Below, piece after piece: positions 1 to 64,000 of a DNA stretch of 64,000 nt. The translations under genes and the position numbers were made by a program. How positions within the stretch are numbered: position 1 is the stretch's first letter; each line of letters begins with the position of its first letter. Under the pieces are notes generated by a model, which was not told where the DNA came from, ran no database searches, and was given only the letters and a program-made list of their open reading frames with translations. The DNA is from Phaeobacter gallaeciensis (GTDB lineage: Bacteria; Pseudomonadota; Alphaproteobacteria; Rhodobacterales; Rhodobacteraceae): assembly GCF_001678945.1 (NCBI RefSeq), contig NZ_CP015124.1, forward strand, positions 310,001 to 374,000. Reading direction: 5' to 3'.

Positions 1-269
1 GCGGGATAGAGAATCATCACGGCAGAAATCAGCGAGGCCAGCGCCGCAAAGACGCGGACATGGCCGACCCGCCGGATCATCTCCGGCGCCATCCGCGAGC
101 CGCCCAGAAAGCCAACAAAATAGGCGGACATGACAAAGGACATCTGCAACGTCGAGAACCCTTCAAGGTCGCCGCGCACCCCAAGAATGGTGCCCTGAAG
201 ACCGTTCCCGATCATCAGCATTCCCATCCCCAGAAGCAGCGCCCATGCGCTTGAGAGTACCTGCAGCAT
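1..269 (-). CDS. MFS transporter, N-terminal part only (cut by window edge)
   Basis: The minus strand reads from an ATG at 267-269 through 89 open codons to the window edge. The fragment is hydrophobic, with a first membrane segment rich in Leu, Gly and Met, a short charged loop (VRGDLEG), a second segment around SYVMSAYFVGF-like residues, and then a Gly-Ser-Arg followed by an arginine-rich cytoplasmic loop (MIRRVGHVR). This arrangement matches the first two to three helices and the A-motif loop of major facilitator superfamily transporters, probably the YcaD/sugar-phosphate-like group. The substrate cannot be told. The gene runs in the same direction as queA, 205 nt downstream of it. Confidence 0.75.
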   Translation of the reverse strand, partial: MLQVLSSAWALLLGMGMLMIGNGLQGTILGVRGDLEGFSTLQMSFVMSAYFVGFLGGSRMAPEMIRRVGHVRVFAALASLISAVMILYP

Positions 270-291
270 TGCCCGTATCCTTTTGCATCCG

Positions 292-324
292 CCGCCTGCC
301 CCCGGTTTTGGATCCGGCAGGCGG
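292..324 (-). terminator. Inverted repeat between queA and the MFS gene
   Basis: Nine-base arms (CCGCCTGCC and GGCAGGCGG) enclose a 15-base loop. It lies downstream of the queA stop and upstream of the MFS start on the minus strand. There is no clear U-tract, so it may be a weak terminator or a stabilising hairpin. Confidence 0.35.
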
Positions 325-474
325 TGTTTCATTTCGCATCTTCCGCCCTTATCTGCGGATGCGGTGTGTGGAAAGAACTATCGCAGATCGCAGAGACGAT
401 TTCATCCCGCCGTCACGTTTACAGCGGAATTCTCTGCATTTTCTGAAGGTCTGGTGCTGGCGATCTGGCGGGGC

Positions 475-1545
475 TCAGCTCTGCCGCGATCCCGCCCCAG
501 AGGGGATCAGAAGCGACGCATCGCCATAGGAGAAAAACCGGTAACCGCTGTCGACCGCGTGGGCATAGATCTGCCGCACGGTCTCCTGCCCCATCAGCGC
601 AGAAACCAGCATCATCAGGGTGGAGCGCGGCAGGTGGAAATTCGTCATCAGCGCATCGGCAACATGGAAGGTAAAGCCCGGGTAGATGAAAATATCAGTC
701 TCCCCTTCCCATGGCGCGATCGCGCCGCTGCGCGCGGCGCTTTCGATCAGACGCAGCGCTGTGGTGCCCACCGGGATGATGCGCCCGCCTGCAGCCTTAG
801 TCGCCGCGATCTCGGCGGCAGCTTCGGGGCTGACCCGCCCCCATTCGGCGTGCATCTTGTGTGTGGTCACATCCTCGACCTTGACTGGCAAGAAGGTGCC
901 TGCGCCCACGTGCAGGGTGACATAGCTGAACGTGATCCCGCGATCCTTAAGCGCCTGCAGCAGCGGTGCATCAAAATGCAGCGAGGCGGTCGGCGCCGCT
1001 ACGGCGCCGGTGTGGCGCGCCCAGACCGTCTGGTAATCGGTCTTGTCCTGCGCATCCGCCGGGCGTTTGGCAGCAATATAGGGTGGCAGCGGCATGGCGC
1101 CCGCCTCGGCCAGGGCCGCCTCGAATTCGTCGCCTTCCAGATTGAACCGCAGGGCGCCCTGCCCGTCGGCAACACCCTCCAGCACGGCGCTGAAACCATC
1201 GGCAAAACGGATCGTCTCGCCCGGTTTTACCTTTTTCAGAGGTTTCAGCAGGGCATTCCAGGTACCGTCTGCGCCCGGCTCCAGCAAGGTGACTTCGATG
1301 CGGGCGGAGGTATCGCCTTGCGCACTGCTGCGATGGCGCTGCCCCGACAGGCGCGCTGGAATGACCTTGGTGTCGTTCAATACCAGACGATCGCCGGGCT
1401 GGAACCACTCCGGCAGGTCTGAAACCCGCGCATCGGTAATCCGGTCTCCTTCGGCCACCAGAAGACGGGCCGCGCTGCGCGGAGAGGCAGGGCGGGTTGC
1501 AATCAGATCCTCGGGGAGATCAAAGTCAAAATCGCTCAGTTTCAT
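475..1545 (-). CDS. queA: tRNA preQ1(34) S-adenosylmethionine ribosyltransferase-isomerase QueA
   Basis: This 356-residue protein is of normal length for QueA, which transfers the ribosyl part of S-adenosylmethionine to 7-aminomethyl-7-deazaguanine in tRNA to form epoxyqueuosine. The start [16 protein letters not shown] is the family signature, followed by [13 protein letters not shown], the [15 protein letters not shown] block and the strongly conserved [10 protein letters not shown] and [10 protein letters not shown] motifs near the C-terminus. The ATG at 1543-1545 starts exactly at the family N-terminus. It lies 65 nt downstream of the large AsmA-like gene on the same strand and may be co-transcribed with it. 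The usual partner tgt is not in this window. Confidence 0.97.
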
Positions 1546-1610
1546 GCGGCGGCATATAGGAGCTTTGTGATGCCTTGGCTATGGCAATCTGCGCCAGATT
1601 GCCTGTGTAC

Positions 1611-4600
1611 TCAGCGTTCGCCGGCCTGAGGAGCGGTCGGGGCGGCTGGCACCTCTTCGGGCGCCAATGGCCCGCTGGTGGGCGGCGGCGCGGCGGGGGT
1701 CTGCCCCGGCACCTCCGGCGCCCGGCCCCGGAACAGCTCCCGGAAGATACCCGGCGCCAGGCCGGACAAAGGATTGACTTGCACCTTGGGATCATCCGCC
1801 GTGCCCCGCAGCCGGTAGGAAAAGCCGATCAGCCCTTCGCCCTTGCGGGTCAGGACGCTGCCGATGGCGTTCAGCACATAGATCGGGGAAATCACCCCCC
1901 GCATATCCAGTGCCGTGGTCTCAAGATTGTAATTCCCGTCCATCGACAGACCGATCGACGGACCCACTGCACTGCTTTCGTGAACGATCAGATGGGTGGC
2001 GCCAAGGCGGAACTTTGCTTCGACTTCCGAAAACTGAATCCCCTGCCCGGCGAGTTCATTGACCAACCCCACGAGGCTGATCGCGTTGACCAGCGCTGCC
2101 ATGGAGGGCGCGTCCTTCACCCGCGTGTTGCGCACAGTCATGCGGCCATCGTATTCGCCCGGCGTGGCTGCAGGCACCAGCGTCATGTCAAAACTGCCGC
2201 CCTGACCGTGCCGCAGCACCCCGGCCGAGCGGAAGATTCCGCCGGCATCCTCGGACTTGATCCGCGTCGCCGTGCCGCCCTTGTCCGGGACCACAATACC
2301 GCTCAGCAGGGTCTGACCATTCAGCCGGGCGGTGAACTTGCCATTGAAGCCGCCCGCCGTGGAAAACCGCCCCTGAAAGCCATTGAGGGCGATACTGTCA
2401 GTTACCTGCAGCCGATCAAGGCTCAAGAGGATCGGTCCGGTGCCGCCCGATCCGGAGCCACTGCTGCCGCTGGAACTGGTAAAAGGCACCCGGCGCATAT
2501 CGATGACGCCGCCGCCGATACGGATTTCCGGTACCGCCGCCCCGCGCCCGACAAATGTCACCGGTCCGCGCAGCCAGCCATCCAGCGACACCGCGCTAAA
2601 GGCGGCTCGGTCCAGCCCGCCATCTTCCCGCGTGGTCACGGTGCCCTCGGCCTTCAACCCCGCTGCTTCGACCCGAAGCCGGTCCACCGAAGGCTGCGCC
2701 CGCAGCGTTACCACAAGATCCAGAAGACCCGTGTCCGCCTCCGCCTTGCGCCAGCTCAGCACCGGAATACGCAGACCGATCCCTTCGAGCGCCGAGCGCA
2801 GGTTCAACTCGGGTGGCACCCCAGGCGCAAGGCGCAGCACGAATTCGCCCTGACCGGTCCCAAAGACGGACCCCGTCGGCAAGCCGATATTGAACCTCTC
2901 CACCACCGTGTTCGAAAGCGTCACCTTACCGGTGACATAGCTGGTCGGATCGGAACCGGGGCCAACCGGCTGGCGCCATGTTGCCGTCAGCGGCACATCC
3001 GACAGGGTCGCAGCACCAGAGAGCTGCACGTGGCTTTGATCCCCCGACAGCTCCAGCCGCTCTGCGGCGACCGGATGTCCCGGCACCAGAACCCCGCTAC
3101 TGACGCCGGTCACGCTGCCGGTGTAGTGATAAAGGATCTCTTCTGGCGGCACGCCCGCGCGCAGGGGCAGCGACAAGGTTCCGCTGACCTGCACCTGCCC
3201 CTCTGCCAGCTTCACCGGCAGCCCTGCCTTGGACATGATATTGAGCGGCGGACGTTCGAGCAGCGACAGCCCCGCCGTTACCGCACCCGAGGCCTTGACC
3301 CGGACGATCCCCGGCGCGCCGCCTTTGATCGAAGTGTCGGGAATGATGAAAGACGTGCCCGTCACATCCACAGCGCCACCGTCATCGGCGGTCACCGTGC
3401 CCCGGCTGGCGATCACCACCAGACGCGTGCCGTGGATGCTGAAATGGCCATCAGCGCCCCGCACCGGCGGCAGATGTTTCTGAAAGCGCGCATCGACCCC
3501 GGAAAAGGTGGTATCCAGATGCAGAAACGGCTTTTCCAGCCCGGCGCCACGCAACGCCACATAGGCATCGCGGGCAGTACCTTGATAAAGGTTATCCCGC
3601 ACCCACTCGCGCGGTTTCGGCGGCGCCGCTGCTGGCCACAATTCCTTGATCCGATCCACCGACATCTGATCCACATGACCATTCAGCGCATAGGTCCATC
3701 CTGCTTCTTCGGCGGAGACCTTGCCGTCGAGCAGGATGTTGGAATCCCCGTCCTGGATCAAAACCTCGCCCAGGGTCAGGCTAAAGGGTTCCGGCTCCAA
3801 CCGAAAATCCACCCCAACGCCCGCCAGTTCCAGCGGCTGATCGTACAGGTCGCGCGGGTTGAGGCTGAGGTCGGAAAACTGCAACTGCCCGACCAGTTCT
3901 GTGAGCCGCCCGTTCTCGATCCCGCTCAGATGCGCGCGCCCCTCCATCGTACCTGAGACCCAGCCGCTTTCGACTTTCAGCTCATCGAACTGCAGGGCCT
4001 GCTGATCAGGGTAGTAGGTGAAATAGCTATGCGCGCTTTGGATCGGCACGGGGCGGGTTTCTTCCGACGGCTGGATCACGCCACGCCCGATTTGCAAGCC
4101 AGCGGAAAGGGTCAGCAGCTCGCCTTCGCTGCCCAGGCCACCGCGGAGCGAGCCGGAAATCGGTGCCCGCAGCGCCTGAAGCCAGCCAAGCGCCGGCGCC
4201 TGAACCGCGATATCCTCGCTCGCGATCTCTTCGATCAGGAACCCGAATTCGGCTGAGGCATCGCCGATGTCGGATTTGTAGTTGGCCTCAATGGTGCCAA
4301 CATACTGCCGCCCGCTCAGCACAGAAAAGCCGCCAGACAAGGCCAGCGATCTGTCCTCACGCGCCAGCCGCACGGTGCCGCCGTCCAGTGTCCAGACCCG
4401 GTTCAGTCGGCCGTCTTCATAGCGCAGCGTCAAACCTTCGGTCTCAACCTCGGACAGTGCGGCAAGGACCGGGCGTTCAAATTGGGTATCCCAGTGTTCG
4501 ATCAATTGCGGCAGGTCGGATGCTTCGCGGAACGGCGATCCCGCCTCGGAAAGGCTGAGTTCGAATTTCCCATCCGCGCCGCGCCGCAAAGAGGCAAAAA

Positions 4601-5126
4601 GCCCGCTGAGCCAGATCTTGCGGGGCTGAAACTTCCCACTCAGCAAGGGTCGCATCGCCAGCGACACCTGCGCATCCGCCAGCCGCGCTACCGGCGTTCC
4701 ATCCGCCTGCGCCAGAGACACATCGCGCAGCCCGAGCCGTGGGCGCCAGCCCTTGTTCACAACAAGGTGGATTTCCCCAAACTCGATCTGAAGACCACCA
4801 AGGCTTTGTTCCAGGCGCGTTTCGACCTTCTGGCGCAGCCATTGCGGCGCATCGATGCGGGTGCCGATCCCGAAATAAACCGCGCCAGCCCCAAGAAAGC
4901 ATAGGACGGCCACAACGCGCACCACGGTTTTCAGCCGCTGCCAGCGCCGCCGGTCTTTGGGGCGCGCCGCAAGCCCTTCCGCGGCCTCCGCATCAGCGGG
5001 ACCAGCGACCTGCTCGGCCCGCGCAGCCTCCTGCCCGGACACCGCCTGATCGGCAGCCTCGGGTGCCGCGACTTCCTCCGGCTGATCCGCTGACCTCGCG
5101 ATCTGTGCTTTTCCTTTGCTCGCCAT
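1611..5126 (-). CDS. AsmA/YhdP-like large envelope protein (DUF3971 / AsmA-like C-terminal)
   Basis: A 1171-residue protein with a cytoplasmic acidic, Ala-rich N-terminus, one transmembrane segment at about residues 65-90 (VVAVLCFLGAGAVYFGIG), then about 1000 residues of alternating beta-rich sequence typical of the AsmA-like family. The C-terminal part (LVNAISLVGLVNEL, followed by YNLETTALDMRGVISPIYVLNAIG) is the AsmA-like C-terminal domain seen in YhdP, TamB and AsmA proteins. Members are thought to form long inner-membrane-anchored grooves that carry phospholipids to the outer membrane. The tail is Pro/Ala-rich. It is divergently transcribed from bcp, with only 47 nt between the two starts. 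The family call is firm; the exact substrate is inferred. Confidence 0.9.
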   Translation of the reverse strand: MASKGKAQIARSADQPEEVAAPEAADQAVSGQEAARAEQVAGPADAEAAEGLAARPKDRRRWQRLKTVVRVVAVLCFLGAGAVYFGIGTRIDAPQWLRQKVETRLEQSLGGLQIEFGEIHLVVNKGWRPRLGLRDVSLAQADGTPVARLADAQVSLAMRPLLSGKFQPRKIWLSGLFASLRRGADGKFELSLSEAGSPFREASDLPQLIEHWDTQFERPVLAALSEVETEGLTLRYEDGRLNRVWTLDGGTVRLAREDRSLALSGGFSVLSGRQYVGTIEANYKSDIGDASAEFGFLIEEIASEDIAVQAPALGWLQALRAPISGSLRGGLGSEGELLTLSAGLQIGRGVIQPSEETRPVPIQSAHSYFTYYPDQQALQFDELKVESGWVSGTMEGRAHLSGIENGRLTELVGQLQFSDLSLNPRDLYDQPLELAGVGVDFRLEPEPFSLTLGEVLIQDGDSNILLDGKVSAEEAGWTYALNGHVDQMSVDRIKELWPAAAPPKPREWVRDNLYQGTARDAYVALRGAGLEKPFLHLDTTFSGVDARFQKHLPPVRGADGHFSIHGTRLVVIASRGTVTADDGGAVDVTGTSFIIPDTSIKGGAPGIVRVKASGAVTAGLSLLERPPLNIMSKAGLPVKLAEGQVQVSGTLSLPLRAGVPPEEILYHYTGSVTGVSSGVLVPGHPVAAERLELSGDQSHVQLSGAATLSDVPLTATWRQPVGPGSDPTSYVTGKVTLSNTVVERFNIGLPTGSVFGTGQGEFVLRLAPGVPPELNLRSALEGIGLRIPVLSWRKAEADTGLLDLVVTLRAQPSVDRLRVEAAGLKAEGTVTTREDGGLDRAAFSAVSLDGWLRGPVTFVGRGAAVPEIRIGGGVIDMRRVPFTSSSGSSGSGSGGTGPILLSLDRLQVTDSIALNGFQGRFSTAGGFNGKFTARLNGQTLLSGIVVPDKGGTATRIKSEDAGGIFRSAGVLRHGQGGSFDMTLVPAATPGEYDGRMTVRNTRVKDAPSMAALVNAISLVGLVNELAGQGIQFSEVEAKFRLGATHLIVHESSAVGPSIGLSMDGNYNLETTALDMRGVISPIYVLNAIGSVLTRKGEGLIGFSYRLRGTADDPKVQVNPLSGLAPGIFRELFRGRAPEVPGQTPAAPPPTSGPLAPEEVPAAPTAPQAGER

Positions 5127-5173
5127 AGCCTATTTATGGCACCCAATGATGCAAAACCAAGCGGAGACCCCAT

Positions 5174-5635
5174 ATGCTCGAACCATCCGATCTCGCCCCG
5201 ATGTTCACCCTGCCCCGTGACGGCGGCGGTGAAATCTCGCTTGCCGACCTCAAGGGAAGAGCCGTCGTCCTGTTTTTCTATCCGCGAGATGATACCCCGG
5301 GCTGCACCAAGGAATCCATTGGATTTTCAGGCGCTTTGCAGGCTTTTGCCGATGCCGGGGTCGAGGTTTATGGGATTTCCAAGGACACCGTCGCCAAACA
5401 CGACAAATTTGTTGCCAAACATGAGCTGACCACGCCGCTCCTCTCCGATGCCGAAGGCACCACCTGCGAGGATTACGGCGTGTGGAAGGAGAAGAACATG
5501 TACGGCAAAAAACACTGGGGCATCGAACGCTCCACCTTCCTGATCGACGCCGAGGGCCGCATCGCGCAGGTTTGGCGCAAGGTCAAGGTGGACGGACATG
5601 TTGAGGAGGTTCTGGAGGCCGCCAAAGCCCTGTAA
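5174..5635 (+). CDS. bcp: Thioredoxin-dependent peroxiredoxin (Bcp/PrxQ type)
   Basis: A 153-residue protein of normal Bcp length that reduces hydrogen peroxide and organic hydroperoxides using thioredoxin. The peroxidatic cysteine is Cys44 in the motif DDTPGCTKES. The resolving cysteine that E. coli Bcp has five residues later is absent (Gly here). The only other cysteine is near residue 97 in TTCEDYGVW, so this may be a one-cysteine type or use a different resolving position. The WGIERSTFLIDAEG block near the C-terminus is conserved. ATG 5174 has a GGAG element upstream. The gene is divergent from the AsmA-like gene. Confidence 0.95.
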   Translation: MLEPSDLAPMFTLPRDGGGEISLADLKGRAVVLFFYPRDDTPGCTKESIGFSGALQAFADAGVEVYGISKDTVAKHDKFVAKHELTTPLLSDAEGTTCEDYGVWKEKNMYGKKHWGIERSTFLIDAEGRIAQVWRKVKVDGHVEEVLEAAKAL

Positions 5636-5660
5636 CCCGAAACGGATTGCCGCCACACCA

Positions 5661-5689
5661 CCCGGCGCTGCGCAACGCGCAGCGCCGGG
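5661..5689 (+). terminator. Perfect 13-bp hairpin downstream of bcp
   Basis: CCCGGCGCTGCGC and its exact reverse complement are separated by AAC, 26 nt after the bcp stop. No U-tract follows. It could act as a terminator or as a 3-prime mRNA stabiliser. Confidence 0.5.
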
Positions 5690-5825
5690 CCCAACGGGAG
5701 GCGGTCACGTCACAAGTGATCGACGACGGGCGGGAGCGCCCCAGCCATCCCCCAGACAAATCCGTTGCCATGGCGCGCGCCACAGGGCAGGAACGCGGCG
5801 CAGCACGAAACCCGACGGAGGCGAG

Positions 5826-6680
5826 ATGACCGACACCCCCAGTTCTGAGGCCGAACTTTCCCTCGCCGAAATGGCGACAGAGGTTCTGACCACCGCCGAC
5901 GGCCGCCAAAAAACCGCCCTTTCCCGCCAGCACGCGGCCCGCTGGTTTGCCTATCGTCGCGGTGAGGCACCCGAGATCCCGGTCGGCACCGCCAGCCCGC
6001 CACTGCGCCCGGCCCGGCCCGAAAAGCCGGAACTTCTCGATCCCCGCGACGTGCCAAAACGCAAACCCGGCTCCGAGGCGGGCCGTATCGCGCTGCTCCA
6101 TGCGGTGGCCCATATCGAACTCAACGCGGTCGATCTGCATTGGGATATCATCGCGCGGTTTTCCCATGTGCCGATGCCCATTGGTTTCTTTGACGACTGG
6201 GTCAAGGCGGCGGATGAGGAATCCAAGCATTTCAACCTGATGTGCGATTGCCTTGAAGGCCTTGGCAGCCACTACGGCGCCCTTCCGGCCCATGCTGGCA
6301 TGTGGCGCGCTGCCGAAGACACCGCCGAGGACCTGATGGGCCGTCTTGCTGTGGTGCCGATGGTGCTGGAGGCCCGGGGTCTTGATGTCACCCCCGGCAT
6401 GATCAAGATTTTCCGCCAGGCAAAGCTGACCCAGGCAGTGGAGGCCTTGGAGGTGATCTACAAGGAAGAAGTTGGCCATGTCGCCTATGGCTCCAAATGG
6501 TTCCATTTCCTTTGCGGGCGCGAGAACCTCGATCCCAAGGATGTCTTTCACGATCTGGTCCGAACCTATTTCCACAGCACGCTGAAACCGCCCTTCAACG
6601 AGGAAAAACGCGCCGAGGCCGGACTGCCGCCGGATTTCTACTGGCCGCTGACCGACACCGGCGCACAGCCCGCAGGCTGA
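5826..6680 (+). CDS. DUF455 family ferritin-like protein
   Basis: A 284-residue protein of the DUF455 family, a ferritin-like helical bundle. Likely metal ligands lie in HAVAHIELNAVDLHWD, in DEESKHF, and in EVIYKEEVGHVAYG, giving the Glu/His pairs expected for a di-metal centre. The N-terminal 75 residues are charged and probably flexible. The start chosen is ATG 5826, preceded by GGAGG; the frame stays open further upstream but that sequence overlaps the bcp 3-prime end and has no conserved character. The biological role of DUF455 proteins is not established. It stands alone between bcp and the M23 gene. Confidence 0.88.
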   Translation: MTDTPSSEAELSLAEMATEVLTTADGRQKTALSRQHAARWFAYRRGEAPEIPVGTASPPLRPARPEKPELLDPRDVPKRKPGSEAGRIALLHAVAHIELNAVDLHWDIIARFSHVPMPIGFFDDWVKAADEESKHFNLMCDCLEGLGSHYGALPAHAGMWRAAEDTAEDLMGRLAVVPMVLEARGLDVTPGMIKIFRQAKLTQAVEALEVIYKEEVGHVAYGSKWFHFLCGRENLDPKDVFHDLVRTYFHSTLKPPFNEEKRAEAGLPPDFYWPLTDTGAQPAG

Positions 6681-6683
6681 CAA

Positions 6684-6722
6684 AGCGGCAGGGCGGCGCG
6701 TGACCGCCGGCGCCCTGCCGCT
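6684..6722 (+). terminator. Hairpin after the DUF455 gene
   Basis: AGCGGCAGGGC at 6684 pairs with GCCCTGCCGCT at 6712-6722, immediately after the DUF455 stop. No long T-run follows, so termination strength is uncertain. Confidence 0.5.
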
Positions 6723-6895
6723 ACCCGGCAAATTTCCGCCAATATCCTGCCTTGCAGGCACAAATTCCTTACTGATTGGTCAACAGACTTGCCCAATGAA
6801 GCCCGGCTGGCTATTCAAATGGGCCATGGCGCCTGGGCTCACAGGGATGTGAGTGGCCCTGCGCCATGCAATTGGGATGGGACAAGGATCAGCGC

Positions 6896-8230
6896 GTGCG
6901 CACACGTCTGACTATTAAAATTCACGCGTTTCTCGAACGGCGCTTCCCCGAACGGCGCGTTTTCCTCAAATCGGATGACGACACCAGATTCATTCGGCTC
7001 AGGCCGGAAACACAGCTTATTGCCGTTGCCGGTATCGTTCTGTTTGTCGCCTGGTCGATCATGGCAACAGCCATTGTGCTGATGGACGGGATCGGCGCCG
7101 GAAACTTCCGCGAGCAAGCCAAACGCGATCAGATGAACTACCGCGCCCGGCTCAACGCCCTATCACTGGAGCGGGACAACCGCGCCGAAGAGGCGCTGGC
7201 AGCGCAGCAGCGGTTCAACGCCGCTCTGGCGCAGATTTCCGACATGCAGTCCGAATTGCTCGCCTCCGAAACTCGGCGCCGGGAGCTTGAAACCGGCATC
7301 GAAGTCATTCAGGCCACGCTGCGCGACACCATGACCCAGCGGGACAAGGCGCGCGATGCTCTTGCCGAATTGCGCAAGGAAACCGAGGAAGACAGCCCAG
7401 TCCAGATGATGGCCGCTGTTGCCCCGGTGCAGATGGAGTTCCTCGCCGACGCGCTGGCAGAGACCGCCGCCGAGCGGGATCAGGTCATGGCAGACGCACA
7501 ATCGGCGCTCGAGCAGCGGGATTCGCTTGAGATGGAAATCAAGCTGATGGATGAGCGCAACAACCAGATCTTCCGGCAGTTGGAAGAGGCGGTTACCGTT
7601 TCCGTAGCGCCGCTGGACAAGATGTTCCGCAGCGCCGGTATGCCGCCGGATCGGATCCTGGAGCAGGTGCGCCGCGGCTATAATGGACAGGGGGGTGGTC
7701 CCCTCACCCCTTTAGCCCTGTCGACCCGCGGTGAAGAACCCACTGCGGAAGAGCGTCGGGCCAACAGCATTCTCAATGAGTTGGACCAGCTGAACCTTTA
7801 TCGCATGGCCGCGCAGCAGGCGCCTTTTGCGACACCGGTGAACCTTGGCCTCGTGCGGCAAAGCTCGGGCTTTGGCTATCGCCGCGACCCTAAAACTGGC
7901 GGCCGCCGGCTTCACAAAGGATCGGATTTCGCCGGCCGCACCGGCACAGATATCTACGCCACTGCTGATGGCGTTGTGACCCATGCGGGCTGGCAATCCG
8001 GCTATGGCAGGCTGGTCACGATCCGCCATGCCTTTGGTATTGAGACGAAATATGCCCATAACTCAAAACTCCGCGTGAAGGTCGGTCAAAGGGTCTCGCG
8101 CGGGGATCACATTGCTGATATGGGTAACACCGGACGGTCCACCGGGACCCACCTTCATTACGAGGTTCGGGTCAACGGAAAACCCGTAAACCCTATGATC
8201 TACATCAAGGCTGCGAGAAATGTTTTCTAA
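6896..8230 (+). CDS. M23 family metallopeptidase (LytM-type, membrane-anchored)
   Basis: A 444-residue peptidoglycan endopeptidase of the LytM/M23 family. One transmembrane segment (about residues 38-60, LIAVAGIVLFVAWSIM) follows a basic N-terminus, then a long coiled coil (about 75-220), then the M23 domain at about 310-440. Zinc ligands are visible in LHKGSDF (His and Asp) and in THLHYEV (second His pair). The start is read as GTG 6896 because AAGGA sits 8 nt before it; ATG 6866 in the same frame is the alternative and adds ten residues. The 3-prime end overlaps the bactofilin start by 11 nt, so the two are translationally coupled. Together they probably control local cell-wall growth. Confidence 0.92.
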   Translation: MRTRLTIKIHAFLERRFPERRVFLKSDDDTRFIRLRPETQLIAVAGIVLFVAWSIMATAIVLMDGIGAGNFREQAKRDQMNYRARLNALSLERDNRAEEALAAQQRFNAALAQISDMQSELLASETRRRELETGIEVIQATLRDTMTQRDKARDALAELRKETEEDSPVQMMAAVAPVQMEFLADALAETAAERDQVMADAQSALEQRDSLEMEIKLMDERNNQIFRQLEEAVTVSVAPLDKMFRSAGMPPDRILEQVRRGYNGQGGGPLTPLALSTRGEEPTAEERRANSILNELDQLNLYRMAAQQAPFATPVNLGLVRQSSGFGYRRDPKTGGRRLHKGSDFAGRTGTDIYATADGVVTHAGWQSGYGRLVTIRHAFGIETKYAHNSKLRVKVGQRVSRGDHIADMGNTGRSTGTHLHYEVRVNGKPVNPMIYIKAARNVF

Positions 8231-8756
8231 GAGCAAAATCAATGAGCCCGGGCCGAAGCAGGCCGAAGCAACTCCGGCGGCTGCAACGCCGAGCGCCCCG
8301 CCCTCTGCGCCCGCGAGCGATTACAAGGCCACGCCGCCCAAGGCAAAACCGCCGGCATCCGTGCTCAGCTCCGATCTGCATATCACCGGGAACCTGAAAA
8401 CCACCGGCGACATCCAGGTTGAAGGCACCGTCGAAGGCGACATTCGCGCCCACCTGCTGACCATCGGCGAAACCGCGACGATCAAGGGTGAAGTCACGGC
8501 TGATGACGTGGTGATCAATGGCCGTATCGTGGGTCGCGTGCGCGGCCTGAAGGTCCGCCTGACCTCCACCGCCCGTGTCGAAGGCGATATCATCCACAAG
8601 ACCATCGCCATCGAGAGCGGCGCCCATTTCGAAGGCTCCGTGCAGCGTCAGGACGATCCGCTGAATCCCGGCGGCAAGAAAGCCGCTCCGGCTGCCGCCG
8701 CTCCGGCGCGCCCTGCTGCCGCACCGGCAGGCTCGGCCCCCAGCTCCGACAGCTAA
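8220..8756 (+). CDS. Bactofilin family cytoskeletal protein
   Basis: A 178-residue bactofilin (DUF583). The central part, about residues 45-140, is the right-handed beta-helix that polymerises without nucleotide (LHITGNLKTTGDIQVEGTVEG, repeated Gly/Val/Ile turns up to SGAHFEGSVQ). The ends are disordered: an Ala/Pro-rich N-terminus and a C-terminal Ala/Pro/Ser tail. It overlaps the upstream M23 endopeptidase gene by 11 nt. Bactofilin-M23 gene pairs are known in many bacteria, where the filament localises the hydrolase to shape the cell. A terminator-like hairpin follows at 8801-8826. Confidence 0.95.
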   Translation: MFSKSKINEPGPKQAEATPAAATPSAPPSAPASDYKATPPKAKPPASVLSSDLHITGNLKTTGDIQVEGTVEGDIRAHLLTIGETATIKGEVTADDVVINGRIVGRVRGLKVRLTSTARVEGDIIHKTIAIESGAHFEGSVQRQDDPLNPGGKKAAPAAAAPARPAAAPAGSAPSSDS

Positions 8757-8800
8757 AAGTCACAGGGACCTCTCGGTCGCTGAACTGAATAGAAGACCGT

Positions 8801-8826
8801 AAACGCCGCAGAGCCCTGCGGCGTTT
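8801..8826 (+). terminator. Terminator after the M23-bactofilin pair
   Basis: AAACGCCGCAG and CTGCGGCGTTT form a perfect 11-bp stem with a four-base loop, 44 nt after the bactofilin stop. The short T-run is within the arm. Confidence 0.7.
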
Positions 8827-9009
8827 CGCATTTCAGGGCAAGGTTCAGGTTGTACTCCTTCCCCTTCCTTCCTAGCTCGCCAAAACGTAACCCACTGGGA
8901 TACTGCTCCTTTACCTTCCACCATTCTACCGCCATGGTTGATCCTATTATCCGTTCCGAGGCCGCACCTTTCAAACGCAGCCTGGGGCGGACCTGGTTCA
9001 TAGGGAATT

Positions 9010-10278
9010 TTGAAATTGGCAAATGTACGCATCCAGGACTCCAACGGCACCTGGTCCATCAATGATTTGAACTCGGCGGATTTTGGGGATCCGGTTATTA
9101 CCCAGCAATCCGCCACGTCGATCAGTATGAGCGGAACTAACGGGCTGTCGCTCCGGTTTGACGGCGATTTTTCAAACGCCTCCCCCTATGTGTGGGAACT
9201 CACAGATCTCTACCTCTACAGCTACGGCAACGAGGTCTTCTCGATGACTGGATTCAGCGAGAGCTTTTACGATCTGGCTACGATGAGCGGCGCCGCGCTG
9301 GAACGCAGTATTCTGGCGGGAACCGATACCATCACCTCAAACAGCGCTGTCGGCAACCTGTGGTACACCTATGGCGGCGATGACACCATTGCACTTGGGA
9401 GCGGCGATGACACCATTGACGCCGGAACCGGGACCGACACGCTGGTTCTGAATACGCATTCAAGCCAGGCCACGCTACGGGGGCTGGACGATCTGTTCTC
9501 ATCCTACTCTTCAGTTCAGGTCAGCAGCGCCATGGGAACCGACCGGATTAGCAATATCGAAATTCTGAAGTTCATAGACCGCAGCGTGGCACTGTCCCTT
9601 GGCAACGCTGGCAACGACCGGCTTCGCGGCGACGCACAGTCCGTGACCAATAGTGATGTCATGGCCGGCGGCTTTGGTAATGACACGCTTGATGGCGGCC
9701 TGCAGGACGACCTGCTCTACGGCAACGCAAACGATGACCATCTGAGCGGCGGCAGCGGGCGCGACACGCTGTTCGGTGGAACCGGTGATGACCATCTGAC
9801 CGGGAATACCGGCTCCGACCGGCTGGTGGGCGCCGCAGGCGACGATGTGATCGAGGGCGGCAGCGGCCGGGATCGGGCCCTTGGCGGCACGGGCGCGGAT
9901 GAAATCACTGGCGGCAATCACCGCGACATACTGAACGGCGGTGGCGGCAATGACACCCTAACCGGCGGCGCAGGCGGGGATCGCCTGATTGGTGGCAATG
10001 GCCGGGACCGGTTGATCGGTCACAAGGGCGACGACAAACTGACCGGCGGTGGCCGGGCCGATATCTTTGTCTTCAAAAAGGGCCACGGCGACGACACCAT
10101 TTCGGACTTCACTGTCGGTACCGACAGGATCGAAATCGGTCGCGGAGCTTCCCGTTTTGGACAACTGGACATCGAGCAACAGCAAGACGATGTGCTGGTC
10201 TCCTTCGCCAATGTCACCATCCTGATCGACGACGCGGAGGTGCAGGACATCGCACAGGCGGACAATTTCCTGTTCTAA
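9010..10278 (+). CDS. RTX-repeat calcium-binding protein (type I secreted)
   Basis: A 422-residue protein with about ten glycine-rich nonapeptide repeats of the GGxGxDxLx type between residues 215 and 370, which bind calcium as a beta-roll. A conserved serralysin-like C-terminal block (ADIFVFKKGHGDDTISDF, about 350-385) and a hydrophobic end (ADNFLF) suggest type I secretion. There is no N-terminal signal peptide. The first 200 residues match nothing I recognise and contain no visible protease motif. No ATG is available at the N-terminus: the reading frame opens after TAG 9001-9003, so translation must begin at TTG 9010 or TTG 9016, with AGGGA at 9002-9006. No secretion genes are adjacent. 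Confidence 0.82.
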   Translation: MKLANVRIQDSNGTWSINDLNSADFGDPVITQQSATSISMSGTNGLSLRFDGDFSNASPYVWELTDLYLYSYGNEVFSMTGFSESFYDLATMSGAALERSILAGTDTITSNSAVGNLWYTYGGDDTIALGSGDDTIDAGTGTDTLVLNTHSSQATLRGLDDLFSSYSSVQVSSAMGTDRISNIEILKFIDRSVALSLGNAGNDRLRGDAQSVTNSDVMAGGFGNDTLDGGLQDDLLYGNANDDHLSGGSGRDTLFGGTGDDHLTGNTGSDRLVGAAGDDVIEGGSGRDRALGGTGADEITGGNHRDILNGGGGNDTLTGGAGGDRLIGGNGRDRLIGHKGDDKLTGGGRADIFVFKKGHGDDTISDFTVGTDRIEIGRGASRFGQLDIEQQQDDVLVSFANVTILIDDAEVQDIAQADNFLF

Positions 10279-10312
10279 GGCATTTGCACGCCAACCCGAC
10301 GCACGAGAACAG

Positions 10313-10342
10313 CAAAGCCCGCGCGGATTGGCGCGGGCTTTG
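10313..10342. terminator. Bidirectional terminator between the RTX gene and the cyclophilins
   Basis: CAAAGCCCGCGC and GCGCGGGCTTTG pair perfectly around a short loop, between the two convergent genes. Confidence 0.7.
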
Positions 10343-10382
10343 ACGTATTTGAAAGATCGGCAGGGCCGCAGCCCCGGTCGGC

Positions 10383-10931
10383 TTACTCGGTCACGGTGAC
10401 CTTGGTCATGACATCGGGCTGGCCCTTGACCGAACCGCTCTGCCCCGAGCCGCGCTTGATCGCGTCGACCACATCCATGCCTTCGGTAACCTTGCCAACG
10501 ACGGTATACTGGCCATTGAGGAAATGCCCCGGCGCGAACATGATGAAGAACTGCGAATTGGCGCTGTTCGGGTTCTGCGAACGGGCCATGCCGACGACAC
10601 CGCGGTCATAGGCAATGTCCGAGAACTCCGCCGGAAGGTCCGGACGTTCAGAGCCGCCCATACCGGCCCGGCGCATGTCTTCGCCAAGCTTGCCGAACTG
10701 GACGTCACCGGTTTGCGCCATGAAGCCTTCGATCACGCGGTGAAACACCACGCCATCATATTTGCCTTCGGCGGCCAGCGCGGTGATCTGCTCCACGTGC
10801 TTCGGCGCGACGTCCTCGAAGAGGTCGATCTTGACGGTACCATTGGCGCCCTCGCCTTCGATCTGGATTTCAAGGCCAGAGGCAAAGGCCGAGCCCGCGA
10901 TCAGGGAAAATGCAGCAGCCAGCTTAAGCAT
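10383..10931 (-). CDS. Periplasmic peptidyl-prolyl cis-trans isomerase (cyclophilin type)
   Basis: A 182-residue cyclophilin with an N-terminal signal peptide ([17 protein letters not shown]) cleaved at about residue 18, so it acts in the periplasm. Active-site blocks are present: [15 protein letters not shown], the SQFFIMF segment and [13 protein letters not shown]. The gene starts inside the end of the upstream cytoplasmic cyclophilin gene, with an eight-base overlap (ATGCTTAA), so the two are coupled. The pair gives one isomerase to each compartment from a single transcript. Confidence 0.95.
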   Translation of the reverse strand: MLKLAAAFSLIAGSAFASGLEIQIEGEGANGTVKIDLFEDVAPKHVEQITALAAEGKYDGVVFHRVIEGFMAQTGDVQFGKLGEDMRRAGMGGSERPDLPAEFSDIAYDRGVVGMARSQNPNSANSQFFIMFAPGHFLNGQYTVVGKVTEGMDVVDAIKRGSGQSGSVKGQPDVMTKVTVTE

Positions 10932-11430
10932 CTGCGGCCACCTTGACGCTGATCATACGGTCAGGGTTCGCAGGCGGCTCACCACGGGTGATCGCATCAA
11001 CGTGCTCCATGCCTTCGATGACCCGGCCATAAACGGTGTACTGGCCGTTCAGGAAGTGGTTGTCCTTGAAGTTGATGAAGAACTGCGAGTTTGCCGAATC
11101 CGGGTTGGCAGAGCGCGCAGCGCCCAGGGTGCCACGGTCATGCGGCAGTTTGGAAAATTCCGCCGGAACGTTCGGCAGATCAGAGCCGCCAGTACCCGCC
11201 ATGCGCAGGTTGAAACCGTCTTCCATGTCTCCGTGCTGCACGTCGCCGGTCTGCGCCATGAAACCGTCGATGACACGGTGGAAGGCCACGTTGTCATATT
11301 CACCGGCACGGGCCAGTTCCTTCATCCGCTCGCTGTGCTTGGGCGCCACATCGGGCAGCAGCTCGATCACCACATTGCCGTCTTTCAGCTCGACAATGAT
11401 GGTGTTTTCCGGGTCCTTGATCTCGGCCAT
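10924..11430 (-). CDS. ppiB: Cytoplasmic peptidyl-prolyl cis-trans isomerase (cyclophilin type)
   Basis: A 168-residue cyclophilin without a signal peptide. Motifs are [27 protein letters not shown] and [12 protein letters not shown]. The frame is open much further upstream, but that region overlaps pgk on the opposite strand. ATG 11428-11430 ([18 protein letters not shown]) gives a standard cyclophilin length and has GGAG upstream. It is divergent from pgk, with 136 nt between the two starts. Confidence 0.95.
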
Positions 11431-11566
11431 CTGGCTCTCCTGTCGTGTTTGCTTTGCCAGATACCTAAGGGCAGCGGTCGCAATTGCCAAGGGAGCATTG
11501 ACTGGGCGCACAAAAGCCCCGAAACAGCACCAAACACATTCGCCAATGACCGGAAGGAGCCTGAGG

Positions 11567-12760
11567 ATGGGCTGGAATACCCTTGATGACATGGATCTCA
11601 GCGGCAAACGCGTTCTGGTGCGCGTGGATATCAACGTGCCGATCGTGGATGGCGTCGTGACCGACTCCACCCGGATCCGCCGCATCGCCCCCACCGTGCG
11701 CGATATTCTGGCGGCAGGTGGCAAACCGATCCTGCTGGCGCATTTCGGCCGCCCGGGCGGGGAGCGCCGCGAGAACCTGTCGCTGAACCAGCTGATCCCG
11801 ACGCTGGAGCGTGCCTTTGAAACCAAGGTGCTGTTTGCCGCCGATTGCGTTGGCCCCGGTGCCGAGGCTGCCGCCGCCGCCCTGCAACCGGGCGAAGTGC
11901 TGCTGCTGGAAAACACCCGGTTCCACGCCGAGGAAACCAAGAACGACCCCGATCTGGCCGCAGGCATGGCACGGCTGGGCGATGTCTACTGCAACGACGC
12001 CTTCTCCGCCGCACACCGCGCGCACAGCTCGACCGAGGGCATTGCCCGCCTCCTGCCCGCCTGCGCGGGCCGGTTGATGCAGGCAGAGCTGTCTGCACTG
12101 GAAAGCGCCCTTGGCGCGCCGAAACGTCCGGTGACCGCCGTTGTCGGCGGCGCCAAGGTTTCAACCAAGCTGGAATTGCTCGGCAACCTGATCAAGAAGG
12201 TCGATTACCTGATCATCGGCGGCGGCATGGCCAATACATTCCTGGTCGCCAAGGGGATCGATGTCGGCAAATCCCTGGCCGAACGGATCATGAAAGACAC
12301 CGCAGCCGAAATCCTGGCCGAGGCTGAAAGCGCAGGCTGCAAGATCATCCTGCCGAGCGACGTTGTGGTGGCCGAGGCCTTTGCCTCCCATGCGCCGCAT
12401 CAGGTGCTGCCCGCCGACCAATGCCCCGCAGAGGGCATGATCCTGGATGCCGGTCCTGACAGCATCGCCACGATCAACGAGATCTTCGAGCAGAGCCAGA
12501 CCCTGATCTGGAACGGGCCGCTGGGCGCCTTTGAACTGGAGCCCTTTGACGCGGCGACCAATGCGGCCGCGCTGAAGGCGGCGGCCCTGACCCGCGCTGG
12601 AAAACTGATCTCGGTTGCCGGTGGCGGCGATACCGTTGCGGCACTCAACGCCTCGGGCGCAGCGCGGGATTTCACCTATATCTCCACCGCAGGAGGCGCC
12701 TTCCTTGAATGGATGGAAGGCAAGACCCTGCCCGGCGTCGCCGCGCTGGATCAGGATTGA
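11567..12760 (+). CDS. pgk: Phosphoglycerate kinase
   Basis: A 397-residue enzyme of normal length that interconverts 1,3-bisphosphoglycerate and 3-phosphoglycerate in glycolysis and the Calvin cycle. Visible motifs are [11 protein letters not shown] at the N-terminus, HFGRPGG, the [10 protein letters not shown] substrate loop, [11 protein letters not shown] and the nucleotide-binding GGGDTVAAL near the C-terminus. ATG 11567 has AAGGAG at 11554-11559. It is not linked to the cbb operons 40 kb away, so it probably serves both pathways. It is followed by an intrinsic terminator. Confidence 0.97.
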
Positions 12761-12803
12761 AATCATACGTCCCGGCAGGGGCTTCTGAACACATGAAATC
12801 AAC

Positions 12804-12834
12804 AAGGCCGGGCGCATCATCGCTCGGCCTTTTT
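12804..12834 (+). terminator. Intrinsic terminator of pgk
   Basis: AAGGCCGGGCG and CGCTCGGCCTT form a stem with one mismatch, followed by five T residues. Confidence 0.85.
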
Positions 12835-12983
12835 CGTGCTCTTCCAATTGATTACTCACATTAATTTGTGTTTTCTTGAGCGCCCTTTCGGACCCCCGTT
12901 AAGACTTCATAGACCCCTGCCTTCCTAGGGCTGGCCGCGCGTATTAACGCCACGGAACACACCCTCAGGAGCACCACTCAGCC

Positions 12984-14822
12984 ATGAGCCGTTTTTCACT
13001 CCGCAGCCAAGTGCTGCTATTCGCAACCGCCTTCATAGTCATGCTGCTTGCCAGCACCACTGTCGCCTGGCTCACCAGCCTGAAACTCACCGGGGCCATC
13101 TCTCAGGCCAGCTACGTCAACGCTCAGGTCAAAAGCCTTGATGACATGAAAGAAGATATCGAGCAGGGGATCGGAGACCTGCTTGCCTATGCTCTGGGTC
13201 GCGGCGCCAGTATCGGCGACCTGCGCGGAAATATCGAAGAGGTCGAGACCGAAGTCGCCATGGCGAAAGCCCGGTTTCTCGACATTCCTCTGCCCATCGC
13301 CCGTCAGCCGGAGGTCTATGAGACCATCATGACGCTGCCCGACATATTGACCACACTGCACGGCCAGGTACAGCAACTGGAAGCGGCGAGCCTTGAGATG
13401 CGCCAGCGCATGGCCTTTGCTACAGTCCTGCCAACCGTTCAGAAACTCCGCGACACGGTGAACGACATGCAGGACATGCTGAGCGCCACCCATGACGAGG
13501 TCAGCACCCGCATCGACGACCTTGCGGCCTTTGCCGAGCTGCCACAGCTGATCGTCGGCCTGGTGGCCGTTCTGATCTCCACCGGCATCGCCTTTGCCTT
13601 TGGCCGCCAGCTCAGCGGGCCAGTTACCGGCGCCGCCCAGGCGGTTCAGCAGATTATGGACAAAGACTATGATCAGGAGATCCAGGGCCTCACCCGAAAG
13701 GACGAAGTCGGCAGCATCGCCCGCAACCTGCAAGAGCTGAAGGAAATCCTGCGCTCGGCAGAGGAAACCGACGCACGAAACCGCGCCGAAAACGACCGTC
13801 GCGTGGCGTTGTTCCAGACCATGGGCGCAGCCATGAGCGGCCTGACGCGCGGAGATCTGGGACAACAGATTGAAGCCGAAGACTGGGCCGACCTGGGCGA
13901 CACCTACGTCACCCTATGCGAGGATTTCAACGCACTCTCAAGCAGCCTGTCCGGACTGGTGGAGGAACTCAAACAAAGCTCCGCCGCAGTCGAGCGCAAT
14001 GCCCGCGAAATGGAGCAGATGTCAGACCAGATGTCGCAGCGCGCCGAAACCCAGGCCGCGACGCTGGAACAATCCGCTGCGGCGCTGGAAGAAATGTCAG
14101 CCAGCGTCCAATCCAGCGCAGCCCAGGCGCAGGATGCCGACCGCGAGGTCAAGGAAGGCCGCCAGCACGCGGAACAGGGCGGCAAGGTCATGGATCGCGC
14201 CCGCGAAGCGATGAGCGCCATCGCGCACTCGTCCGAGCAGATCAGCCAGATCATCACCGCTATCGACGACATCGCGTTCCAGACCAGCCTGCTGGCCCTC
14301 AACGCCGGGGTCGAAGCAGCCCGCGCAGGCGAGGCAGGCCGTGGCTTTGCCGTCGTTGCCTCCGAAGTCCGCAGCCTCGCGTTGAAGTCCGCGCAATCGG
14401 CAAACGAAATCAAGGAGCTGGTCACGGAAGCCGCGCAACAGGTGAGCGCAGGTGAGCGTCTGGTGCAGGACACTGGCGACACCCTCAGCCTGATTGCCAG
14501 CAGCGTTACCCGGGTCTCCGGCATGGTCTCGTCGATCGCCAATTCCTCCAGCGAGCAGGCCCAGGGCATCAAGGAGATCAATTCCGGCGTTGCTCAGTTG
14601 GACCGGGTCACTCAGGACAATGCGGCGATGGTACAGGAAAGCTATGGCGCCAGCCGCCAGATGCGCGCCGAGGCAAGCCGCCTGAGCGAGCTGCTGCTCA
14701 GCTTTACCGGGCAGGCGCAAGAGGGAACAACCGTGGCTGGTGCGCTTGATGAGGCGGGAGAATTCGCTGAAACCGCTTGGCTTGATGAGGCCGATGACGA
14801 CGAGCTGCTTTCCGCCGCCTGA
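12984..14822 (+). CDS. Methyl-accepting chemotaxis protein
   Basis: A 612-residue transducer. Membrane segments are at about residues 10-30 and 188-208, enclosing a helical periplasmic sensor of about 160 residues. A HAMP domain follows (about 210-265), then a second HAMP-like stretch (about 275-325), then the methyl-accepting signalling domain. The hairpin tip that contacts CheA and CheW reads [19 protein letters not shown], then [12 protein letters not shown]. There is no CheR-tethering pentapeptide at the C-terminus, which ends in an acidic ELLSAA tail. The ligand cannot be predicted. It is a stand-alone gene; no che genes are adjacent. Confidence 0.95.
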
Positions 14823-14890
14823 ACGCGGAAACACCTGATTGCGGCCGGTCCCGCGCTGCGCTGCGTCAGTCAAATCAAAGAGACCATACA

Positions 14891-14923
14891 AACCGGCCCG
14901 GACAACAGTCCCGGCCGGTTTTT
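14891..14923 (+). terminator. Intrinsic terminator of the chemoreceptor gene
   Basis: AACCGGCC and GGCCGGTT with an inner GGAC/GTCC stem, followed by a T-run, 68 nt after the stop. The remaining 260 nt up to the next gene show nothing further that I can identify. Confidence 0.8.
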
Positions 14924-15189
14924 CATTGCGCAGCACCGCCCGCAGTCTGTCGACGGGTCTCTCACTGGAACACGGTCTGTCCTGCGCTGCAGTCCTGGTC
15001 ACAGCACTCCCCACAAGCCCTGGCTGCCGTTGCGATCATGACACAGGCGCGGACTGCGAAACAGAAACTGCCCGCGTTAATCATTTTTGGGATTCACAGA
15101 GTGATTCGGTTGTGGCATACAGGATGCAGACATCGAAACAATCGGTGCAAAAACAATACTTTGAGCAGTATCATACAGGCAAACTCAAC

Positions 15190-15489
15190 GTGACCCGAAG
15201 CAATAAGCCGTCTCTCGGCGCATTCGCCTTCTTCTCCATCGCATTCGCGCTGAGCGCGTATTTTACCTTTGCGGCGGTGCAGGGCGATTTCGGGTTGTTC
15301 AGAAGGGTCGAGATCCAGGCAGAAGCCGAAGAGCTTCGTCAGGATCTCGATCTCCTTCAGGCTGACATCGATCGGATGGAAAACCGCACCCGGCGCCTGT
15401 CTGATGATTACCTTGATCTGGATCTTCTCGATCAGCAGGCCCGTTCCGTTCTGGGCATGCTGCGCGCCGACGAAATCGTCATTCGCTGA
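15190..15489 (+). CDS. Septum formation initiator, FtsB/DivIC-like
   Basis: A 99-residue protein with a short cytoplasmic N-terminus, one transmembrane segment (about 10-30, LGAFAFFSIAFALSAYFTF) and a periplasmic coiled coil (about 40-75) followed by the conserved LARSVLGM-type end ending in ADEIVIR. This matches the FtsB-like septum formation initiator family, which links FtsL and FtsQ in the divisome. GTG 15190 is preferred because the protein then starts with VTRSNKPSLGAF, as expected for this family; upstream in-frame starts add unsupported sequence. It lies directly before pdhA, an arrangement I associate with Rhodobacterales. Confidence 0.85.
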   Translation: MTRSNKPSLGAFAFFSIAFALSAYFTFAAVQGDFGLFRRVEIQAEAEELRQDLDLLQADIDRMENRTRRLSDDYLDLDLLDQQARSVLGMLRADEIVIR

Positions 15490-15677
15490 TCCAGCACCTG
15501 CCTCACAAGGCTTACCCTCCCTTTACCAGTGCATGAAACCGGTTGTTGCTGCAGGCTCTTTGCCGTGCAACCATGGCGTCACGAAGATATGACCGCCCGG
15601 AATATGGGATTTTTATGCATTGTTGTGACCCCGCGTCATAAAAGCACTCGCCAGTCACAGCAAAATCGAATATGGAT

Positions 15678-15695
15678 TAGTTTAACACTAAACTA
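15678..15695. promoter_or_regulatory. Inverted repeat upstream of pdhA
   Basis: TAGTTTA and TAAACTA are perfect seven-base arms around ACAC, 26 nt before the pdhA ATG. It is AT-rich in a GC-rich context, so it is a candidate operator or promoter element for the pdh operon. Confidence 0.4.
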
Positions 15696-15721
15696 TCTGG
15701 CTTTGAGGGGAGTCCGCCATC

Positions 15722-16735
15722 ATGGCTGCTAGGAAAAGCACCAAGAAACCAAATGTTTCCGCCGAAGACCTGACCCGCCACTATCGCGAAATGCTTCTGA
15801 TCCGCCGATTCGAGGAAAAGGCCGGTCAGCTTTATGGCATGGGTCTGATCGGGGGCTTCTGTCACCTCTACATCGGCCAGGAAGCCGTCGTGGTCGGTCT
15901 GGAGGCCGCCGCGGAGGAAGGCGACAAGCGCATCACATCCTACCGCGACCACGGCCATATGCTGGCCTGTGGCATGGACCCGGATGGCGTCATGGCCGAG
16001 CTGACCGGTCGCGAGGGCGGCTATTCCAAGGGCAAAGGCGGCTCTATGCACATGTTCTCGAAAGAGAAGCATTTCTATGGTGGCCACGGTATCGTCGGTG
16101 CGCAGGTACCTCTGGGTGCCGGGCTTGCCTTTGCCGATAAATACAAGGGCAACGGCCGCGTAACCTTTGCCTATTTCGGCGATGGTGCCGCCAACCAGGG
16201 CCAGATCTACGAGACCTTCAATATGGCCGCCCTTTGGCAGCTGCCGGTGGTCTTTGTCATCGAGAACAACCAATACGCCATGGGCACCGCCCAGGCCCGG
16301 TCGACCTCCACACCCGAGTTGTTCACCCGCGGCGAGGCCTTTGGTATTCCCGGTGAGGCAGTGGATGGCATGAACGTGCTGACCGTCAAGGACGCAGGCG
16401 AGCGCGCCGTGGCCCACTGCCGCGCGGGCAAAGGTCCCTATATCCTTGAGGTGAAGACCTATCGTTATCGCGGCCACTCGATGTCGGACCCGGCCAAGTA
16501 CCGGACCCGCGAAGAAGTCCAAAAGATGCGCAGCGAACGCGACCCGATCGAACAGGTCCGCGAAATGCTGCTGACCGGCAAGCACGCCAGCGAAGACGAT
16601 CTCAAGGCGATCGACAAAGAGATCAAGGACATCGTCAACAAGTCTGCCGATTTCTCCAAGGAAAGCCCTGAGCCCGCCCTGGATGAGCTGTGGACCGATA
16701 TCTACGCCGACGAAATTCCGCAGAAGAGCGCCTGA
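15722..16735 (+). CDS. pdhA: Pyruvate dehydrogenase E1 component, alpha subunit
   Basis: A 337-residue E1-alpha subunit of the pyruvate dehydrogenase complex. The thiamine diphosphate motif begins GDGAANQGQ and ends VIENN about 30 residues later. The N-terminal [18 protein letters not shown] and the phosphorylation-loop region ([15 protein letters not shown]) are conserved. ATG 15722 follows GAGGGGAG. First gene of a three-gene operon; the pdhB start is 16 nt after its stop. Confidence 0.98.
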
Positions 16736-16751
16736 GGGAGAGATCAAGACT

Positions 16752-18131
16752 ATGGCAACTGAAATTCTGATGCCCGCCCTGTCGCCGACCATGGAGGAAG
16801 GCACGCTGGCCAAATGGCTGGTCAAGGAAGGCGATACCGTGAATTCCGGCGATATCCTCGCCGAGATTGAAACCGACAAGGCGACGATGGAGTTCGAAGC
16901 CGTCGACGAAGGCGTGATCGGCAAGATCCTGATCGCCGAAGGCAGCGAAGGTGTGAAGGTCAACACCGCCATCGCCGTGCTGCTGGCCGAGGGCGAAAGC
17001 GCCGATGACATCGCCGATGCCGCACCTGCTGCCAAGGTGGAAGCACCGACCGCAGAGGCACCTTCGGCGCCCGCTCCGGCGGCCGCTGCTGCCGCGCCCC
17101 AAGAGGCCCCGCAGGTGGACGAAACACCGGATTGGCCCGAAGGCACCACGCTTAAGCAGCAGACCGTGCGCGAGGCGCTGCGCGATGCCATGGCCGAGGA
17201 AATGCGCGGCACCGAAGAAGTCTACCTGATGGGTGAGGAAGTCGCCGAATACCAAGGCGCTTACAAGATTTCGCAGGGTCTGCTGGATGAATTCGGCGCC
17301 AAGCGCGTCATCGACACGCCGATCACCGAACACGGCTTTGCCGGGATCGCCGTGGGGTCGGCCTTTGGCGGGCTGAAGCCGATCGTCGAATTCATGACCT
17401 TCAACTTTGCCATGCAGGCGATCGACCAGATCATCAACTCGGCCGCCAAGACGCTGTATATGTCCGGCGGTCAGATGGGCTGCCCCATCGTGTTCCGCGG
17501 TCCCAACGGCGCCGCCGCCCGCGTGGGCGCCCAGCACAGCCAGGACTATGCCGCCTGGTACATGCAGATCCCGGGCCTGAAGGTCGCCATGCCCTATTCC
17601 GCCTCTGATGCGAAGGGCCTGCTGAAATCCGCGATCCGCGATCCCAACCCGGTTATCTTCCTTGAGAACGAGATCCTCTATGGCCGCTCCTTCGATGTGC
17701 CGGACATGGATGATTACACCGTACCCTTCGGAAAGGCGCGCATCTGGCGGACCGGCGACGATGTCACCATCGTCTCCTTCGGAATCGGCATGCAATACGC
17801 GCTCGAAGCGGCGGACAAGCTGGCCGAAGAGGGCATCAATGCCGAGGTGATCGATCTGCGCACCCTGCGTCCGATGGATCTGCCCACGGTGATCAAATCG
17901 GTAATGAAGACCAACCGCCTTGTCACCGTCGAAGAGGGCTGGCCACAAGGTTCGGTCGGCAGCTACATCGCCTCCGAAGTGATGCAGCAGGCCTTTGATT
18001 ACCTTGATGCGCCCATCGTGACCTGCACCGGCAAGGACGTGCCGATGCCCTATGCCGCGAACCTCGAAAAACACGCGCTGGTCACTACGGATGAGGTGAT
18101 CGCCGCCGTGAAACAAGTGACCTACCGGTAA
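16752..18131 (+). CDS. pdhB: Pyruvate dehydrogenase E1 component, beta subunit with N-terminal lipoyl domain
   Basis: A 459-residue protein. Residues 1-80 are a complete lipoyl domain with the lipoylated lysine in [10 protein letters not shown] Pro/Ala linker (about 90-130) leads to the E1-beta catalytic part starting around [15 protein letters not shown] lipoyl domain on E1-beta is typical of alphaproteobacteria. The lipoyl region is almost identical to that of the next gene, pdhC, in both protein and DNA, suggesting duplication kept uniform by gene conversion. ATG 16752 is within the operon, 16 nt after pdhA; 12 nt separate it from pdhC. Confidence 0.98.
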
Positions 18132-18143
18132 GGAGAGACAGCG

Positions 18144-19475
18144 ATGCCCACAGAAATCCTGATGCCCGCCCTCTCTCCCACCATGGAGGAAGGCACGCTG
18201 GCGAAATGGCTGGTCAAGGAAGGCGACACCGTCGCCTCTGGCGATCTTCTGGCCGAGATTGAAACCGACAAGGCCACGATGGAATTCGAAGCCGTCGACG
18301 AAGGCGTCATCGGCAAAATCCTGGTGCCTGAAGGCAGCGAAGGGGTGAAGGTCAATACCGCCATCGCCGTTCTGCTCGCCGATGGTGAAAGCGCTGATGA
18401 CGTGGACGCAGCGCCTGCCGCGAAGCCGGAAGTTTCCGCGCCAGAAACCGGCGTTGGAAACGATAATGGCGGCCCCAAGGAAGCCCCGGCCCCCACGACG
18501 GCGCCCGCTTCCCCTGCCCCGGCTGCGCCTGCCGCCGCCGACGGCAGCCGCATCTTTGCTTCGCCTCTGGCGCGGCGCATTGCGGCAGACAAAGGGCTGG
18601 ATCTGGCTGCGATCAGCGGCTCCGGCCCGCGCGGTCGCATCGTCAAAGCCGACGTCGAAGGCGCTACAGCAGCACCAAAGGCCGAGGCCCAGCCTGCCGC
18701 TGCCCCCGCAACCGCCGCTCCGGCTGCGCCTGCCGCGCCTGCTGGTCCTTCTGCGGATGCCGTGGCCAAAATGTACGAAGGCCGCGATTACGAAGAGGTC
18801 AAGCTCGACGGTATGCGCAAGACCATCGCCGCGCGCCTCAGCGAAGCGAAACAAACCATCCCGCATTTCTACCTGCGCCGGGATATCCAGCTGGATGCGC
18901 TGCTGAAATTCCGCGGTGAGCTGAACAAGCAGTTGGAAGGACGCGGCGTGAAGCTGTCGGTCAACGACTTCATCATCAAGGCGGTGGCCTTGGCGCTGCA
19001 ATCGGTGCCCGAAGCGAATGCCGTCTGGGCCGGTGACCGCGTACTGCAGATGAAAGCCTCGGACGTGGCGGTTGCCGTCGCCATCGAAGGCGGTCTGTTC
19101 ACGCCCGTGCTGCAAGACGCCGACATAAAGTCGCTCTCCAGCCTGTCGACCGAGATGAAGGACCTGGCCACCCGCGCCCGCGACCGCAAACTGGCGCCCC
19201 ATGAATACCAGGGCGGCTCCTTTGCGATCTCCAACCTCGGCATGTTCGGCATCGACAATTTCGACGCCATCGTGAACCCGCCCCATGCAGGCATCCTCGC
19301 GGTTGGCTCTGGCGTGAAAAAACCGGTTGTCGGTGCCGATGGCGAGCTGAAGGTCGCCACGGTGATGAGCGTCACCATGTCCGTCGATCACCGCGTTATC
19401 GATGGCGCGCTTGGGGCAAACCTCCTGACCGCCATCGTCGAGAACCTGGAAAACCCGATGGTCATGCTGGCCTGA
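18144..19475 (+). CDS. pdhC: Dihydrolipoamide acetyltransferase, E2 component of pyruvate dehydrogenase
   Basis: A 443-residue E2 subunit with one N-terminal lipoyl domain (lysine in ETDKATMEF), a Pro/Ala-rich linker, the peripheral subunit-binding domain at about 133-168 ([16 protein letters not shown]), a second linker and the catalytic acetyltransferase domain from about 210. The active-site motif [10 protein letters not shown] is near the C-terminus. AAGGAGAG precedes ATG 18144. E3 (lpd) is not in the window. An intrinsic terminator follows. Confidence 0.98.
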
Positions 19476-19506
19476 TCCAGGCAGCTGTTCCTATCACACC
19501 AAACAG

Positions 19507-19534
19507 GGGCCGGGCGGAAACGTCCGGCCCTTTT
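19507..19534. terminator. Terminator between pdhC and the DUF1330 gene
   Basis: GGCCGGGCG and CGTCCGGCC with a GAAA loop and a following TTTT, placed between convergent genes. Confidence 0.8.
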
Positions 19535-19569
19535 GCATCCTCCAGCCCGGTGCTGGCGCCCAAAACAGC

Positions 19570-19863
19570 CTAGGCGAGCTTGTCGACCAGAATGGCGTTC
19601 AGCGTTGATCCGGACCTGCGCAGGATCGCAAGCCTTTGAAACTCATCCGAGTTCCAGAACCTTTGCGCATGCGCACGGTCGGGAAACTCAAGGATGAAAG
19701 CCGCATCGGGCAACGGGTCGCTGCCTTCCATCATCTCCGGCTCGCCGCCCCGGACCAGAAACTCACCGCTATGCGCCTCAACCACTTTGGGGATTTTGGC
19801 AAAATACTCCTCCATCCAGTCGCGGCTGTGGATTTGCATCTGCCCGATAATAAACGCTGTCAT
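19570..19863 (-). CDS. DUF1330 domain protein
   Basis: A 97-residue dimeric alpha-beta barrel protein of the DUF1330 family: MTAFIIGQMQIHSRDW at the start, the central FLVRGGEPEMMEG turn, and the ILEFPDRAHAQRFWNSDEF block followed by a final beta strand. The function of the family is not known; some members resemble small monooxygenases. The ATG at 19861-19863 gives the usual family length. It is convergent with pdhC and transcribed alone. Confidence 0.88.
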   Translation of the reverse strand: MTAFIIGQMQIHSRDWMEEYFAKIPKVVEAHSGEFLVRGGEPEMMEGSDPLPDAAFILEFPDRAHAQRFWNSDEFQRLAILRRSGSTLNAILVDKLA

Positions 19864-19994
19864 GCTGTAACCTCCCAGACCAGCAACACTGGACGAAAAG
19901 GCTAATGGCAAATTACCTCTGCACCAAACCTTCCCGACAAACAGGCGGAGGAAATACCCTGCCAAAACACAGGGCGTTGCAGACCATGAAAACA

Positions 19995-20028
19995 AAAACG
20001 GGGCGGCTTCCATTTGGAAGGTGCCCCG
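19995..20028 (-). terminator. Intrinsic terminator of cysE
   Basis: On the minus strand GGGGCACCTTCC and GGAAGCCGCCCC pair with two mismatches around AAAT, followed by TTTTTG, 26 nt after the cysE stop. Confidence 0.75.
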
Positions 20029-20053
20029 CTCCGTGCCCCATACGGAGCCTGAA

Positions 20054-20863
20054 TTACTCGCCGCTGGCCAGAACCTGGTTCATGCTGACCGAGGGCTGAT
20101 CGCAGCCAGCCTCACCAACGATCTTGGCCGGCACGCCTGCCACCGTCTTGCACGGGGGGACATCGTTCAGAACGACAGAACCGGCCGCAATGCGGCTGCA
20201 ATGGCCGATGCGGATATTGCCGAGCACCTTGGCTCCGGCGCCGATCAGCACGCCATCCTCGATCTTGGGGTGGCGGTCCTCTTCTTCCTTGCCGGTGCCG
20301 CCCAGAGTCACCGAATGCAGCATCGACACGTTGTCGCCAACCACGGCGGTTTCGCCGATCACGATGGAATGAGCGTGGTCGATCATGATGCCCTGGCCGA
20401 TCTTTGCAGCCGGGTGAATGTCGACGCCGAAGATTTCTGAAATCCGCATCTGGAAGAAATAGGCCAGATCGTAATCGCCCTGTTTCCACAACCAGTGCCC
20501 AACCCGATAGGCCTGAACGGCCTGGTAGCCCTTGAAGTACAGGATCGGCTGCAAAAGCCGGTGGCAGGCCGGATCGCGTTCATAGACCGCCATCAGATCG
20601 GCCCGCGCCGCTGCAATCAGCGACGGGTCGGACGCGTAGGCTGCATCGACGATCTCGCGCAGAATCACCATCGACATCTCGTTCGAGCACAGCTTGGCCG
20701 CCACGCGATAAGAGAGCGCCTTTTCGATGGTTGGATGGTGCAGGATGCAGGCGTGAATCAGACCGCCCATCAGGGGCTGTTTATCAACGGCCTCCTGCGC
20801 TTCGGTTGCGATGCGGTCCCAGACAGGGTCCAGCGGAGTAACGGCTTTGCGTGTCTTGATCAT
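20054..20863 (-). CDS. cysE: Serine O-acetyltransferase
   Basis: A 269-residue enzyme that makes O-acetylserine for cysteine synthesis. The N-terminal helical SATase domain (about 1-140) is followed by the left-handed beta-helix hexapeptide repeats (MIDHAHSIVIGETAVVGDNV, then GVLIGAGAKVLGNIRIG). The catalytic His is in DIHPAAKIG or MIDHAHS. The ATG at 20861-20863 is preferred over GTG 20884 because AAGGA lies 9 nt upstream of it. It is the next annotated gene downstream of the GTA cluster and on the same strand. In Rhodobacter capsulatus the cysE1 gene beside the GTA cluster is needed for normal GTA transfer, so the neighbourhood may be functional. Confidence 0.96.
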   Translation of the reverse strand: MIKTRKAVTPLDPVWDRIATEAQEAVDKQPLMGGLIHACILHHPTIEKALSYRVAAKLCSNEMSMVILREIVDAAYASDPSLIAAARADLMAVYERDPACHRLLQPILYFKGYQAVQAYRVGHWLWKQGDYDLAYFFQMRISEIFGVDIHPAAKIGQGIMIDHAHSIVIGETAVVGDNVSMLHSVTLGGTGKEEEDRHPKIEDGVLIGAGAKVLGNIRIGHCSRIAAGSVVLNDVPPCKTVAGVPAKIVGEAGCDQPSVSMNQVLASGE

Positions 20864-20895
20864 GGTGAGGCATCCTTTTCTCACATCAGACTACG

Positions 20896-20923
20896 TATCT
20901 AACGCAAGTTTGGCCAAACGCAA
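20896..20923 (-). promoter_or_regulatory. Putative cysE promoter with a palindrome in its spacer
   Basis: On the minus strand TTGCGT (20918-20923) and TAGATA (20896-20901) are 16 nt apart. A perfect 12-base palindrome, GTTTGGCCAAAC at 20908-20919, occupies much of the spacer, a position suited to repression or activation by twist. Confidence 0.5.
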
Positions 20924-20992
20924 ATTTGTGAAGAGAAGTATTTTCATTATGAATGGATCGCGGGGCAGACGTCCCATGCGTGGCGCACAGGC

Positions 20993-21277
20993 TTACCCTA
21001 TTCGCCCATGCACGGCGCGCAGGACCCGGATCGTGCAAGCAAGGTATTCGGCATCATCGAGCGGTGGCTCATCCGCCAGCGGAAACAGCCGTGCTGCCGC
21101 GCTGAGCGTGCCATCGCCCCACCTGGGGTGCAGCCCCATGCCCTGCTCCATATGGGCACAAGCCCGCGCGGCACCCGCAAACAGGCAGGCACAAAGGCGG
21201 GCGCGCTTTGCCTCGGGGACATGCAACAGCGCGCGGGCGGCGGAGGAGATATCACCCGGCAAGACGGGCCGCCTCAT
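20993..21277 (-). CDS. Small conserved protein downstream of GTA gp15 (DUF7742-like)
   Basis: A 94-residue protein that starts in a four-base ATGA overlap with the end of gp15, so it is translated with the GTA operon. It is helical and Ala/Arg/Cys-rich (ARALLHVPEAKRARLCACLFAGAARAC), with a conserved-looking GMGLHPRWGDGTLSAAARLFPLADEP core. I believe the same small gene follows gp15 in other Rhodobacterales, but no function is known to me. It ends 129 nt before the cysE start. Confidence 0.75.
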   Translation of the reverse strand: MRRPVLPGDISSAARALLHVPEAKRARLCACLFAGAARACAHMEQGMGLHPRWGDGTLSAAARLFPLADEPPLDDAEYLACTIRVLRAVHGRIG

Positions 21278-24200
21278 GTCAGCACCGCCCGGGCAGCAGG
21301 CCCGGCGCCGAACCGGTCTGAAACCTGCGCCACCTCAATCCGGTCCCCCGGCAATGCCCCATCCGCCACCTGCATCACCGCCGAGTAACTCCAGCCCGGC
21401 GCTGATAGTGTCACTTCCCGCAGAACCACGGGCCCGCGCAGGACACGCAGCAGATATTCCTCACGCGCCTCGCCCAGCGGTACCTCCTGCAGATCCCAGC
21501 TGTCACCCTCGATCCGGGTGCGGCGGATCCAGCTGACCTGTATCGCCCCGCCCAGCGCGCCCTCTAGGCGCAGATGCACCGGCGCATAGGGGCGCAGGCC
21601 GTTGCCATCAAAGGCCTCGATCCGGTGCACATAGCTTGGGTCGTCATAACCCCGCCGCGCCGGACCGATCCGGTAGTGACGCGCCCTGCGCCGCTGCGCC
21701 AGCGGCAGATCGAGCTGGCGCAGGGTATCATCCAGCAGCACCACGAATGAACCTTCAGGCCAGATATCAGGCATCAGCCCGTCGCTGCCCAGCTGGCCGC
21801 GCAAACGCCCGCGCAGCAGATAGGTCTCGGGGGCCAACAGTTCGGCACTGCGGAACTGGAAAATCTCCCAATTGCCATTGCTGCCATCGCCGATTGCAGC
21901 CGCATTGGCCCCGTTCAGCACCGCCAGCATATCTCGGCTTTGCAACTGTCCAAAGATCAGCTTGACCTGCAGATCGGCCCCCAAATCCCAGCGCCCGACC
22001 GGCCCGCGCAGCAAGGGTGACTGGGTGATCCCGATGACGGATCGGGCTGCGATCACCTCTTCCAGTTCCAGCGTGTAGCCTTCGTCGGCCTGCGCGCCGT
22101 AGACCGCGACACTGCCGGGCCAGGGCTGGGCGGTAATGGCCAGGTGCGGCGCATGCGGGGTTTCCTCGCCCGTCAGCAAGGGTAGGTCCATGAAGAGCGG
22201 CAGCACAGGCACGGGCGCTGCGAATTCATTTACACCGGGCAGCTCCTCGGCGCTGGGGGATGGGAGATAGACGCCGGGATCGATCCGCACCGCCTCGACC
22301 AATTGCGCCTCGGCCATTTCGATACGATCCACCCGGTAAAGGGTGGGCGTCTCCTCGGCGCTCTCACTGCCCTGCCCCGAGGTCTCCTCCTCAGCACCGG
22401 GGTCAGCAATCGGCAGGGCGATCACATCCCCCACCGCAATATCCAGCCGCGAAGGCGGCAGCACAAAGCGCGCGCTGTCGCGGGCGATGCGGGCCTCGAT
22501 CAGCCAGCGTTCGGCGATCTGGCGGGCCTCTGCCCCAGTCAGAACCATCGGCAGGTCGTGTTGACCTGCCGCATGGGTCGCCTGATCGGGCAGGACGGCC
22601 TCTTGCGCGGCGAGATCGTAATTGGCGCCCCATTCCGCATAGCGCAACCGTACCCTGCCCGTCAGCTCGGCCTCGGCGGCGCGCTGATGGGCAATGTCTC
22701 CTTCCACCTCGGGGCTGTCGACCAATTGCTGTGGCTCCAGCGGGCGAGCACCGGTGCCCTTGCGCGGCAGGAAGCGCAGCAGCCCGTCCTGTTCGATCAC
22801 ATCAAACCCGTGCCGCAGCATCAGCGGCTGCAGCGCGGCGCGGGCAGTCTCTGTTCCTTCAAGGCTATAGCCATGCACGATCCCGTAAAGCGAGCTGACA
22901 TCGGTCTCGCTCACGCCGGAGCGGGTGCAGATCTCAGTCACCGCCGAGGACAGCGTGCGCTGACCAATGCGGCCATTCAGCCAGTGCCCCCGCAGGTAGT
23001 TCTCCCCGTCGCTCCAGACCTCGCTCGCGGCTGGAAAGGCCGGAAAGGGCCGCGCGTCCCAGGCCCAGACATAGGCGTTGTCCATATCCAGCATCGGCGC
23101 GTCATATTCCGGCGAAATGGGGTTGTTGGCCGGATCACTCCAATAGCCAAGCATCGCACGCAGGTATTGCAGCTGGATCAGATCATCGCGCTGGCCATTG
23201 GAATACTTCGGCAATCTCGATTCCGAGCTTTTGGGATCCAGGAACTTGTTTGGCTGATTGGTACCCCTGTCGATGGCGGCGCAGCCGAGTTCCGTGAACC
23301 AGATCGGTTTGCTCTGCGGCTCCCATGCCGTGGGCAGCGGCTGACGCACGCCGCCGATCCGTTCGTGATGGGTGTTGCCCCACCAGTTGCGCAGATCCTT
23401 GTAGCGCCAGATCCAGGGTTCCTGATGGGCGCCATCCGTGATTGGGGTGCGGATCTGGGCGGCTTCGGCCTCGGGCGAGTGGTAATACCAATCGTAACCT
23501 TCGCCCCCCTCGATATTGCCACGTAGGTAATCCAGATCATAAATCGCAGGCACTCCGGCTTCGGCGTCCAGATGGTCCGTGCCCTGCCGCCAATCGGACA
23601 GCGGCATGTAATTGTCGATCCCAATGAAATCCACCTCCGCATCGGCCCAGAGAGGATCCAGGTGGAAATAGCGGTCGCCTTCCGGGCTTTGGTAGCCCCA
23701 GTATTCCGACCAATCCGCCGCATAGCCGATCTTGACCTCTGGCCCCAGGATCTGGCGTACCTCGGCGGCCAACGCCCGCAGGGCCGTCACAGCCGGAAAT
23801 CCGCTGACGCCCCGGATCTGGGTCAGCCCCCGCATTTCCGAACTGATGCAAAAAGCCGCCACCCCGCCCGCTGCGGCGCAAAGCGCGGCATTGTGCAGAA
23901 TGAAGCGTCTCAGCCCCCAGTCCTCAGGTCCACTATAGGTGACCGTGCCATCGCCAATGGTGAAATCACCGGCCGAGGCCTGCCCCATGAAGGCGGCGAC
24001 TTCTGCATCCGCAGCGGCGCTTTGATCCGGGCTACCTGCGCGCCCCGGCGCCACCGACAGTGTGATGCGGCCCCGCCAGGGCAGATGCGGCTGGTCCGGG
24101 TTATCGCTCCATGGATCCGGCAGACCATTGCCCTCGGCCTGATCCATCAGGATGAAGGGATAGAACATCACCCGCTGCCCGGCAGCGTTCAGCGCCTTGA

Positions 24201-25248
24201 TCGCCTCCACCACCGCCGCATCGGCCGGGGTGCCGCCATAAAGGGGATTGTCGTCTTCGTCCTTCGGCACCTCCTCGGCGCTGCTACGATCCTGTCCTGA
24301 GACTTGCCAGGGCATTCCGACGCCCTCGGCCAATTTCTGCTCCACCTTGGGTTTGATCCGGCACTCCCCGCAGCGCAGGTCATCGCCAAACCAGGACACG
24401 ATCAGCGAGGTCGCCTTGCAGGTTGGCAACTCCTCCTCCAGCGCCGCAAGCGAGGTCAGAAGGTCTGTCTGCCCAGATGGCGAGTGAGTATTGGCGGCGC
24501 GCATATCACCGGGCCCACCGGAGTAGTTCACCGCGCGGCTGGCCAGCGCGTATTCGCCTGTCCCCGGCATCAGCGCCACGCCCCGCACCAACTGCGCTGG
24601 ATCAAGGTCGAACTCGGCACCGCCAGGCTGCGCGCCACGTATCACCTCAAACGAGAACTGCGGCACCCGGTTGCCAAAGCCATCCAGCGCGATGTCTTCC
24701 AGCACCACATAGGCGGTGCCGCGATAGGCAGGCACCTTGCCTGCGCCCTCGATGGCCTCCATCACTGGATCGGGCGCTTGATCCGGGGTGCCGCGATAGA
24801 CCGTCATGTTGAGATCCAGCGGCGAGACTTCCTCCCCATCGGCCCAGACCCGCGGCACCGAGGCGATCTCCCCTTCACACAGGGCAATCGCCAGCGAGAC
24901 CGAATAGCTGTAGCGCGTGACGCTGGGCTGCCTTGGCCCGCCCTTGCCGCCACCCGTGGTGGTGGTACTTTCCTGAAAATCAGAGGCCCAGATCACCTGA
25001 CCGCCAATGCGGGTGCGGCCCAGAACCTGCGCGATGGGTTGGCCTTCGCTGGCCTGCGTCAGGCGGAACTGGCTGACCTTGCCGGTTTCCACCGGGTCCG
25101 ACCCGGCGCCGAGCAACCGTTCGTCAATGGCCCGCCCCAGCGTCGCGCCCACCGCCCGGCCAATCGCCACCGAGGACAGCCCCGCCACCGTGCCCCCCAC
25201 GGCCCCGCCAATTGCGGCGCCCGCCGCAGAAAGAAGAATGGTCGCCAT
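21274..25248 (-). CDS. GTA gp15: baseplate multidomain (megatron-type) protein with glycoside hydrolase TIM-barrel-like domain
   Basis: A 1324-residue protein and the largest in the GTA. The N-terminus is hydrophobic and Gly/Ala-rich (about 1-40). A TIM-barrel glycoside-hydrolase-like region lies at about 400-760 (AFCISSEMRGLTQIRG, VDFIGIDNYMPLSDW, IWFTELGCAAIDRG), followed by phage tail hub-like and fibronectin-like parts. In RcGTA this protein forms the baseplate and contacts the cell surface. ATG at 25246-25248 overlaps the gp14 stop in TGATG. Its own stop overlaps the next small gene in ATGA. Confidence 0.95.
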   Translation of the reverse strand: MATILLSAAGAAIGGAVGGTVAGLSSVAIGRAVGATLGRAIDERLLGAGSDPVETGKVSQFRLTQASEGQPIAQVLGRTRIGGQVIWASDFQESTTTTGGGKGGPRQPSVTRYSYSVSLAIALCEGEIASVPRVWADGEEVSPLDLNMTVYRGTPDQAPDPVMEAIEGAGKVPAYRGTAYVVLEDIALDGFGNRVPQFSFEVIRGAQPGGAEFDLDPAQLVRGVALMPGTGEYALASRAVNYSGGPGDMRAANTHSPSGQTDLLTSLAALEEELPTCKATSLIVSWFGDDLRCGECRIKPKVEQKLAEGVGMPWQVSGQDRSSAEEVPKDEDDNPLYGGTPADAAVVEAIKALNAAGQRVMFYPFILMDQAEGNGLPDPWSDNPDQPHLPWRGRITLSVAPGRAGSPDQSAAADAEVAAFMGQASAGDFTIGDGTVTYSGPEDWGLRRFILHNAALCAAAGGVAAFCISSEMRGLTQIRGVSGFPAVTALRALAAEVRQILGPEVKIGYAADWSEYWGYQSPEGDRYFHLDPLWADAEVDFIGIDNYMPLSDWRQGTDHLDAEAGVPAIYDLDYLRGNIEGGEGYDWYYHSPEAEAAQIRTPITDGAHQEPWIWRYKDLRNWWGNTHHERIGGVRQPLPTAWEPQSKPIWFTELGCAAIDRGTNQPNKFLDPKSSESRLPKYSNGQRDDLIQLQYLRAMLGYWSDPANNPISPEYDAPMLDMDNAYVWAWDARPFPAFPAASEVWSDGENYLRGHWLNGRIGQRTLSSAVTEICTRSGVSETDVSSLYGIVHGYSLEGTETARAALQPLMLRHGFDVIEQDGLLRFLPRKGTGARPLEPQQLVDSPEVEGDIAHQRAAEAELTGRVRLRYAEWGANYDLAAQEAVLPDQATHAAGQHDLPMVLTGAEARQIAERWLIEARIARDSARFVLPPSRLDIAVGDVIALPIADPGAEEETSGQGSESAEETPTLYRVDRIEMAEAQLVEAVRIDPGVYLPSPSAEELPGVNEFAAPVPVLPLFMDLPLLTGEETPHAPHLAITAQPWPGSVAVYGAQADEGYTLELEEVIAARSVIGITQSPLLRGPVGRWDLGADLQVKLIFGQLQSRDMLAVLNGANAAAIGDGSNGNWEIFQFRSAELLAPETYLLRGRLRGQLGSDGLMPDIWPEGSFVVLLDDTLRQLDLPLAQRRRARHYRIGPARRGYDDPSYVHRIEAFDGNGLRPYAPVHLRLEGALGGAIQVSWIRRTRIEGDSWDLQEVPLGEAREEYLLRVLRGPVVLREVTLSAPGWSYSAVMQVADGALPGDRIEVAQVSDRFGAGPAARAVLT

Positions 25249-25721
25249 CAACTCACCTCATCGGGAAATGCAAAACGCGCCACAATACGGCGCTGCCAGG
25301 GGCCGGTCAGCGCGCTCTCAACGACGCCGCGCGCGCTATAGGCATGAATGAAACGGGGCTGCCCCTGTAGCACCTCTGGCGCGCCCGTTGCGGATTGAAT
25401 GCCAAGGTGTTTGGCCACGGCCCCGGCGCGCATGCGAAACAACAAGACATCGCCGACCTCGCAGGCGGAGAGCGGTTTTGCCCGCAGATAACGCTGGGCC
25501 GCCTGCCATAGGCGTTCCTCGGCCTGCGGTTCGGACCAGTCCATCGTATAGGGCGGCAGCGGCGCCGGTTCCTGCGCGCAGTGTGCCCGCCAGATCCCCC
25601 GGATCAGCCCCAGGCAATCGCAGCCCGCACCCCGGCAACTGGCCTGATGCACATAGGGCGTACCGATCCAGTCCCGGGCGGTCTTGGCAATATCCGCGCC
25701 TGTCACCCTTCCGCCCGTCAT
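25248..25721 (-). CDS. GTA gp14: NlpC/P60-family cell-wall peptidase
   Basis: A 157-residue NlpC/P60 cysteine peptidase. The catalytic cysteine lies in RGAGCDCLGLIRG (about residue 33), and the downstream His is in VAKHLGIQSA (about 120). In RcGTA the protein sits at the tail tip and helps DNA entry by cutting peptidoglycan. It overlaps gp13 by four bases (ATGA) upstream and gp15 by one base downstream. Confidence 0.95.
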   Translation of the reverse strand: MTGGRVTGADIAKTARDWIGTPYVHQASCRGAGCDCLGLIRGIWRAHCAQEPAPLPPYTMDWSEPQAEERLWQAAQRYLRAKPLSACEVGDVLLFRMRAGAVAKHLGIQSATGAPEVLQGQPRFIHAYSARGVVESALTGPWQRRIVARFAFPDEVS

Positions 25722-26605
25722 CGGCGGCTGCCGCCGGTATTGGCGCCAGTCGAGCGCGGCACCGACATCACCCAGTCCTCTCCGGGGATATCTGGAAAGC
25801 CCTGAAAGTTGATGAGGTTGTTGAATTTGAGGCGGCAGGTCTCCATCCGCTTGTCACAGCCCGCATCGAGCTGCAGCAGGTCGCCGGGCGCCACCGGCGC
25901 GCGCAACGGCTCCCACAGTTCGATCAGGCGGCCCGTGGCATCGCTGCGGTCCTGTTTGATCGCGCTCCACAGCCCCTCAGCCGCGCCCGTCAGCACCGTC
26001 AGGCGCCCACGGGTAAACCAATCGGGTTCAAAGCCTGCCAGATCACCCCAATAGAACAGACGGCCGTCCTCGCTGCGCTCGACCGCGCGGGTCTCGCTAT
26101 AGCCGGGCAAGTTCAGATCGAAGCGGCAGGTGTCATCGCCCAGAACCGCAGTACAGGGTTTCTGGTAGACCCGGCCCAGCGGCTGGCTCAGTGCCTCGCT
26201 CAACCCGCGCAGCTCGGCCTCAAAGGCACTGCCCGCGCGGCGCAGCTCTCCGATCGATCCGCGAAACTGCAGCCAGCGCAGCGACAGGTCCTGCCAGTTC
26301 ACCAGCCAGCAGCGCACATCCGCCGCATCAAACCGTCCCGCCTCGATATCCTCGGCCCGCAGCGTGGTATCGGACAGCGCCCCCAGCGCCTCGGTATTGT
26401 CCACCGACAGGCCCGTCGCCTGTTGCAGCGCTCGTGCGGTCAGCCCGCTGCCCGCCTTGAACGTCATCCCGTCAAATGCCAGATCGCGGTCGTGGTCGGT
26501 AAAGCCAAAGAAGGCGCCATCCCGGCAGGTTAGTCCCCAGGCCCGGCACAGTGTTGTCACCCCAGTGGCGAGGTGCTTCAGAAAAGGTTGCGACGGCCCG
26601 GCCAT
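25718..26605 (-). CDS. GTA gp13: tail hub protein (DUF2163 family)
   Basis: A 295-residue protein with DUF2163 in the N-terminal half and the phage BR0599-type C-terminal domain (CDKRMETCRLKFNNLINFQGFPDIPGEDW). Cysteines occur in TLCRAWGLTC, KPCTAVLGDDTC and GCDKRMETC. The equivalent RcGTA hub protein was reported to hold an iron-sulphur cluster; the last group, with the upstream CTAV and DTC cysteines, is a plausible ligand set here. The start overlaps the gp12 stop by one base (TGATG). Confidence 0.94.
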   Translation of the reverse strand: MAGPSQPFLKHLATGVTTLCRAWGLTCRDGAFFGFTDHDRDLAFDGMTFKAGSGLTARALQQATGLSVDNTEALGALSDTTLRAEDIEAGRFDAADVRCWLVNWQDLSLRWLQFRGSIGELRRAGSAFEAELRGLSEALSQPLGRVYQKPCTAVLGDDTCRFDLNLPGYSETRAVERSEDGRLFYWGDLAGFEPDWFTRGRLTVLTGAAEGLWSAIKQDRSDATGRLIELWEPLRAPVAPGDLLQLDAGCDKRMETCRLKFNNLINFQGFPDIPGEDWVMSVPRSTGANTGGSRR

Positions 26606-27237
26606 CAGATCCGCACCTCCACAATCGGGACATCCGGCACATCGCCCGCCTGAAAGGAGGCGACGCTGGTCAGGATCTGATCGGTGTCAAACCGCACCGG
26701 CACATCGAATTCAAAGCCCGCGACGACCTCCAGCCCGGCCTCGGGCGGATAGGCCAGCGTGATTTCACCCGTCGCGGTGTCGAGTTCGTAATCGACGCTC
26801 TCGCGCAATTCCTCCTGCTTCAGGCCCACGCGCACCGTTCCCGCCACCGGTTTGGCAATCGGGCGATGGTAGAGCGAGGTGCCGGAGCGATAGGACTTCA
26901 CCAGTTGGAAGCGCGTAGTCTGCCCATCGCCGGTGCCGATCACCTCGTCCCGGAAATCGACCTCTGCGCTGGCGCGGGCCGATTTGTAATCCGACCAGTC
27001 CTTCCAGCGAAAGCCGTACATCTGCCCCTGACGGGCCTCGAAAAAGGCAATCAGAACCTCGATATCCTCAAGCGAGCGCAGACCAAGCCCGGCATCATAG
27101 CGGCGCCGCGAATGCGCCCAGGGGGTGTTGCGCTCCTCATGGCCATTGGCGAGCGAGACGATATCAGTGCGCCGCTGCGGACCGCCGACCGAGCCGAAGC
27201 TGAGCGAGGCGGGAAATCGGACATCGTGGAAATTCAT
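26605..27237 (-). CDS. GTA gp12: distal tail protein (DUF2460)
   Basis: A 210-residue DUF2460 protein, the RcGTA distal tail component that joins the tube to the hub. The typical blocks are FHDVRFPASLSFGSVGGPQR at the start, WAHSRRRYDAGLGLRSLED, and FFEARQGQMYGFRWKDWSDY in the middle. It follows gp11 after a 52-nt gap, the second-largest kind of gap in the cluster, and overlaps gp13 by one base. Confidence 0.95.
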   Translation of the reverse strand: MNFHDVRFPASLSFGSVGGPQRRTDIVSLANGHEERNTPWAHSRRRYDAGLGLRSLEDIEVLIAFFEARQGQMYGFRWKDWSDYKSARASAEVDFRDEVIGTGDGQTTRFQLVKSYRSGTSLYHRPIAKPVAGTVRVGLKQEELRESVDYELDTATGEITLAYPPEAGLEVVAGFEFDVPVRFDTDQILTSVASFQAGDVPDVPIVEVRI

Positions 27238-27289
27238 CGGAATACCCCCTTTTGGGATCTGTCGTTGGGTAGATCAGGCGGCGCGCAGA

Positions 27290-27946
27290 TCAGCGATTGC
27301 GGTTGCCACGCGACAGGGCGCGGGACAGGCGCGCGGCGATCTGCCCTTCGCTGCGGCGGAACCCGGCCACATCCGGGGTGGTAATGTTCATCACCACCTG
27401 CGTTGCACCGCTGCCGGAACTGGTGACGCCAAGCGATCCGTCGGCGGTGCGGCGCAGTGGCAGGATCGCCTCTGGCCCCGCTTCGCCCATCAGCCCGGTA
27501 CCGCCGCGCATGGGAAACATCGTGGCGCCGCTAACCACGCCGCCCCGGGCAAAGGGCATTACCCGCCCCTGCGAAAAGGCTGCGCCATCGGCAAAGGGCA
27601 GGATGTCGCTGACCAGATTGCCAACACCGCTGGCCAGCAGCCCGCCCACGTGATCGGTGACCGGGCGGATAGCGGCGTTATAGCTGGTTCGGATCATCGA
27701 GCGCGCAACGGTATCCAGCGCGTCCGACAAACTCTTTCCATCAAACACCACCCCTTCAAAGGCGCGGCGCAACCCGCGTGACATGCCGCGTTCAAGGCTT
27801 TGCACATCCTTGCCCGTCGCGGCAAAGGCCTGGCGCACCCGGCGCAATTCCGTGTCGAAACTGGCCGCCATGCCGGCGGCATCCCCCAGCGCATCCCCCA
27901 ATGCCTCGCTGCGCAGTTCCAGTTCGGCGATTTCACTCTCCGCCAT
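27290..27946 (-). CDS. GTA gp11: short tail tape measure protein
   Basis: A 218-residue tape measure protein, about the same length as the RcGTA protein and much shorter than in siphoviruses, which predicts a tail of about 50 nm. It has an N-terminal helical region (ELELRSEALGDALGDAAG), a Gly/Ala-rich middle with a hydrophobic segment (LLASGVGNLVSDIL), and the conserved FARGGVVSGATMFPMRGG block, then GEAGPEAILPL. It overlaps the small gp10.1-like gene by 14 nt. Confidence 0.93.
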   Translation of the reverse strand: MAESEIAELELRSEALGDALGDAAGMAASFDTELRRVRQAFAATGKDVQSLERGMSRGLRRAFEGVVFDGKSLSDALDTVARSMIRTSYNAAIRPVTDHVGGLLASGVGNLVSDILPFADGAAFSQGRVMPFARGGVVSGATMFPMRGGTGLMGEAGPEAILPLRRTADGSLGVTSSGSGATQVVMNITTPDVAGFRRSEGQIAARLSRALSRGNRNR

Positions 27947-28148
27947 GGTCAGGGTCCTTTGCTTTCGGAGTGTCTGGAAAGGCGGCCATCAGATCCTCAA
28001 GCCCTGCACGGTCCAGCGCCCCGCCAGCGCCCACGGGGGCCAGCATCAACCGCAACTCGGCCGGGGTCAGGCGCCAGAAGGTATCGGGGCTGAGGCGCAG
28101 ACCAACCAGGCCGACACGCATCAACGCGGGCCAGTCAAAGCTGCTCAT
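27933..28148 (-). CDS. GTA small tail-assembly protein (rcc01693 family)
   Basis: A 71-residue acidic helical protein (MSSFDWPALMRVGLVGLRLSP...TFWRLTPAEL) between gp10 and the tape measure gene. Small proteins in this place act as tail assembly chaperones, in the same way as the second product of lambda G/T. It starts in a four-base overlap with gp10. There is no sign of a programmed frameshift between the two; both have their own start. Confidence 0.88.
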   Translation of the reverse strand: MSSFDWPALMRVGLVGLRLSPDTFWRLTPAELRLMLAPVGAGGALDRAGLEDLMAAFPDTPKAKDPDHGGE

Positions 28149-28468
28149 GCATCTGGCCTGGGAAGAGAGAAACTGCGCGCCAGCAGCTGCGCCGCCACCC
28201 GCGCTGCGCCCAGAGGTCCCGCCGCGATATCCGCCTGGGCCAGTTCCTCGGCGCTTAAGGAATGGCCGCCGCCCTCAAGACCCGCCGCCAGCAGGGCAAG
28301 GATATCGCGGGCGGAAAACCGCCCCGCCTCGAACCGTTGCACCAGATCAACGAGACTTCCCTCTGCAAGGCTTTGCTCCAGCCCGGCCAGGGCGCCAAGG
28401 GTCAGCTTCAACGCGTAAGGCTTTCCATCGATGGTGATTTCCACCTCGCCACTGTAGGGATTTGCCAT
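28145..28468 (-). CDS. GTA gp10: tail assembly chaperone (GTA-family TAC)
   Basis: A 107-residue protein of the GTA-specific tail assembly chaperone family (Phage_TAC_11 type). The start MANPYSGEVEITIDGKPYALKLTLGA and LAGLEQSL are family-typical. The C-terminal part is helical and Ala-rich. It is 3 nt downstream of gp9 and overlaps the next small gene by four bases. Confidence 0.92.
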   Translation of the reverse strand: MANPYSGEVEITIDGKPYALKLTLGALAGLEQSLAEGSLVDLVQRFEAGRFSARDILALLAAGLEGGGHSLSAEELAQADIAAGPLGAARVAAQLLARSFSLPRPDA

Positions 28469-28471
28469 GGA

Positions 28472-28885
28472 TCACACCGCAGTAAAGCTGAGCATCCCGG
28501 CGCTGGCCAGCGCCAGCTCGTAGGTGGCCTCGCCATTGTGGGTGCCCGCATAATCCAGCGAGGTCACCTGAAACGGGCCTTCGATGATACCGAAATCGGG
28601 GATCACCACCTGAAAATCCGGGGTGATCCCGTCAAAGAACAGCTGCCGTGCCCGCTCATCCGTTCCCGCATCGCGAAACACCCCAGAACCCGAGATATTG
28701 GCCGAGCGCACCCCGGCGCCAGAAAGAAGCTCCCGCCAGCCGCCCTGGCTTTCAAGGCTGGTCACATCGACGCTTTCGGCGTTGAAACTGATCCGGGTGG
28801 CGCGCAGCCCCGCGATGGAATCGAATTGCCCATCGCCGGTCATATCCACCTTGATCAATAGATCCTTGCCATTCTGTGCACCCAT
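28472..28885 (-). CDS. GTA gp9: major tail tube protein
   Basis: A 137-residue TP901-1-family major tail protein. It has the typical start (MGAQNGKDLLIKVDMTGDG), the SFNAESVDVTSLESQGGWRELL segment and a beta-rich end (YELALASAGMLSFTAV). It forms the stacked hexamer rings of the tail tube. There is a 47-nt gap to gp8. Confidence 0.94.
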   Translation of the reverse strand: MGAQNGKDLLIKVDMTGDGQFDSIAGLRATRISFNAESVDVTSLESQGGWRELLSGAGVRSANISGSGVFRDAGTDERARQLFFDGITPDFQVVIPDFGIIEGPFQVTSLDYAGTHNGEATYELALASAGMLSFTAV

Positions 28886-28932
28886 TAGGTCACTCCACTA
28901 TTGTCTGAATTAAAGAACCGGCAGAGCAGCGT

Positions 28933-29340
28933 TCAGCTGTCTTCGACCCGGGCGGAAAACCGCAATACGATGCTACGCCCGCCGCCACTGAGCCGCTGTG
29001 CCGCGGCACGGTCGAACCAGAGGCCCACCAGCCGCCCCCGGCTCAGCAGCAGCGGCGCATCGCTCAATGCATCACAAACCGCCGCCGCCACGGATTTTGC
29101 ATGGGCAAATCCGGCGGTGTCAGAAAACACACTAACCGTGAACCGATGCCGCGCCCCGGCCCCTGTAGCATCCGAGCGATCCTCGACCTCCTCTGGCCCC
29201 AGAGCCACGTAGGTCTGTGGCAGGGTACCCGACGGCAGTGCGTCGAACAGATCACTGCCGATGAGCGCACTCAGAGCCGGATCCGCCAAGAGGTGCTGAT
29301 AGACCGCGGCCTGCAGCGCGGCGGAAATAGCATAGCTCAT
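28933..29340 (-). CDS. GTA gp8: tail terminator (DUF3168)
   Basis: A 135-residue DUF3168 protein (MSYAISAALQAAVYQHLLADP, DLFDALPSGTLPQTYVALGPEEVED). In RcGTA this is the tail terminator that caps the tube and joins the head. It starts in an ATGA overlap with gp7. Confidence 0.94.
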   Translation of the reverse strand: MSYAISAALQAAVYQHLLADPALSALIGSDLFDALPSGTLPQTYVALGPEEVEDRSDATGAGARHRFTVSVFSDTAGFAHAKSVAAAVCDALSDAPLLLSRGRLVGLWFDRAAAQRLSGGGRSIVLRFSARVEDS

Positions 29341-29687
29341 GCGCCCAGCTCCTCGACCACGAAACAGGTCAGATAGCGCGCGCCGGGGTCCGCTTCGCTC
29401 ACCGCGTCTATGCGAAACCGGCGGGTACCTTCGCGAAGCCGCTGATCAGGACGCGGCCGCGCCGTCTCCCCCACGGGGGCGGCCCGCACAGTGATGCGAT
29501 AGCGTTGCAGCGACAGGCTGCCGCCCTGCTGGTCTGCGTTACGCCCGCTGAGCGCCGTGACCTCGGCCCAGAGGGTGCCAAGCGCGCTCCAGCTTTCGAC
29601 ATATCCACCGGCGCCATCGGGCAGACGCCGCGGGTCCTCCAGCACCAACTGCCGGGACAGATGCGGACGGCGCGACGCCGCGGTCAT
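29337..29687 (-). CDS. GTA gp7: head-tail adaptor (stopper)
   Basis: A 116-residue head-tail joining protein. It has LEDPRRLPDGAGGYVESWSAL near the start and the Arg-rich YRITVRAAPVGETARPRPDQRL core. The ATG at 29685-29687 overlaps the gp6 stop by four bases. An upstream in-frame start would add 55 residues out of gp6 in the wrong frame and is rejected. Confidence 0.93.
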   Translation of the reverse strand: MTAASRRPHLSRQLVLEDPRRLPDGAGGYVESWSALGTLWAEVTALSGRNADQQGGSLSLQRYRITVRAAPVGETARPRPDQRLREGTRRFRIDAVSEADPGARYLTCFVVEELGA

Positions 29688-30283
29688 TGCACCGCACCCA
29701 CGGACAGGCGTATGGCGCGATAGCGTTCGATCAGGCTGGTGACGCCAAATGGCATGCAACCGCCGTGCAGGCCAGTATCCTCGCGGTATTCGTAGTAATG
29801 CGCCGCCAGCATCAGCACCGCCTGCGCCAGATCGGCAGGCAAGCTGCCCCAATCCGGCGCCAGCCCAGCCGCGAAACTGACCCGCACCGAACCGCCCTTG
29901 GCCACGATGGGCAGGAACCCGCGCTGCGAGCAGAGTTTGGGATGATGGGTGTCGCGCTCCAGCCGGTAGAGGGCTGGGTCCACGATCACTTCGCCGCCCT
30001 CAGCATCCCGCATCACGATCTCGGTCACCGAGGTCACCGGCGCGACCGGCAGAACCTCTGCCTCTGCGTTGCGCCAGCGCGTCTGCTCCCAGGTGAAACT
30101 GCGTGTTATCAGTATCTTTCCGCACCGCGCTTCGATGGCAGAGAGAGCCGCACGCAAGAACCCGTTCAGAACACCATCCTGAAGGCTGTCTTCGGGAAAC
30201 CCGGTGCCCAGTCGCAGGTGCGCCTTAAAGGCCTCCAGCGGCAAGGCGCTGTCCGGCAGCGGCGCCACATCGGTCAATATCAT
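29684..30283 (-). CDS. GTA gp6: head-tail connector (adaptor) protein
   Basis: A 199-residue phage head-tail connector of the gp6 type. Typical blocks are PLEAFKAHLRLGTGFPEDSLQD, the aromatic YRLERDTHHPKL, and LAQAVLMLAAHYYEYRED. The ATG at 30281-30283 is chosen because GGAGA lies 6 nt upstream. The gene is separated from the capsid gene by 170 nt, the longest gap in the GTA, which contains a strong hairpin. Confidence 0.93.
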   Translation of the reverse strand: MILTDVAPLPDSALPLEAFKAHLRLGTGFPEDSLQDGVLNGFLRAALSAIEARCGKILITRSFTWEQTRWRNAEAEVLPVAPVTSVTEIVMRDAEGGEVIVDPALYRLERDTHHPKLCSQRGFLPIVAKGGSVRVSFAAGLAPDWGSLPADLAQAVLMLAAHYYEYREDTGLHGGCMPFGVTSLIERYRAIRLSVGAVQ

Positions 30284-30412
30284 CACATTTCTCCGCACTT
30301 CCCGGCGTCCTCATGGCTTTGTCTCATCGGCTGCAGCGGGCGCACGTCCTCCCTGCCGCTCGGACGGAGGGGGAGCAGCTGGACGACAGGGAGTATCTGA
30401 CATGCGCCCGCC

Positions 30413-30438
30413 GACGGGTCCGGGCTGCCGGTCCCGTC
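30413..30438 (-). other. Intercistronic hairpin downstream of the GTA capsid gene
   Basis: GACGGGTCCGG and CCGGTCCCGTC form an 11-bp stem with one mismatch and the loop GCTG, starting 15 nt after the capsid stop. No T-run follows. It lies within the 170-nt gap before gp6 and is placed to stabilise capsid mRNA or to partly terminate transcription. Confidence 0.55.
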
Positions 30439-30453
30439 ATCGGTCCCGGGCGG

Positions 30454-31635
30454 TTAGCTCAGGCCGAATTTCATCAGTTTGATGGCCGCAAAATCGCTGA
30501 CATCACCGCCGATGCGTTTGGTGGCGTAAAACAGCACATGCGGTTTGGCGCTGAAGGGATCGCGCAGCACCCTGAGGTCGGGCCGTTCGGCAATTGTGTA
30601 GCCGGCCGCAAAATCGCCAAAGGCCACCGCGTAGCTGTCTGAGGCCACATCGGGCATGTCCTCGGCCACCAGCACCGGATAGCCCATTAGCCGCGCCGGT
30701 TCGCCCGCAGCCAGACCGTCGGACCACAGAAAGCGGCCGTCAGCGTCCTTCAGCTTGCGGATCACCCCGGCGGTCTTGGAATTCATCACAAAACTCGCAT
30801 TGGCCCGGTAGCGCGCCCCCAGCGCATAGACCAGATCGACAATCGCATCGCCCGTGCCGATGCCCCCATCGGTGCCCGTCGCCACATAACCAAGGCTGCC
30901 CCAGCTCCAGCTGCTATTGTCGACCGCCGGGTGGGCCAGAATCCCGGTGGGTTTGTCGATCCCGTCACCGCTCAGAAAGGCCGCCGCCTCGGAGCGGGCG
31001 AATTTGTCGGCGATACGTCCGGCCAGCCAGCCTTCGATGTCAAAGGCGCTGTCGTCCAGCAGCCGTTGCGAGGCCTTAGGCAAGGCGCTGAGTTCATGCA
31101 GCGGGATGGTGATCCGGTCAATGGAGGGCGTGCTGGTTTCGACCGTGGGATCGGTTTCTCTGGCCCAGCCTGCCTCCACATCCGTATGATCGATCAGCAC
31201 ATCGAACGAGGTCGCTTCGACATTCACGACCGAGGCCACGGCCCGGATCGAGGCTGTCGATTGCAGCACCGATTTCACCGTGTCCGCCGTTTGCGGATCC
31301 GCCAGGTAGCCGCCATCGCTGTTGACCACGGTGGACAGGGATTTACCGTCGAGATCCAGCCCGCGCAACGCGCTCTCATCCCCTGATCGCAGATAGCTGC
31401 CAAAGGCCTTATTATGCGGGGCGCCAATGTCTTCGCCTGCCGCCAGTTGCGGTCGGTTCACCACCAGAGATTTTCGATCCAGCATTGTCATTCGCGCGTC
31501 CACCTGTTTCAGTTTTTCCTGCACTTCACCCCGGAACCCCCTGAAGTCTTTGACAAAGCCGGAAACCGCCTGCCGGACTTCCTGCGCCAGAGGCGCCGTA
31601 TCTCCGGTGTCAGCCGGACTGTTGTGATTGCTCAT
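30454..31635 (-). CDS. GTA gp5: HK97-fold major capsid protein
   Basis: A 393-residue HK97-type major capsid protein. The N-terminal 100 residues form a charged coiled-coil scaffolding delta domain (AVSGFVKDFRGFRGEVQEKLKQ), removed during maturation in RcGTA. The mature part starts around AGEDIGAPHNKAFGSYLRSGD and includes LSTVVNSDGGYLADPQTAD and FGDFAAGYTIAERPDLRVLRD. The ATG at 31633-31635 overlaps the end of the protease gene by 26 nt. Confidence 0.96.
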   Translation of the reverse strand: MSNHNSPADTGDTAPLAQEVRQAVSGFVKDFRGFRGEVQEKLKQVDARMTMLDRKSLVVNRPQLAAGEDIGAPHNKAFGSYLRSGDESALRGLDLDGKSLSTVVNSDGGYLADPQTADTVKSVLQSTASIRAVASVVNVEATSFDVLIDHTDVEAGWARETDPTVETSTPSIDRITIPLHELSALPKASQRLLDDSAFDIEGWLAGRIADKFARSEAAAFLSGDGIDKPTGILAHPAVDNSSWSWGSLGYVATGTDGGIGTGDAIVDLVYALGARYRANASFVMNSKTAGVIRKLKDADGRFLWSDGLAAGEPARLMGYPVLVAEDMPDVASDSYAVAFGDFAAGYTIAERPDLRVLRDPFSAKPHVLFYATKRIGGDVSDFAAIKLMKFGLS

Positions 31636-32224
31636 CTGCCTGTCCTGTGTTGTGAAGGTTTTGCGCGCCCGGGATCCCCTCGGCATCCGCGCAGGCATCG
31701 CGCAGCTCAGCCGCGAGGGTCCGCAGAGCCTCATCTGCGCCACGCCGCGATTTTGCCGACACCCGGGCCGTCGCCAGCATCGGGAAGGTCACCAGCGAAA
31801 CCTCCCAGAGATCCAACTCGGTCAGTTGCCGTCCGCCGCCGGCCCGCCGGGTCGCCTTGACCGTGCGATAGCCAATCGACAGCCCGTCAATGGCCCCGGC
31901 CGTGATCAGGGACACCGCTTCGGCGCCGCGGCGGGTATCGGTCAGGACCCGGCCGCTGACCCAAAGGCCACGCGCATCTTCGCGTACCTCGTCCCAGACC
32001 CCAATGGGCTGCGCAGGATCGTGCTGCCACAGCATCTTGACCTTGCAGTCCCGCGAAGCCAGTGCCTGCAACGAGGCACCATAGGCCCCGGGCATCACCA
32101 CATCGCCGCCCTGATCGACCTCGCCAAACAGGCTGGCGTAGCCCCGCACGACATTGTCCGCCGCAAGGGCAATCCCGCCGCCGCCTTTGGCAAACTTATG
32201 CTCCAATTCCATTTCAGGTGGCAT
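31610..32224 (-). CDS. GTA gp4: HK97-family prohead protease
   Basis: A 204-residue HK97-type serine protease that trims the capsid N-terminus. Motifs are VVRGYASLFGEVDQGGDVV, the catalytic His in KMLWQHDPAQPIGVW and the catalytic Ser in GAIDGLSIGYRT. The start at ATG 32222-32224 has GGGAG upstream; there are further in-frame codons upstream without family similarity. Its 3-prime end overlaps the capsid start by 26 nt. Confidence 0.95.
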   Translation of the reverse strand: MPPEMELEHKFAKGGGGIALAADNVVRGYASLFGEVDQGGDVVMPGAYGASLQALASRDCKVKMLWQHDPAQPIGVWDEVREDARGLWVSGRVLTDTRRGAEAVSLITAGAIDGLSIGYRTVKATRRAGGGRQLTELDLWEVSLVTFPMLATARVSAKSRRGADEALRTLAAELRDACADAEGIPGAQNLHNTGQADEQSQQSG

Positions 32225-32256
32225 GCAATACTCCCGATAACACTCTGAATTTGTGA

Positions 32257-32475
32257 TCAAAGACCGACCAGAAAGGATTGAAACGCCTGCGCCAGGATCA
32301 CCGCGGCGACGCCGTAAACAGTCAGCCACAGGCGTTTTTCCAACCGTTCCATCATCTGCTCCATCCGCTCCAGCCTGCGGTTCATCGCCTGGTTCTGAAT
32401 CTCGGTGACGCGTTCATGTGCAGACAGCCGCAATCCCGGAGAACAATCAAACGGAGGCAAGGGTATCTCAGACAT
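32257..32475 (-). CDS. GTA gp3.5: small head-formation protein (rcc01685 family)
   Basis: A 72-residue protein. The N-terminus is MSEIPLPPFDCSPGLRLSAHE, followed by a charged amphipathic helix (NRRLERMEQMMERLEKRL) and a C-terminal transmembrane-like segment (LTVYGVAAVILAQAF). Small proteins of this kind between portal and protease are conserved in Rhodobacterales GTAs and are required for heads. The ATG at 32473-32475 overlaps the portal stop by eight bases. Confidence 0.88.
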   Translation of the reverse strand: MSEIPLPPFDCSPGLRLSAHERVTEIQNQAMNRRLERMEQMMERLEKRLWLTVYGVAAVILAQAFQSFLVGL

Positions 32476-33661
32476 CCGTCTCTCCCTCTGCCAGCGGCGG
32501 CAGGCCCAGCAGGCGGCGTTTTTCATCCCGGCTCAGGAAATCGGCGCTGGAGATCCGGCGCCACTGCGCCTCGCGCTCGGCCGCAAGGGCCGTCACCTGA
32601 TCAAGGTCTGGTTTCAACTCCAGCGCCTCACCCGTAAATCCCGACAGCCAATCCGAAAGCGCCGTTGCCACACGGCCCGCCAGCGGCAGCACGGTCAGCC
32701 GGTAAAACGCGCGGTTTGCCTCTTGATAATTGGCGTAGGCAGCATCGCCGGGCAGGCCCAGCAGCATCGGCGGCACCCCGAATGCCAGGGCGATTTCCCG
32801 CGCAGCGGCTTCCTTGGTTTGCTGAAATTCCATGTCCGAGGGCGAAAACCCCATCGGTTTCCAGTCAAGGCCGCCTTCCAGAACCATCGGGCGGCCAGCA
32901 TTGCGTGCACCCTGAAAATTCGTTTCAATTTCATCGCTTAACCGGCGAAACTGATCCTCGGGCATCATGCCCTGCCCATCGCTGCCGGACCAGACCAGCG
33001 CCCCGGATGGACGGGCAGCATTATCCAGCAGCGCCTTGGACCAGCGCGAGGCAGCGTTGTGAACGTCCACAGCCGTCGCAGCCGCCTGCAAGGGTGCAAG
33101 CCCGTAGTGGTCGTCCTGCGGGTGGAAACTGCGGATGTGGCAGATCGGGCTGCGGGTGCCAGTGGCGGCAAACCGGTGCTTGCGCCCACCCACCGCATAA
33201 TCATAGGCCACCGGCCAGCCATCGCCCCCCGGCACGACGCTGATCCGGTCTGGGCGCAGCACGTGCAGTTCTGCCGGTAGTCCCTCCTCCCCGGCTACCG
33301 CCTCGACGTAGGCATTGCCAGACAACAGGGTATACCCGATCAGCGCCTCGATCAGGTCCGAGCGGGATTGCGCCGGATTTGGCCGTGCGAGCAGGGTCAG
33401 CAGCGGATGGTTGTCATAGCGTTGCGTCGCATCCTGCAGGATCAGCGGCAAAGAGGCAGCCGCCTCGGAGATCAATTTGACGGCGCGAAATCCCACTGGA
33501 TTGCCTGCAAAACCGCTGCGGGTCAGCGAGACGGCGTCGCGCGGACTCCAGCTGACACCGCCCAGCCCGTGCCAGTTCACCACGCGGGCCGCCGCGCTTG
33601 CTTTCTGCTGCACCGGGGGTTCGGCTGCCCGTGTCTTGCGCCGCAGGAGGTCAAAGACCAT
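32468..33661 (-). CDS. GTA gp3: portal protein
   Basis: A 397-residue HK97-type portal protein that forms the ring through which DNA enters and leaves. Family blocks are SLTRSGFAGNPVGFRAVKLI, LLARPNPAQSRSDLIEAL, LSGNAYVEAV, HIRSFHPQDDHYGLAPLQAA and MLLGLPGDAAYANYQEANRAF. The start at ATG 33659-33661 is the first that matches the family; the open frame upstream runs into gp2 and is not used. There are 121 nt between gp2 and gp3. Confidence 0.95.
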   Translation of the reverse strand: MVFDLLRRKTRAAEPPVQQKASAAARVVNWHGLGGVSWSPRDAVSLTRSGFAGNPVGFRAVKLISEAAASLPLILQDATQRYDNHPLLTLLARPNPAQSRSDLIEALIGYTLLSGNAYVEAVAGEEGLPAELHVLRPDRISVVPGGDGWPVAYDYAVGGRKHRFAATGTRSPICHIRSFHPQDDHYGLAPLQAAATAVDVHNAASRWSKALLDNAARPSGALVWSGSDGQGMMPEDQFRRLSDEIETNFQGARNAGRPMVLEGGLDWKPMGFSPSDMEFQQTKEAAAREIALAFGVPPMLLGLPGDAAYANYQEANRAFYRLTVLPLAGRVATALSDWLSGFTGEALELKPDLDQVTALAAEREAQWRRISSADFLSRDEKRRLLGLPPLAEGETDV

Positions 33662-33782
33662 GCTGCACTCCTCATGCTTGATCGGGCCAATCCGCCCTTT
33701 GCTGAGAAACAGTTGTGCCTGAGAGGAATGAAGATCCACGAAGTGCCGCGCCCGCCGGGGGCGCAACACCCCGGCCCCCGGA

Positions 33783-35174
33783 TCAGAGCAGACGCGCCCG
33801 TGGCAGGCGCAGAGAGGCGGCAGGACGGATCATCAATTCGTGCAGGGCCCAGACCAACGCATCCAGCCGATCCGGCGATCCCTGGCCCAGATATCCCCGT
33901 GCCGTCATCTGGCACATCTGATCTTCGAGCGCAGCGAGCCCCGGCAGATGCGCCACCCGTCCCTGTTCATAAAGCGCCGCGACCGGTTCCGCCCGCGCCG
34001 CCTTGCCGCGCGCTGCGTGCAGGGCGCGAAAGGGCACCATTGGATCCACCTGCCGCAATACGCTTTCGACCAGCGCGCCGCCCTGATTGACCTCGGCCAC
34101 CAGCCGGTCGGCGTCGAATTCGTCGCGCGCGCGGATCGCCGCCTGGGCCCAGGCCAGCGGTTGGGCGCCCTCCTGGGTGCGGTCGGCCAGCACGAAAGCC
34201 CGCCAATCCTGTGGCGGCCCGTCGGTGATGGCACCGGCCACCACGATACCGCAAGCGTCCGAGGATTTTCCGGCGCTGACCGCAGGGTCCACCGCCACCA
34301 CCACCCGGCTCAGCCGCGGGGCAGTCTCGACCCGGCCCCTCTCCAACTGTTCCGCCGACCAAAGCGCCCCCTCCACATCCGAGAGCAGCACCCCGTCCAG
34401 TTCCTGCCGCCCCAGCCGCGATCCGGCATAGCGCGTGCGGACCTCTGCCAGGAAGGAGGGCGCCAGATGCGCCCGGTTTGCCTCGGTCGCGGCGTGGCTT
34501 TGTACCGTGCTGTCCCGCGCCAGCAACTCCCGCAGCAGCCGCGTGTTGCGGGGCGTTGTGGTGACGCAGACCTGCGGGTGCGTGCCAAGCCGCAAGGCAA
34601 ATTGCAGCATATCCCAGCAATCCCTACCCTTTTTCCACTTGGCCAGTTCGTCCGCCCAGGCCGCATCGAACTGCGGGCCGCGCAGGGCCTCGGGATCATG
34701 GGCGGAAAAGGCCTGCGCCATCGCGCCATTGGCCCAGATCAACTTGCGCTCGCTCGGCTTCCACGTCGGACGGCGATCCGAGGGAGAGCAAGCCAGCAGC
34801 CCACTGTCGCCGTGGATCATCACATCACGCACCTGATCGTATGTCTCAGCAATCAGTGCAACGCGCCGGGCCTTTCCTACGGCCATGGGCGTCGCCCCCT
34901 CGACCTGCGCCCGCAGCCATTCTGCGCCGGCCCGCGTCTTGCCCGCCCCGCGCCCCCCAAGGATCACCCAGCAACGCCAATCACCCTCTGGCGGCAGCTG
35001 ATGGGGATGCGCCCAGACCTCAAACAGATAGGGCAACGCCCGCGTGGCCTGATCACTCAAGCTCTCCAGTAGGCGGTTCTGCAACTGCAGCGGCACGGAG
35101 GCAATCCAGGCGGCGGCAGATTTCAGCCCGGGCCTCTTCAAGGTCGAGTTCAGCATCCCCTGCGGCGGTGTCAT
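33783..35174 (-). CDS. GTA gp2: terminase large subunit (packaging ATPase/nuclease)
   Basis: About 463 residues. The ATPase Walker A motif is ILGGRGAGKTRAG, the acidic Walker B pair lies in AAWADELAKW, and coupling motif sequences follow (CVTTTPRNTRLL). The RNase H-like nuclease starts at VVVAVDPAVS, with further acids in DRLVAEVNQGGALVE and DRLDALVWAL. In GTAs this enzyme packages host DNA headful without sequence choice. The start is uncertain: ATG 35174 is listed, but ATG 35156 and GTG 35096 are possible and no good ribosome binding site is visible. All options overlap gp1, so translation is probably coupled. Confidence 0.93.
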   Translation of the reverse strand: MTPPQGMLNSTLKRPGLKSAAAWIASVPLQLQNRLLESLSDQATRALPYLFEVWAHPHQLPPEGDWRCWVILGGRGAGKTRAGAEWLRAQVEGATPMAVGKARRVALIAETYDQVRDVMIHGDSGLLACSPSDRRPTWKPSERKLIWANGAMAQAFSAHDPEALRGPQFDAAWADELAKWKKGRDCWDMLQFALRLGTHPQVCVTTTPRNTRLLRELLARDSTVQSHAATEANRAHLAPSFLAEVRTRYAGSRLGRQELDGVLLSDVEGALWSAEQLERGRVETAPRLSRVVVAVDPAVSAGKSSDACGIVVAGAITDGPPQDWRAFVLADRTQEGAQPLAWAQAAIRARDEFDADRLVAEVNQGGALVESVLRQVDPMVPFRALHAARGKAARAEPVAALYEQGRVAHLPGLAALEDQMCQMTARGYLGQGSPDRLDALVWALHELMIRPAASLRLPRARLL

Positions 35175-35400
35175 GGGTTCGCTCTGCAATCAACTTCTCC
35201 ACTTTCTGGCTGTCCCGGATCAGGCTTTCGAGCTTCGCCACCTGCTGCCGCTCTCCCTGTGTCAGCGCAACTGCACCGTTCTGCATCAGGGAGTCGTGCA
35301 AGCCCTCCGCCTCGTTGCGCAGCCGCAGCAGCGAGGCCTGCAAAGACCGCAACAGATCGCGGACAGGCCGATGGTCATCGGCGGGGTCTGGTGTTGTCAT
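35053..35400 (-). CDS. GTA gp1: small terminase
   Basis: A 115-residue helical, charged protein. The start is MTTPDPADDHRPVRDLLRSLQ, followed by a long heptad-rich helix (about 40-80, ERQQVAKLESLIRDSQKVEKLIAE) and an acidic helix with LDLEEARAEICRRLD. This position and composition match the RcGTA gp1 small terminase, which lacks a specific cos or pac-binding fold and so fits random packaging. It is the first gene of the GTA operon, 100 nt from a near-consensus promoter. The end overlaps gp2. Confidence 0.88.
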   Translation of the reverse strand: MTTPDPADDHRPVRDLLRSLQASLLRLRNEAEGLHDSLMQNGAVALTQGERQQVAKLESLIRDSQKVEKLIAERTHDTAAGDAELDLEEARAEICRRLDCLRAAAVAEPPTGELE

Positions 35401-35505
35401 GGGAATAATCGGGCCTCATACGGAAATGCTCCGGATGAGAGAAAGAAAGGACGGCCGCCGACATGCGCTGCGGGGCCGCCAAGTTTCCTTCCAACTGCAA
35501 CTCAA

Positions 35506-35534
35506 CTTATACGGGTTTCTGCCCATCATGTCAA
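35506..35534 (-). promoter_or_regulatory. Near-consensus sigma-70 promoter for the GTA operon
   Basis: On the minus strand TTGACA (35529-35534) is followed by exactly 17 nt and TATAAG (35506-35511). Transcription would start near 35499, about 100 nt before the gp1 ATG. No other plausible target lies in this direction. Confidence 0.6.
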
Positions 35535-35634
35535 GCGCTGCAGCAGGTTGGCAGAACGGCGGCGCCAATCCTTGTTAGGCTTTGCGGCCCGTCGGATGCA
35601 AAGCGACCGGGTGTCCCGCGGTCAGCACGCAAAG

Positions 35635-35659
35635 AAAAAGGGCGCCGAGGCGCCCTTTT
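35635..35659. terminator. Bidirectional terminator of mltG
   Basis: GGGCGCC and GGCGCCC form a perfect stem with a two-base centre, flanked by A5 on one side and T4 on the other. It ends mltG transcription (minus strand) and shields the GTA promoter. The rest of the 315-nt gap 35401-35715 holds that promoter and the gp1 leader. Confidence 0.85.
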
Positions 35660-35715
35660 GTATCACTGTGAATTTGTCGTCCGCCGCTGGGTGCCAGCGT
35701 CAGATAAAGGACACC

Positions 35716-36870
35716 TCAATCGCTGCTACGCTCTGCCTCGATCTGGCGCCACTTGACCACGTTGCGGTTGTGTTCGGCCAGGGTTTCGGCAAAGGCATGG
35801 CCACCCGTGCCATCAGCGACGAAGAACAGGTAATCCGTTTCATCCGGATTGACCGCGGCCTCCAGGCTGGCAAAGCCAGGGTTGGCAATTGGGGTCGGCG
35901 GCAACCCTTCGATGACATACGTATTCCAAGGCGTTACCCGGCGCAGCTCGCTTTGACGCAGACCACGTCCCAGCACGCCCTCGCCTTGAGTGACACCGTA
36001 GATCACCGTCGGGTCTGTCTGCAAACGCATGCCGCGTTTCAGACGGTTGGTAAAGACGCTGGCCACTTGCCCACGTTCCTCGGCAACACCGGTTTCCTTT
36101 TCGATGATCGAGGCGAGGATCAGCATCTCTTCGGGCGTTTCCACAGCAGCATCCGCAGAGCGACCTTCCCAGGCGGCATTGATGCGCAGGACTTGACGTT
36201 CCTGCATTTCTGCAAGGATCGCTGCCCGCTCATCACCGGGCGTGACCTCATAGCTGTCCGGCGCCAGCATGCCCTCGGGCGGGCGCTCACCGGGATCGCC
36301 TTCAAGGATATCCATGGACTTCAGCGCCTCGGTCACCTGCCAGCTGGTCACACCTTCGGCCAGTGCGATGCGGAACCGGGTGTCGGCTTCGGCCTTTTTC
36401 TCAAGGTATTCGGCGGGCGCTTCGTCCTCGGCGGGGTTGAACTCTGCCCGCTCCACGAACCGGTTGCTGGCCGGATCCAATTCGCGCACCTCAGCCAGAA
36501 CCCGGGTGACGCCGACGCGATAGACGATCTCGGTGCCGCAGGTGCTGGCGCCGCCACGGGTGATCTGATCGACGATCTCCTCCATCGAGGCGCCGGGTTG
36601 TACCAGGTAGCTACCTGCCTTCAGCAGCGATGCCTTGTCGCTGTATTTCACACCAACCCGGAACAGGGCCCCGGAGGTCACCGCGCCCTGATCCTCCAGC
36701 GTGCGGGACACGCGGGTCATGTTGGAGCCGCTTTTGACGCGCAGGCAGATGGCCTGCTCCAGCGGTCCCTCAGAGGTGTATTGCGACTGGCCCCACATGA
36801 TGACGCCGCCCAAGAGGAACAACGCCACGATGAGGACCGTCAGCATGTTGGAGGCCAGTGCGCGCCACAT
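35716..36870 (-). CDS. mltG: Endolytic murein transglycosylase MltG
   Basis: A 384-residue YceG-family protein with a short N-terminal membrane anchor (LTVLIVALFLLGGVIMW), a LysM-like region and the catalytic domain. The active-site glutamate lies in LASIIEKETG, followed by FTNRLKRGMRLQTDPTVIYG and NTYVIEGLPPTPIANPG. It cuts nascent glycan strands and limits peptidoglycan chain length. ATG 36870 follows the fabF TAA with no base between (TAAATG), so it is coupled to fabF. Confidence 0.97.
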   Translation of the reverse strand: MWRALASNMLTVLIVALFLLGGVIMWGQSQYTSEGPLEQAICLRVKSGSNMTRVSRTLEDQGAVTSGALFRVGVKYSDKASLLKAGSYLVQPGASMEEIVDQITRGGASTCGTEIVYRVGVTRVLAEVRELDPASNRFVERAEFNPAEDEAPAEYLEKKAEADTRFRIALAEGVTSWQVTEALKSMDILEGDPGERPPEGMLAPDSYEVTPGDERAAILAEMQERQVLRINAAWEGRSADAAVETPEEMLILASIIEKETGVAEERGQVASVFTNRLKRGMRLQTDPTVIYGVTQGEGVLGRGLRQSELRRVTPWNTYVIEGLPPTPIANPGFASLEAAVNPDETDYLFFVADGTGGHAFAETLAEHNRNVVKWRQIEAERSSD

Positions 36871-38136
36871 TTATTTCGGCTTTCCGAAGATCACCGAAGC
36901 ATTGGTGCCGCCAAAACCGAAGGAGTTGGACAGGGCCACGTCGATCTTGCGTTCGCGTTTGGCGTTGGGCGCCAGATCGACCCGGCTTTCGATGGCGGGG
37001 TTGTCCAGGTTGATGGTCGGCGGTGCCACCTGATCGCGGATCGCCAGGATCGAGAAGATCGCCTCGATCGCGCCGGCCGCACCCAGAAGGTGACCGGTCG
37101 ACGATTTGGTGGAGGACATGGTGACATTGCCCGCGTGATCGCCCAGCATCCGCTCAACCGCGCCCAGCTCGATGGTGTCGGCCATGGTCGAGGTGCCATG
37201 TGCGTTGATGTAATCCACGTCTGTCGGCTTCAGGCCCGCATTGGACAGCGCGGCCCGCATGGCGCGCTCGCCACCCTCACCCGATTCCGACGGGGCGGTG
37301 ATGTGATAGGCGTCGCCCGACATGCCGTAACCCAGGACCTCGGCATAGATCTTGGCGCCGCGCGCCTTGGCGTGTTCGTATTCTTCCAGCACCACCACGC
37401 CGGCGCCCTCGCCCATGACGAAACCATCGCGGTCCTCATCATAGGGGCGGCTCGCGGATTGCGGATCGTTGCCGTATTTGGTGCTGAGCGCCTTGCAGGC
37501 GTTGAAGCCCGCGATGCCGATCTCGCAGATTGCCGCCTCGGCGCCGCCGGCGACCATTACATCGGCGTCGCCTGCCCGGATGATACGGCTGGCATCACCG
37601 ATGGCGTGCGCGCCGGTGGAACAGGCGGTGACGACCGAGTGGTTCGGGCCGCGGAAGCCATAACGGATCGACACCTGACCGGAGGCAAGGTTGATCAGCG
37701 AGCCAGGAATGAAGAAGGGAGAGACACGGCGCGGACCGCGTTCCTTGATCAGAACCGCGGTGTCTGCGATCGAGCTGAGCCCGCCGATGCCGGAGCCAAT
37801 CATCACGCCGGTGCGCAGCAGGCTTTCCTCATCGCTTGGGGTCCAGTTGGCATCCTTGACGGCCATATCCGCAGCCGCCATGCCATAGAGGATGAAATCA
37901 TCCACCTTGCGCTGTTCCTTGGGGGCAAGGAACTCATCGGGGTTGAAGGTACCATCGGTGCCATCACCGCGCGGGACTTCGCAGGCATAGGTGGTGGCGA
38001 CGCCGCTTTCATGGGCATCGAACAGGGTGATCGGCCCGGCGCCGGATTTACCTTCCAGCAGACGCGACCATGTTTCTTCTACCCCGCTGGCCAAAGGGGT
38101 AACCAGGCCAAGTCCGGTGACAACTACTCGACGCAT
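36871..38136 (-). CDS. fabF: Beta-ketoacyl-ACP synthase II
   Basis: A 421-residue elongating condensing enzyme. The start is MRRVVVTGLGLVTPLASGVEE, the nucleophile Cys is in VTACSTGAHAIGDA, and the two catalytic His are in NAHGTSTMADT and KSSTGHLLGAAGA. The ATG at 38134-38136 is chosen because an upstream in-frame start adds twelve unmatched residues. It is followed directly by mltG, and preceded by the HisA-like gene and acpP. Confidence 0.98.
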   Translation of the reverse strand: MRRVVVTGLGLVTPLASGVEETWSRLLEGKSGAGPITLFDAHESGVATTYACEVPRGDGTDGTFNPDEFLAPKEQRKVDDFILYGMAAADMAVKDANWTPSDEESLLRTGVMIGSGIGGLSSIADTAVLIKERGPRRVSPFFIPGSLINLASGQVSIRYGFRGPNHSVVTACSTGAHAIGDASRIIRAGDADVMVAGGAEAAICEIGIAGFNACKALSTKYGNDPQSASRPYDEDRDGFVMGEGAGVVVLEEYEHAKARGAKIYAEVLGYGMSGDAYHITAPSESGEGGERAMRAALSNAGLKPTDVDYINAHGTSTMADTIELGAVERMLGDHAGNVTMSSTKSSTGHLLGAAGAIEAIFSILAIRDQVAPPTINLDNPAIESRVDLAPNAKRERKIDVALSNSFGFGGTNASVIFGKPK

Positions 38137-38263
38137 TCCATGCTCTCCTCTGCCTCGGCATTTTTCGCCCATCCAGATACCTTGGATTTACCAAAAGGTG
38201 CAAGAGCGCCGACGCAGGTCCGCGCAGATGGGCCGGTCGGACTGTATTGTCGGAGAGCCACCA

Positions 38264-38304
38264 AAGAAAGACACCCTACGGCCTGCTGCGCCGAAGGGTG
38301 TTTT
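38264..38304. terminator. Terminator after the HisA-like gene
   Basis: ACACCCT plus CGGC pair with GCCG plus AGGGTGT, one mismatch, flanked by T-rich sequence on both strands. It separates the HisA-like gene from fabF. Confidence 0.7.
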
Positions 38305-38410
38305 CATTTCTTTTCAGCAGACTAGGCGACTGACCTATCACCTTGGTAGCCCGGAGCATCCGCCGCCGGAGCCCGCAGAGCGCCGAAATAACGACCGCGT
38401 CATCGGTGCT

Positions 38411-39154
38411 TTAGCGAAATTCCGCGACGGGTTCGGGTTGCGGACGGGCGGTTTCCAGCGCTTCCTCAAGCGTCAGCGTCTTGCGGAACAGCGCCCGCCC
38501 GACCAAGGCACCGGCAATATTGGGGATGTATTTCAACCGCGAAATGTCATCCACGTTGCGCACCACGCCGCTGGCGATGACCGGCGCTTTCGCCTCGGCT
38601 GCTAGGCCGGAAATCAGACCCAGCTGCGCCTCGACCTCGGACATGTCGCTGTCGATATCGGTGACCAGGATTGCCGCGAAAGGCGCGTTTTCAAAGGCGG
38701 CGATATAGGCTTCGGGAGAGAACGCACCGGATTGACGCCAGCCTTCGGTCATCACCTGCCCCTGCCAGACATCCACCGCGAGCACGATCTGATCGGGGTG
38801 TTGCTTGGCCAATTCGCTGACCAGCGCCGGATCCCGCGCGGCCAGGGTGCTGACGGTGACCCGCCCGGCACCAAGGTCGATCCAGTGCTCGACCTGCTCG
38901 CGGCTGCGCAGGCCACCCCCCAGTTGCACCGGAATGCCGACGCTGCGGATGATTTCCTCGACCAGCGCAGCATTGGAATCATCGCCCTGCACCGCATTGA
39001 AGTCGGTCAGATGCATCCATTCCGCTCCGGCGGCCGCAAAATCCTTGGCCGTCTTGACCGGATCCACATGCCAAAGAACCGGTTCCTCCAGGCGCCCCTT
39101 GTCCAGCGTTACGCAACCGCCGTTCATCAGCTCCATCGTGGGGTAGATCATCAT
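38411..39154 (-). CDS. HisA/HisF-related TIM-barrel protein, diverged paralogue
   Basis: A 247-residue half-barrel duplication of the HisA/HisF family, clear from MHLTDFNAVQGDDSN, VQLGGGLRSREQVE, IVLAVDVWQGQ and VGRALFRKTLTLEEAL. The catalytic N-terminal Asp of HisA (usual motif ALDL) is replaced by Glu8 in YPTMELMNGG. The second Asp (D128 in AVDVW) is kept. One phosphate loop reads TDIDSDM instead of the usual TDISRDGT, and the second reads ASGVVRN instead of ASGGI. Three changes at functional places suggest an altered substrate. AGGAGG lies 9 nt before ATG 39152-39154. It sits between acpP and fabF, away from any his gene. Confidence 0.85.
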   Translation of the reverse strand: MMIYPTMELMNGGCVTLDKGRLEEPVLWHVDPVKTAKDFAAAGAEWMHLTDFNAVQGDDSNAALVEEIIRSVGIPVQLGGGLRSREQVEHWIDLGAGRVTVSTLAARDPALVSELAKQHPDQIVLAVDVWQGQVMTEGWRQSGAFSPEAYIAAFENAPFAAILVTDIDSDMSEVEAQLGLISGLAAEAKAPVIASGVVRNVDDISRLKYIPNIAGALVGRALFRKTLTLEEALETARPQPEPVAEFR

Positions 39155-39261
39155 GGCATAGGTCCTCCTAGCGGGTTGGATCAGGATATCGTCCCCAGCA
39201 TACCACAGACTGGGAACGTCCATGATCACCTCGCCACAAAACCGTCCACCCTCCATGACGC

Positions 39262-39290
39262 AAAACGGCGCTTCCCGGTAGGAAAGCGCC
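39262..39290 (-). terminator. Intrinsic terminator of acpP
   Basis: On the minus strand GGCGCTTTCC and GGGAAGCGCC pair with one mismatch, followed by GTTTTG. It lies 35 nt after the acpP stop, between acpP and the HisA-like gene. Confidence 0.7.
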
Positions 39291-39324
39291 GCCTTGGCAT
39301 TCACAGATATGTGAATGACGTATC

Positions 39325-39558
39325 TTAGGAAGCTTCAGTGATGAATTTCACTGCGTCGCCGAAGGTCTGGATGGTTTCGGCTGCATCGTCCGGAATTTCG
39401 ATTCCGAACTCTTCTTCAAAGGCCATAACCAGCTCGACCGTGTCCAGGCTGTCTGCGCCCAGGTCGTCGATGAACGAGGCATTCTCGGTCACTTTGGCTT
39501 CTTCAACACCCAGGTGCTCTACAACGATCTTTTTCACGCGGTCTGCGACGTCGCTCAT
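39325..39558 (-). CDS. acpP: Acyl carrier protein
   Basis: A 77-residue acidic four-helix protein. The phosphopantetheine attachment serine is Ser37 in [15 protein letters not shown]. Translation is read from the ATG at 39556-39558 because GAGGA lies 6 nt upstream; another in-frame ATG two codons before has no spacing to the same element. It is transcribed separately from fabG, whose terminator is 350 nt upstream, which allows the high abundance this protein needs. The 39559-39905 leader shows no gene. Confidence 0.98.
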
Positions 39559-39905
39559 ATCCATTCCTCGTTTTTTCTTCAGGGCAATCTGCCCGGTTTT
39601 GCCCTTACCCGCTCGGGCTGGCGTGGTTTTGCCCGATCCGGGCGGTTGTGCCCCCGCCGGGCGGGGGCTGACCGAGACAGGGGTCAAACCCCTTCGTCAG
39701 CGGAAATATGGGCCGCCTATAGCACAGACGCGCCCAGAGGCAAACGTTTTCGCGCCGTTCCGGGTGATCCAGAGAACGGGTTAAAACGCGTGCTGCACTG
39801 GCAAATGGAGGTTGTGGGGAACGCCCACAAGCCCCGCGCCGCGGATTTCACCATAAAGTTTTTGTTAACAGATGCTTGTGAAGGAGATCACCTCTGACAG
39901 ACGCA

Positions 39906-39932
39906 AAAAAGGAGCCCGAGAGGGCCCCTTTT
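39906..39932 (-). terminator. Intrinsic terminator of fabG
   Basis: AAAAAAGGAGCCC and GGGCCCCTTTTT pair around GAGA with one mismatch. It lies 48 nt after the fabG stop and isolates acpP. Confidence 0.75.
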
Positions 39933-39979
39933 TCATCATTCTGCAACGCCGCAATCCGGCGCGGCAAGGCTATTGCTAA

Positions 39980-40717
39980 TCACAGCATCGCCATACCGCC
40001 ATTCACGTGCAGAGTGCTGCCGGTCACATATGCGGCCTCGGCGCTGGCAAGATACAGAACCGCGGCAGCGATCTCTTTCGAATCTCCCATGCGGCCTGCT
40101 GGGATCTGGGTCAGGATCGCATCCTTTTGGTTGTCGTTCAGCTTGTCGGTCATCGCCGTGGCAATGAAACCGGGGGCAACCGCATTGACGGTGATGCCCC
40201 GGTTGGCCACTTCATAGGCGAGGGATTTGGACATGCCGACCATACCGGCCTTGGAGGCTGCGTAGTTGGCCTGCCCCGGGTTGCCGGTTGCACCGACCAC
40301 TGAGGAAATATTGATGATCCGGCCCCAGCGCGCCTTCATCATGCCGCGCAGCACGCCCCGGCACAGGCGCATGGTGGACGTGAGGTTCACGTCCAGAACG
40401 CTCTGCCATTCCTCATCCTTCATGCGCATGAACAGGTTGTCTTTGGTGATGCCTGCGTTGTTCACGAGGATATCAACGGAGCCCATTGCCTCGGCCGCCT
40501 GTTTCGGCAGCGCTTCGACGGCGTCCGCGTCGCTAAGATTGCAAGGCAGCACAAAGGCGCGCTCGCCCAATTCCTCGGCTAGGGCCTTCAACGGCTCTTC
40601 GCGGGTGCCGGAAAGGGCAACAGTGGCGCCAGCAGCATGCAGCGCGCGGGCGATATCGCCGCCAATACCGCCGGATGCGCCGGTGATGAGGGCAGTCTTG
40701 CCAGTCAGATCAAACAT
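39980..40717 (-). CDS. fabG: 3-oxoacyl-ACP reductase
   Basis: A 245-residue short-chain dehydrogenase. The nucleotide motif is TGASGGIGG, the NNAG motif is DILVNNAGITKDN, and the catalytic Ser, Tyr and Lys are in ISSVVGATGN and YAASKAGM. It reduces beta-ketoacyl-ACP with NADPH. It follows fabD with 171 nt between. Confidence 0.98.
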   Translation of the reverse strand: MFDLTGKTALITGASGGIGGDIARALHAAGATVALSGTREEPLKALAEELGERAFVLPCNLSDADAVEALPKQAAEAMGSVDILVNNAGITKDNLFMRMKDEEWQSVLDVNLTSTMRLCRGVLRGMMKARWGRIINISSVVGATGNPGQANYAASKAGMVGMSKSLAYEVANRGITVNAVAPGFIATAMTDKLNDNQKDAILTQIPAGRMGDSKEIAAAVLYLASAEAAYVTGSTLHVNGGMAML

Positions 40718-40888
40718 GTTCTTTTCCTCAAGTCTTTGAACGGCCTCATGCAGAGACGCTATTTATGGTCTTCTCCCGGCGCGCAAGCGTCGGGACGCGT
40801 CCGCCCGCCCCATGGCGGGCGCGTTTGCGCCCACCCGGGCGACCACGTCCCGCCGGGCAACCGGCAGACATATCGCTCAGGCCGCGCG

Positions 40889-41821
40889 TCAGCCTTCAAC
40901 CGCTGCTTTGACGCCCTCGGCGGTGCCGAACTGACGGCAAGTCAGGCTGCGATCGATCTTGCGGATCATACCGGACAGGGCCTTGCCCGCGCCGATTTCC
41001 CAGAACTCGGTCACACCTTTGGCGGCCATCGCCTGCACGCTTTCGCGCCAGCGCACCGAACCGGTGACCTGCTCGACCAGCAGCTGGCGGATGGTATCGG
41101 GATCGGTCACCTCATCAGCGCGCACATTGGCGATCAGCGGCACGGCAGGGGCTTTGATCTCAACACCAGCCAAGGCCTCGGCCATCACATCGGCGGCAGG
41201 CTGCATCAGCGCGCAGTGGAACGGGGCACTGACCGGCAGCATCACGGCGCGCTTGGCGCCCTTTTCCTTGGCAATCACGGCGGCGCGCTCAACAGCGGCC
41301 TTGGATCCAGAGACCACAACCTGCGTCGGGTCGTTATCATTGGCAGCCTGGCAAACCTCACCCTGAGCGGCCTCTTCGGCAACGGCCCGCACTGCGTCAA
41401 GATCCAGCCCCAGGATCGCGGCCATGGCGCCCTCGCCCACCGGCACGGCGTCCTGCATGGCAGCGCCGCGGGTGCGCAGCAGACGCGCGGTATCGGCAAC
41501 CGAGATCGCCCCAGCGGCAGCCAGCGCGGAATATTCCCCCAGCGAATGCCCGGCGACAAAAGCGGCCTTGTTGATGGTGACACCTTCGGCCTCAAGTGCG
41601 CGCATCGCGGCCATGGAGGTCGCCATTAGCGCCGGCTGGGCATTGCGAGTCAGGGTCAGGGTCTCGATATCGCCCTCCCAGATCAGGTTGCTAAGGGATT
41701 CCCCCAGCGCCGCGTCGACCTCGTCAAACACCACTTTTGCGGCGGGATAGGCCTCGGCCAACTCCTTGCCCATACCGATTGTCTGGGCACCCTGCCCGGG
41801 AAACACGAATGCGACAGTCAT
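40889..41821 (-). CDS. fabD: Malonyl-CoA:ACP transacylase
   Basis: A 310-residue acyltransferase that loads malonyl groups on ACP. The active-site serine is in VAGHSLGEYSAL and the catalytic His in VSAPFHCALM. FVFPGQGAQTIGMGKEL marks the start. The ATG at 41819-41821 follows a GGGG element; the upstream open frame has no homologous sequence. It is the first gene of the fatty acid cluster in this window. An inverted repeat (40803-40820) lies in the gap to fabG, without a T-run. Confidence 0.97.
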   Translation of the reverse strand: MTVAFVFPGQGAQTIGMGKELAEAYPAAKVVFDEVDAALGESLSNLIWEGDIETLTLTRNAQPALMATSMAAMRALEAEGVTINKAAFVAGHSLGEYSALAAAGAISVADTARLLRTRGAAMQDAVPVGEGAMAAILGLDLDAVRAVAEEAAQGEVCQAANDNDPTQVVVSGSKAAVERAAVIAKEKGAKRAVMLPVSAPFHCALMQPAADVMAEALAGVEIKAPAVPLIANVRADEVTDPDTIRQLLVEQVTGSVRWRESVQAMAAKGVTEFWEIGAGKALSGMIRKIDRSLTCRQFGTAEGVKAAVEG

Positions 41822-42009
41822 CAAAGACCCCATCATTTTTTGCCATTTCAGCCGGTTTAGACGCAGCTGACCCTGCGTACAAGGGATCTGCGCTCGATGC
41901 CGCGTCAGCGCACCTCCCATGTGCACCGGTTGACAGCTGCCCGCATTGCATGCGCGCCCCCGCACGGTAGGCTGTCGTCGTATCCCGTACCCAAGGAGGG
42001 TTTGTCCCC

Positions 42010-43278
42010 GTGTCCCGCCGCAATTCATTCTCCAGCTATGGCAGTGTCGCCAAGACGTTTCACTGGCTGACAGCCTTGCTGATCCTTGCCGCCTTCCCGC
42101 TTGGCTATTTTGCCAACGAGCTGGCACACACCATCCAAAGCCCCGGCTTTGACGGCGCGCAGGAAACCATTTCCCGCGCCACGCTGTTGTTTTCCCTGCA
42201 CAAGACGGTCGGCGTTGCCGTCTTCTTTGTGGCCCTGGCCCGGATTCTCTGGGCGGTGACGCAGGAGAAGCCGGGGCTGCTGCACCCGGACAACAAGCCC
42301 GAAGCACTGGCGGCTGAAATCGTGCACTGGATGCTCTATATCTCTCTGGTGGCGGTGCCGCTGACCGGCTGGATCCACCACGCCGCGACAACGGGCTTCG
42401 CACCGATCCTCTGGCCCTTTGGACAATCCCTGCCCTTTGTCGCCAAATCCGAAAGCGTTGCCAGCCTATTTGGCGCGGCACATGGTATTCTGGTCTGGAC
42501 CCTGCTGGCCGCGCTGGCCCTGCACGTGGCGGGTGCGCTGAAGCATCATGTGATCGACAAGGATTCGACCCTGCGCCGGATGCTGCCCGGATCCAGTGAT
42601 ATGCCCGTGCCCCCGGCGCAAAACCACAGCGCCCTGCCCGCCGTTGCCGCCCTTGTCGTGTTTGCGGTGGTCCTTGGTACCGGCGCGTTCCTTGGTCTCA
42701 AACACGACCACGATCATGACCACACCGCCACAGCGACGCAGACCGAGGCCTCTGCACCGCAGCCAACCGCAACCACGGAAACCGAGACGACAGACACCAC
42801 CGGCTGGCGCGTCGACAGCGGCACCCTTGCGATCTCGGTTGTGCAGATGGGCAGCAGCGTCACCGGTCAGTTCGCCGACTGGAACGCCGACATCAACTTC
42901 GAAGAACCCGTTGCGCCGGGACCGGCAGGCGATGTCTCGGTGACAATTTCGATTGGCTCCCTGACCCTTGGATCGGTCACCGATCAGGCAATGGGTCCGG
43001 ATTACTTCGATCAGGCGACCTACCCAACCGCCACCTTCGAAGGTCAGATCGAAAAAACCGCGGACGGCTACCAGGCGGTTGGTCCACTCACCATCCGCGA
43101 CCAGAGCGTGCCGATCACCCTGCCGTTCGAGCTGACCCTGGACGGTGACAAAGCCAGCATGCGCGGAGGCACAACCGTCAACCGGCTGGATTTCAATATC
43201 GGTCAGGGCACCCAGGACGAAGGCACGCTTGCCTTTGCGGTGGAGATTTCAGTGGAGCTGGAGGCAACCCGCAACTAA
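42010..43278 (+). CDS. Cytochrome b561 domain fused to a YceI domain
   Basis: A 422-residue fusion. Residues 1-190 are a four-helix cytochrome b561 (KTFHWLTALLILAAFPLGY, FSLHKTVGVAVFFVALA, VHWMLYISLVAVPLTGWIHH, LHVAGALKHHVIDKD), with His pairs for two haems. A linker with a fifth hydrophobic segment (AALVVFAVVLGTGAFLGL) and a histidine/aspartate-rich stretch (KHDHDHDHT, about 235-245) and Thr/Glu/Pro-rich spacer leads to a YceI lipocalin-like domain (about 265-422), which binds isoprenoid quinones in relatives. Start GTG 42010 follows AAGGAGG at 41993-41999. It may bind a periplasmic quinone-like ligand beside a membrane haem chain. Confidence 0.9.
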   Translation: MSRRNSFSSYGSVAKTFHWLTALLILAAFPLGYFANELAHTIQSPGFDGAQETISRATLLFSLHKTVGVAVFFVALARILWAVTQEKPGLLHPDNKPEALAAEIVHWMLYISLVAVPLTGWIHHAATTGFAPILWPFGQSLPFVAKSESVASLFGAAHGILVWTLLAALALHVAGALKHHVIDKDSTLRRMLPGSSDMPVPPAQNHSALPAVAALVVFAVVLGTGAFLGLKHDHDHDHTATATQTEASAPQPTATTETETTDTTGWRVDSGTLAISVVQMGSSVTGQFADWNADINFEEPVAPGPAGDVSVTISIGSLTLGSVTDQAMGPDYFDQATYPTATFEGQIEKTADGYQAVGPLTIRDQSVPITLPFELTLDGDKASMRGGTTVNRLDFNIGQGTQDEGTLAFAVEISVELEATRN

Positions 43279-43310
43279 CGCGATATTCCGCAGCCCCAAG
43301 CGTTTCCTTG

Positions 43311-43339
43311 CGCGGGCCACTCCGGTGGCCCGCGTTTTT
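43311..43339 (+). terminator. Intrinsic terminator of the b561-YceI gene
   Basis: CGCGGGCCAC and GTGGCCCGCG pair perfectly around TCCG, followed by TTTTTG. The stretch from 43340 to 43593 has no gene I can support. Confidence 0.85.
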
Positions 43340-43593
43340 GTTTGGGCCATCGACAACCGTATGCGGGTACAAAAGGACGGCAGAGCCTCCGCATGGGGGC
43401 GGCCGCGACAGGTACAGCCTCCACGGTGCAATGAGGCCAAGGGAATGAAAACCCGTACCTGATGTCCTCCACGCCATAATCGGGGACGCAGCAGGGATCC
43501 TAAGGCTCTCGCTGAGATGCCTCCCTGCCCGCGTCTCCTCCGGCCATCGCTATAGCCTATTGAGCCCCCTAGAGCTCATCACACCTGCGGACA

Positions 43594-43629
43594 TAAAAAA
43601 GCCGCCGGTCCCATACTGGAACCGGCGGC
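43594..43629 (-). terminator. Intrinsic terminator of yceI
   Basis: On the minus strand GCCGCCGGT and ACCGGCGGC pair perfectly around a loop, followed by six T residues, 24 nt after the stop. Confidence 0.85.
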
Positions 43630-43653
43630 GGATCTTACGATCGTGTCAGTAGC

Positions 43654-44229
43654 TTATTCAGCTTTCATCGCTTCGATGGAGATCTGAACCTGAACTTCAT
43701 CGCTGACGTAAGGAGCGAATTTTTCCAGACCGTAGTCGCTGCGCAGCAGCGAGGTGGTGGCGTTGAAACCAGCCCAAGGCTTGCCCGCCATCGGGTGATC
43801 ACCCGACTGGTTCAGTTTGGCATCCAGAACCACGGATTTGGTCACACCGTTCAGCGTCAGGTCGCCAGTGATGTTTGCAGTGTTCTCGCCGGTCACTTCG
43901 ATCCCGGTGGAGGTGAAGGTCACCATCTCGTCTTCGGTTGCCGCAAAGAAGTCGTTGGACATGAAGTGATCAAAACGGGCTTCCCAGCCGGTCAGCATCG
44001 ACATCACCGGCATCGACACGGAAACGCTGGAGGCTGCCGGATCTTCCTTGTCGAACATGATCTCGCCTTCGAAGCCCGAGAACATGCCCCAAGTGGTCGA
44101 GAAGCCGAGGTGGTTGTAGTTGAACACCACTTGGCTGTGGCTGGAATCCAGCACGTATTTTTCAGGCGCGGCGACAGCGGCGGTGGCGGCGGCGCCGGTC
44201 AGGGCGGCGGCAAGCAGAAGGTTTTTCAT
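43654..44229 (-). CDS. YceI family periplasmic protein
   Basis: A 191-residue protein with a signal peptide (MKNLLLAAALTGAAATAAVA) cut near residue 20, then a YceI lipocalin-like barrel (YVLDSSHSQVVFNYNHLGFS, GDLTLNGVTKSVVLDAKLNQ, SLLRSDYGLEKFAPYVSDEV). Relatives bind isoprenoid quinones or similar lipids in the periplasm. The ATG at 44227-44229 has GGAG upstream. It is convergent with the b561-YceI fusion, so two YceI domains are encoded within 1 kb. Confidence 0.95.
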   Translation of the reverse strand: MKNLLLAAALTGAAATAAVAAPEKYVLDSSHSQVVFNYNHLGFSTTWGMFSGFEGEIMFDKEDPAASSVSVSMPVMSMLTGWEARFDHFMSNDFFAATEDEMVTFTSTGIEVTGENTANITGDLTLNGVTKSVVLDAKLNQSGDHPMAGKPWAGFNATTSLLRSDYGLEKFAPYVSDEVQVQISIEAMKAE

Positions 44230-44422
44230 AGTCAGAGGACTCCGTTGGAACGAATTTTGTATGCCCAACACCTGTGCCACCGGGCGACGAAATGAAACTG
44301 GCAATTTTCCACATTGTCTGTTCCTAACCGAACAGTTACCCGTGCCTCGGAAAGTTGTCTGTTTGATTGCAAGACCTTACCGAGCAACCGCGAAAATCCT
44401 GCGCCCATTTTTCAAGCGGTTT

Positions 44423-44950
44423 TCAGGTCAGCAGCGGCACAGATCCGCTGAGCTGATCGCGCAACAGGCTGCGGGACTGCACAGTACTCAGCGGCACCTC
44501 GAACAACAGGCTGCCATCCGCCTCGAACAACTGAACCGTGGCCGAGGTCAGCCGTGCTGCCCCAAGGCTGTCGTAGCGGCGGCGCAGAATAGTCCGGACC
44601 GCGCCTTGGCTATTGGTTCTCAGGACCCGCAATTCCCGCCGCACCGGATCGAAACACACTTCTGTGCCGGGCCGCAGGGGCCGTATGGTCAGCAGAACCA
44701 TCCCCAGAAAGAAAAAGACCACGCAAACGCCCACCCGGATCACTTTGTCCCCCGGGTGCATCATTTCCGCGTTCATCATCCACAGCCCTGCCGCGCAGAG
44801 CAATAAAGCCACGCCCAGCATCTGCAGCAGCATCCTCCGCATCGGCCAATTCGCTTTGAACCCCAGCACAAGCGACCCGCCCCTCATGGCGCCAGGGGCT
44901 GTGGCAAAGGATCCGGGAATGAAGGGGTGCGGGATCTGGGCTAGGCGCAT
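44423..44950 (-). CDS. Two-helix membrane protein of unknown function
   Basis: A 175-residue protein. Two hydrophobic segments (LLQMLGVALLLCAAGLWMM and VIRVGVCVVFFFLGMVLLTI) are at about 40-58 and 70-90, with a conserved-looking cytosolic C-terminal half (CFDPVRRELRVLRTNSQGAV, then RYDSLGAARLTSATVQLFEADG). This half resembles a small beta-rich PH-like domain but I cannot place it in a family. A CtrA-type TTAA-N7-TTAA site lies 40 nt upstream of its ATG (44948-44950). No operon partner. Confidence 0.7.
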   Translation of the reverse strand: MRLAQIPHPFIPGSFATAPGAMRGGSLVLGFKANWPMRRMLLQMLGVALLLCAAGLWMMNAEMMHPGDKVIRVGVCVVFFFLGMVLLTIRPLRPGTEVCFDPVRRELRVLRTNSQGAVRTILRRRYDSLGAARLTSATVQLFEADGSLLFEVPLSTVQSRSLLRDQLSGSVPLLT

Positions 44951-44989
44951 GGGGTCCTCACTGTAGCTGGCCGGGCAAACCGACGCTCG

Positions 44990-45004
44990 TTAATGCTTGA
45001 TTAA
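44990..45004. promoter_or_regulatory. CtrA-type binding motif
   Basis: TTAATGCTTGATTAA is an exact TTAA-N7-TTAA full site, followed by CC. It lies 40 nt before the start of the small membrane protein gene and 267 nt before rpsF. Confidence 0.45.
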
Positions 45005-45169
45005 CCACGTTGAAGCCGATGAATGCGGCAGTATTTTGACCAAACCAAGGGGGTTTCCCGGACGCCACAGTGGCCTTAAGCATCACCTTAGGCCGGGCCC
45101 CGAGTGATTGCAGGCGTAGCGCTGCGTTTAACCCTTGCTCTTATCGGCAAAGCCTGTATATCGGGGCTT

Positions 45170-45222
45170 CCTTCCGCACGACATTCGATCCGCGCAGACT
45201 CTCGTGACAGGGCCGCGGAAGG
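45170..45222 (+). promoter_or_regulatory. Possible rpsF leader structure (S6:S18 autoregulation candidate)
   Basis: CCTTCCGC at 45170-45177 and GCGGAAGG at 45215-45222 are exact complements in the 5-prime leader of rpsF, with an outer GGCCCCGA/TCGGGGC pair starting near 45094. The position and the CCG-containing stem recall S6:S18 leader motifs, but I have not confirmed the consensus. Confidence 0.35.
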
Positions 45223-45271
45223 CTACATCGCCCCGTCTATGAAATGCGCCTAGACACAAACAGGAGTTCGC

Positions 45272-45625
45272 ATGCCCCTCTATGAGCATGTAATGATTGC
45301 GCGTCAGGACCTGTCCAACTCGCAAGCTGAAGGCCTCATCGAACACTTCGGTGCTGTTCTGTCCGACAACGGCGGTAAGCTGGTCGACCAGGAGTACTGG
45401 GGCGTCAAGACGATGGCCTACAAGATCAACAAGAACCGTAAAGGCCACTATGCCTTCCTGAAGACCGACGCACCGTCTGCGGCGATCCAGGAAATGGAAC
45501 GCCTGATGCGCCTGCATGACGACGTCATGCGTGTTCTGACCATCAAGGTCGACGAACACGACGAAGGCCCCTCGGTCCAGATGCAGAAGCGTGACGACCG
45601 TGAAGGTCGCCGTGAACGCCGCTGA
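45272..45625 (+). CDS. rpsF: 30S ribosomal protein S6
   Basis: A 117-residue S6 (MPLYEHVMIARQDLSNSQAE, GGKLVDQEYWGVKTMAYKINKNRKGHYAF). It pairs with S18 on the platform of the small subunit. It has a charged C-terminal extension (KRDDREGRRERR) typical of alphaproteobacteria. It is the first gene of rpsF-rpsR-rplI, 28 nt before rpsR. Confidence 0.98.
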   Translation: MPLYEHVMIARQDLSNSQAEGLIEHFGAVLSDNGGKLVDQEYWGVKTMAYKINKNRKGHYAFLKTDAPSAAIQEMERLMRLHDDVMRVLTIKVDEHDEGPSVQMQKRDDREGRRERR

Positions 45626-45653
45626 TCAACGCTTGAGAAAAGGACGCTAAACC

Positions 45654-45881
45654 ATGGCAGCCAAACCGTTTTTCCGCCGCCGCAAAGTGTGCCCCTTCTC
45701 GGGCGACAATGCGCCGAAGATCGATTACAAAGACACCCGTCTTCTGCAGCGCTACATCTCTGAGCGCGGCAAAATCGTTCCCTCCCGTATCACCGCCGTT
45801 TCGGCGAAGAAGCAGCGTGAACTGGCCCGCGCCATCAAGCGCGCCCGCTTCCTCGCCCTGCTGCCCTACGCCGTGAAGTAA
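45654..45881 (+). CDS. rpsR: 30S ribosomal protein S18
   Basis: A 75-residue S18 of normal length ([54 protein letters not shown]). Only one cysteine of the zinc-binding form remains. It lies 11 nt before rplI. Confidence 0.98.
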
Positions 45882-45892
45882 GGAGACCTGAC

Positions 45893-46516
45893 ATGCAAGT
45901 TATCCTTCTTGAACGTGTGGCCAAGCTGGGTCAGATGGGCGACGTCGTAGACGTCAAACCCGGTTACGCCCGTAACTACCTGCTGCCGCAGAGCAAGGCC
46001 AAAGTTGCTTCCGAAGCCAACATCGCCTCTTTCGAAGCCCAGAAAGCGCAGCTGGAAGCGCGTAACCTGGAGACCAAGAAAGAAGCCGAAGCCCTGGGCG
46101 AAAAGTTCGACGGACAGCAGTTCATCGTGATTCGCTCCGCTTCCGATGGCGGCAACCTCTACGGCTCGGTCACCCCGCGTGACGCAGCCGACGTTGCCAC
46201 CGAGGAAGGCTTCTCGGTCGACCGCAAGCAGGTCATCATCCGCGAGCCGATCAAGACCCTTGGTCTGCACGTGGCCGAAGTGCACCTGCACCCGGAAGTC
46301 ATGGTCACCATCAAGCTGAACGTGGCCCGTTCGCCGGAAGAAGCCGAACTGCAAGCCTCGGGTAAATCGATCCAGGAGCTGGCCGCCGAAGAGGAAGCCG
46401 CTGCTGAATTCGAAATCTCCGAGCTGTTCGACGACATCGGTTCCGCTGCCTCCGACGATGAGGACGAAGGCGAAGCCGCTCCGGCCGCGACCGGCGACGA
46501 AGAGACCAACGCCTGA
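45893..46516 (+). CDS. rplI: 50S ribosomal protein L9
   Basis: A 207-residue L9. The N-terminal RNA-binding domain is [31 protein letters not shown], the connecting helix covers about 42-75, and the C-terminal domain extends to about 150. The last 55 residues are an acidic extension ([19 protein letters not shown] to the end) longer than in E. coli and common in Rhodobacterales. It ends the operon; a terminator follows. Confidence 0.98.
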
Positions 46517-46544
46517 TCCCAGCGGATCACAGCGAGAGAACACG

Positions 46545-46575
46545 AAGGCCGCGCCCCATATGGGCGCGGCCTTTT
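46545..46575 (+). terminator. Intrinsic terminator of rpsF-rpsR-rplI
   Basis: AAGGCCGCGCCC and GGGCGCGGCCTT pair perfectly around a short loop, followed by TTTT, 28 nt after the rplI stop. Confidence 0.88.
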
Positions 46576-46662
46576 CCTTTGCCAGACAGCACACTGGCCA
46601 TGATGGACCTTCCTGCCTACAGTAAATGGGCAAGAGATGCATTTGGACAAAGGAGAAACCCG

Positions 46663-47025
46663 ATGATGCTGAAAACCATCGCGATTGCAGGGCTATGCGC
46701 CGCGACCCTTTCCGGATGCGACACGCCATCGGTTGACGCGCCCTTGTCGCTGGCCGGAACTCCGGGCCCGAACTATCAAACGGATCTGGCACAATGTCAG
46801 GCCTCGGCCCGTCAGATCGGACAAGGCCACATCGGAACAAGCGCCGCACTTGGAGGTGCAGGCGGTGCCTTGGTGGGGGCGACCGAAAACAGCGACAAGG
46901 CGCTTGTTGGCGCGATTGCCGGCGCCATGGCTGGTGCCGCCGTAGGCGACATCCAGGTCAAACAGGCCCAGCGTGACTACGTGATCCGCTGCATGCAGAA
47001 CCGCGGCCATCCGGTGACCGGCTGA
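46663..47025 (+). CDS. Glycine-zipper lipoprotein
   Basis: A 120-residue lipoprotein. The lipobox LSGC has the lipidated Cys at about residue 19. A glycine zipper at about 70-103 (SAALGGAGGALVGATENSDKALVGAIAGAMAGAAVG) resembles the SmpA/OmlA- or 17-kDa antigen-like membrane-associating repeats. A Gln/Asp-rich end (IQVKQAQRDYVIRCMQNRG) follows. ATG 46663 is chosen because AAGGAG lies at 46650-46655; an upstream in-frame ATG at 46579 has no ribosome binding site. It is probably anchored to the outer membrane; the function is unknown. Confidence 0.85.
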   Translation: MMLKTIAIAGLCAATLSGCDTPSVDAPLSLAGTPGPNYQTDLAQCQASARQIGQGHIGTSAALGGAGGALVGATENSDKALVGAIAGAMAGAAVGDIQVKQAQRDYVIRCMQNRGHPVTG

Positions 47026-47703
47026 TCGCGGATTTCCGCCACATGGGCTCATGAGGTCGGCGGGAACCAGCTGGGTCCCGCCCCCGGCAAGCACGCCTGC
47101 TGCGCTGCGCGGGGGCCTTGCACGCCCTTTCAGTTCTCGGGCGGCGTCTGCTCTGGCGGGTTTGGCTTTGTTTCAGCCGGTGCTTCAGCCAATGATGCGA
47201 AACTCATTTGCGCTGTTATTATGGACCGCTCAGCTTATTGGGACCGCGGAAAGTGGGAAACGGCCGCGGCCCCTTTTTACTGCTCGTTTACGGGCACCGC
47301 TACAGGCGAAAGCAGGGCACCCTTCCTGAGGTATTATTTTTGCCTCAATGCGCATGGGTATTTTGGCGTTTCCAGCGAAAATTAACAAAGCCTTATAAAT
47401 TAGAATTGTTCGCACTTTTCCGGATATCGGCGGAGGCCCGCCAAAGCTGCCGACTGTACGTGCCAATGGCTCCATAACGGGACTTTTGCGCGCCTGAAAC
47501 GGGCACTCACACCGTTTTCAGCAGCCTTGCCCCCCTCATAGATCGGTGAAGATTTGCCGATGAAACAGCGCTGCGCTTCCGCCCGATTGTGGCCATTCCC
47601 AAGCATGACTAGTCTGCCGTGACGGGTCCGCTCTTGCCTATTGCCTCCCTAGACGGAGCGCACTTCACGGATCCATTCTGTTCCTGTTGCCCGGAGTTCC
47701 CCG
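47026..47703. other. 678-nt region without a supported gene
   Basis: The stretch holds several short open frames without ribosome binding sites or family character. A hairpin near 47239-47280 (ACCGCGG and CCGCGGCC, then TTTTTA on the plus strand) looks like an intrinsic terminator with no gene before it. AT-rich sequence with TTAACAAAGCCTTAT near 47387 resembles a weak CtrA-type site. A small RNA ending at the terminator is possible but unproven. Confidence 0.35.
47056..47080 (+). terminator. Hairpin after the glycine-zipper gene
   Basis: GGCGGGAACC and GGGTCCCGCC pair with one mismatch around AGCTG, 31 nt after the stop. No T-run follows. Confidence 0.4.
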
Positions 47704-48168
47704 ATGCACCGACGTCATGTCTTCTCTCTGCTGGCCTTGCCGCTGCTTGCCGCGGGCTGCGGCGCTGCCCCTCAGGCCGTCAGCCGCAACGAGCCGCCAC
47801 TGTTTCCCAATGAAACCCCGGACCTGCGCAAGAAGATCAATTACTGGTCCGACCATTACGAGGTGCCGCGCTCTCTGGTGCACCGGCTGGCGGTACGGGA
47901 AAGCACCCATCGCCCAACAGCCGTCAACCGGCCCTACTACGGCCTGTTGCAGATTCTGCCCGCCACCGCGCGTTCGATGGGCTTCAAAGGCAAGCCACAG
48001 GACCTGTTGGACGCCGACACCAACCTTGAATTCTCGGTGAAATACCTGCGCGGCGCCTGGCTGCTTGCCGATGGTAGCGAGGATACCGCAGTCAAACATT
48101 ACTCACGTGGCTACTACTACGAAGCCAAGCGCCGCGGCATGCTGAAGGAAACCGGCCTGAGGACCTGA
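47704..48168 (+). CDS. Lytic transglycosylase lipoprotein (SLT fold)
   Basis: A 154-residue protein with a lipoprotein signal (lipobox LAAGC, Cys at about residue 19) and a compact SLT transglycosylase domain. The catalytic Glu lies in LAVRESTHRP, followed by YYGLLQILPATARSMGF and the NLEFSVKYLRGAW helix. It is among the smallest forms of the family and should cut peptidoglycan from the periplasmic side. ATG 47704 has GGAG upstream. It shares a bidirectional terminator with tig. Confidence 0.92.
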   Translation: MHRRHVFSLLALPLLAAGCGAAPQAVSRNEPPLFPNETPDLRKKINYWSDHYEVPRSLVHRLAVRESTHRPTAVNRPYYGLLQILPATARSMGFKGKPQDLLDADTNLEFSVKYLRGAWLLADGSEDTAVKHYSRGYYYEAKRRGMLKETGLRT

Positions 48169-48214
48169 ACCGGCTTGCGGTGTCCATGTGGCCCGCATTC
48201 CCTGTACCAGAATG

Positions 48215-48245
48215 AAAAAGGGCCGCCCCTGACGGGCGGCCCTTT
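48215..48245. terminator. Bidirectional terminator between the SLT gene and tig
   Basis: AAAAAGGGCCGCCC and GGGCGGCCCTTT pair perfectly around CTGAC, with an A-run on one side and a T-run on the other, serving both convergent genes. Confidence 0.85.
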
Positions 48246-48268
48246 CAATAACCACTGGAAGGAGAGGA

Positions 48269-49600
48269 TTACTCCTCGTCCAGCTCTTCAACAGCTTTCT
48301 GCAGATCGTCTTTCGAGACTTCTTTCTCGGTCACGGTCGCCTGATCAAACACGTGGTCGATGACCTTGTCTTCGAAGATCGGCGCACGCAGCTGCTGCTG
48401 CATCTGAGCGTTCTGCTGAATGAATTCAAAGAACTGGCGCTCCTGACCCGGGTACTGACGCGCCTGCGCCATGATCGCCTGGGTCATTTCCGCGTCGGTT
48501 ACTTCAACCTCTGCCTTCTGGCCCAGCTCGGCCAGCAGCAGGCCAAGGCGCACGCGGCGTTCGGCCAGTTTGGTGTGCTCTTCGGTCGCTTCGATCTCAC
48601 CGTGGTTGTGGTCGTGGACGTCCGGGTTGTCCTCGTGCCACAGCTGGTGCGCGATCTGCTGTGCTTCGGCCTCGACCAGCGACGGCGGCAGGTCAAAGGA
48701 GACCAACTCGTCCAGCTTGTCCAGGGTGGCGCGCTTCATCACGGCGCGGGCTGCACCTGCGTATTCCGCTTCCAGACGCTCACGGATCTGAGCCTTCAGG
48801 CCTTCCAGATCTTCGGCACCGAATTTCTTCGCCAGCTCATCGTCGATTTCGGCGGCCTTCGGCGCCTTGACCTCTTTGATGGTGCAGGAGAACACGGCTT
48901 CCTTACCCGCCAGGTGATCGGCCTGGTAGTCTTCGGGGAAGGTGACGGTAACGTCTTTTTCCTCACCGGCCTTCACGCCGACCAGCTGCTCTTCGAAGCC
49001 GGGGATGAAGGAGTTGGAGCCAAGCGCCAGCGGGTAATCTTCGGCGGAACCGCCTTCGAAGGCTTCGCCGTCAACCTTGCCGACGAAATCGATCACGACC
49101 TGATCGCCATCTTCCGACGCAGCGCCCTCTTCGCGGGCTTCGAAATCCTTGGCGGTGTCGGCCAGGTTCTGCAGCGCTTCCTCGACGGCTTCGTCTTCGG
49201 CTTTGACAACCATTTTCTCAACCGAGATGACGGAGAGGTCGACTTCGGGAATCTCAGGCAGTGCCTCGTAGGACATCTCGACGTTGACGTCGTCGCCTTC
49301 TTTCCAGTCTTCGTTGGTCATCTTGACCTCGGGCTGCATCGCCGGACGATCACCGCTGTCTTCGAAGTGCTTGTTCATGGCGCCATCGACGGCTTCCTGC
49401 ATCACTTCGCCCAGCATACGCTGACCAAACTGCTTGCGCAGCAGGGCCATCGGCACCTTGCCCTTGCGGAAGCCTTTCAGCTCCACTTCGGGCTGCGCTT
49501 CTGCCAGCTTCTCGTTGACCTTCTCGTCCAGCTCGGCGGCTGTGACAGTGATGGCGTAGCCGCGTTTCAGACCTTCGTTCAGCGTCTCGGTGACCTGCAT
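48269..49600 (-). CDS. tig: Trigger factor
   Basis: A 443-residue ribosome-associated chaperone and prolyl isomerase. The ribosome-binding signature is [17 protein letters not shown], the FKBP-type domain is at about 160-245 ([36 protein letters not shown]), and the C-terminal chaperone domain follows. ATG 49598-49600 ([15 protein letters not shown]) is preferred over an ATG four codons upstream. A Glu/Asp-rich tail closes the protein. It is transcribed alone in this window. Confidence 0.97.
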
Positions 49601-49762
49601 CCTATACCTCATAGAGATTCGGGGCGCGCGCGCAGGCTCCGCCCCCAGACAATTTGAGGCCTTCTATGTGTCTGGGGCCTTCGGTGCAAGAGGCATTGCC
49701 CGCTTCGGTGCGACATTGGGCAGGTTTATGAGGGTTTCGTTGTGTGAAACCGACCCCGAAAT

Positions 49763-49790
49763 GAAAAACACGCCCCGCAGGGCGTGTTCT
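49763..49790 (-). terminator. Intrinsic terminator of the porin gene
   Basis: On the minus strand AACACGCCC and GGGCGTGTT pair perfectly around TGCG, followed by a T-run, 30 nt after the porin stop. Confidence 0.85.
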
Positions 49791-49819
49791 CGTCTTTTGG
49801 CAGTCCGGATACCCGGGAC

Positions 49820-50938
49820 TTAGAATTTCCAGCGCGCACCCGCCAGGATCACGTTGCTGTCCTGGTAGTTGGTCGCGGAAGTGTCCGCATAGGAGTAATC
49901 GCGGTAGGCCAGATAAGCTTCGACGTTGTACTTGTCGACTTTCTGAACGGCTGCGATGCCCCAGGATTCAGCAGAATCGCCCGAAGTAACCATGTCCGAA
50001 CCATCGTAATAGTCGACGGAGACGGAGGTCGAACCAGCCGAAATCAGGTTCGCGCTGTAGCCCAGTTTGGCGTAGGCGTAGCTGCCAGCAATGTCACGCT
50101 CGCCTGCAGCAACGGTCAGCGACAGGCCGGTCGGCTTGTGCTCGACGCCGAAGGAGCCCGCGACGTCACGGATGTCTGCCTTGCCGGTTTCCTCGGTCCA
50201 GGCTGCGCCCAGAGCTGCGTCAAACCCGAAATCACCCAGCTCGTCGTTGCTGTAGCGCACAGCGACGTCATAGGTTTCGCGGTCGTTGTTGGTTTTCAGG
50301 ATGTCGGTACCGTAGGACGCCGAGAAGGTGAAACCGTTGAAGTTCACGGAGTCATAGCGCACACGGCCAAGACGGCTGCCGTCGTAGTCCTTGAAGGCGT
50401 CGCCGACGGACACAGAGCTCAGAGCACCACCTGCGGTGCGGAACGCATAACCGCCAGCCGGGTCGGCAACCGCTGTGCCAGCAGCCAGACCGGTGCCGGA
50501 AGCATCGGCGAACGCAATGCCGTCAGACGCCATTGAGCCCTGACCAGCCGAGAAACGGCCGTAACGCGCGGTGTCGAATTGGAAGTCCACGTGGCGCAGG
50601 TTGGTGCGGGACCAGCTGACGTTGTCACCCTTGGACGTCTGGTTGACGCTGTAGGAAGAGCGCAGACCAAATGCGGTTTCGAAGGCGAAGGTCAGCGTGT
50701 TCTCGCCATAGGCCTGCTTCAGGCGGAAACCGATGCGGGAGTTGGAACCGGAGTTGTCCACGAGGCGGCTGTAGGTTTCAGCGCCATCGTCGTAGTACTG
50801 GAACGCCGGGTCGAACTGGCCGTACCAGGTGAACGACCCGCCGGTGCTGTTTTCATAAGTCGGGCCTGCAAATGCAGGAGCGGCAAGCATCGCAGCCACA
50901 GTGGCAGCAATGGCTCTGGTTGTGAGTGTGGTGGTCAT
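49820..50938 (-). CDS. Outer-membrane porin (Rhodobacter type)
   Basis: A 372-residue 16-strand porin with a signal peptide (IAATVAAMLAAPAFA), alternating aromatic beta strands and the terminal aromatic residue required by the BAM complex (ILAGARWKF). The start GPTYENSTGGSFTWYGQFD is typical. It provides diffusion of small solutes. The ATG at 50936-50938 gives a proper signal peptide. A perfect TGTGA-N6-TCACA palindrome lies about 208 nt upstream, suggesting control by a CRP/FNR-family regulator. Confidence 0.95.
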   Translation of the reverse strand: MTTTLTTRAIAATVAAMLAAPAFAGPTYENSTGGSFTWYGQFDPAFQYYDDGAETYSRLVDNSGSNSRIGFRLKQAYGENTLTFAFETAFGLRSSYSVNQTSKGDNVSWSRTNLRHVDFQFDTARYGRFSAGQGSMASDGIAFADASGTGLAAGTAVADPAGGYAFRTAGGALSSVSVGDAFKDYDGSRLGRVRYDSVNFNGFTFSASYGTDILKTNNDRETYDVAVRYSNDELGDFGFDAALGAAWTEETGKADIRDVAGSFGVEHKPTGLSLTVAAGERDIAGSYAYAKLGYSANLISAGSTSVSVDYYDGSDMVTSGDSAESWGIAAVQKVDKYNVEAYLAYRDYSYADTSATNYQDSNVILAGARWKF

Positions 50939-51145
50939 AAAGATGTCTCCTGACGTTTCGACGCGGCACGGCAGCCCCATCCCCGGCGGCTGCACCTCAT
51001 ACGTTGATTACCAAGGGCGTCTTCGCCGCAGCATCCTTGAAATTCCGGATGGACTGACGGCTGGAAACCCACGGCATGAACTGCGCGGAATGTTGCCAAT
51101 CGCGCCCAGTGCCCGGCACCTTTAGGCCGATATCGCGTCTGTTTA

Positions 51146-51161
51146 TGTGAGGAAGATCACA
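51146..51161. promoter_or_regulatory. CRP-type palindrome upstream of the porin gene
   Basis: TGTGAGGAAGATCACA is an exact TGTGA-N6-TCACA site inside the 512-nt gap 50939-51450. The nearest gene reading away from it is the porin. The rest of the gap holds a terminator for the gene to the right and nothing else I can name. Confidence 0.5.
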
Positions 51162-51370
51162 CATCGCATGCGCTCAGCGCATTCCTGCCTTGATAGAAAA
51201 GCAGAGCTCCTCGCGACACATCAACTGTGCGTTATCACACTGAAAAATATCACGAAAAAGTAATCTCCTCCAAGGCCCGATTCAGCCCCGCCTCACCCCG
51301 CCAGACCGTCTAAGGGGGCTGCCATGAGACGTGCCCCCAGGTCGGCCCCATGCAAACCCTGACCGCAAAT

Positions 51371-51409
51371 AAAAAGGGGGCGGAGGCCATTTCCATAGCC
51401 CCCGCCCCC
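51371..51409 (-). terminator. Intrinsic terminator of the uncharacterised gene 51451-52005
   Basis: On the minus strand GGGGGCGGGGGC and GCCTCCGCCCCC pair with a mismatch around an eleven-base loop, followed by a T-run. Confidence 0.75.
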
Positions 51410-51450
51410 GGCATGTCATCTGACCCGATCGGGCCCGGTTAAGTCCAGCG

Positions 51451-52005
51451 CTAGATCCGGTCTGCCTGCGACAACACAAGCGTGCCGAGATCGCCCCCCC
51501 GGACCAGAGCGATCGGCGCGCGTGGCGGTGCCGCCTGCTCCGCAGCGATATCCTCTATGTCGTCAAGAAAGCTTTCCAGAGCTTGGGTCGGCTGGCCAAA
51601 GGCCTTGGACATCTTCAGCTGGTCGCGGGTCACCTCAATCAGGTCCATATTTGCGTTGCTGTTTCCACGGGAAACCTCATATCCGGACTGCGCGAAGTCC
51701 TCTTGTAGATGGGCCTGGAAGGCCGCGCCTTTGGTCGTCAGCATCATAATAAACTTCATGTCATCAAAACCTGCCGCCACCAATTCATCGGCCATCTGGT
51801 CAATTTCCTGCGGGGAGATATCGCTCAGGTCGTAGTTAGCAAAGATTGCATCAATCGCCTCAGCGTCAGGCGACTGCGGTGCAACATGGCTGGCAAAATC
51901 TTCTGTTTTCGCCTCTTTCACCCCCCTTTGCCCCACCAGGACATTGACAGACCTTGTGCTCGCCGGTGCATGGGTGGCAATCGTTGAAACCTGTGCGTAG
52001 CTCAT
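51451..52005 (-). CDS. Uncharacterised acidic protein
   Basis: A 184-residue acidic, soluble protein without signal peptide or membrane segment. The middle contains helices with ISPQEIDQMADELVAAGFDD and FIMMLTTKGAAFQAHLQEDF, followed by LKMSKAFGQPTQALESFLDD. I do not recognise the family. The ATG at 52003-52005 is preferred because AAGG lies 7 nt upstream. It follows cbbR1 on the same strand after 97 nt, so it may be read from the cbbR1 promoter, and has its own terminator. Confidence 0.65.
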   Translation of the reverse strand: MSYAQVSTIATHAPASTRSVNVLVGQRGVKEAKTEDFASHVAPQSPDAEAIDAIFANYDLSDISPQEIDQMADELVAAGFDDMKFIMMLTTKGAAFQAHLQEDFAQSGYEVSRGNSNANMDLIEVTRDQLKMSKAFGQPTQALESFLDDIEDIAAEQAAPPRAPIALVRGGDLGTLVLSQADRI

Positions 52006-52102
52006 ATTGAAAACCTTCTGCCATTCAATGAACCGCACACTCAGCCGATATGGTAAAAACCCCCTAAAGCGCGCGGGTATAATCGGCGGTTTTCCAAGAA
52101 AA

Positions 52103-53023
52103 TTATTGTCCCGCCGCAGAGGAACCCACGCCAGCCGCCCCAGTTCCCTCCCTCAGCTGCTGCAGAAACGCCTCGGCCGCCATCGTGGGCTGCTTTCCCT
52201 TTGGCCAAGCCACGTACCAATGACGCATGATCGGAAAGGACTTCACGTCAAGCTCCGTCAGATAGCCGTGGCGCAGCTCCAGCGCGACGGTAGCCCGGCT
52301 GAGCACAGACCAACCAAGGCCCGCAATCACCCCTTGTTTGACGGCCTCATTGGCGCCCAACTCCAACCGCACGGCGGGGGATTTCCCTGCCTCTTCGAAA
52401 CAGCGCTCGGCCGCCAGCCGGGTGCCTGATCCGCTTTCCCGGGTCAGGAATGGATAAACGGACAGGTCCGCCACGCTCAGCCCCTTCCGGGTGGCCAGAG
52501 GATGATCCGGCGGCGCAATGACGATCAGTGGGTTTTCGGCAAAGCGTTCCACTTCGGCAGCCATATTCTGCGGCGGCGTGCCCAGAATATAAAGGTCATC
52601 GGCATTCTGAGCGAAACGGCTTAGGATTTCCTCGCGGTTGCAGACGGTCAGGGCAACCTCGATCCCGGGATAGTCGCTGTTATAGGCCCCGATGCGGGCG
52701 GGGATGTCGTATTTCGCGGTCGACACCACCGCCAGCCGTAACCGTCCCCGCGCCATACCGCGCAGCTCCGCCAGGCGCATATCCAGATCCTCGGCCTCGC
52801 CCAGCATCCGCTGCGCCGCATGAAGCACCACCTCACCGGCTTCGGTCAGGAACAAGGTCTTACCCATCCGCTCGATCAGCTTGTGACCGGTCTGTTCTTC
52901 CAGTTGACGCACCTGCGCAAACACGGCCGGCTGCGTCAGATGCAGCGCCTCGGCAGCGCGAGTGTAAGAGAGGTGCTGCGCAACCTCTTGAAATATCTGC
53001 AATTGTCGAAGGGAATACCGCAT
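52103..53023 (-). CDS. cbbR: LysR-type regulator of RuBisCO genes (CbbR1)
   Basis: A 306-residue LysR regulator. The N-terminal winged helix is [44 protein letters not shown], divided here as two short helices plus recognition helix. The effector domain (about 95-295) resembles CbbR ([32 protein letters not shown]). It is divergent from cbbL with 123 nt between, the classical arrangement for CbbR control of cbbLS. A palindrome in that gap overlaps its own start region, so autoregulation is likely. CbbR proteins respond to Calvin cycle metabolites. Confidence 0.93.
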
Positions 53024-53028
53024 ATATA

Positions 53029-53046
53029 CAGAATACCTTATTCTGA
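53029..53046. promoter_or_regulatory. LysR-type operator between cbbR1 and cbbL
   Basis: CAGAATA and TATTCTG are perfect seven-base arms around CCT at 53029-53045. The pattern T-N11-A of LysR boxes is present (T at 53034, A at 53046). It lies 6 nt upstream of the cbbR1 ATG and about 100 nt before cbbL. Confidence 0.6.
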
Positions 53047-53146
53047 AACTAAAAACTATTCATTTCACTATATTTACCCTTTGTGGCCTTCTGATCCCAA
53101 TGAAGTGGCCCGCCCCCGTTGGCGGCCAGGAGGAGGAAACAAGCCC

Positions 53147-54580
53147 ATGAACATGCAAGCCCCAGCCAAGAAATACGATGCCGGCGTCAAGGACTACCGG
53201 TCCACCTATTGGGAACCCGCATACACGCCCAAGGACACCGATGTCCTGGCCGTCTTCAAGGTGATCCCGCAGGACGGTGTGCCGCGCGAAGAGGCCGCCG
53301 CAGCCGTGGCCGCCGAAAGCTCCACCGGCACCTGGACCACGGTCTGGACCGACCTTTTGACCGATCTTGACCATTACAAAGGCCGCGCCTACCGGATCGA
53401 AGACGTGCCCGGCCAGGACGAAGCCTTTTATGCCTTCATCGCCTATCCGGCGGATCTGTTCGAGGAAGGTTCGGTCGTCAACGTCTTTACCTCCATCGTC
53501 GGCAATGTCTTTGGCTTCAAGGCCGTGCGCTCCTTGCGCCTCGAGGACGTGCGCTTCCCGATCTGGTTCGTAAAAACCTGCTTTGGGCCACCGCACGGCA
53601 TCCAGGTCGAGCGCGACAAGATGGACAAATACGGTCGTCCGCTCCTGGGCTGCACCATCAAGCCGAAACTGGGGCTGTCGGCCAAGAACTATGGCCGTGC
53701 CGTCTACGAGGTGCTGCGCGGCGGTCTGGACTTCTCGAAAGACGACGAGAACGTCAACTCCCAGCCCTTCATGCGCTGGCGCGACCGCTTCCTGTTCTGC
53801 CAGGAGGCCATCGACAAGGCGCAGGCCGAAACCGGTGAGCGCAAGGGCCACTATATGAATGTCACCGCCCCCACGGTGGAAGAGATGTTCCAGCGCGCCG
53901 AATTTGCCAAGGAGATCGGCACGCCCATCATCATGTCCGACTATCTGACCGTCGGCTGGGCCGCCCATAATTCGCTGTCGAAATGGTGCCGCGACAATGG
54001 CATGCTGCTGCACGTCCACCGCGCCATGCATGCGGTGATCGACCGCAACCCCAACCACGGCATCAACTTTCGCGTTCTGACCAAGCTTCTGCGCCTTCTG
54101 GGCGGGGATCACCTGCATTCGGGCACCGTCGTCGGTAAGCTGGAAGGCGACCGCAACGCGACCTTGGGCTGGATCAACCTGATGCGCGACAAATTCGTCA
54201 AGGAAGACCGCGAGATGGGCGTCTTCTTCGCTCAGGACTGGGGCAGCATGCCGGGCGTCTTCCCGGTGGCCTCGGGCGGGATCCATGTCTGGCACATGCC
54301 CGCGCTGGTCTCGATCTTCGGCAATGATAGCGTTCTGCAATTCGGCGGCGGCACCCTGGGCCACCCCTGGGGCAATGCGGCGGGTGCTGCGGCCAACCGC
54401 GTGGCGCTGGAGGCCTGCGTTCAGGCCCGCAACGAAGGCCGCGAGCTGGAGAAGGAAGGCAAGGACATCCTGATGGCGGCGGCCAAACATTCGCCCGAGC
54501 TGAAATCCGCGATGGAGACCTGGAAGGAAATCAAGTTCGAGTTCGACACCGTCGACAAGCTGGACGTGCAGCACCGCTGA
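53147..54580 (+). CDS. cbbL: RuBisCO large subunit, form IA
   Basis: A 477-residue large subunit. Sequence character is green-type form IA ([40 protein letters not shown]), not the red-type IC common in Rhodobacter sphaeroides. Catalytic residues are in place: Lys172 in [10 protein letters not shown], the carbamylated Lys198 in DFSKDDEN, and the loop-6 Lys331 in VVGKLEGD. The residue before Lys198 is Ser instead of the usual Thr. Another loop reads [12 protein letters not shown] where most form I enzymes have HDYLTGGFTAN. AGGAGG precedes ATG 53147. First gene of cbbLSQO. Confidence 0.98.
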
Positions 54581-54619
54581 TCGCGCCCCCTCGAACACAT
54601 ATAAAAAGGACCAAGACCA

Positions 54620-54976
54620 ATGAGTACCATTCAGGACTACCCCTCCCGCCTGTCGGATCCCGCCTCGCGCAAGATGGAGACCTTCTCTTACCTTCCGGAA
54701 ATGACCAAGGATCAGATCCGCAAACAGGTGGAATGGATCGTCTCCAACGGCTGGAACCCGGCGATCGAACACACCGAACCCAGCAACGCCACCGGCTATT
54801 ACTGGTACATGTGGAAGCTGCCGATGTTCGGTGAAACCGACGTGGACGCGATCCTGGCCGAGCTGGACGAATGCCACACCGCCAACCCCAAGCACCACGT
54901 GCGCCTTCTGGGATATGACAACTTCACCCAAAGCCAGGGCGCCAACATGGTCGTCTACCGCGGCGAGATGGTCTGA
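54620..54976 (+). CDS. cbbS: RuBisCO small subunit, form IA
   Basis: A 118-residue small subunit of the short form IA type, lacking the C-terminal hairpin of red-type enzymes. Typical blocks are [36 protein letters not shown] and [16 protein letters not shown]. It caps the L8 core. It follows cbbL after 39 nt and is followed by a strong hairpin that separates it from cbbQ. Confidence 0.98.
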
Positions 54977-54984
54977 TGCCCCTA

Positions 54985-55016
54985 TGCTGCCCGGCGCTCC
55001 CTCGTGCCGGGCAGCA
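54985..55016 (+). other. Intercistronic hairpin between cbbS and cbbQ
   Basis: TGCTGCCCGGC and GCCGGGCAGCA are perfect 11-base complements with a ten-base loop, starting 8 nt after the cbbS stop. There is no T-run. It is well placed to protect the cbbLS mRNA or to limit read-through into cbbQO. Confidence 0.65.
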
Positions 55017-55045
55017 CGTCCCAAGCCCAGCAGGAGGAGCCCGCC

Positions 55046-55849
55046 ATGAAAGACATGCTTGACGAATTTCGCGTCACCGATGCGCCGTTCTGGCGGCAGA
55101 CCAGCGACGAGGTGGAGCTGTTCACCGCCGCCTGGGATGCCCGTATCCCAGTGATGCTGAAGGGCCCGACCGGCTGCGGCAAGACGCGGTTCGTGGAACA
55201 TATGGCCTGGAGGCTGGGCCGCCCGCTGGTCACCGTGGCCTGCAACGAGGATATGACCGCCTCCGATCTGGTGGGGCGCTATCTCTTGGATGCCGACGGT
55301 ACCCGCTGGCAGGATGGCCCACTGACCTTTGCCGCCCGCCACGGCGCGATCTGTTACCTCGACGAGGTGGTGGAGGCCCGCCAGGACACCACCGTCGCCA
55401 TTCACCCGCTGACCGATGACCGCCGTGTTCTGCCCCTGGAAAAGAAAGGGGAGCTTCTGCAGGCGCATCCCGACTTCCTGATCGTGATCAGCTACAACCC
55501 CGGCTACCAGTCCCTGATGAAGGACCTAAAACAGTCGACAAAACAACGCTTTGCGGCGATGAACTTCACCTGGCCCGAAGGGGAGACCGAGGCCGAGATC
55601 CTGGCCCATGAGGCAGGCATCGACAGTGAGACCGCCGGCAAGCTGGTCGAGATCGGCGCGCGCTCCCGCAACCTCAAAGGGCACGGGCTGGACGAAGGGG
55701 TGTCCACCCGGATGCTGATCCACGCCGGTCGCCTGATCAAGGGCGGCATTGCGCCGCGCGCCGCCTGTTCGATGGCGCTGGTCAACTCCATCACCGATGA
55801 TCCGGATATGCGCGATGCTCTCGATGCCGCTGTCGCAACCTGGTTCTGA
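55046..55849 (+). CDS. cbbQ: RuBisCO activase ATPase CbbQ
   Basis: A 267-residue MoxR-type AAA+ ATPase. Walker A is GPTGCGKT at residues 40-47, Walker B is ICYLDEVVEA at about 104-112, and later motifs include VISYNPGY and the arginine-containing STKQRFAAM segment. With CbbO it forms the CbbQO activase that removes inhibitory sugar phosphates from form I RuBisCO. AGGAGGAG precedes ATG 55046. The end overlaps cbbO by 26 nt. Confidence 0.95.
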   Translation: MKDMLDEFRVTDAPFWRQTSDEVELFTAAWDARIPVMLKGPTGCGKTRFVEHMAWRLGRPLVTVACNEDMTASDLVGRYLLDADGTRWQDGPLTFAARHGAICYLDEVVEARQDTTVAIHPLTDDRRVLPLEKKGELLQAHPDFLIVISYNPGYQSLMKDLKQSTKQRFAAMNFTWPEGETEAEILAHEAGIDSETAGKLVEIGARSRNLKGHGLDEGVSTRMLIHAGRLIKGGIAPRAACSMALVNSITDDPDMRDALDAAVATWF

Positions 55850-58130
55850 GACCCTGCCGGAAGACCGTGCAGAGCTGCTGAACAGCCTGCCGGCTGAGGT
55901 TGCCGAAGTCCTGCTGACCGCCCTGCCCGATGCGCGGCGTAAACTGTCGCCCCGCGCGCTCGATACATGGCTGCGCGGCTGTGACGCGCTGATGCAACTG
56001 GGCCGGGGCGCGGATCCGGTCGTGGCCTGGATCGAAGCTGCGCCCGCCCTAGCCCGCGATCTCGGCGAGGATGTCTTGGGCGATCTCTTGCCGCTGCTGC
56101 TGGGCTTTGCCTCGCGCACCTCGGGCGCGGTGATTGCCCGGCTGCTGGAGACATCTCCGCAGGCGGCGATGCGGCTCGGCGATGCCACGCTTTTCATGGC
56201 TTACCTTCGCTTTCTGGAGCATCTTCTGGCCCGCGCGCCGCGTGCCGTGCGCCCCATGCTAGATCACCTTGGCGATCTTCTGGAGGTTCTGACCCTTGGG
56301 GGCTTGCGCCGCTGGGCCGACTGGGGGGTGGAGGCGCATCGCACCAACTTCAAGGAACTGCTCGCCTATTTCTCGCTGGAGACCGAGGAAAGCCGCGCCG
56401 TCATTCAGCGTGAGCGCAAAGGCACCCTGCTGGTCGATGTGCAGCGGCGGCTGATGATGTACCTGCGCGCCCTTTGGGGGCGGGATTTCATGCTGACGCC
56501 CACCGCAGGTGATTTCGAGGATCGCACGGGCCTGCGCCCCTATTATGAGACCTACAGCCTGCATCTGCCCGATGCGCTGGATGACTGGCAGGATCAGGCC
56601 GCGCTGGATCTTTATCGTGCTCAGGCTGCCCATCTGGCCGCGCATCTGGCCTGCCTCAGAAAACCCATTCAGGGCGAGGGGCTGAACGCCTTGCAATCGG
56701 CCATGATCGGCCTGATCGAAGATGCCCGCGCAGAGGCCCTTGCCATCGCCCGCCTGCCCCGGCTGCGTGATCTTTGGGCGCCGTTTCATCAGGACACCGA
56801 CCCCGGCATCGCCGGAGAGTTCGACCGTATTTCCCGCGCGCTCTTGCTGCCGGATCAACCCGCCGAAAGCGATTTGGCGTCTTGGGTACAGGGCGAATTC
56901 GCCAGTCTTGACCTGACGGATGCGGAAGCTGCCCGCGATCTGGGCCTGCGCCTTGCCGAACGCCTGCGCGGCCAGCCCTATTCTGCTTATACCGATCATC
57001 CCTCCTGTCCCTATCGCTGCGACAACCGGCTCTTGTGGGAGTTCGAGGAGCTGGAGTTCGACACGGAATTCGCCCCGCCCCCGCAGGTGCGCAAATACGT
57101 CTCGGTCAGCGAAATGGTGAACGAGGTGGAGGTCGAAACCGCAGGCGAGGACGCGCAGGAGATCTGGGTGCAATCGGCGGAGTTCTTTGATGACGACGGT
57201 CAAAGCTTCAACGAGAAGGAAGGGCGCGAACCGCTGGCGCCGCCGGTGATGTATGATGAGTTCGACCACACGATCCAGATGATGCGCCCCGCCTGGGCCA
57301 CGGTGCTGGAACGGCGCCCGCGTCTGGGCGACCCGACCGGTGCGGAGGCGATCCTCGCCGAACATCGCCCGGTGATGGAACGGCTGAAGCACCGGCTGGA
57401 CGCGATGCGCCCGCAAGGCATGCAGCGCATACGCAAGCTGGAGGATGGCGATGTGATCGACATCGGCGCCGCCATCACCGCCGCCATCGACATACGCTTG
57501 GGCCGCCAGCCCGACCCGCGTGTGATGATGCGCCAGGTGCACAAGACGCGCGACACGGCCGTGATGGTGCTGCTGGATCTGTCGGAATCGACGAATGACC
57601 CCGTGGGCGATGGCTCCACCGTGATGGATCTGACCAAATCGGCCTGTGTGCTGTTGTCAGAGGCGATCAACCGGGTCGGTGATGCCTTTGCCATCCATGG
57701 CTTTTGCTCGGACGGGCGCGCGCAGGTTTATTATGAACGGTTCAAGGATTTCGACCAGCCGTGGGAGGATCTGGCCACCGCCCGCCTGATGGGGGCAAAG
57801 GGGCGGCTCTCGACCCGGATGGGAACGGCGATCCGCCACGCCACGGCCCAGATGAAGCGGGTGAAGGCCACACGCAAGCTGATGCTGGTGCTGACCGATG
57901 GCGCGCCCGCAGATATCGACGTGCGCGATCCGCAACACCTGCGCGCCGACACCCGCCGCGCGGTTGAGGAAGCCACGCAAAGCGGCATCACCCCCTTTTG
58001 CCTGACTCTGGATCCCGGCGCCGATGCCTATGTGCAGCGGATCTTTGGCCCGCGTGGCGCGATGATCCTGGACCGGGTCGAACGCTTGCCGGAACGCCTA
58101 CCGCAGCTTTATGCGGCGCTGACCCGCTGA
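55824..58130 (+). CDS. cbbO: RuBisCO activase adaptor CbbO (VWA domain protein)
   Basis: A 768-residue protein. The N-terminal 450 residues are helical, and a C-terminal von Willebrand factor A domain (about 570-765) carries an intact MIDAS motif DLSES at residue 585, with the later conserved VLTDGAPADIDVRDP. CbbO binds RuBisCO through its VWA domain while CbbQ supplies force. ATG 55824 or ATG 55815 is the start; both overlap the cbbQ end by 26-35 nt, which implies coupling. It converges with cbbR2, with only 17 nt between stops. Confidence 0.94.
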   Translation: MPLSQPGSETLPEDRAELLNSLPAEVAEVLLTALPDARRKLSPRALDTWLRGCDALMQLGRGADPVVAWIEAAPALARDLGEDVLGDLLPLLLGFASRTSGAVIARLLETSPQAAMRLGDATLFMAYLRFLEHLLARAPRAVRPMLDHLGDLLEVLTLGGLRRWADWGVEAHRTNFKELLAYFSLETEESRAVIQRERKGTLLVDVQRRLMMYLRALWGRDFMLTPTAGDFEDRTGLRPYYETYSLHLPDALDDWQDQAALDLYRAQAAHLAAHLACLRKPIQGEGLNALQSAMIGLIEDARAEALAIARLPRLRDLWAPFHQDTDPGIAGEFDRISRALLLPDQPAESDLASWVQGEFASLDLTDAEAARDLGLRLAERLRGQPYSAYTDHPSCPYRCDNRLLWEFEELEFDTEFAPPPQVRKYVSVSEMVNEVEVETAGEDAQEIWVQSAEFFDDDGQSFNEKEGREPLAPPVMYDEFDHTIQMMRPAWATVLERRPRLGDPTGAEAILAEHRPVMERLKHRLDAMRPQGMQRIRKLEDGDVIDIGAAITAAIDIRLGRQPDPRVMMRQVHKTRDTAVMVLLDLSESTNDPVGDGSTVMDLTKSACVLLSEAINRVGDAFAIHGFCSDGRAQVYYERFKDFDQPWEDLATARLMGAKGRLSTRMGTAIRHATAQMKRVKATRKLMLVLTDGAPADIDVRDPQHLRADTRRAVEEATQSGITPFCLTLDPGADAYVQRIFGPRGAMILDRVERLPERLPQLYAALTR

Positions 58131-58147
58131 GATCACGGCACCGAACG

Positions 58148-59083
58148 TTACAAGTCGAACTTTGGCAGGTAAACACCTGACAAAGCGTCGATTTCCTGCG
58201 CACACATCTCCGTCGCCGGAGACACGTGATCCGCCTCTGCGGCGCCGGTGATCAGATACCAATGCCGCATCACCGGCAGATCCCGCCCGCGCAAGAGCGC
58301 CAGCCGCCCCGATGTGACCTCGTCATGCACGGTGTGCAGCGACAGGAACGCAATTCCCAGCCCTGCCAGAACCGCCTGCTTGATCGTCTCGTTCGAGGGC
58401 ATCACCACCTTGTTGGGACTATGCCCCTCCGCCAGCCGTTCAATGAACCGCTCCATCAAGATCCGGGTGCCTGACCCTTCCTCGCGGCTGAGGAAGGTTT
58501 CCTGCAGCAGCCGGTCCGGATCATATCCGTCTTCCTGCGCCAGTGGATGATCCGGCGGCAGCACGATGCCATGCGGGTGCGGCCCCAGCGGGATCGCCCG
58601 ATGGATCACCCCGCGCGGTGGCCGCCCCATGATTGCCAGGTCATAGTCCCCCCGGTTCAGCGCCTGCATCACATCGGATCGGTTGGCCACCCGCAGCGAG
58701 ATTTCCACGTCAGGGATTCGGTCCTGCAACAGCCGCACCAGACGGGGCACGAAATACTTCGCCGTAGATACCGTTCCCAGCACCACATGGCCGCGCCGCC
58801 CCTGGGTCAGAGCGGTGATCTGCCGCTCTGCATGCGACAAATTCGCTTCGATCCGTTGTGCGGCGGCCAGCATCTCCTGCCCGGCAAGGGTGGGTTGAAA
58901 CCCCGAACCATCGCTAGCCTTCTGTAGCAATGCCTCTCCAACTGCGCCTTCCAGGTTCTTGATTTGGCTGTGAATTGTCGGTGGCGTTTGATGCAAAAGA
59001 TCGGCCGCCATGGTCAGGGAGCCTGTGTCCGCCACCGCCAGCAGCGCGCGCAATTGTTTGAGAGTGATGGCGTCGAACCGCAA
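58148..59083 (-). CDS. cbbR: LysR-type regulator CbbR2
   Basis: A 311-residue LysR protein. The winged helix is ITLKQLRALLAVADTGSLTM and SQIKNLEGAVGEALLQ. The effector domain carries DLAIMGRPPRG and PPDHPLAQEDGYD, similar to CbbR. It is divergent from cbbF with 90 nt between, so it most probably controls the cbbFPTG half, while CbbR1 controls cbbLSQO. The two share general CbbR features but differ in most residues of the recognition helix. Confidence 0.93.
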   Translation of the reverse strand: MRFDAITLKQLRALLAVADTGSLTMAADLLHQTPPTIHSQIKNLEGAVGEALLQKASDGSGFQPTLAGQEMLAAAQRIEANLSHAERQITALTQGRRGHVVLGTVSTAKYFVPRLVRLLQDRIPDVEISLRVANRSDVMQALNRGDYDLAIMGRPPRGVIHRAIPLGPHPHGIVLPPDHPLAQEDGYDPDRLLQETFLSREEGSGTRILMERFIERLAEGHSPNKVVMPSNETIKQAVLAGLGIAFLSLHTVHDEVTSGRLALLRGRDLPVMRHWYLITGAAEADHVSPATEMCAQEIDALSGVYLPKFDL

Positions 59084-59112
59084 ATTCGAAAACTCCTAAT
59101 CGTTCTTTCTAT

Positions 59113-59131
59113 TTTTTAAATTCCTTAAAAA
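59113..59131. promoter_or_regulatory. LysR-type operator between cbbR2 and cbbF
   Basis: TTTTTAA and TTAAAAA are perfect seven-base arms around ATTCC. T at 59117 and A at 59129 satisfy T-N11-A. It lies 30 nt upstream of the cbbR2 start and 43 nt before cbbF. Its sequence differs from the palindrome in front of cbbL. Confidence 0.55.
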
Positions 59132-59173
59132 TTCATTTTTTGCAAGCTTTGTCGCGTCAGGGAGGACAACCAC

Positions 59174-60175
59174 ATGAAAACTCTTGATCAGGTGCCCCAG
59201 GGGGCCGAGCCTGCGCTTGTTGCAGAACTGGACCGGCTGGCCGGTGTCGCTGCCGAGCTTGCCCAGCGCATTGCGCGCGGCGGCATCGACGAAAACCTTG
59301 CTGGAGCGGCGGGCACCAACACCGATGGCGATGCGCAAAAAGCGCTGGATGTGATCGCCGATGAGGCCTTCATGGCCGCCCTGCGCGAAGGCGATGTCCG
59401 CCACTACGCCTCGGAAGAGCAGGACACGGTCGTCACCATGAACCCCGAGGGGCAATTTGCCGTGGCCATCGATCCGCTGGATGGCTCCTCCAACATCGAC
59501 ACAAATGTGTCCATCGGAACCATCTTTGGCATCTATCCGGCTGCGGACACGCCCGACGCGTCGTTTCTGCGGCCCGGCCGGGATCTTCTGGCCTCAGGAT
59601 ATGCGATCTTCGGGCCGCAATGCGCGCTGATTGTCACCCTGGGCGACGGAGTGCTCAAATACGTGCTGGATCCGCAGAGCGGTACATTCCGTCTGCTGGG
59701 ACAGGTCGCCGAGATCGCGCCGGATTCCAACGAATACGCCATCAATACCTCGAATTACCGGCACTGGAGCAAACCGATCCGCGCCTATATCGATGATCGC
59801 GTGGCAGGGACCGAAGGGCCGAGCGGCGCCGATTCCAACATGCGCTGGATTGCCTCCTTGGTGGCCGAGACCCACCGTATCCTGACACGAGGGGGGATCT
59901 TTCTGTATCCCGCTGATGGTCGGCAGGGCTATGGCCGGGGGCGGCTGCGCTATGTCTACGAATGCGCGCCCATCGCCTTTTTGATCGAACAGGCGGGCGG
60001 ACGGGCCACCGACGGGCAGGACCCGATCCTGGATGCGGTCCCCGATACGCTGCATATGCGCACCCCCTTTGTCTTCGGCTCGTCCAACAAGGTGGCACGG
60101 GTCGCCACCTATCACGATCTGCCGGACGAGGAGACATCCGCTCTCTTTGGCTTGCGCGGACTGTTCCGCGCCTGA
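59174..60175 (+). CDS. cbbF: Fructose-1,6-bisphosphatase class I
   Basis: A 333-residue class I enzyme. The metal-binding motif is [13 protein letters not shown], with a preceding EEQD acid group, and the substrate loop [21 protein letters not shown] follows. It hydrolyses fructose and perhaps sedoheptulose bisphosphate in the Calvin cycle. GGGAGGA precedes ATG 59174. First gene of the second cbb operon; 24 nt before cbbP. Confidence 0.97.
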
Positions 60176-60199
60176 TCCCCACACCTTCAGGACATCGAC

Positions 60200-61072
60200 A
60201 TGAGCACCAAACACCCGATCATCAGTGTCACGGGGTCTTCCGGCGCGGGCACCTCGACCGTGAAAAAGACCTTCGACCAGATCTTCCGCCGCGAAGGCAT
60301 TACCTCCGTTTCGATCGAAGGCGACGCCTTTCATCGCTACAACCGCGCCGATATGCGGGCCGAGCTGGAACGCAGACAGGCCGACGGCGATCACACGTTT
60401 TCGCATTTCTCCTATGACGCCAATGAGCTCGGAGAGCTGGAGCGGGTCTTTCGCGAATACAGCCAGACCGGCAAGGGGCGCACCCGCACCTATGTGCACG
60501 ACGCCGAGGAAGCCAAGCGGACCGGCGTCCCCCCGGGGGAATTCACCGCCTGGGCTCCCTTCCCCGATGATTCCGACCTCCTGTTCTACGAAGGGCTGCA
60601 CGGATCGGTGGTGAACGACGATGTGAACCTCGCCGCGCTGGCTGATCTCAAGATCGGAGTAGTGCCGGTGATCAATCTCGAATGGATCCAGAAGATCCAC
60701 CGCGACCGCGAATCCCGCGGTTATTCCACCGAGGCGGTGACCGAGACCATCCTGCGCCGGATGCAGGCCTATGTGCATTGCATCTGCCCGCAATTCTCCG
60801 AAACCGACATCAATTTCCAGCGCGTGCCGGTGGTGGATACCTCCAACCCCTTTGTGGCGCGCTGGATCCCCACTCCGGACGAAAGCCTGGTGGTGATCCG
60901 GTTCAAGAACCCGCGCGGTATCGATTTCCCCTATCTGATGTCGATGATCGAGGGCAGCTGGATGACCCGCGCCAACAGCCTGGTGATCCCCGGCGGCAAA
61001 ATGGATCTGGCGATGCAGCTGATCTTTACGCCGATGGTGATCCGCCTGGTCCGCGAAGCCAAACGTGCCTGA
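60200..61072 (+). CDS. cbbP: Phosphoribulokinase
   Basis: A 290-residue octameric-type proteobacterial phosphoribulokinase. The P-loop is GSSGAGTST, followed by the substrate-binding [15 protein letters not shown] block, the catalytic acids in [14 protein letters not shown] and the [17 protein letters not shown] segment. It makes ribulose-1,5-bisphosphate, the RuBisCO substrate. It is 11 nt before cbbT. Confidence 0.98.
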
Positions 61073-61083
61073 GGAGACCTCTC

Positions 61084-63084
61084 ATGAATGTTCAAACCCC
61101 GGTGAAAGCGGATGAAACCCTGATGGCCAATGCCATCCGCGCTCTGACCATGGATGCGGTGCAGGCTGCAAACTCCGGTCATCCCGGTGCGCCGATGGGT
61201 CTGGCGGATGTGGCAACGGTGCTGTTCAACCGCTTCATCAGGATCGACCCGTCCCGCCCCGACTGGCCCGACCGCGACCGTTTCGTGATGAGCGCGGGAC
61301 ATGGCTCCATGCTGGTCTATGCGATCCACCACCTGCTCGGCTACACGGATATGGACGCCGCTCAGCTGCGCAACTTCCGCCAGATGGGCGCGCGCACGGC
61401 GGGACACCCCGAATACGGCCATGCCGCAGGGATCGAGACCACGACCGGCCCCCTGGGCCAGGGGATCTCGACCGCCGTCGGTATGGCCTTGGCAGAACGC
61501 ATGATGCAGGCGCGGTTTGGCGACGACCTGGTCGATCACTACACCTATGTGATGGCCGGGGACGGCTGCCTGATGGAGGGGATCAGCCACGAGGCCATCG
61601 ATCTGGCCGGGCACCTTGGCCTGTCGCGGCTGATCGTCTTCTGGGACGACAACCGGATCACCATCGACGGGCCCACGGATTTGTCGACCTCCATGAACCA
61701 GAAACAGCGGTTCGAGGCGGCAGGCTGGCACGTGCAGGCCGTGGATGGCCACGCACCCGAGGCGATCGCCGCCGCGATTGCTGCCGCCCGCGCCGATGAC
61801 CGCCCGTCGATGATTGCCTGCCGCACGGTTATCGGCAAAGGCGCGCCCAATATGGGTGGCAGCCACAAGGTGCACGGCGCCCCCTTGGGCGCCGAGGAGA
61901 TCGCAGCCACCCGTGACGCCCTTGATTGGCCGCATGCGCCGTTTGTTATCCCCGATGGTGTGCGCAACGCCTGGGAAGACGTGGCAAAACGCGGCGCCAA
62001 GACCCGGAAAGACTGGCAGGCACGCAAGGAAAACTCACCAAAGGCAGCGGAGTTCGACGCGGCCATGGCCCCGCCGGATGCAGAGGCGCTACACGCCGCG
62101 ATCACCGCCTACAAGGCCCGCCTCAGCGCCGATGCGCAAAAGGTCGCGACCCGCAAGGCCTCCGAAATGGCGCTGGAGGTGGTCAATGCCACCCTGCCCA
62201 ACAGCGTGGGCGGCTCGGCGGACCTCACGGGATCGAACAACACCCGCAGCAGCGCCATGCGCCCGGTGACGGCACAAGATTTCAGCGGCGATTACATCCA
62301 TTACGGCATCCGCGAACACGCCATGGCCGCCGCGATGAACGGCATCGCCCTGCACGGCGGGTTCAGAACCTATGGCGGTACTTTCCTCGCCTTTGCCGAT
62401 TACTGCCGCCCCGCCATGCGGCTCTCGGCCCTGATGGGGGTGCCCGTCACATACGTGATGACCCATGATTCCATCGGCCTTGGCGAGGATGGCCCCACGC
62501 ATCAGCCGGTGGAAACCATCGCCTCGCTGCGTGCAATGCCGAACATGAATGTGATCCGCCCCGCCGATGCGGTGGAAACCGCCGAAGCCTGGGAAATGGC
62601 GGCCACTTCGGACACCACCCCCACGGTCTTATGCCTGTCGCGCCAAGGCCTGCCCACCCTGCGCCGCAACCACAGCGCCGAAAACCTGACTGCACGCGGC
62701 GCCTATCTACTGCGCGGCGGCGGCGCGCGGGACGTGACCCTGATCGCCACCGGATCGGAAGTGGAAATCGCCATGGAAGCCGCCGACCTGTTGGAAGCAG
62801 GCGGTATCCGGGCCGCCGTTGTCTCTGCCCCCTGTTTCGAGGCCTTCGCCGCCCAATCCCCGGACTACCGCGCCGCCGTGCGTGGCAGCGCGCCCCGGGT
62901 CGGCGTCGAGGCCGCCATACGCCAGGGCTGGGAGCTGTTCCTGGAACGTAGCGACGGCTTCATCGGGATGAGTGGCTTTGGCGCCTCCGCCCCCGCCGAG
63001 GAGCTTTACCGCCACTTCAACATAACGGCTGAGGCCATTGCCGCCTCGGCCCGCCGACAGATCGAGAAAAGGACGAAGGCATGA
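61084..63084 (+). CDS. cbbT: Transketolase
   Basis: A 666-residue thiamine diphosphate enzyme of normal length. Motifs are [41 protein letters not shown], the ThDP motif from GDGCLMEG to DDNRIT, and the pyrimidine-binding [20 protein letters not shown]. It rearranges sugar phosphates to regenerate ribulose bisphosphate. GAGGAGA precedes ATG 61084. Its TGA overlaps the ATG of the next gene in ATGA. Confidence 0.98.
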
Positions 63085-64000
63085 CCACGAAAGTCGCCAT
63101 CAACGGCTTTGGCCGCATCGGACGCTGCACCCTGGCCCATATCATCGAAAGCGGTCGCAACGACATCGAGGTGGTGAAGATAAACGCCACCGGCCCGATT
63201 GAAACCAACGCGCATCTTCTGCGCTATGACAGCGTACACGGGCGATTTCCGCATCCGGTTGCGGTCAATGACGACACGCTGGATCTGGGCCGTGGCCCGA
63301 TCAAGGTCTTCTCCACCTACAATCCCGAGGAACTCGACTGGGATGGTGTCGATGTGGTGCTGGAATGTTCCGGTGTCTTCAATTCCAAGGAGCAATCCTC
63401 GGTCCACCTGAAACAGGGCGCGCGCAAGGTGCTGATCTCGGCCCCCGCCAAGAACGCCGACCGCACCGTGGTTTACGGCGTCAATCACCGCGATCTGCGC
63501 AGCGATGAGTTGGTGGTTTCCAACGGCTCCTGCACCACCAACTGCCTTGCACCGCTGGCCAAGGTTCTGAATGACGCCATCGGCATCGACAGCGGCATTG
63601 TCACCACGGTGCATTCCTATACAGGCGATCAGCCCACGCTGGATCGGCGCCACAAGGATCTCTATCGCGCCCGTGCGGCCTCGATGTCGATGATCCCCAC
63701 CTCCACAGGTGCGGCCAAGGCCATTGGGGAGGTTCTGCCGGAACTCTCGGGCCGTCTGGATGGATCCGCCATTCGGGTGCCCACCCCGAATGTATCAGCC
63801 GTCGATCTCACTTTCATGGCGGGTCGCGATGTGACCGAGGACGAGGTGAACGCAATCATGGCCGAGGCCGCGGCAGGCAACATGCAGCAGATCATCAGCT
63901 ACGAGACCGAGCCGAAGGTCTCGATCGATTACAACCACGACAGCCATTCCTGCAATTTCGCCGCCGACCAGACCAAGGTTCTGGGCGCGCGTCTGGTGCG
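63081..64000 (+). CDS. cbbG: Glyceraldehyde-3-phosphate dehydrogenase, type I (cut by window edge)
   Basis: The first 306 codons are present. The NAD(P) motif is INGFGRIGR, and the active-site cysteine is in [13 protein letters not shown] (the common motif has Ala where Gly stands here). The catalytic His and the TVHSYTGDQ block follow. After the second strand the sequence reads KINATGPI, without the acidic residue that selects NAD, so NADP use in the Calvin cycle is possible. ATG 63081 overlaps the transketolase stop by four bases. The cbbA gene may follow beyond the window. Confidence 0.96.

Follow-up and report, generated by a model that had tools for sequence, protein, structure and literature searches.

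A complete RcGTA-type gene transfer agent operon in Phaeobacter gallaeciensis and a conserved structured RNA between its capsid and connector genes

RcGTA-type particles are virus-like and move DNA among marine bacteria, and RcGTA is a model of domesticated viruses. In the window, the 64,000-nucleotide stretch of Phaeobacter gallaeciensis DNA analysed here, positions 20993-35400 of the minus strand hold the structural operon of an RcGTA-type agent in full, from gp1 through gp15 and then g16. The genes of the operon and its flanks are as follows.

36871..38172, minus strand: fabF-like beta-ketoacyl synthase, upstream flank (Pfam PF00109, PF02801)
35716..36870, minus strand: yceG, upstream flank (Pfam PF02618)
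35053..35400, minus strand: gp1, small terminase (TerS), 115 aa, assigned from position, length and congeners
33783..35189, minus strand: gp2, large terminase (Pfam PF03237, PF17289)
32468..33769, minus strand: gp3, portal (Pfam PF04860); ORF over-long, likely start ATG near 33661
32257..32526, minus strand: gp3.5, rcc01685 family (NCBIfam NF048001); likely start ATG near 32475
31610..32329, minus strand: gp4, prohead protease (Pfam PF04586); ORF over-long at its 5' end
30454..31743, minus strand: gp5, major capsid protein (Pfam PF05065, PDB 6tb9); likely start ATG near 31635
29684..30298, minus strand: gp6, head-tail connector (NCBIfam TIGR02215); likely start ATG near 30283, preceded by CGGAG
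29337..29852, minus strand: gp7, head completion/stopper (Pfam PF05521); ORF over-long at its 5' end
28933..29340, minus strand: gp8, tail terminator (Pfam PF11367)
28472..28885, minus strand: gp9, tail tube (Pfam PF06199)
28145..28468, minus strand: gp10, GTA-gp10 family (Pfam PF11836)
27933..28148, minus strand: gp10.1, tail assembly chaperone (Pfam PF09550)
27290..27946, minus strand: gp11, short tape measure (NCBIfam NF058675)
26605..27237, minus strand: gp12, distal tail, DUF2460 (Pfam PF09343)
25718..26605, minus strand: gp13, baseplate hub (Pfam PF09931, PF09356)
25248..25721, minus strand: gp14, NlpC/P60 cell-wall peptidase (Pfam PF00877, TIGR02219)
21274..25251, minus strand: gp15, megatron baseplate protein (Pfam PF13547, PF13550, PF23666; NF048004)
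20993..21277, minus strand: g16, rcc01699 type, DUF7742, last gene of the operon (Pfam PF24891)
20054..20884, minus strand: putative cysE1 (serine acetyltransferase), downstream flank, named from synteny with R. capsulatus

The ORF list and the family searches showed an unbroken gene run in the RcGTA order, in agreement with the sequence-only reading, which had described a complete gp1-gp15 cluster but had omitted g16 (20993-21277). All three GTA-specific NCBIfam models matched well above their cut-offs: GTA_megatron NF048004 on gp15 (1887 bits, cut-off 800), RcGTA_tape NF058675 on gp11 (355 bits, cut-off 220) and the rcc01685 family NF048001 on gp3.5 (104 bits, cut-off 50). In addition, the Pfam model GTA-gp10 PF11836 matched gp10 with 99 bits against a cut-off of 28. 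The window capsid scored 582 bits against the RcGTA capsid chain 6tb9 and 282 bits, at 40% identity, against the best phage capsid; on these scores its closer relative is RcGTA rather than the phages. Searches of Pfam, NCBIfam and PHROGs gave no family match for gp1; its position and its length of 115 aa fit the RcGTA TerS, an assignment also supported by the congeners (52-58% identity in three), and a TerS of 114 aa, with its role, is described for Ruegeria pomeroyi (PMC6854486). From its position we equate g16 with rcc01699; g16 is reported to be cotranscribed with the operon in R. capsulatus, where yceG and cysE1 flank RcGTA (PMC9552610). The window cluster occupies the same site as in the congeners, with yceG and fabF upstream and the cysE1 place downstream (the gene there is 93% identical in three congeners), and no phage genes were found at the cluster borders in the flanks examined, as expected of a fixed chromosomal site. 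The same gp gene set is present in 3/3 congeners. The biology of such clusters is already known, and the locus adds another RcGTA-type operon.

No stop or frameshift lies inside any cluster gene of the window, as the sequence-only reading had stated. Premature stops in sister genomes, which it had named as contrary evidence, were found only in the over-long predicted N-termini of gp3, gp3.5 and gp5 or near the gp4 C-terminus. Homology to the gp3 extension starts further downstream in most relatives, with a stop inside it in one congener, and the gp3.5 extension is interrupted by a stop in 3/3 congeners. The proposed comparison of substitution rates gave NG86 dN/dS values of 0.05-0.44 for 17 gp genes against three congeners; these values are rough because dS is high, and they support purifying selection on the structural cluster. 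The tight overlaps said to run throughout do not hold, since ORF ends are about 155 nt apart between gp5 and gp6, 47 nt between gp8 and gp9 and 52 nt between gp11 and gp12, the gp5-gp6 gap being the sole large one of the operon.

Genes outside the cluster bear on whether the system works. The strain's own genome (G000) contains gafA, a DUF6456 protein of 365 aa at G000:C1:92510-93607, DUF6456 being a domain that we take to mark GafA, and an endolysin (GH108) with a holin (GTA_holin_3TM) at G000:C1:9740-10905. The RcGTA tail fibre, head spikes, lysis genes and regulator are described as encoded outside the cluster (PMC8601537). A search of the own genome did not find a tail fibre gene of the rcc00171 type (DUF2793). 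The candidate at G000:C1:172250 (E 0.24) is instead a hexapeptide-repeat protein, gamma-carbonic-anhydrase-like by eye, which has counterparts in the three remaining genomes from this genus, and a second weak DUF2793 match (E 0.57) has a stop inside. DUF2793 proteins of some 466 aa occur in two congeners: that of G003 lies on a contig of 70.6 kb, with exopolysaccharide genes around it, and that of G001 on one of 54.9 kb. In G001 a 235-aa DUF2793 protein adjoins gp12-gp15 homologues of 33-46% identity, a locus that is probably a prophage. The detachable tailspike gene tspA is split over two frames in the own genome and whole in three congeners. For the head spikes GhsA/GhsB, a PDB comparison by way of two phage proteins yielded no useful match to the RcGTA spike chains. 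With RcGTA transfer described as needing tail fibres (PMC7296036), the missing fibre gene and the split tspA could mean that the cluster, as distinct from the RNA described below, is a remnant without current function in this strain. We regard this as improbable: every structural gene is intact and under purifying selection, gafA, endolysin and holin are all present, the flanks are conserved, and tspA is reported to be dispensable for transfer, although adding it raises transfer (PMC13420450). The missing tail fibre does not exclude a GTA, because 225/293 GTA genomes are reported to carry a DUF2793 fibre (PMC10883770). Of the 'functional, selected particle' of the sequence-only reading, selection is retained, and function is not established while the fibre is not found and tspA is split.

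The gp5-gp6 gap of the operon mRNA holds a conserved structured RNA, its fold being evident from covariation among aligned loci. Its parts in the window are as follows.

30321..30423, minus strand: structured RNA in the gp5-gp6 gap, core (covariation over aligned loci)
30338-30409, minus strand: outer and inner helix of this RNA, loop-capped
30355..30387, minus strand: its innermost stem and near-invariant apical loop with CCCUCC (anti-Shine-Dalgarno-like)

This RNA had been overlooked in the sequence-only reading. From 108 loci (L031-L138), both gp5 and gp6 were obtained in 103, and the 96 distinct gaps that measured 90-220 nt, together with that of the window, made 97 gaps to be carried on. 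Alignment A3 has 92 rows, with L111, L050, L055, L042 and L048 left out for a weak motif, a choice of rows that works in favour of the loop and of the innermost pairs but not of the outer helix; alignment A2 holds 70/97 gaps thinned by hand, not chosen by motif, and includes these five loci. An outer helix and an inner helix lead to the C-rich loop. Over the 92 aligned loci, compensatory changes on both sides occurred in 18/19 pairs, as against 14.6 in shuffles, and 95.4% of cells were paired, compared with 81.7% for shuffles and no more than 59.7% for slid versions. Conservation was 94% in the loop, 68-79% in the stems and 32% in the internal loop. G-U cells numbered 322 (240 when the predominantly U-G innermost pair is set aside) and A-C cells 8, indicating that the sense RNA is selected and excluding a DNA cruciform.

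Other accounts of the gap were also considered. A run of at least five T within 14 nt after the helix was present in 1/92 rows and of at least four T in 11/92, so that an intrinsic terminator, a GC hairpin followed by a U-run, is ruled out by the absence of the U-tract. In the window and its congeners one reading frame runs without a stop across the conserved block; however, it is not kept, because loop length varies by single bases among loci, and a hidden small gene was rejected on this ground and because the changes preserve base pairs. The first hairpin of the gap, seen in the window fold upstream of the core, had a mean z of -0.35 (below -1 in 21/92 loci, against mononucleotide shuffles) and is not claimed. 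Rfam families had no match, with E values up to 1 considered, between window positions 20000 and 38500, and we found no description of the gp5-gp6 RNA.

The RNA follows the capsid gene closely. Under strict filters it was found in 217/390 genomes of the order, as a single copy in each; gp5 was detected at E up to 1e-60 in 344/390, and all 217 RNA-bearing genomes were among these 344, none among the 46 without gp5. It lay between gp5 and gp6 in 45/45 genome loci examined and in 119/120 contigs of a viral collection, the remaining contig carrying gp6 and ending before gp5; these 45 and 120 loci all adjoin gp5 and/or gp6, and the RNA may therefore serve as a marker. No match was obtained in 127/344 gp5-bearing genomes under strict filters, nor, in a family sample, in 9/26 GTA-bearing genomes, with default filters as well. 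RcGTA-type clusters in general can thus do without the RNA.

The RcGTA capsid is reported to be needed in 145 copies and the products of g12-g15 in 1-6, from a single promoter, and codon use has been proposed as one cause of such unequal protein ratios (PMC9765227). We favour, at a probability of about 0.45, the reading that the RNA of this RcGTA-type operon under purifying selection acts in cis and post-transcriptionally. It might protect or isolate the capsid message, restrain the start of gp6 translation, or both, in which case one transcript would yield about 145 capsid proteins per particle and few connector and tail proteins. A Shine-Dalgarno-like motif precedes the gp6 start in 86/91 loci and CGGAG in 46/91, counts affected by script-chosen gp6 starts, some of which look wrong. 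CGGAG is complementary to CUCC(G) of the loop; such a pairing would leave no covariation because both motifs are near-invariant. CUCC would pair with any Shine-Dalgarno sequence, which weakens a pairing specific to gp6. Against gp6 control we also count the 54 nt between the helix end and the gp6 start in the window.

More broadly, it is conceivable, if doubtful, that RcGTA-type operons of Rhodobacterales encode by the capsid gene an overlooked functional non-coding RNA, either free or serving assembly. As a small RNA cut from the operon mRNA, the element would use its anti-Shine-Dalgarno-like loop to act in trans on messages of the host or the GTA, and might throttle translation in the few particle-making cells. 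Variable stems with an ultraconserved loop of this kind are the described layout of alpha-r14 (PMC10746234), CcsR RNAs are reported to be excised from a protein-coding transcript (PMC10253847), and the 94% conservation of the loop points the same way; yet the element has no terminator of its own, is single-copy and within the operon, and differs in motif from alpha-r14, so that we hold trans action to be rather doubtful. The element would be a transcription signal if it were an attenuator or an anti-termination RNA site limiting how many polymerases go on to transcribe the genes for connector and tail. Nascent RNA recognised by a protein could well have such a conserved loop above a covarying stem, and an internal terminator with the anti-terminator GafZ is reported to control the Caulobacter GTA cluster; that terminator, however, follows the first gene and not the capsid gene (PMC11150451), and the lack of a U-tract speaks against intrinsic termination. 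We consider a transcription signal unlikely.

A hairpin bound by the capsid or another GTA protein, for translation feedback or in assembly, appears very improbable; it would agree with the near-invariant loop and with the adjoining capsid gene. To our knowledge, capsids of tailed phages are not generally RNA binders. What sets the oblate head shape is described as open (PMC7296036), which leaves room for an assembly role.

The RNA, whose cis action we prefer, bears on how one 14-kb transcript gives protein ratios of 145 to 1, and its occurrence beside an RcGTA capsid offers a concrete lead, open to test in R. capsulatus, for which strains and RNA-seq data already exist. Like the alpha-r14/cuckoo/CcsR small RNAs as described, it has a variable stem and an ultraconserved anti-Shine-Dalgarno-like loop. 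Alpha-r14/cuckoo RNAs carry CCUCCUCCC in the unpaired regions of three hairpins, an arrangement not seen here, whereas the gp5-gp6 RNA is one capped hairpin with the consensus CUCCCCUCCGUCC; it also differs from this group in its lack of a terminator and of an Rfam match, its phage-type operon and its single copy. With terGTA/GafZ it would share control inside a GTA operon, but the terGTA repeats lie downstream of the first gene and have shown terminator activity (PMC11150451), whereas the RNA follows the capsid gene and has no U-tract. Phages with GTA-like baseplates (Rhodobacter phages, R4C, RDJL) have gp15 homologues, 42% identical in the best phage, but capsid identity does not exceed 40% in the top-scoring phages, and with E values of up to 1 allowed the RNA model R1 matched nothing in R4C 8000-22000, RcapMu 14000-39000 or RcapNL. 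From RcGTA of Rhodobacter capsulatus (rcc01682-rcc01699) the window genome differs in its split tspA, in its diverged capsid and in that no rcc00171-type tail fibre was found. The two have in common gene content, gene order, the yceG and cysE1 flanks and g16 as the last gene, and locus L384, whose capsid shares 98% identity with the RcGTA chain, has the same RNA (52.3 bits) at the matching place.

The minus-strand open reading frames running from 35400 down to 21274 matched the RcGTA set in RcGTA order in Pfam and NCBIfam searches: large terminase, portal, an rcc01685-family protein, prohead protease, HK97 capsid and connector, followed by head completion protein, tail terminator, tube, two tail-assembly proteins and tape measure, and finally distal tail, hub, peptidase and megatron. 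For gp6-gp13 the functional names are those in use for RcGTA. RcGTA-specific NCBIfam models of megatron, tape measure and gp3.5 scored well over their cut-offs. No family match was found for gp1 in Pfam, NCBIfam or PHROGs, but its product (115 aa) occupies the position of TerS, which has 114 aa in Ruegeria pomeroyi according to PMC6854486, and has counterparts of 52-58% identity in three congeners. The complete gp set in RcGTA order proposed by the sequence-only reading was confirmed gene by gene, in the case of gp1 by position, length and congeners. The interval assigned to it, 20993-35400, does contain gp1-gp15; it also contains g16, a DUF7742 protein overlapping the end of gp15. The position of g16 is that of rcc01699, which PMC9552610 describes as co-transcribed with the cluster in R. 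capsulatus. A 1050-aa open frame (35173-38325, plus strand) antisense to gp1, yceG and fabF is probably a high-GC artefact.

NG86 dN/dS of the 17 gp genes against three congeners ranged from 0.05 (gp9) to 0.44 (gp1), ratios that are rough because dS was 0.4-2.2, and g16 gave 0.20-0.30. These values bear out the claim that the cluster is under selection; since the controls yceG, fabF and cysE gave 0.04-0.08 in the same comparison, constraint on most of the GTA genes is weaker than on these three. No interruption of any cluster gene was found, and the in-frame stops seen in the congeners lay in over-long predicted starts (gp3, gp3.5, gp5) or close to the end of gp4. In addition, 362 open frames of at least 150 codons from the congener loci, antisense frames included, were compared with 124 kb of the P. 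gallaeciensis genome; 351 query-segment pairs matched, 176 of them with more than 85% coverage by a single match. The comparison flagged six splits: tspA three times, once for each congener, the upstream extension of gp6, and two antisense frames likely to have no meaning. The absence of frameshifts and truncations claimed for the cluster held. The split outside it was located as follows.

L211:5479-7763, a stretch corresponding to about 611479-613763 of the P. gallaeciensis contig (G000:C1): split tspA, the detachable GTA tailspike gene

This gene, beside lysS, consists of two overlapping open frames (389 and 388 aa), whereas all three congeners have it as a single frame of 761 codons. The split may be a true frameshift, or the assembly may be wrong here. 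PMC13420450 describes TspA as dispensable for transfer, although adding it raises transfer. The genome (one contig, 4.06 Mb) also carries gafA (DUF6456) and the genes for a GH108 endolysin and, next after it, a GTA_holin_3TM protein. A DUF2793 tail fibre was not found in it with the Pfam model or with a profile of ten fibres (eight encoded beside gp15 in related clusters, the other two taken from a probable prophage and from phage R4C). Among the genomes scanned, 28 of 46 had DUF2793, and since 225 of 293 GTA genomes have the tail-fibre gene (PMC10883770), its absence is a minority state, not a unique one. According to PMC7296036, RcGTA needs its tail fibres for transfer. The fibre was likewise not found in the congener G002, and the gene adjoins gp15 in ten related genomes (G004, G007, G010, G013, G014, G015, G018, G022, G026 and G027). 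A DUF2793 protein roughly 466 aa long, its C-terminal part beta-helix-like as judged by eye, occurs on a 54.9-kb contig of G001 (L180) and on a 70.6-kb contig of G003 (L181); the latter contig may be a plasmid, and exopolysaccharide genes surround the protein's gene there.

The split list also brought out the gp5-gp6 gap, the one large gap of the operon, across which the congener sequences are closely alike.

30321-30423, minus strand: core of a structured RNA element in the gp5-gp6 gap

The whole gap folded at -82.9 kcal/mol (z -2.7), with 2 of 200 shuffles equally good, and the core at -52.5 (z -3.1; 1 of 200). In an alignment of the gap from 92 loci, RNAalifold predicted 19 pairs, 18 of which showed changes on both sides. 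Paired cells amounted to 95.4%, against 81.7% in shuffles and at most 59.7% in slid versions; cells with both-side changes numbered 288 against 77.7 in shuffles, and the covariation score was 0.614 against 0.329 in shuffles and at most 0.223 in slid versions. There were 322 G-U cells (240 without the innermost pair) against 8 A-C cells, with 72 other mismatches, indicating selection on the sense RNA of the operon. Column conservation was 94% in the loop, 68-79% in the stems, 32% in the internal loop and 45-60% in the flanks.

Searches with a model of the element, whose E-values are rough, found it in 17 of 61 relatives and, at E<=0.01, in 217 of 390 genomes of the order, in single copy each. 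A capsid relative was present in 36 of the 61 (own genome and one weak match counted) and, at E<=1e-60, in 344 of the 390. All 217 RNA-bearing genomes belong to the 344 that have gp5, and none to the 46 that lack it (Fisher P 1.3e-18, from a test that treats genomes as independent although they are not). The RNA directly follows gp5 and directly precedes gp6 in 45 of 45 loci examined. At least 120 viral-listed contigs carry the loop motif; the 120 examined (L236-L355) all have gp5 and/or gp6 beside it and on this account resemble GTA clusters of hosts that were classed as viral, both genes flanking the RNA in 119 and the 120th ending before gp5. Of the 80 loci nearest the RcGTA capsid, 70 had a sense-strand match at E<=1, the weakest two at 31 bits; a single antisense match of 20 bits was noise. 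One of the 70 has a capsid 98% identical to the RcGTA PDB chain and is therefore inferred to come from R. capsulatus itself or from a bacterium very close to it. On the other hand, the model had no match in 127 of the 344 gp5-bearing genomes under strict filters, in 9 of the 26 genomes with a GTA in the family sample under default filters too, or in any of nine further members of the class whose gp5 match is strong, which counts against a general role.

The operon has one promoter, and gp5 is needed in 145 copies, the genes after the element in far fewer, according to PMC9765227. We infer that the RNA is a cis-acting post-transcriptional element setting capsid output relative to connector and tail output. 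It would shield the end of the capsid mRNA or, alternatively or together with this, occupy the gp6 start. The CCCUCC in its loop could pair with Shine-Dalgarno sequences. In the window, 54 nt separate the helix end from the gp6 start. A Shine-Dalgarno-like motif precedes gp6 in 86 of 91 loci, as it would any gene. Alternatively, the RNA could be a transcriptional attenuator or anti-termination site, for which the Caulobacter GTA offers a comparison. The element lacks a U-run: at least five T occurred in 1 of 92 rows and at least four in 11. It could also be a protein-binding element, or act in trans as a small RNA, its layout being similar to that of the alpha-r14/CcsR small RNAs. The RNA had no Rfam match at E<=1, and no description of it appeared in Rfam or, among the matches listed, in the open-licence GTA literature. 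A published survey of R. capsulatus small RNAs may list the element.

The cluster itself is a further member of an already known type. Its closest named relatives by capsid (best 80 of 510) belong to Phaeobacter, Leisingera and other roseobacter genera. One relative's cluster (L034, in G034) is complete from gp3 to gp15, but gp1, gp2 and yceG were not found within the surrounding 20 kb. Outside the GTA cluster of G001, L182 (G001:C17:420001-440000) holds gp12-gp15 homologues of 33-46% identity with their own fibre; this is probably a prophage whose baseplate resembles that of a GTA. The capsid scored 582 bits against the RcGTA chain and at most 282 against phages, and gp15 reached up to 42% identity with phage proteins. 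Upstream of the cluster lie yceG and a fabF-like gene, and downstream a gene occupies the cysE1 position, with 93% identity in three congeners; the same yceG/cysE1 flanks are described for R. capsulatus in PMC9552610.
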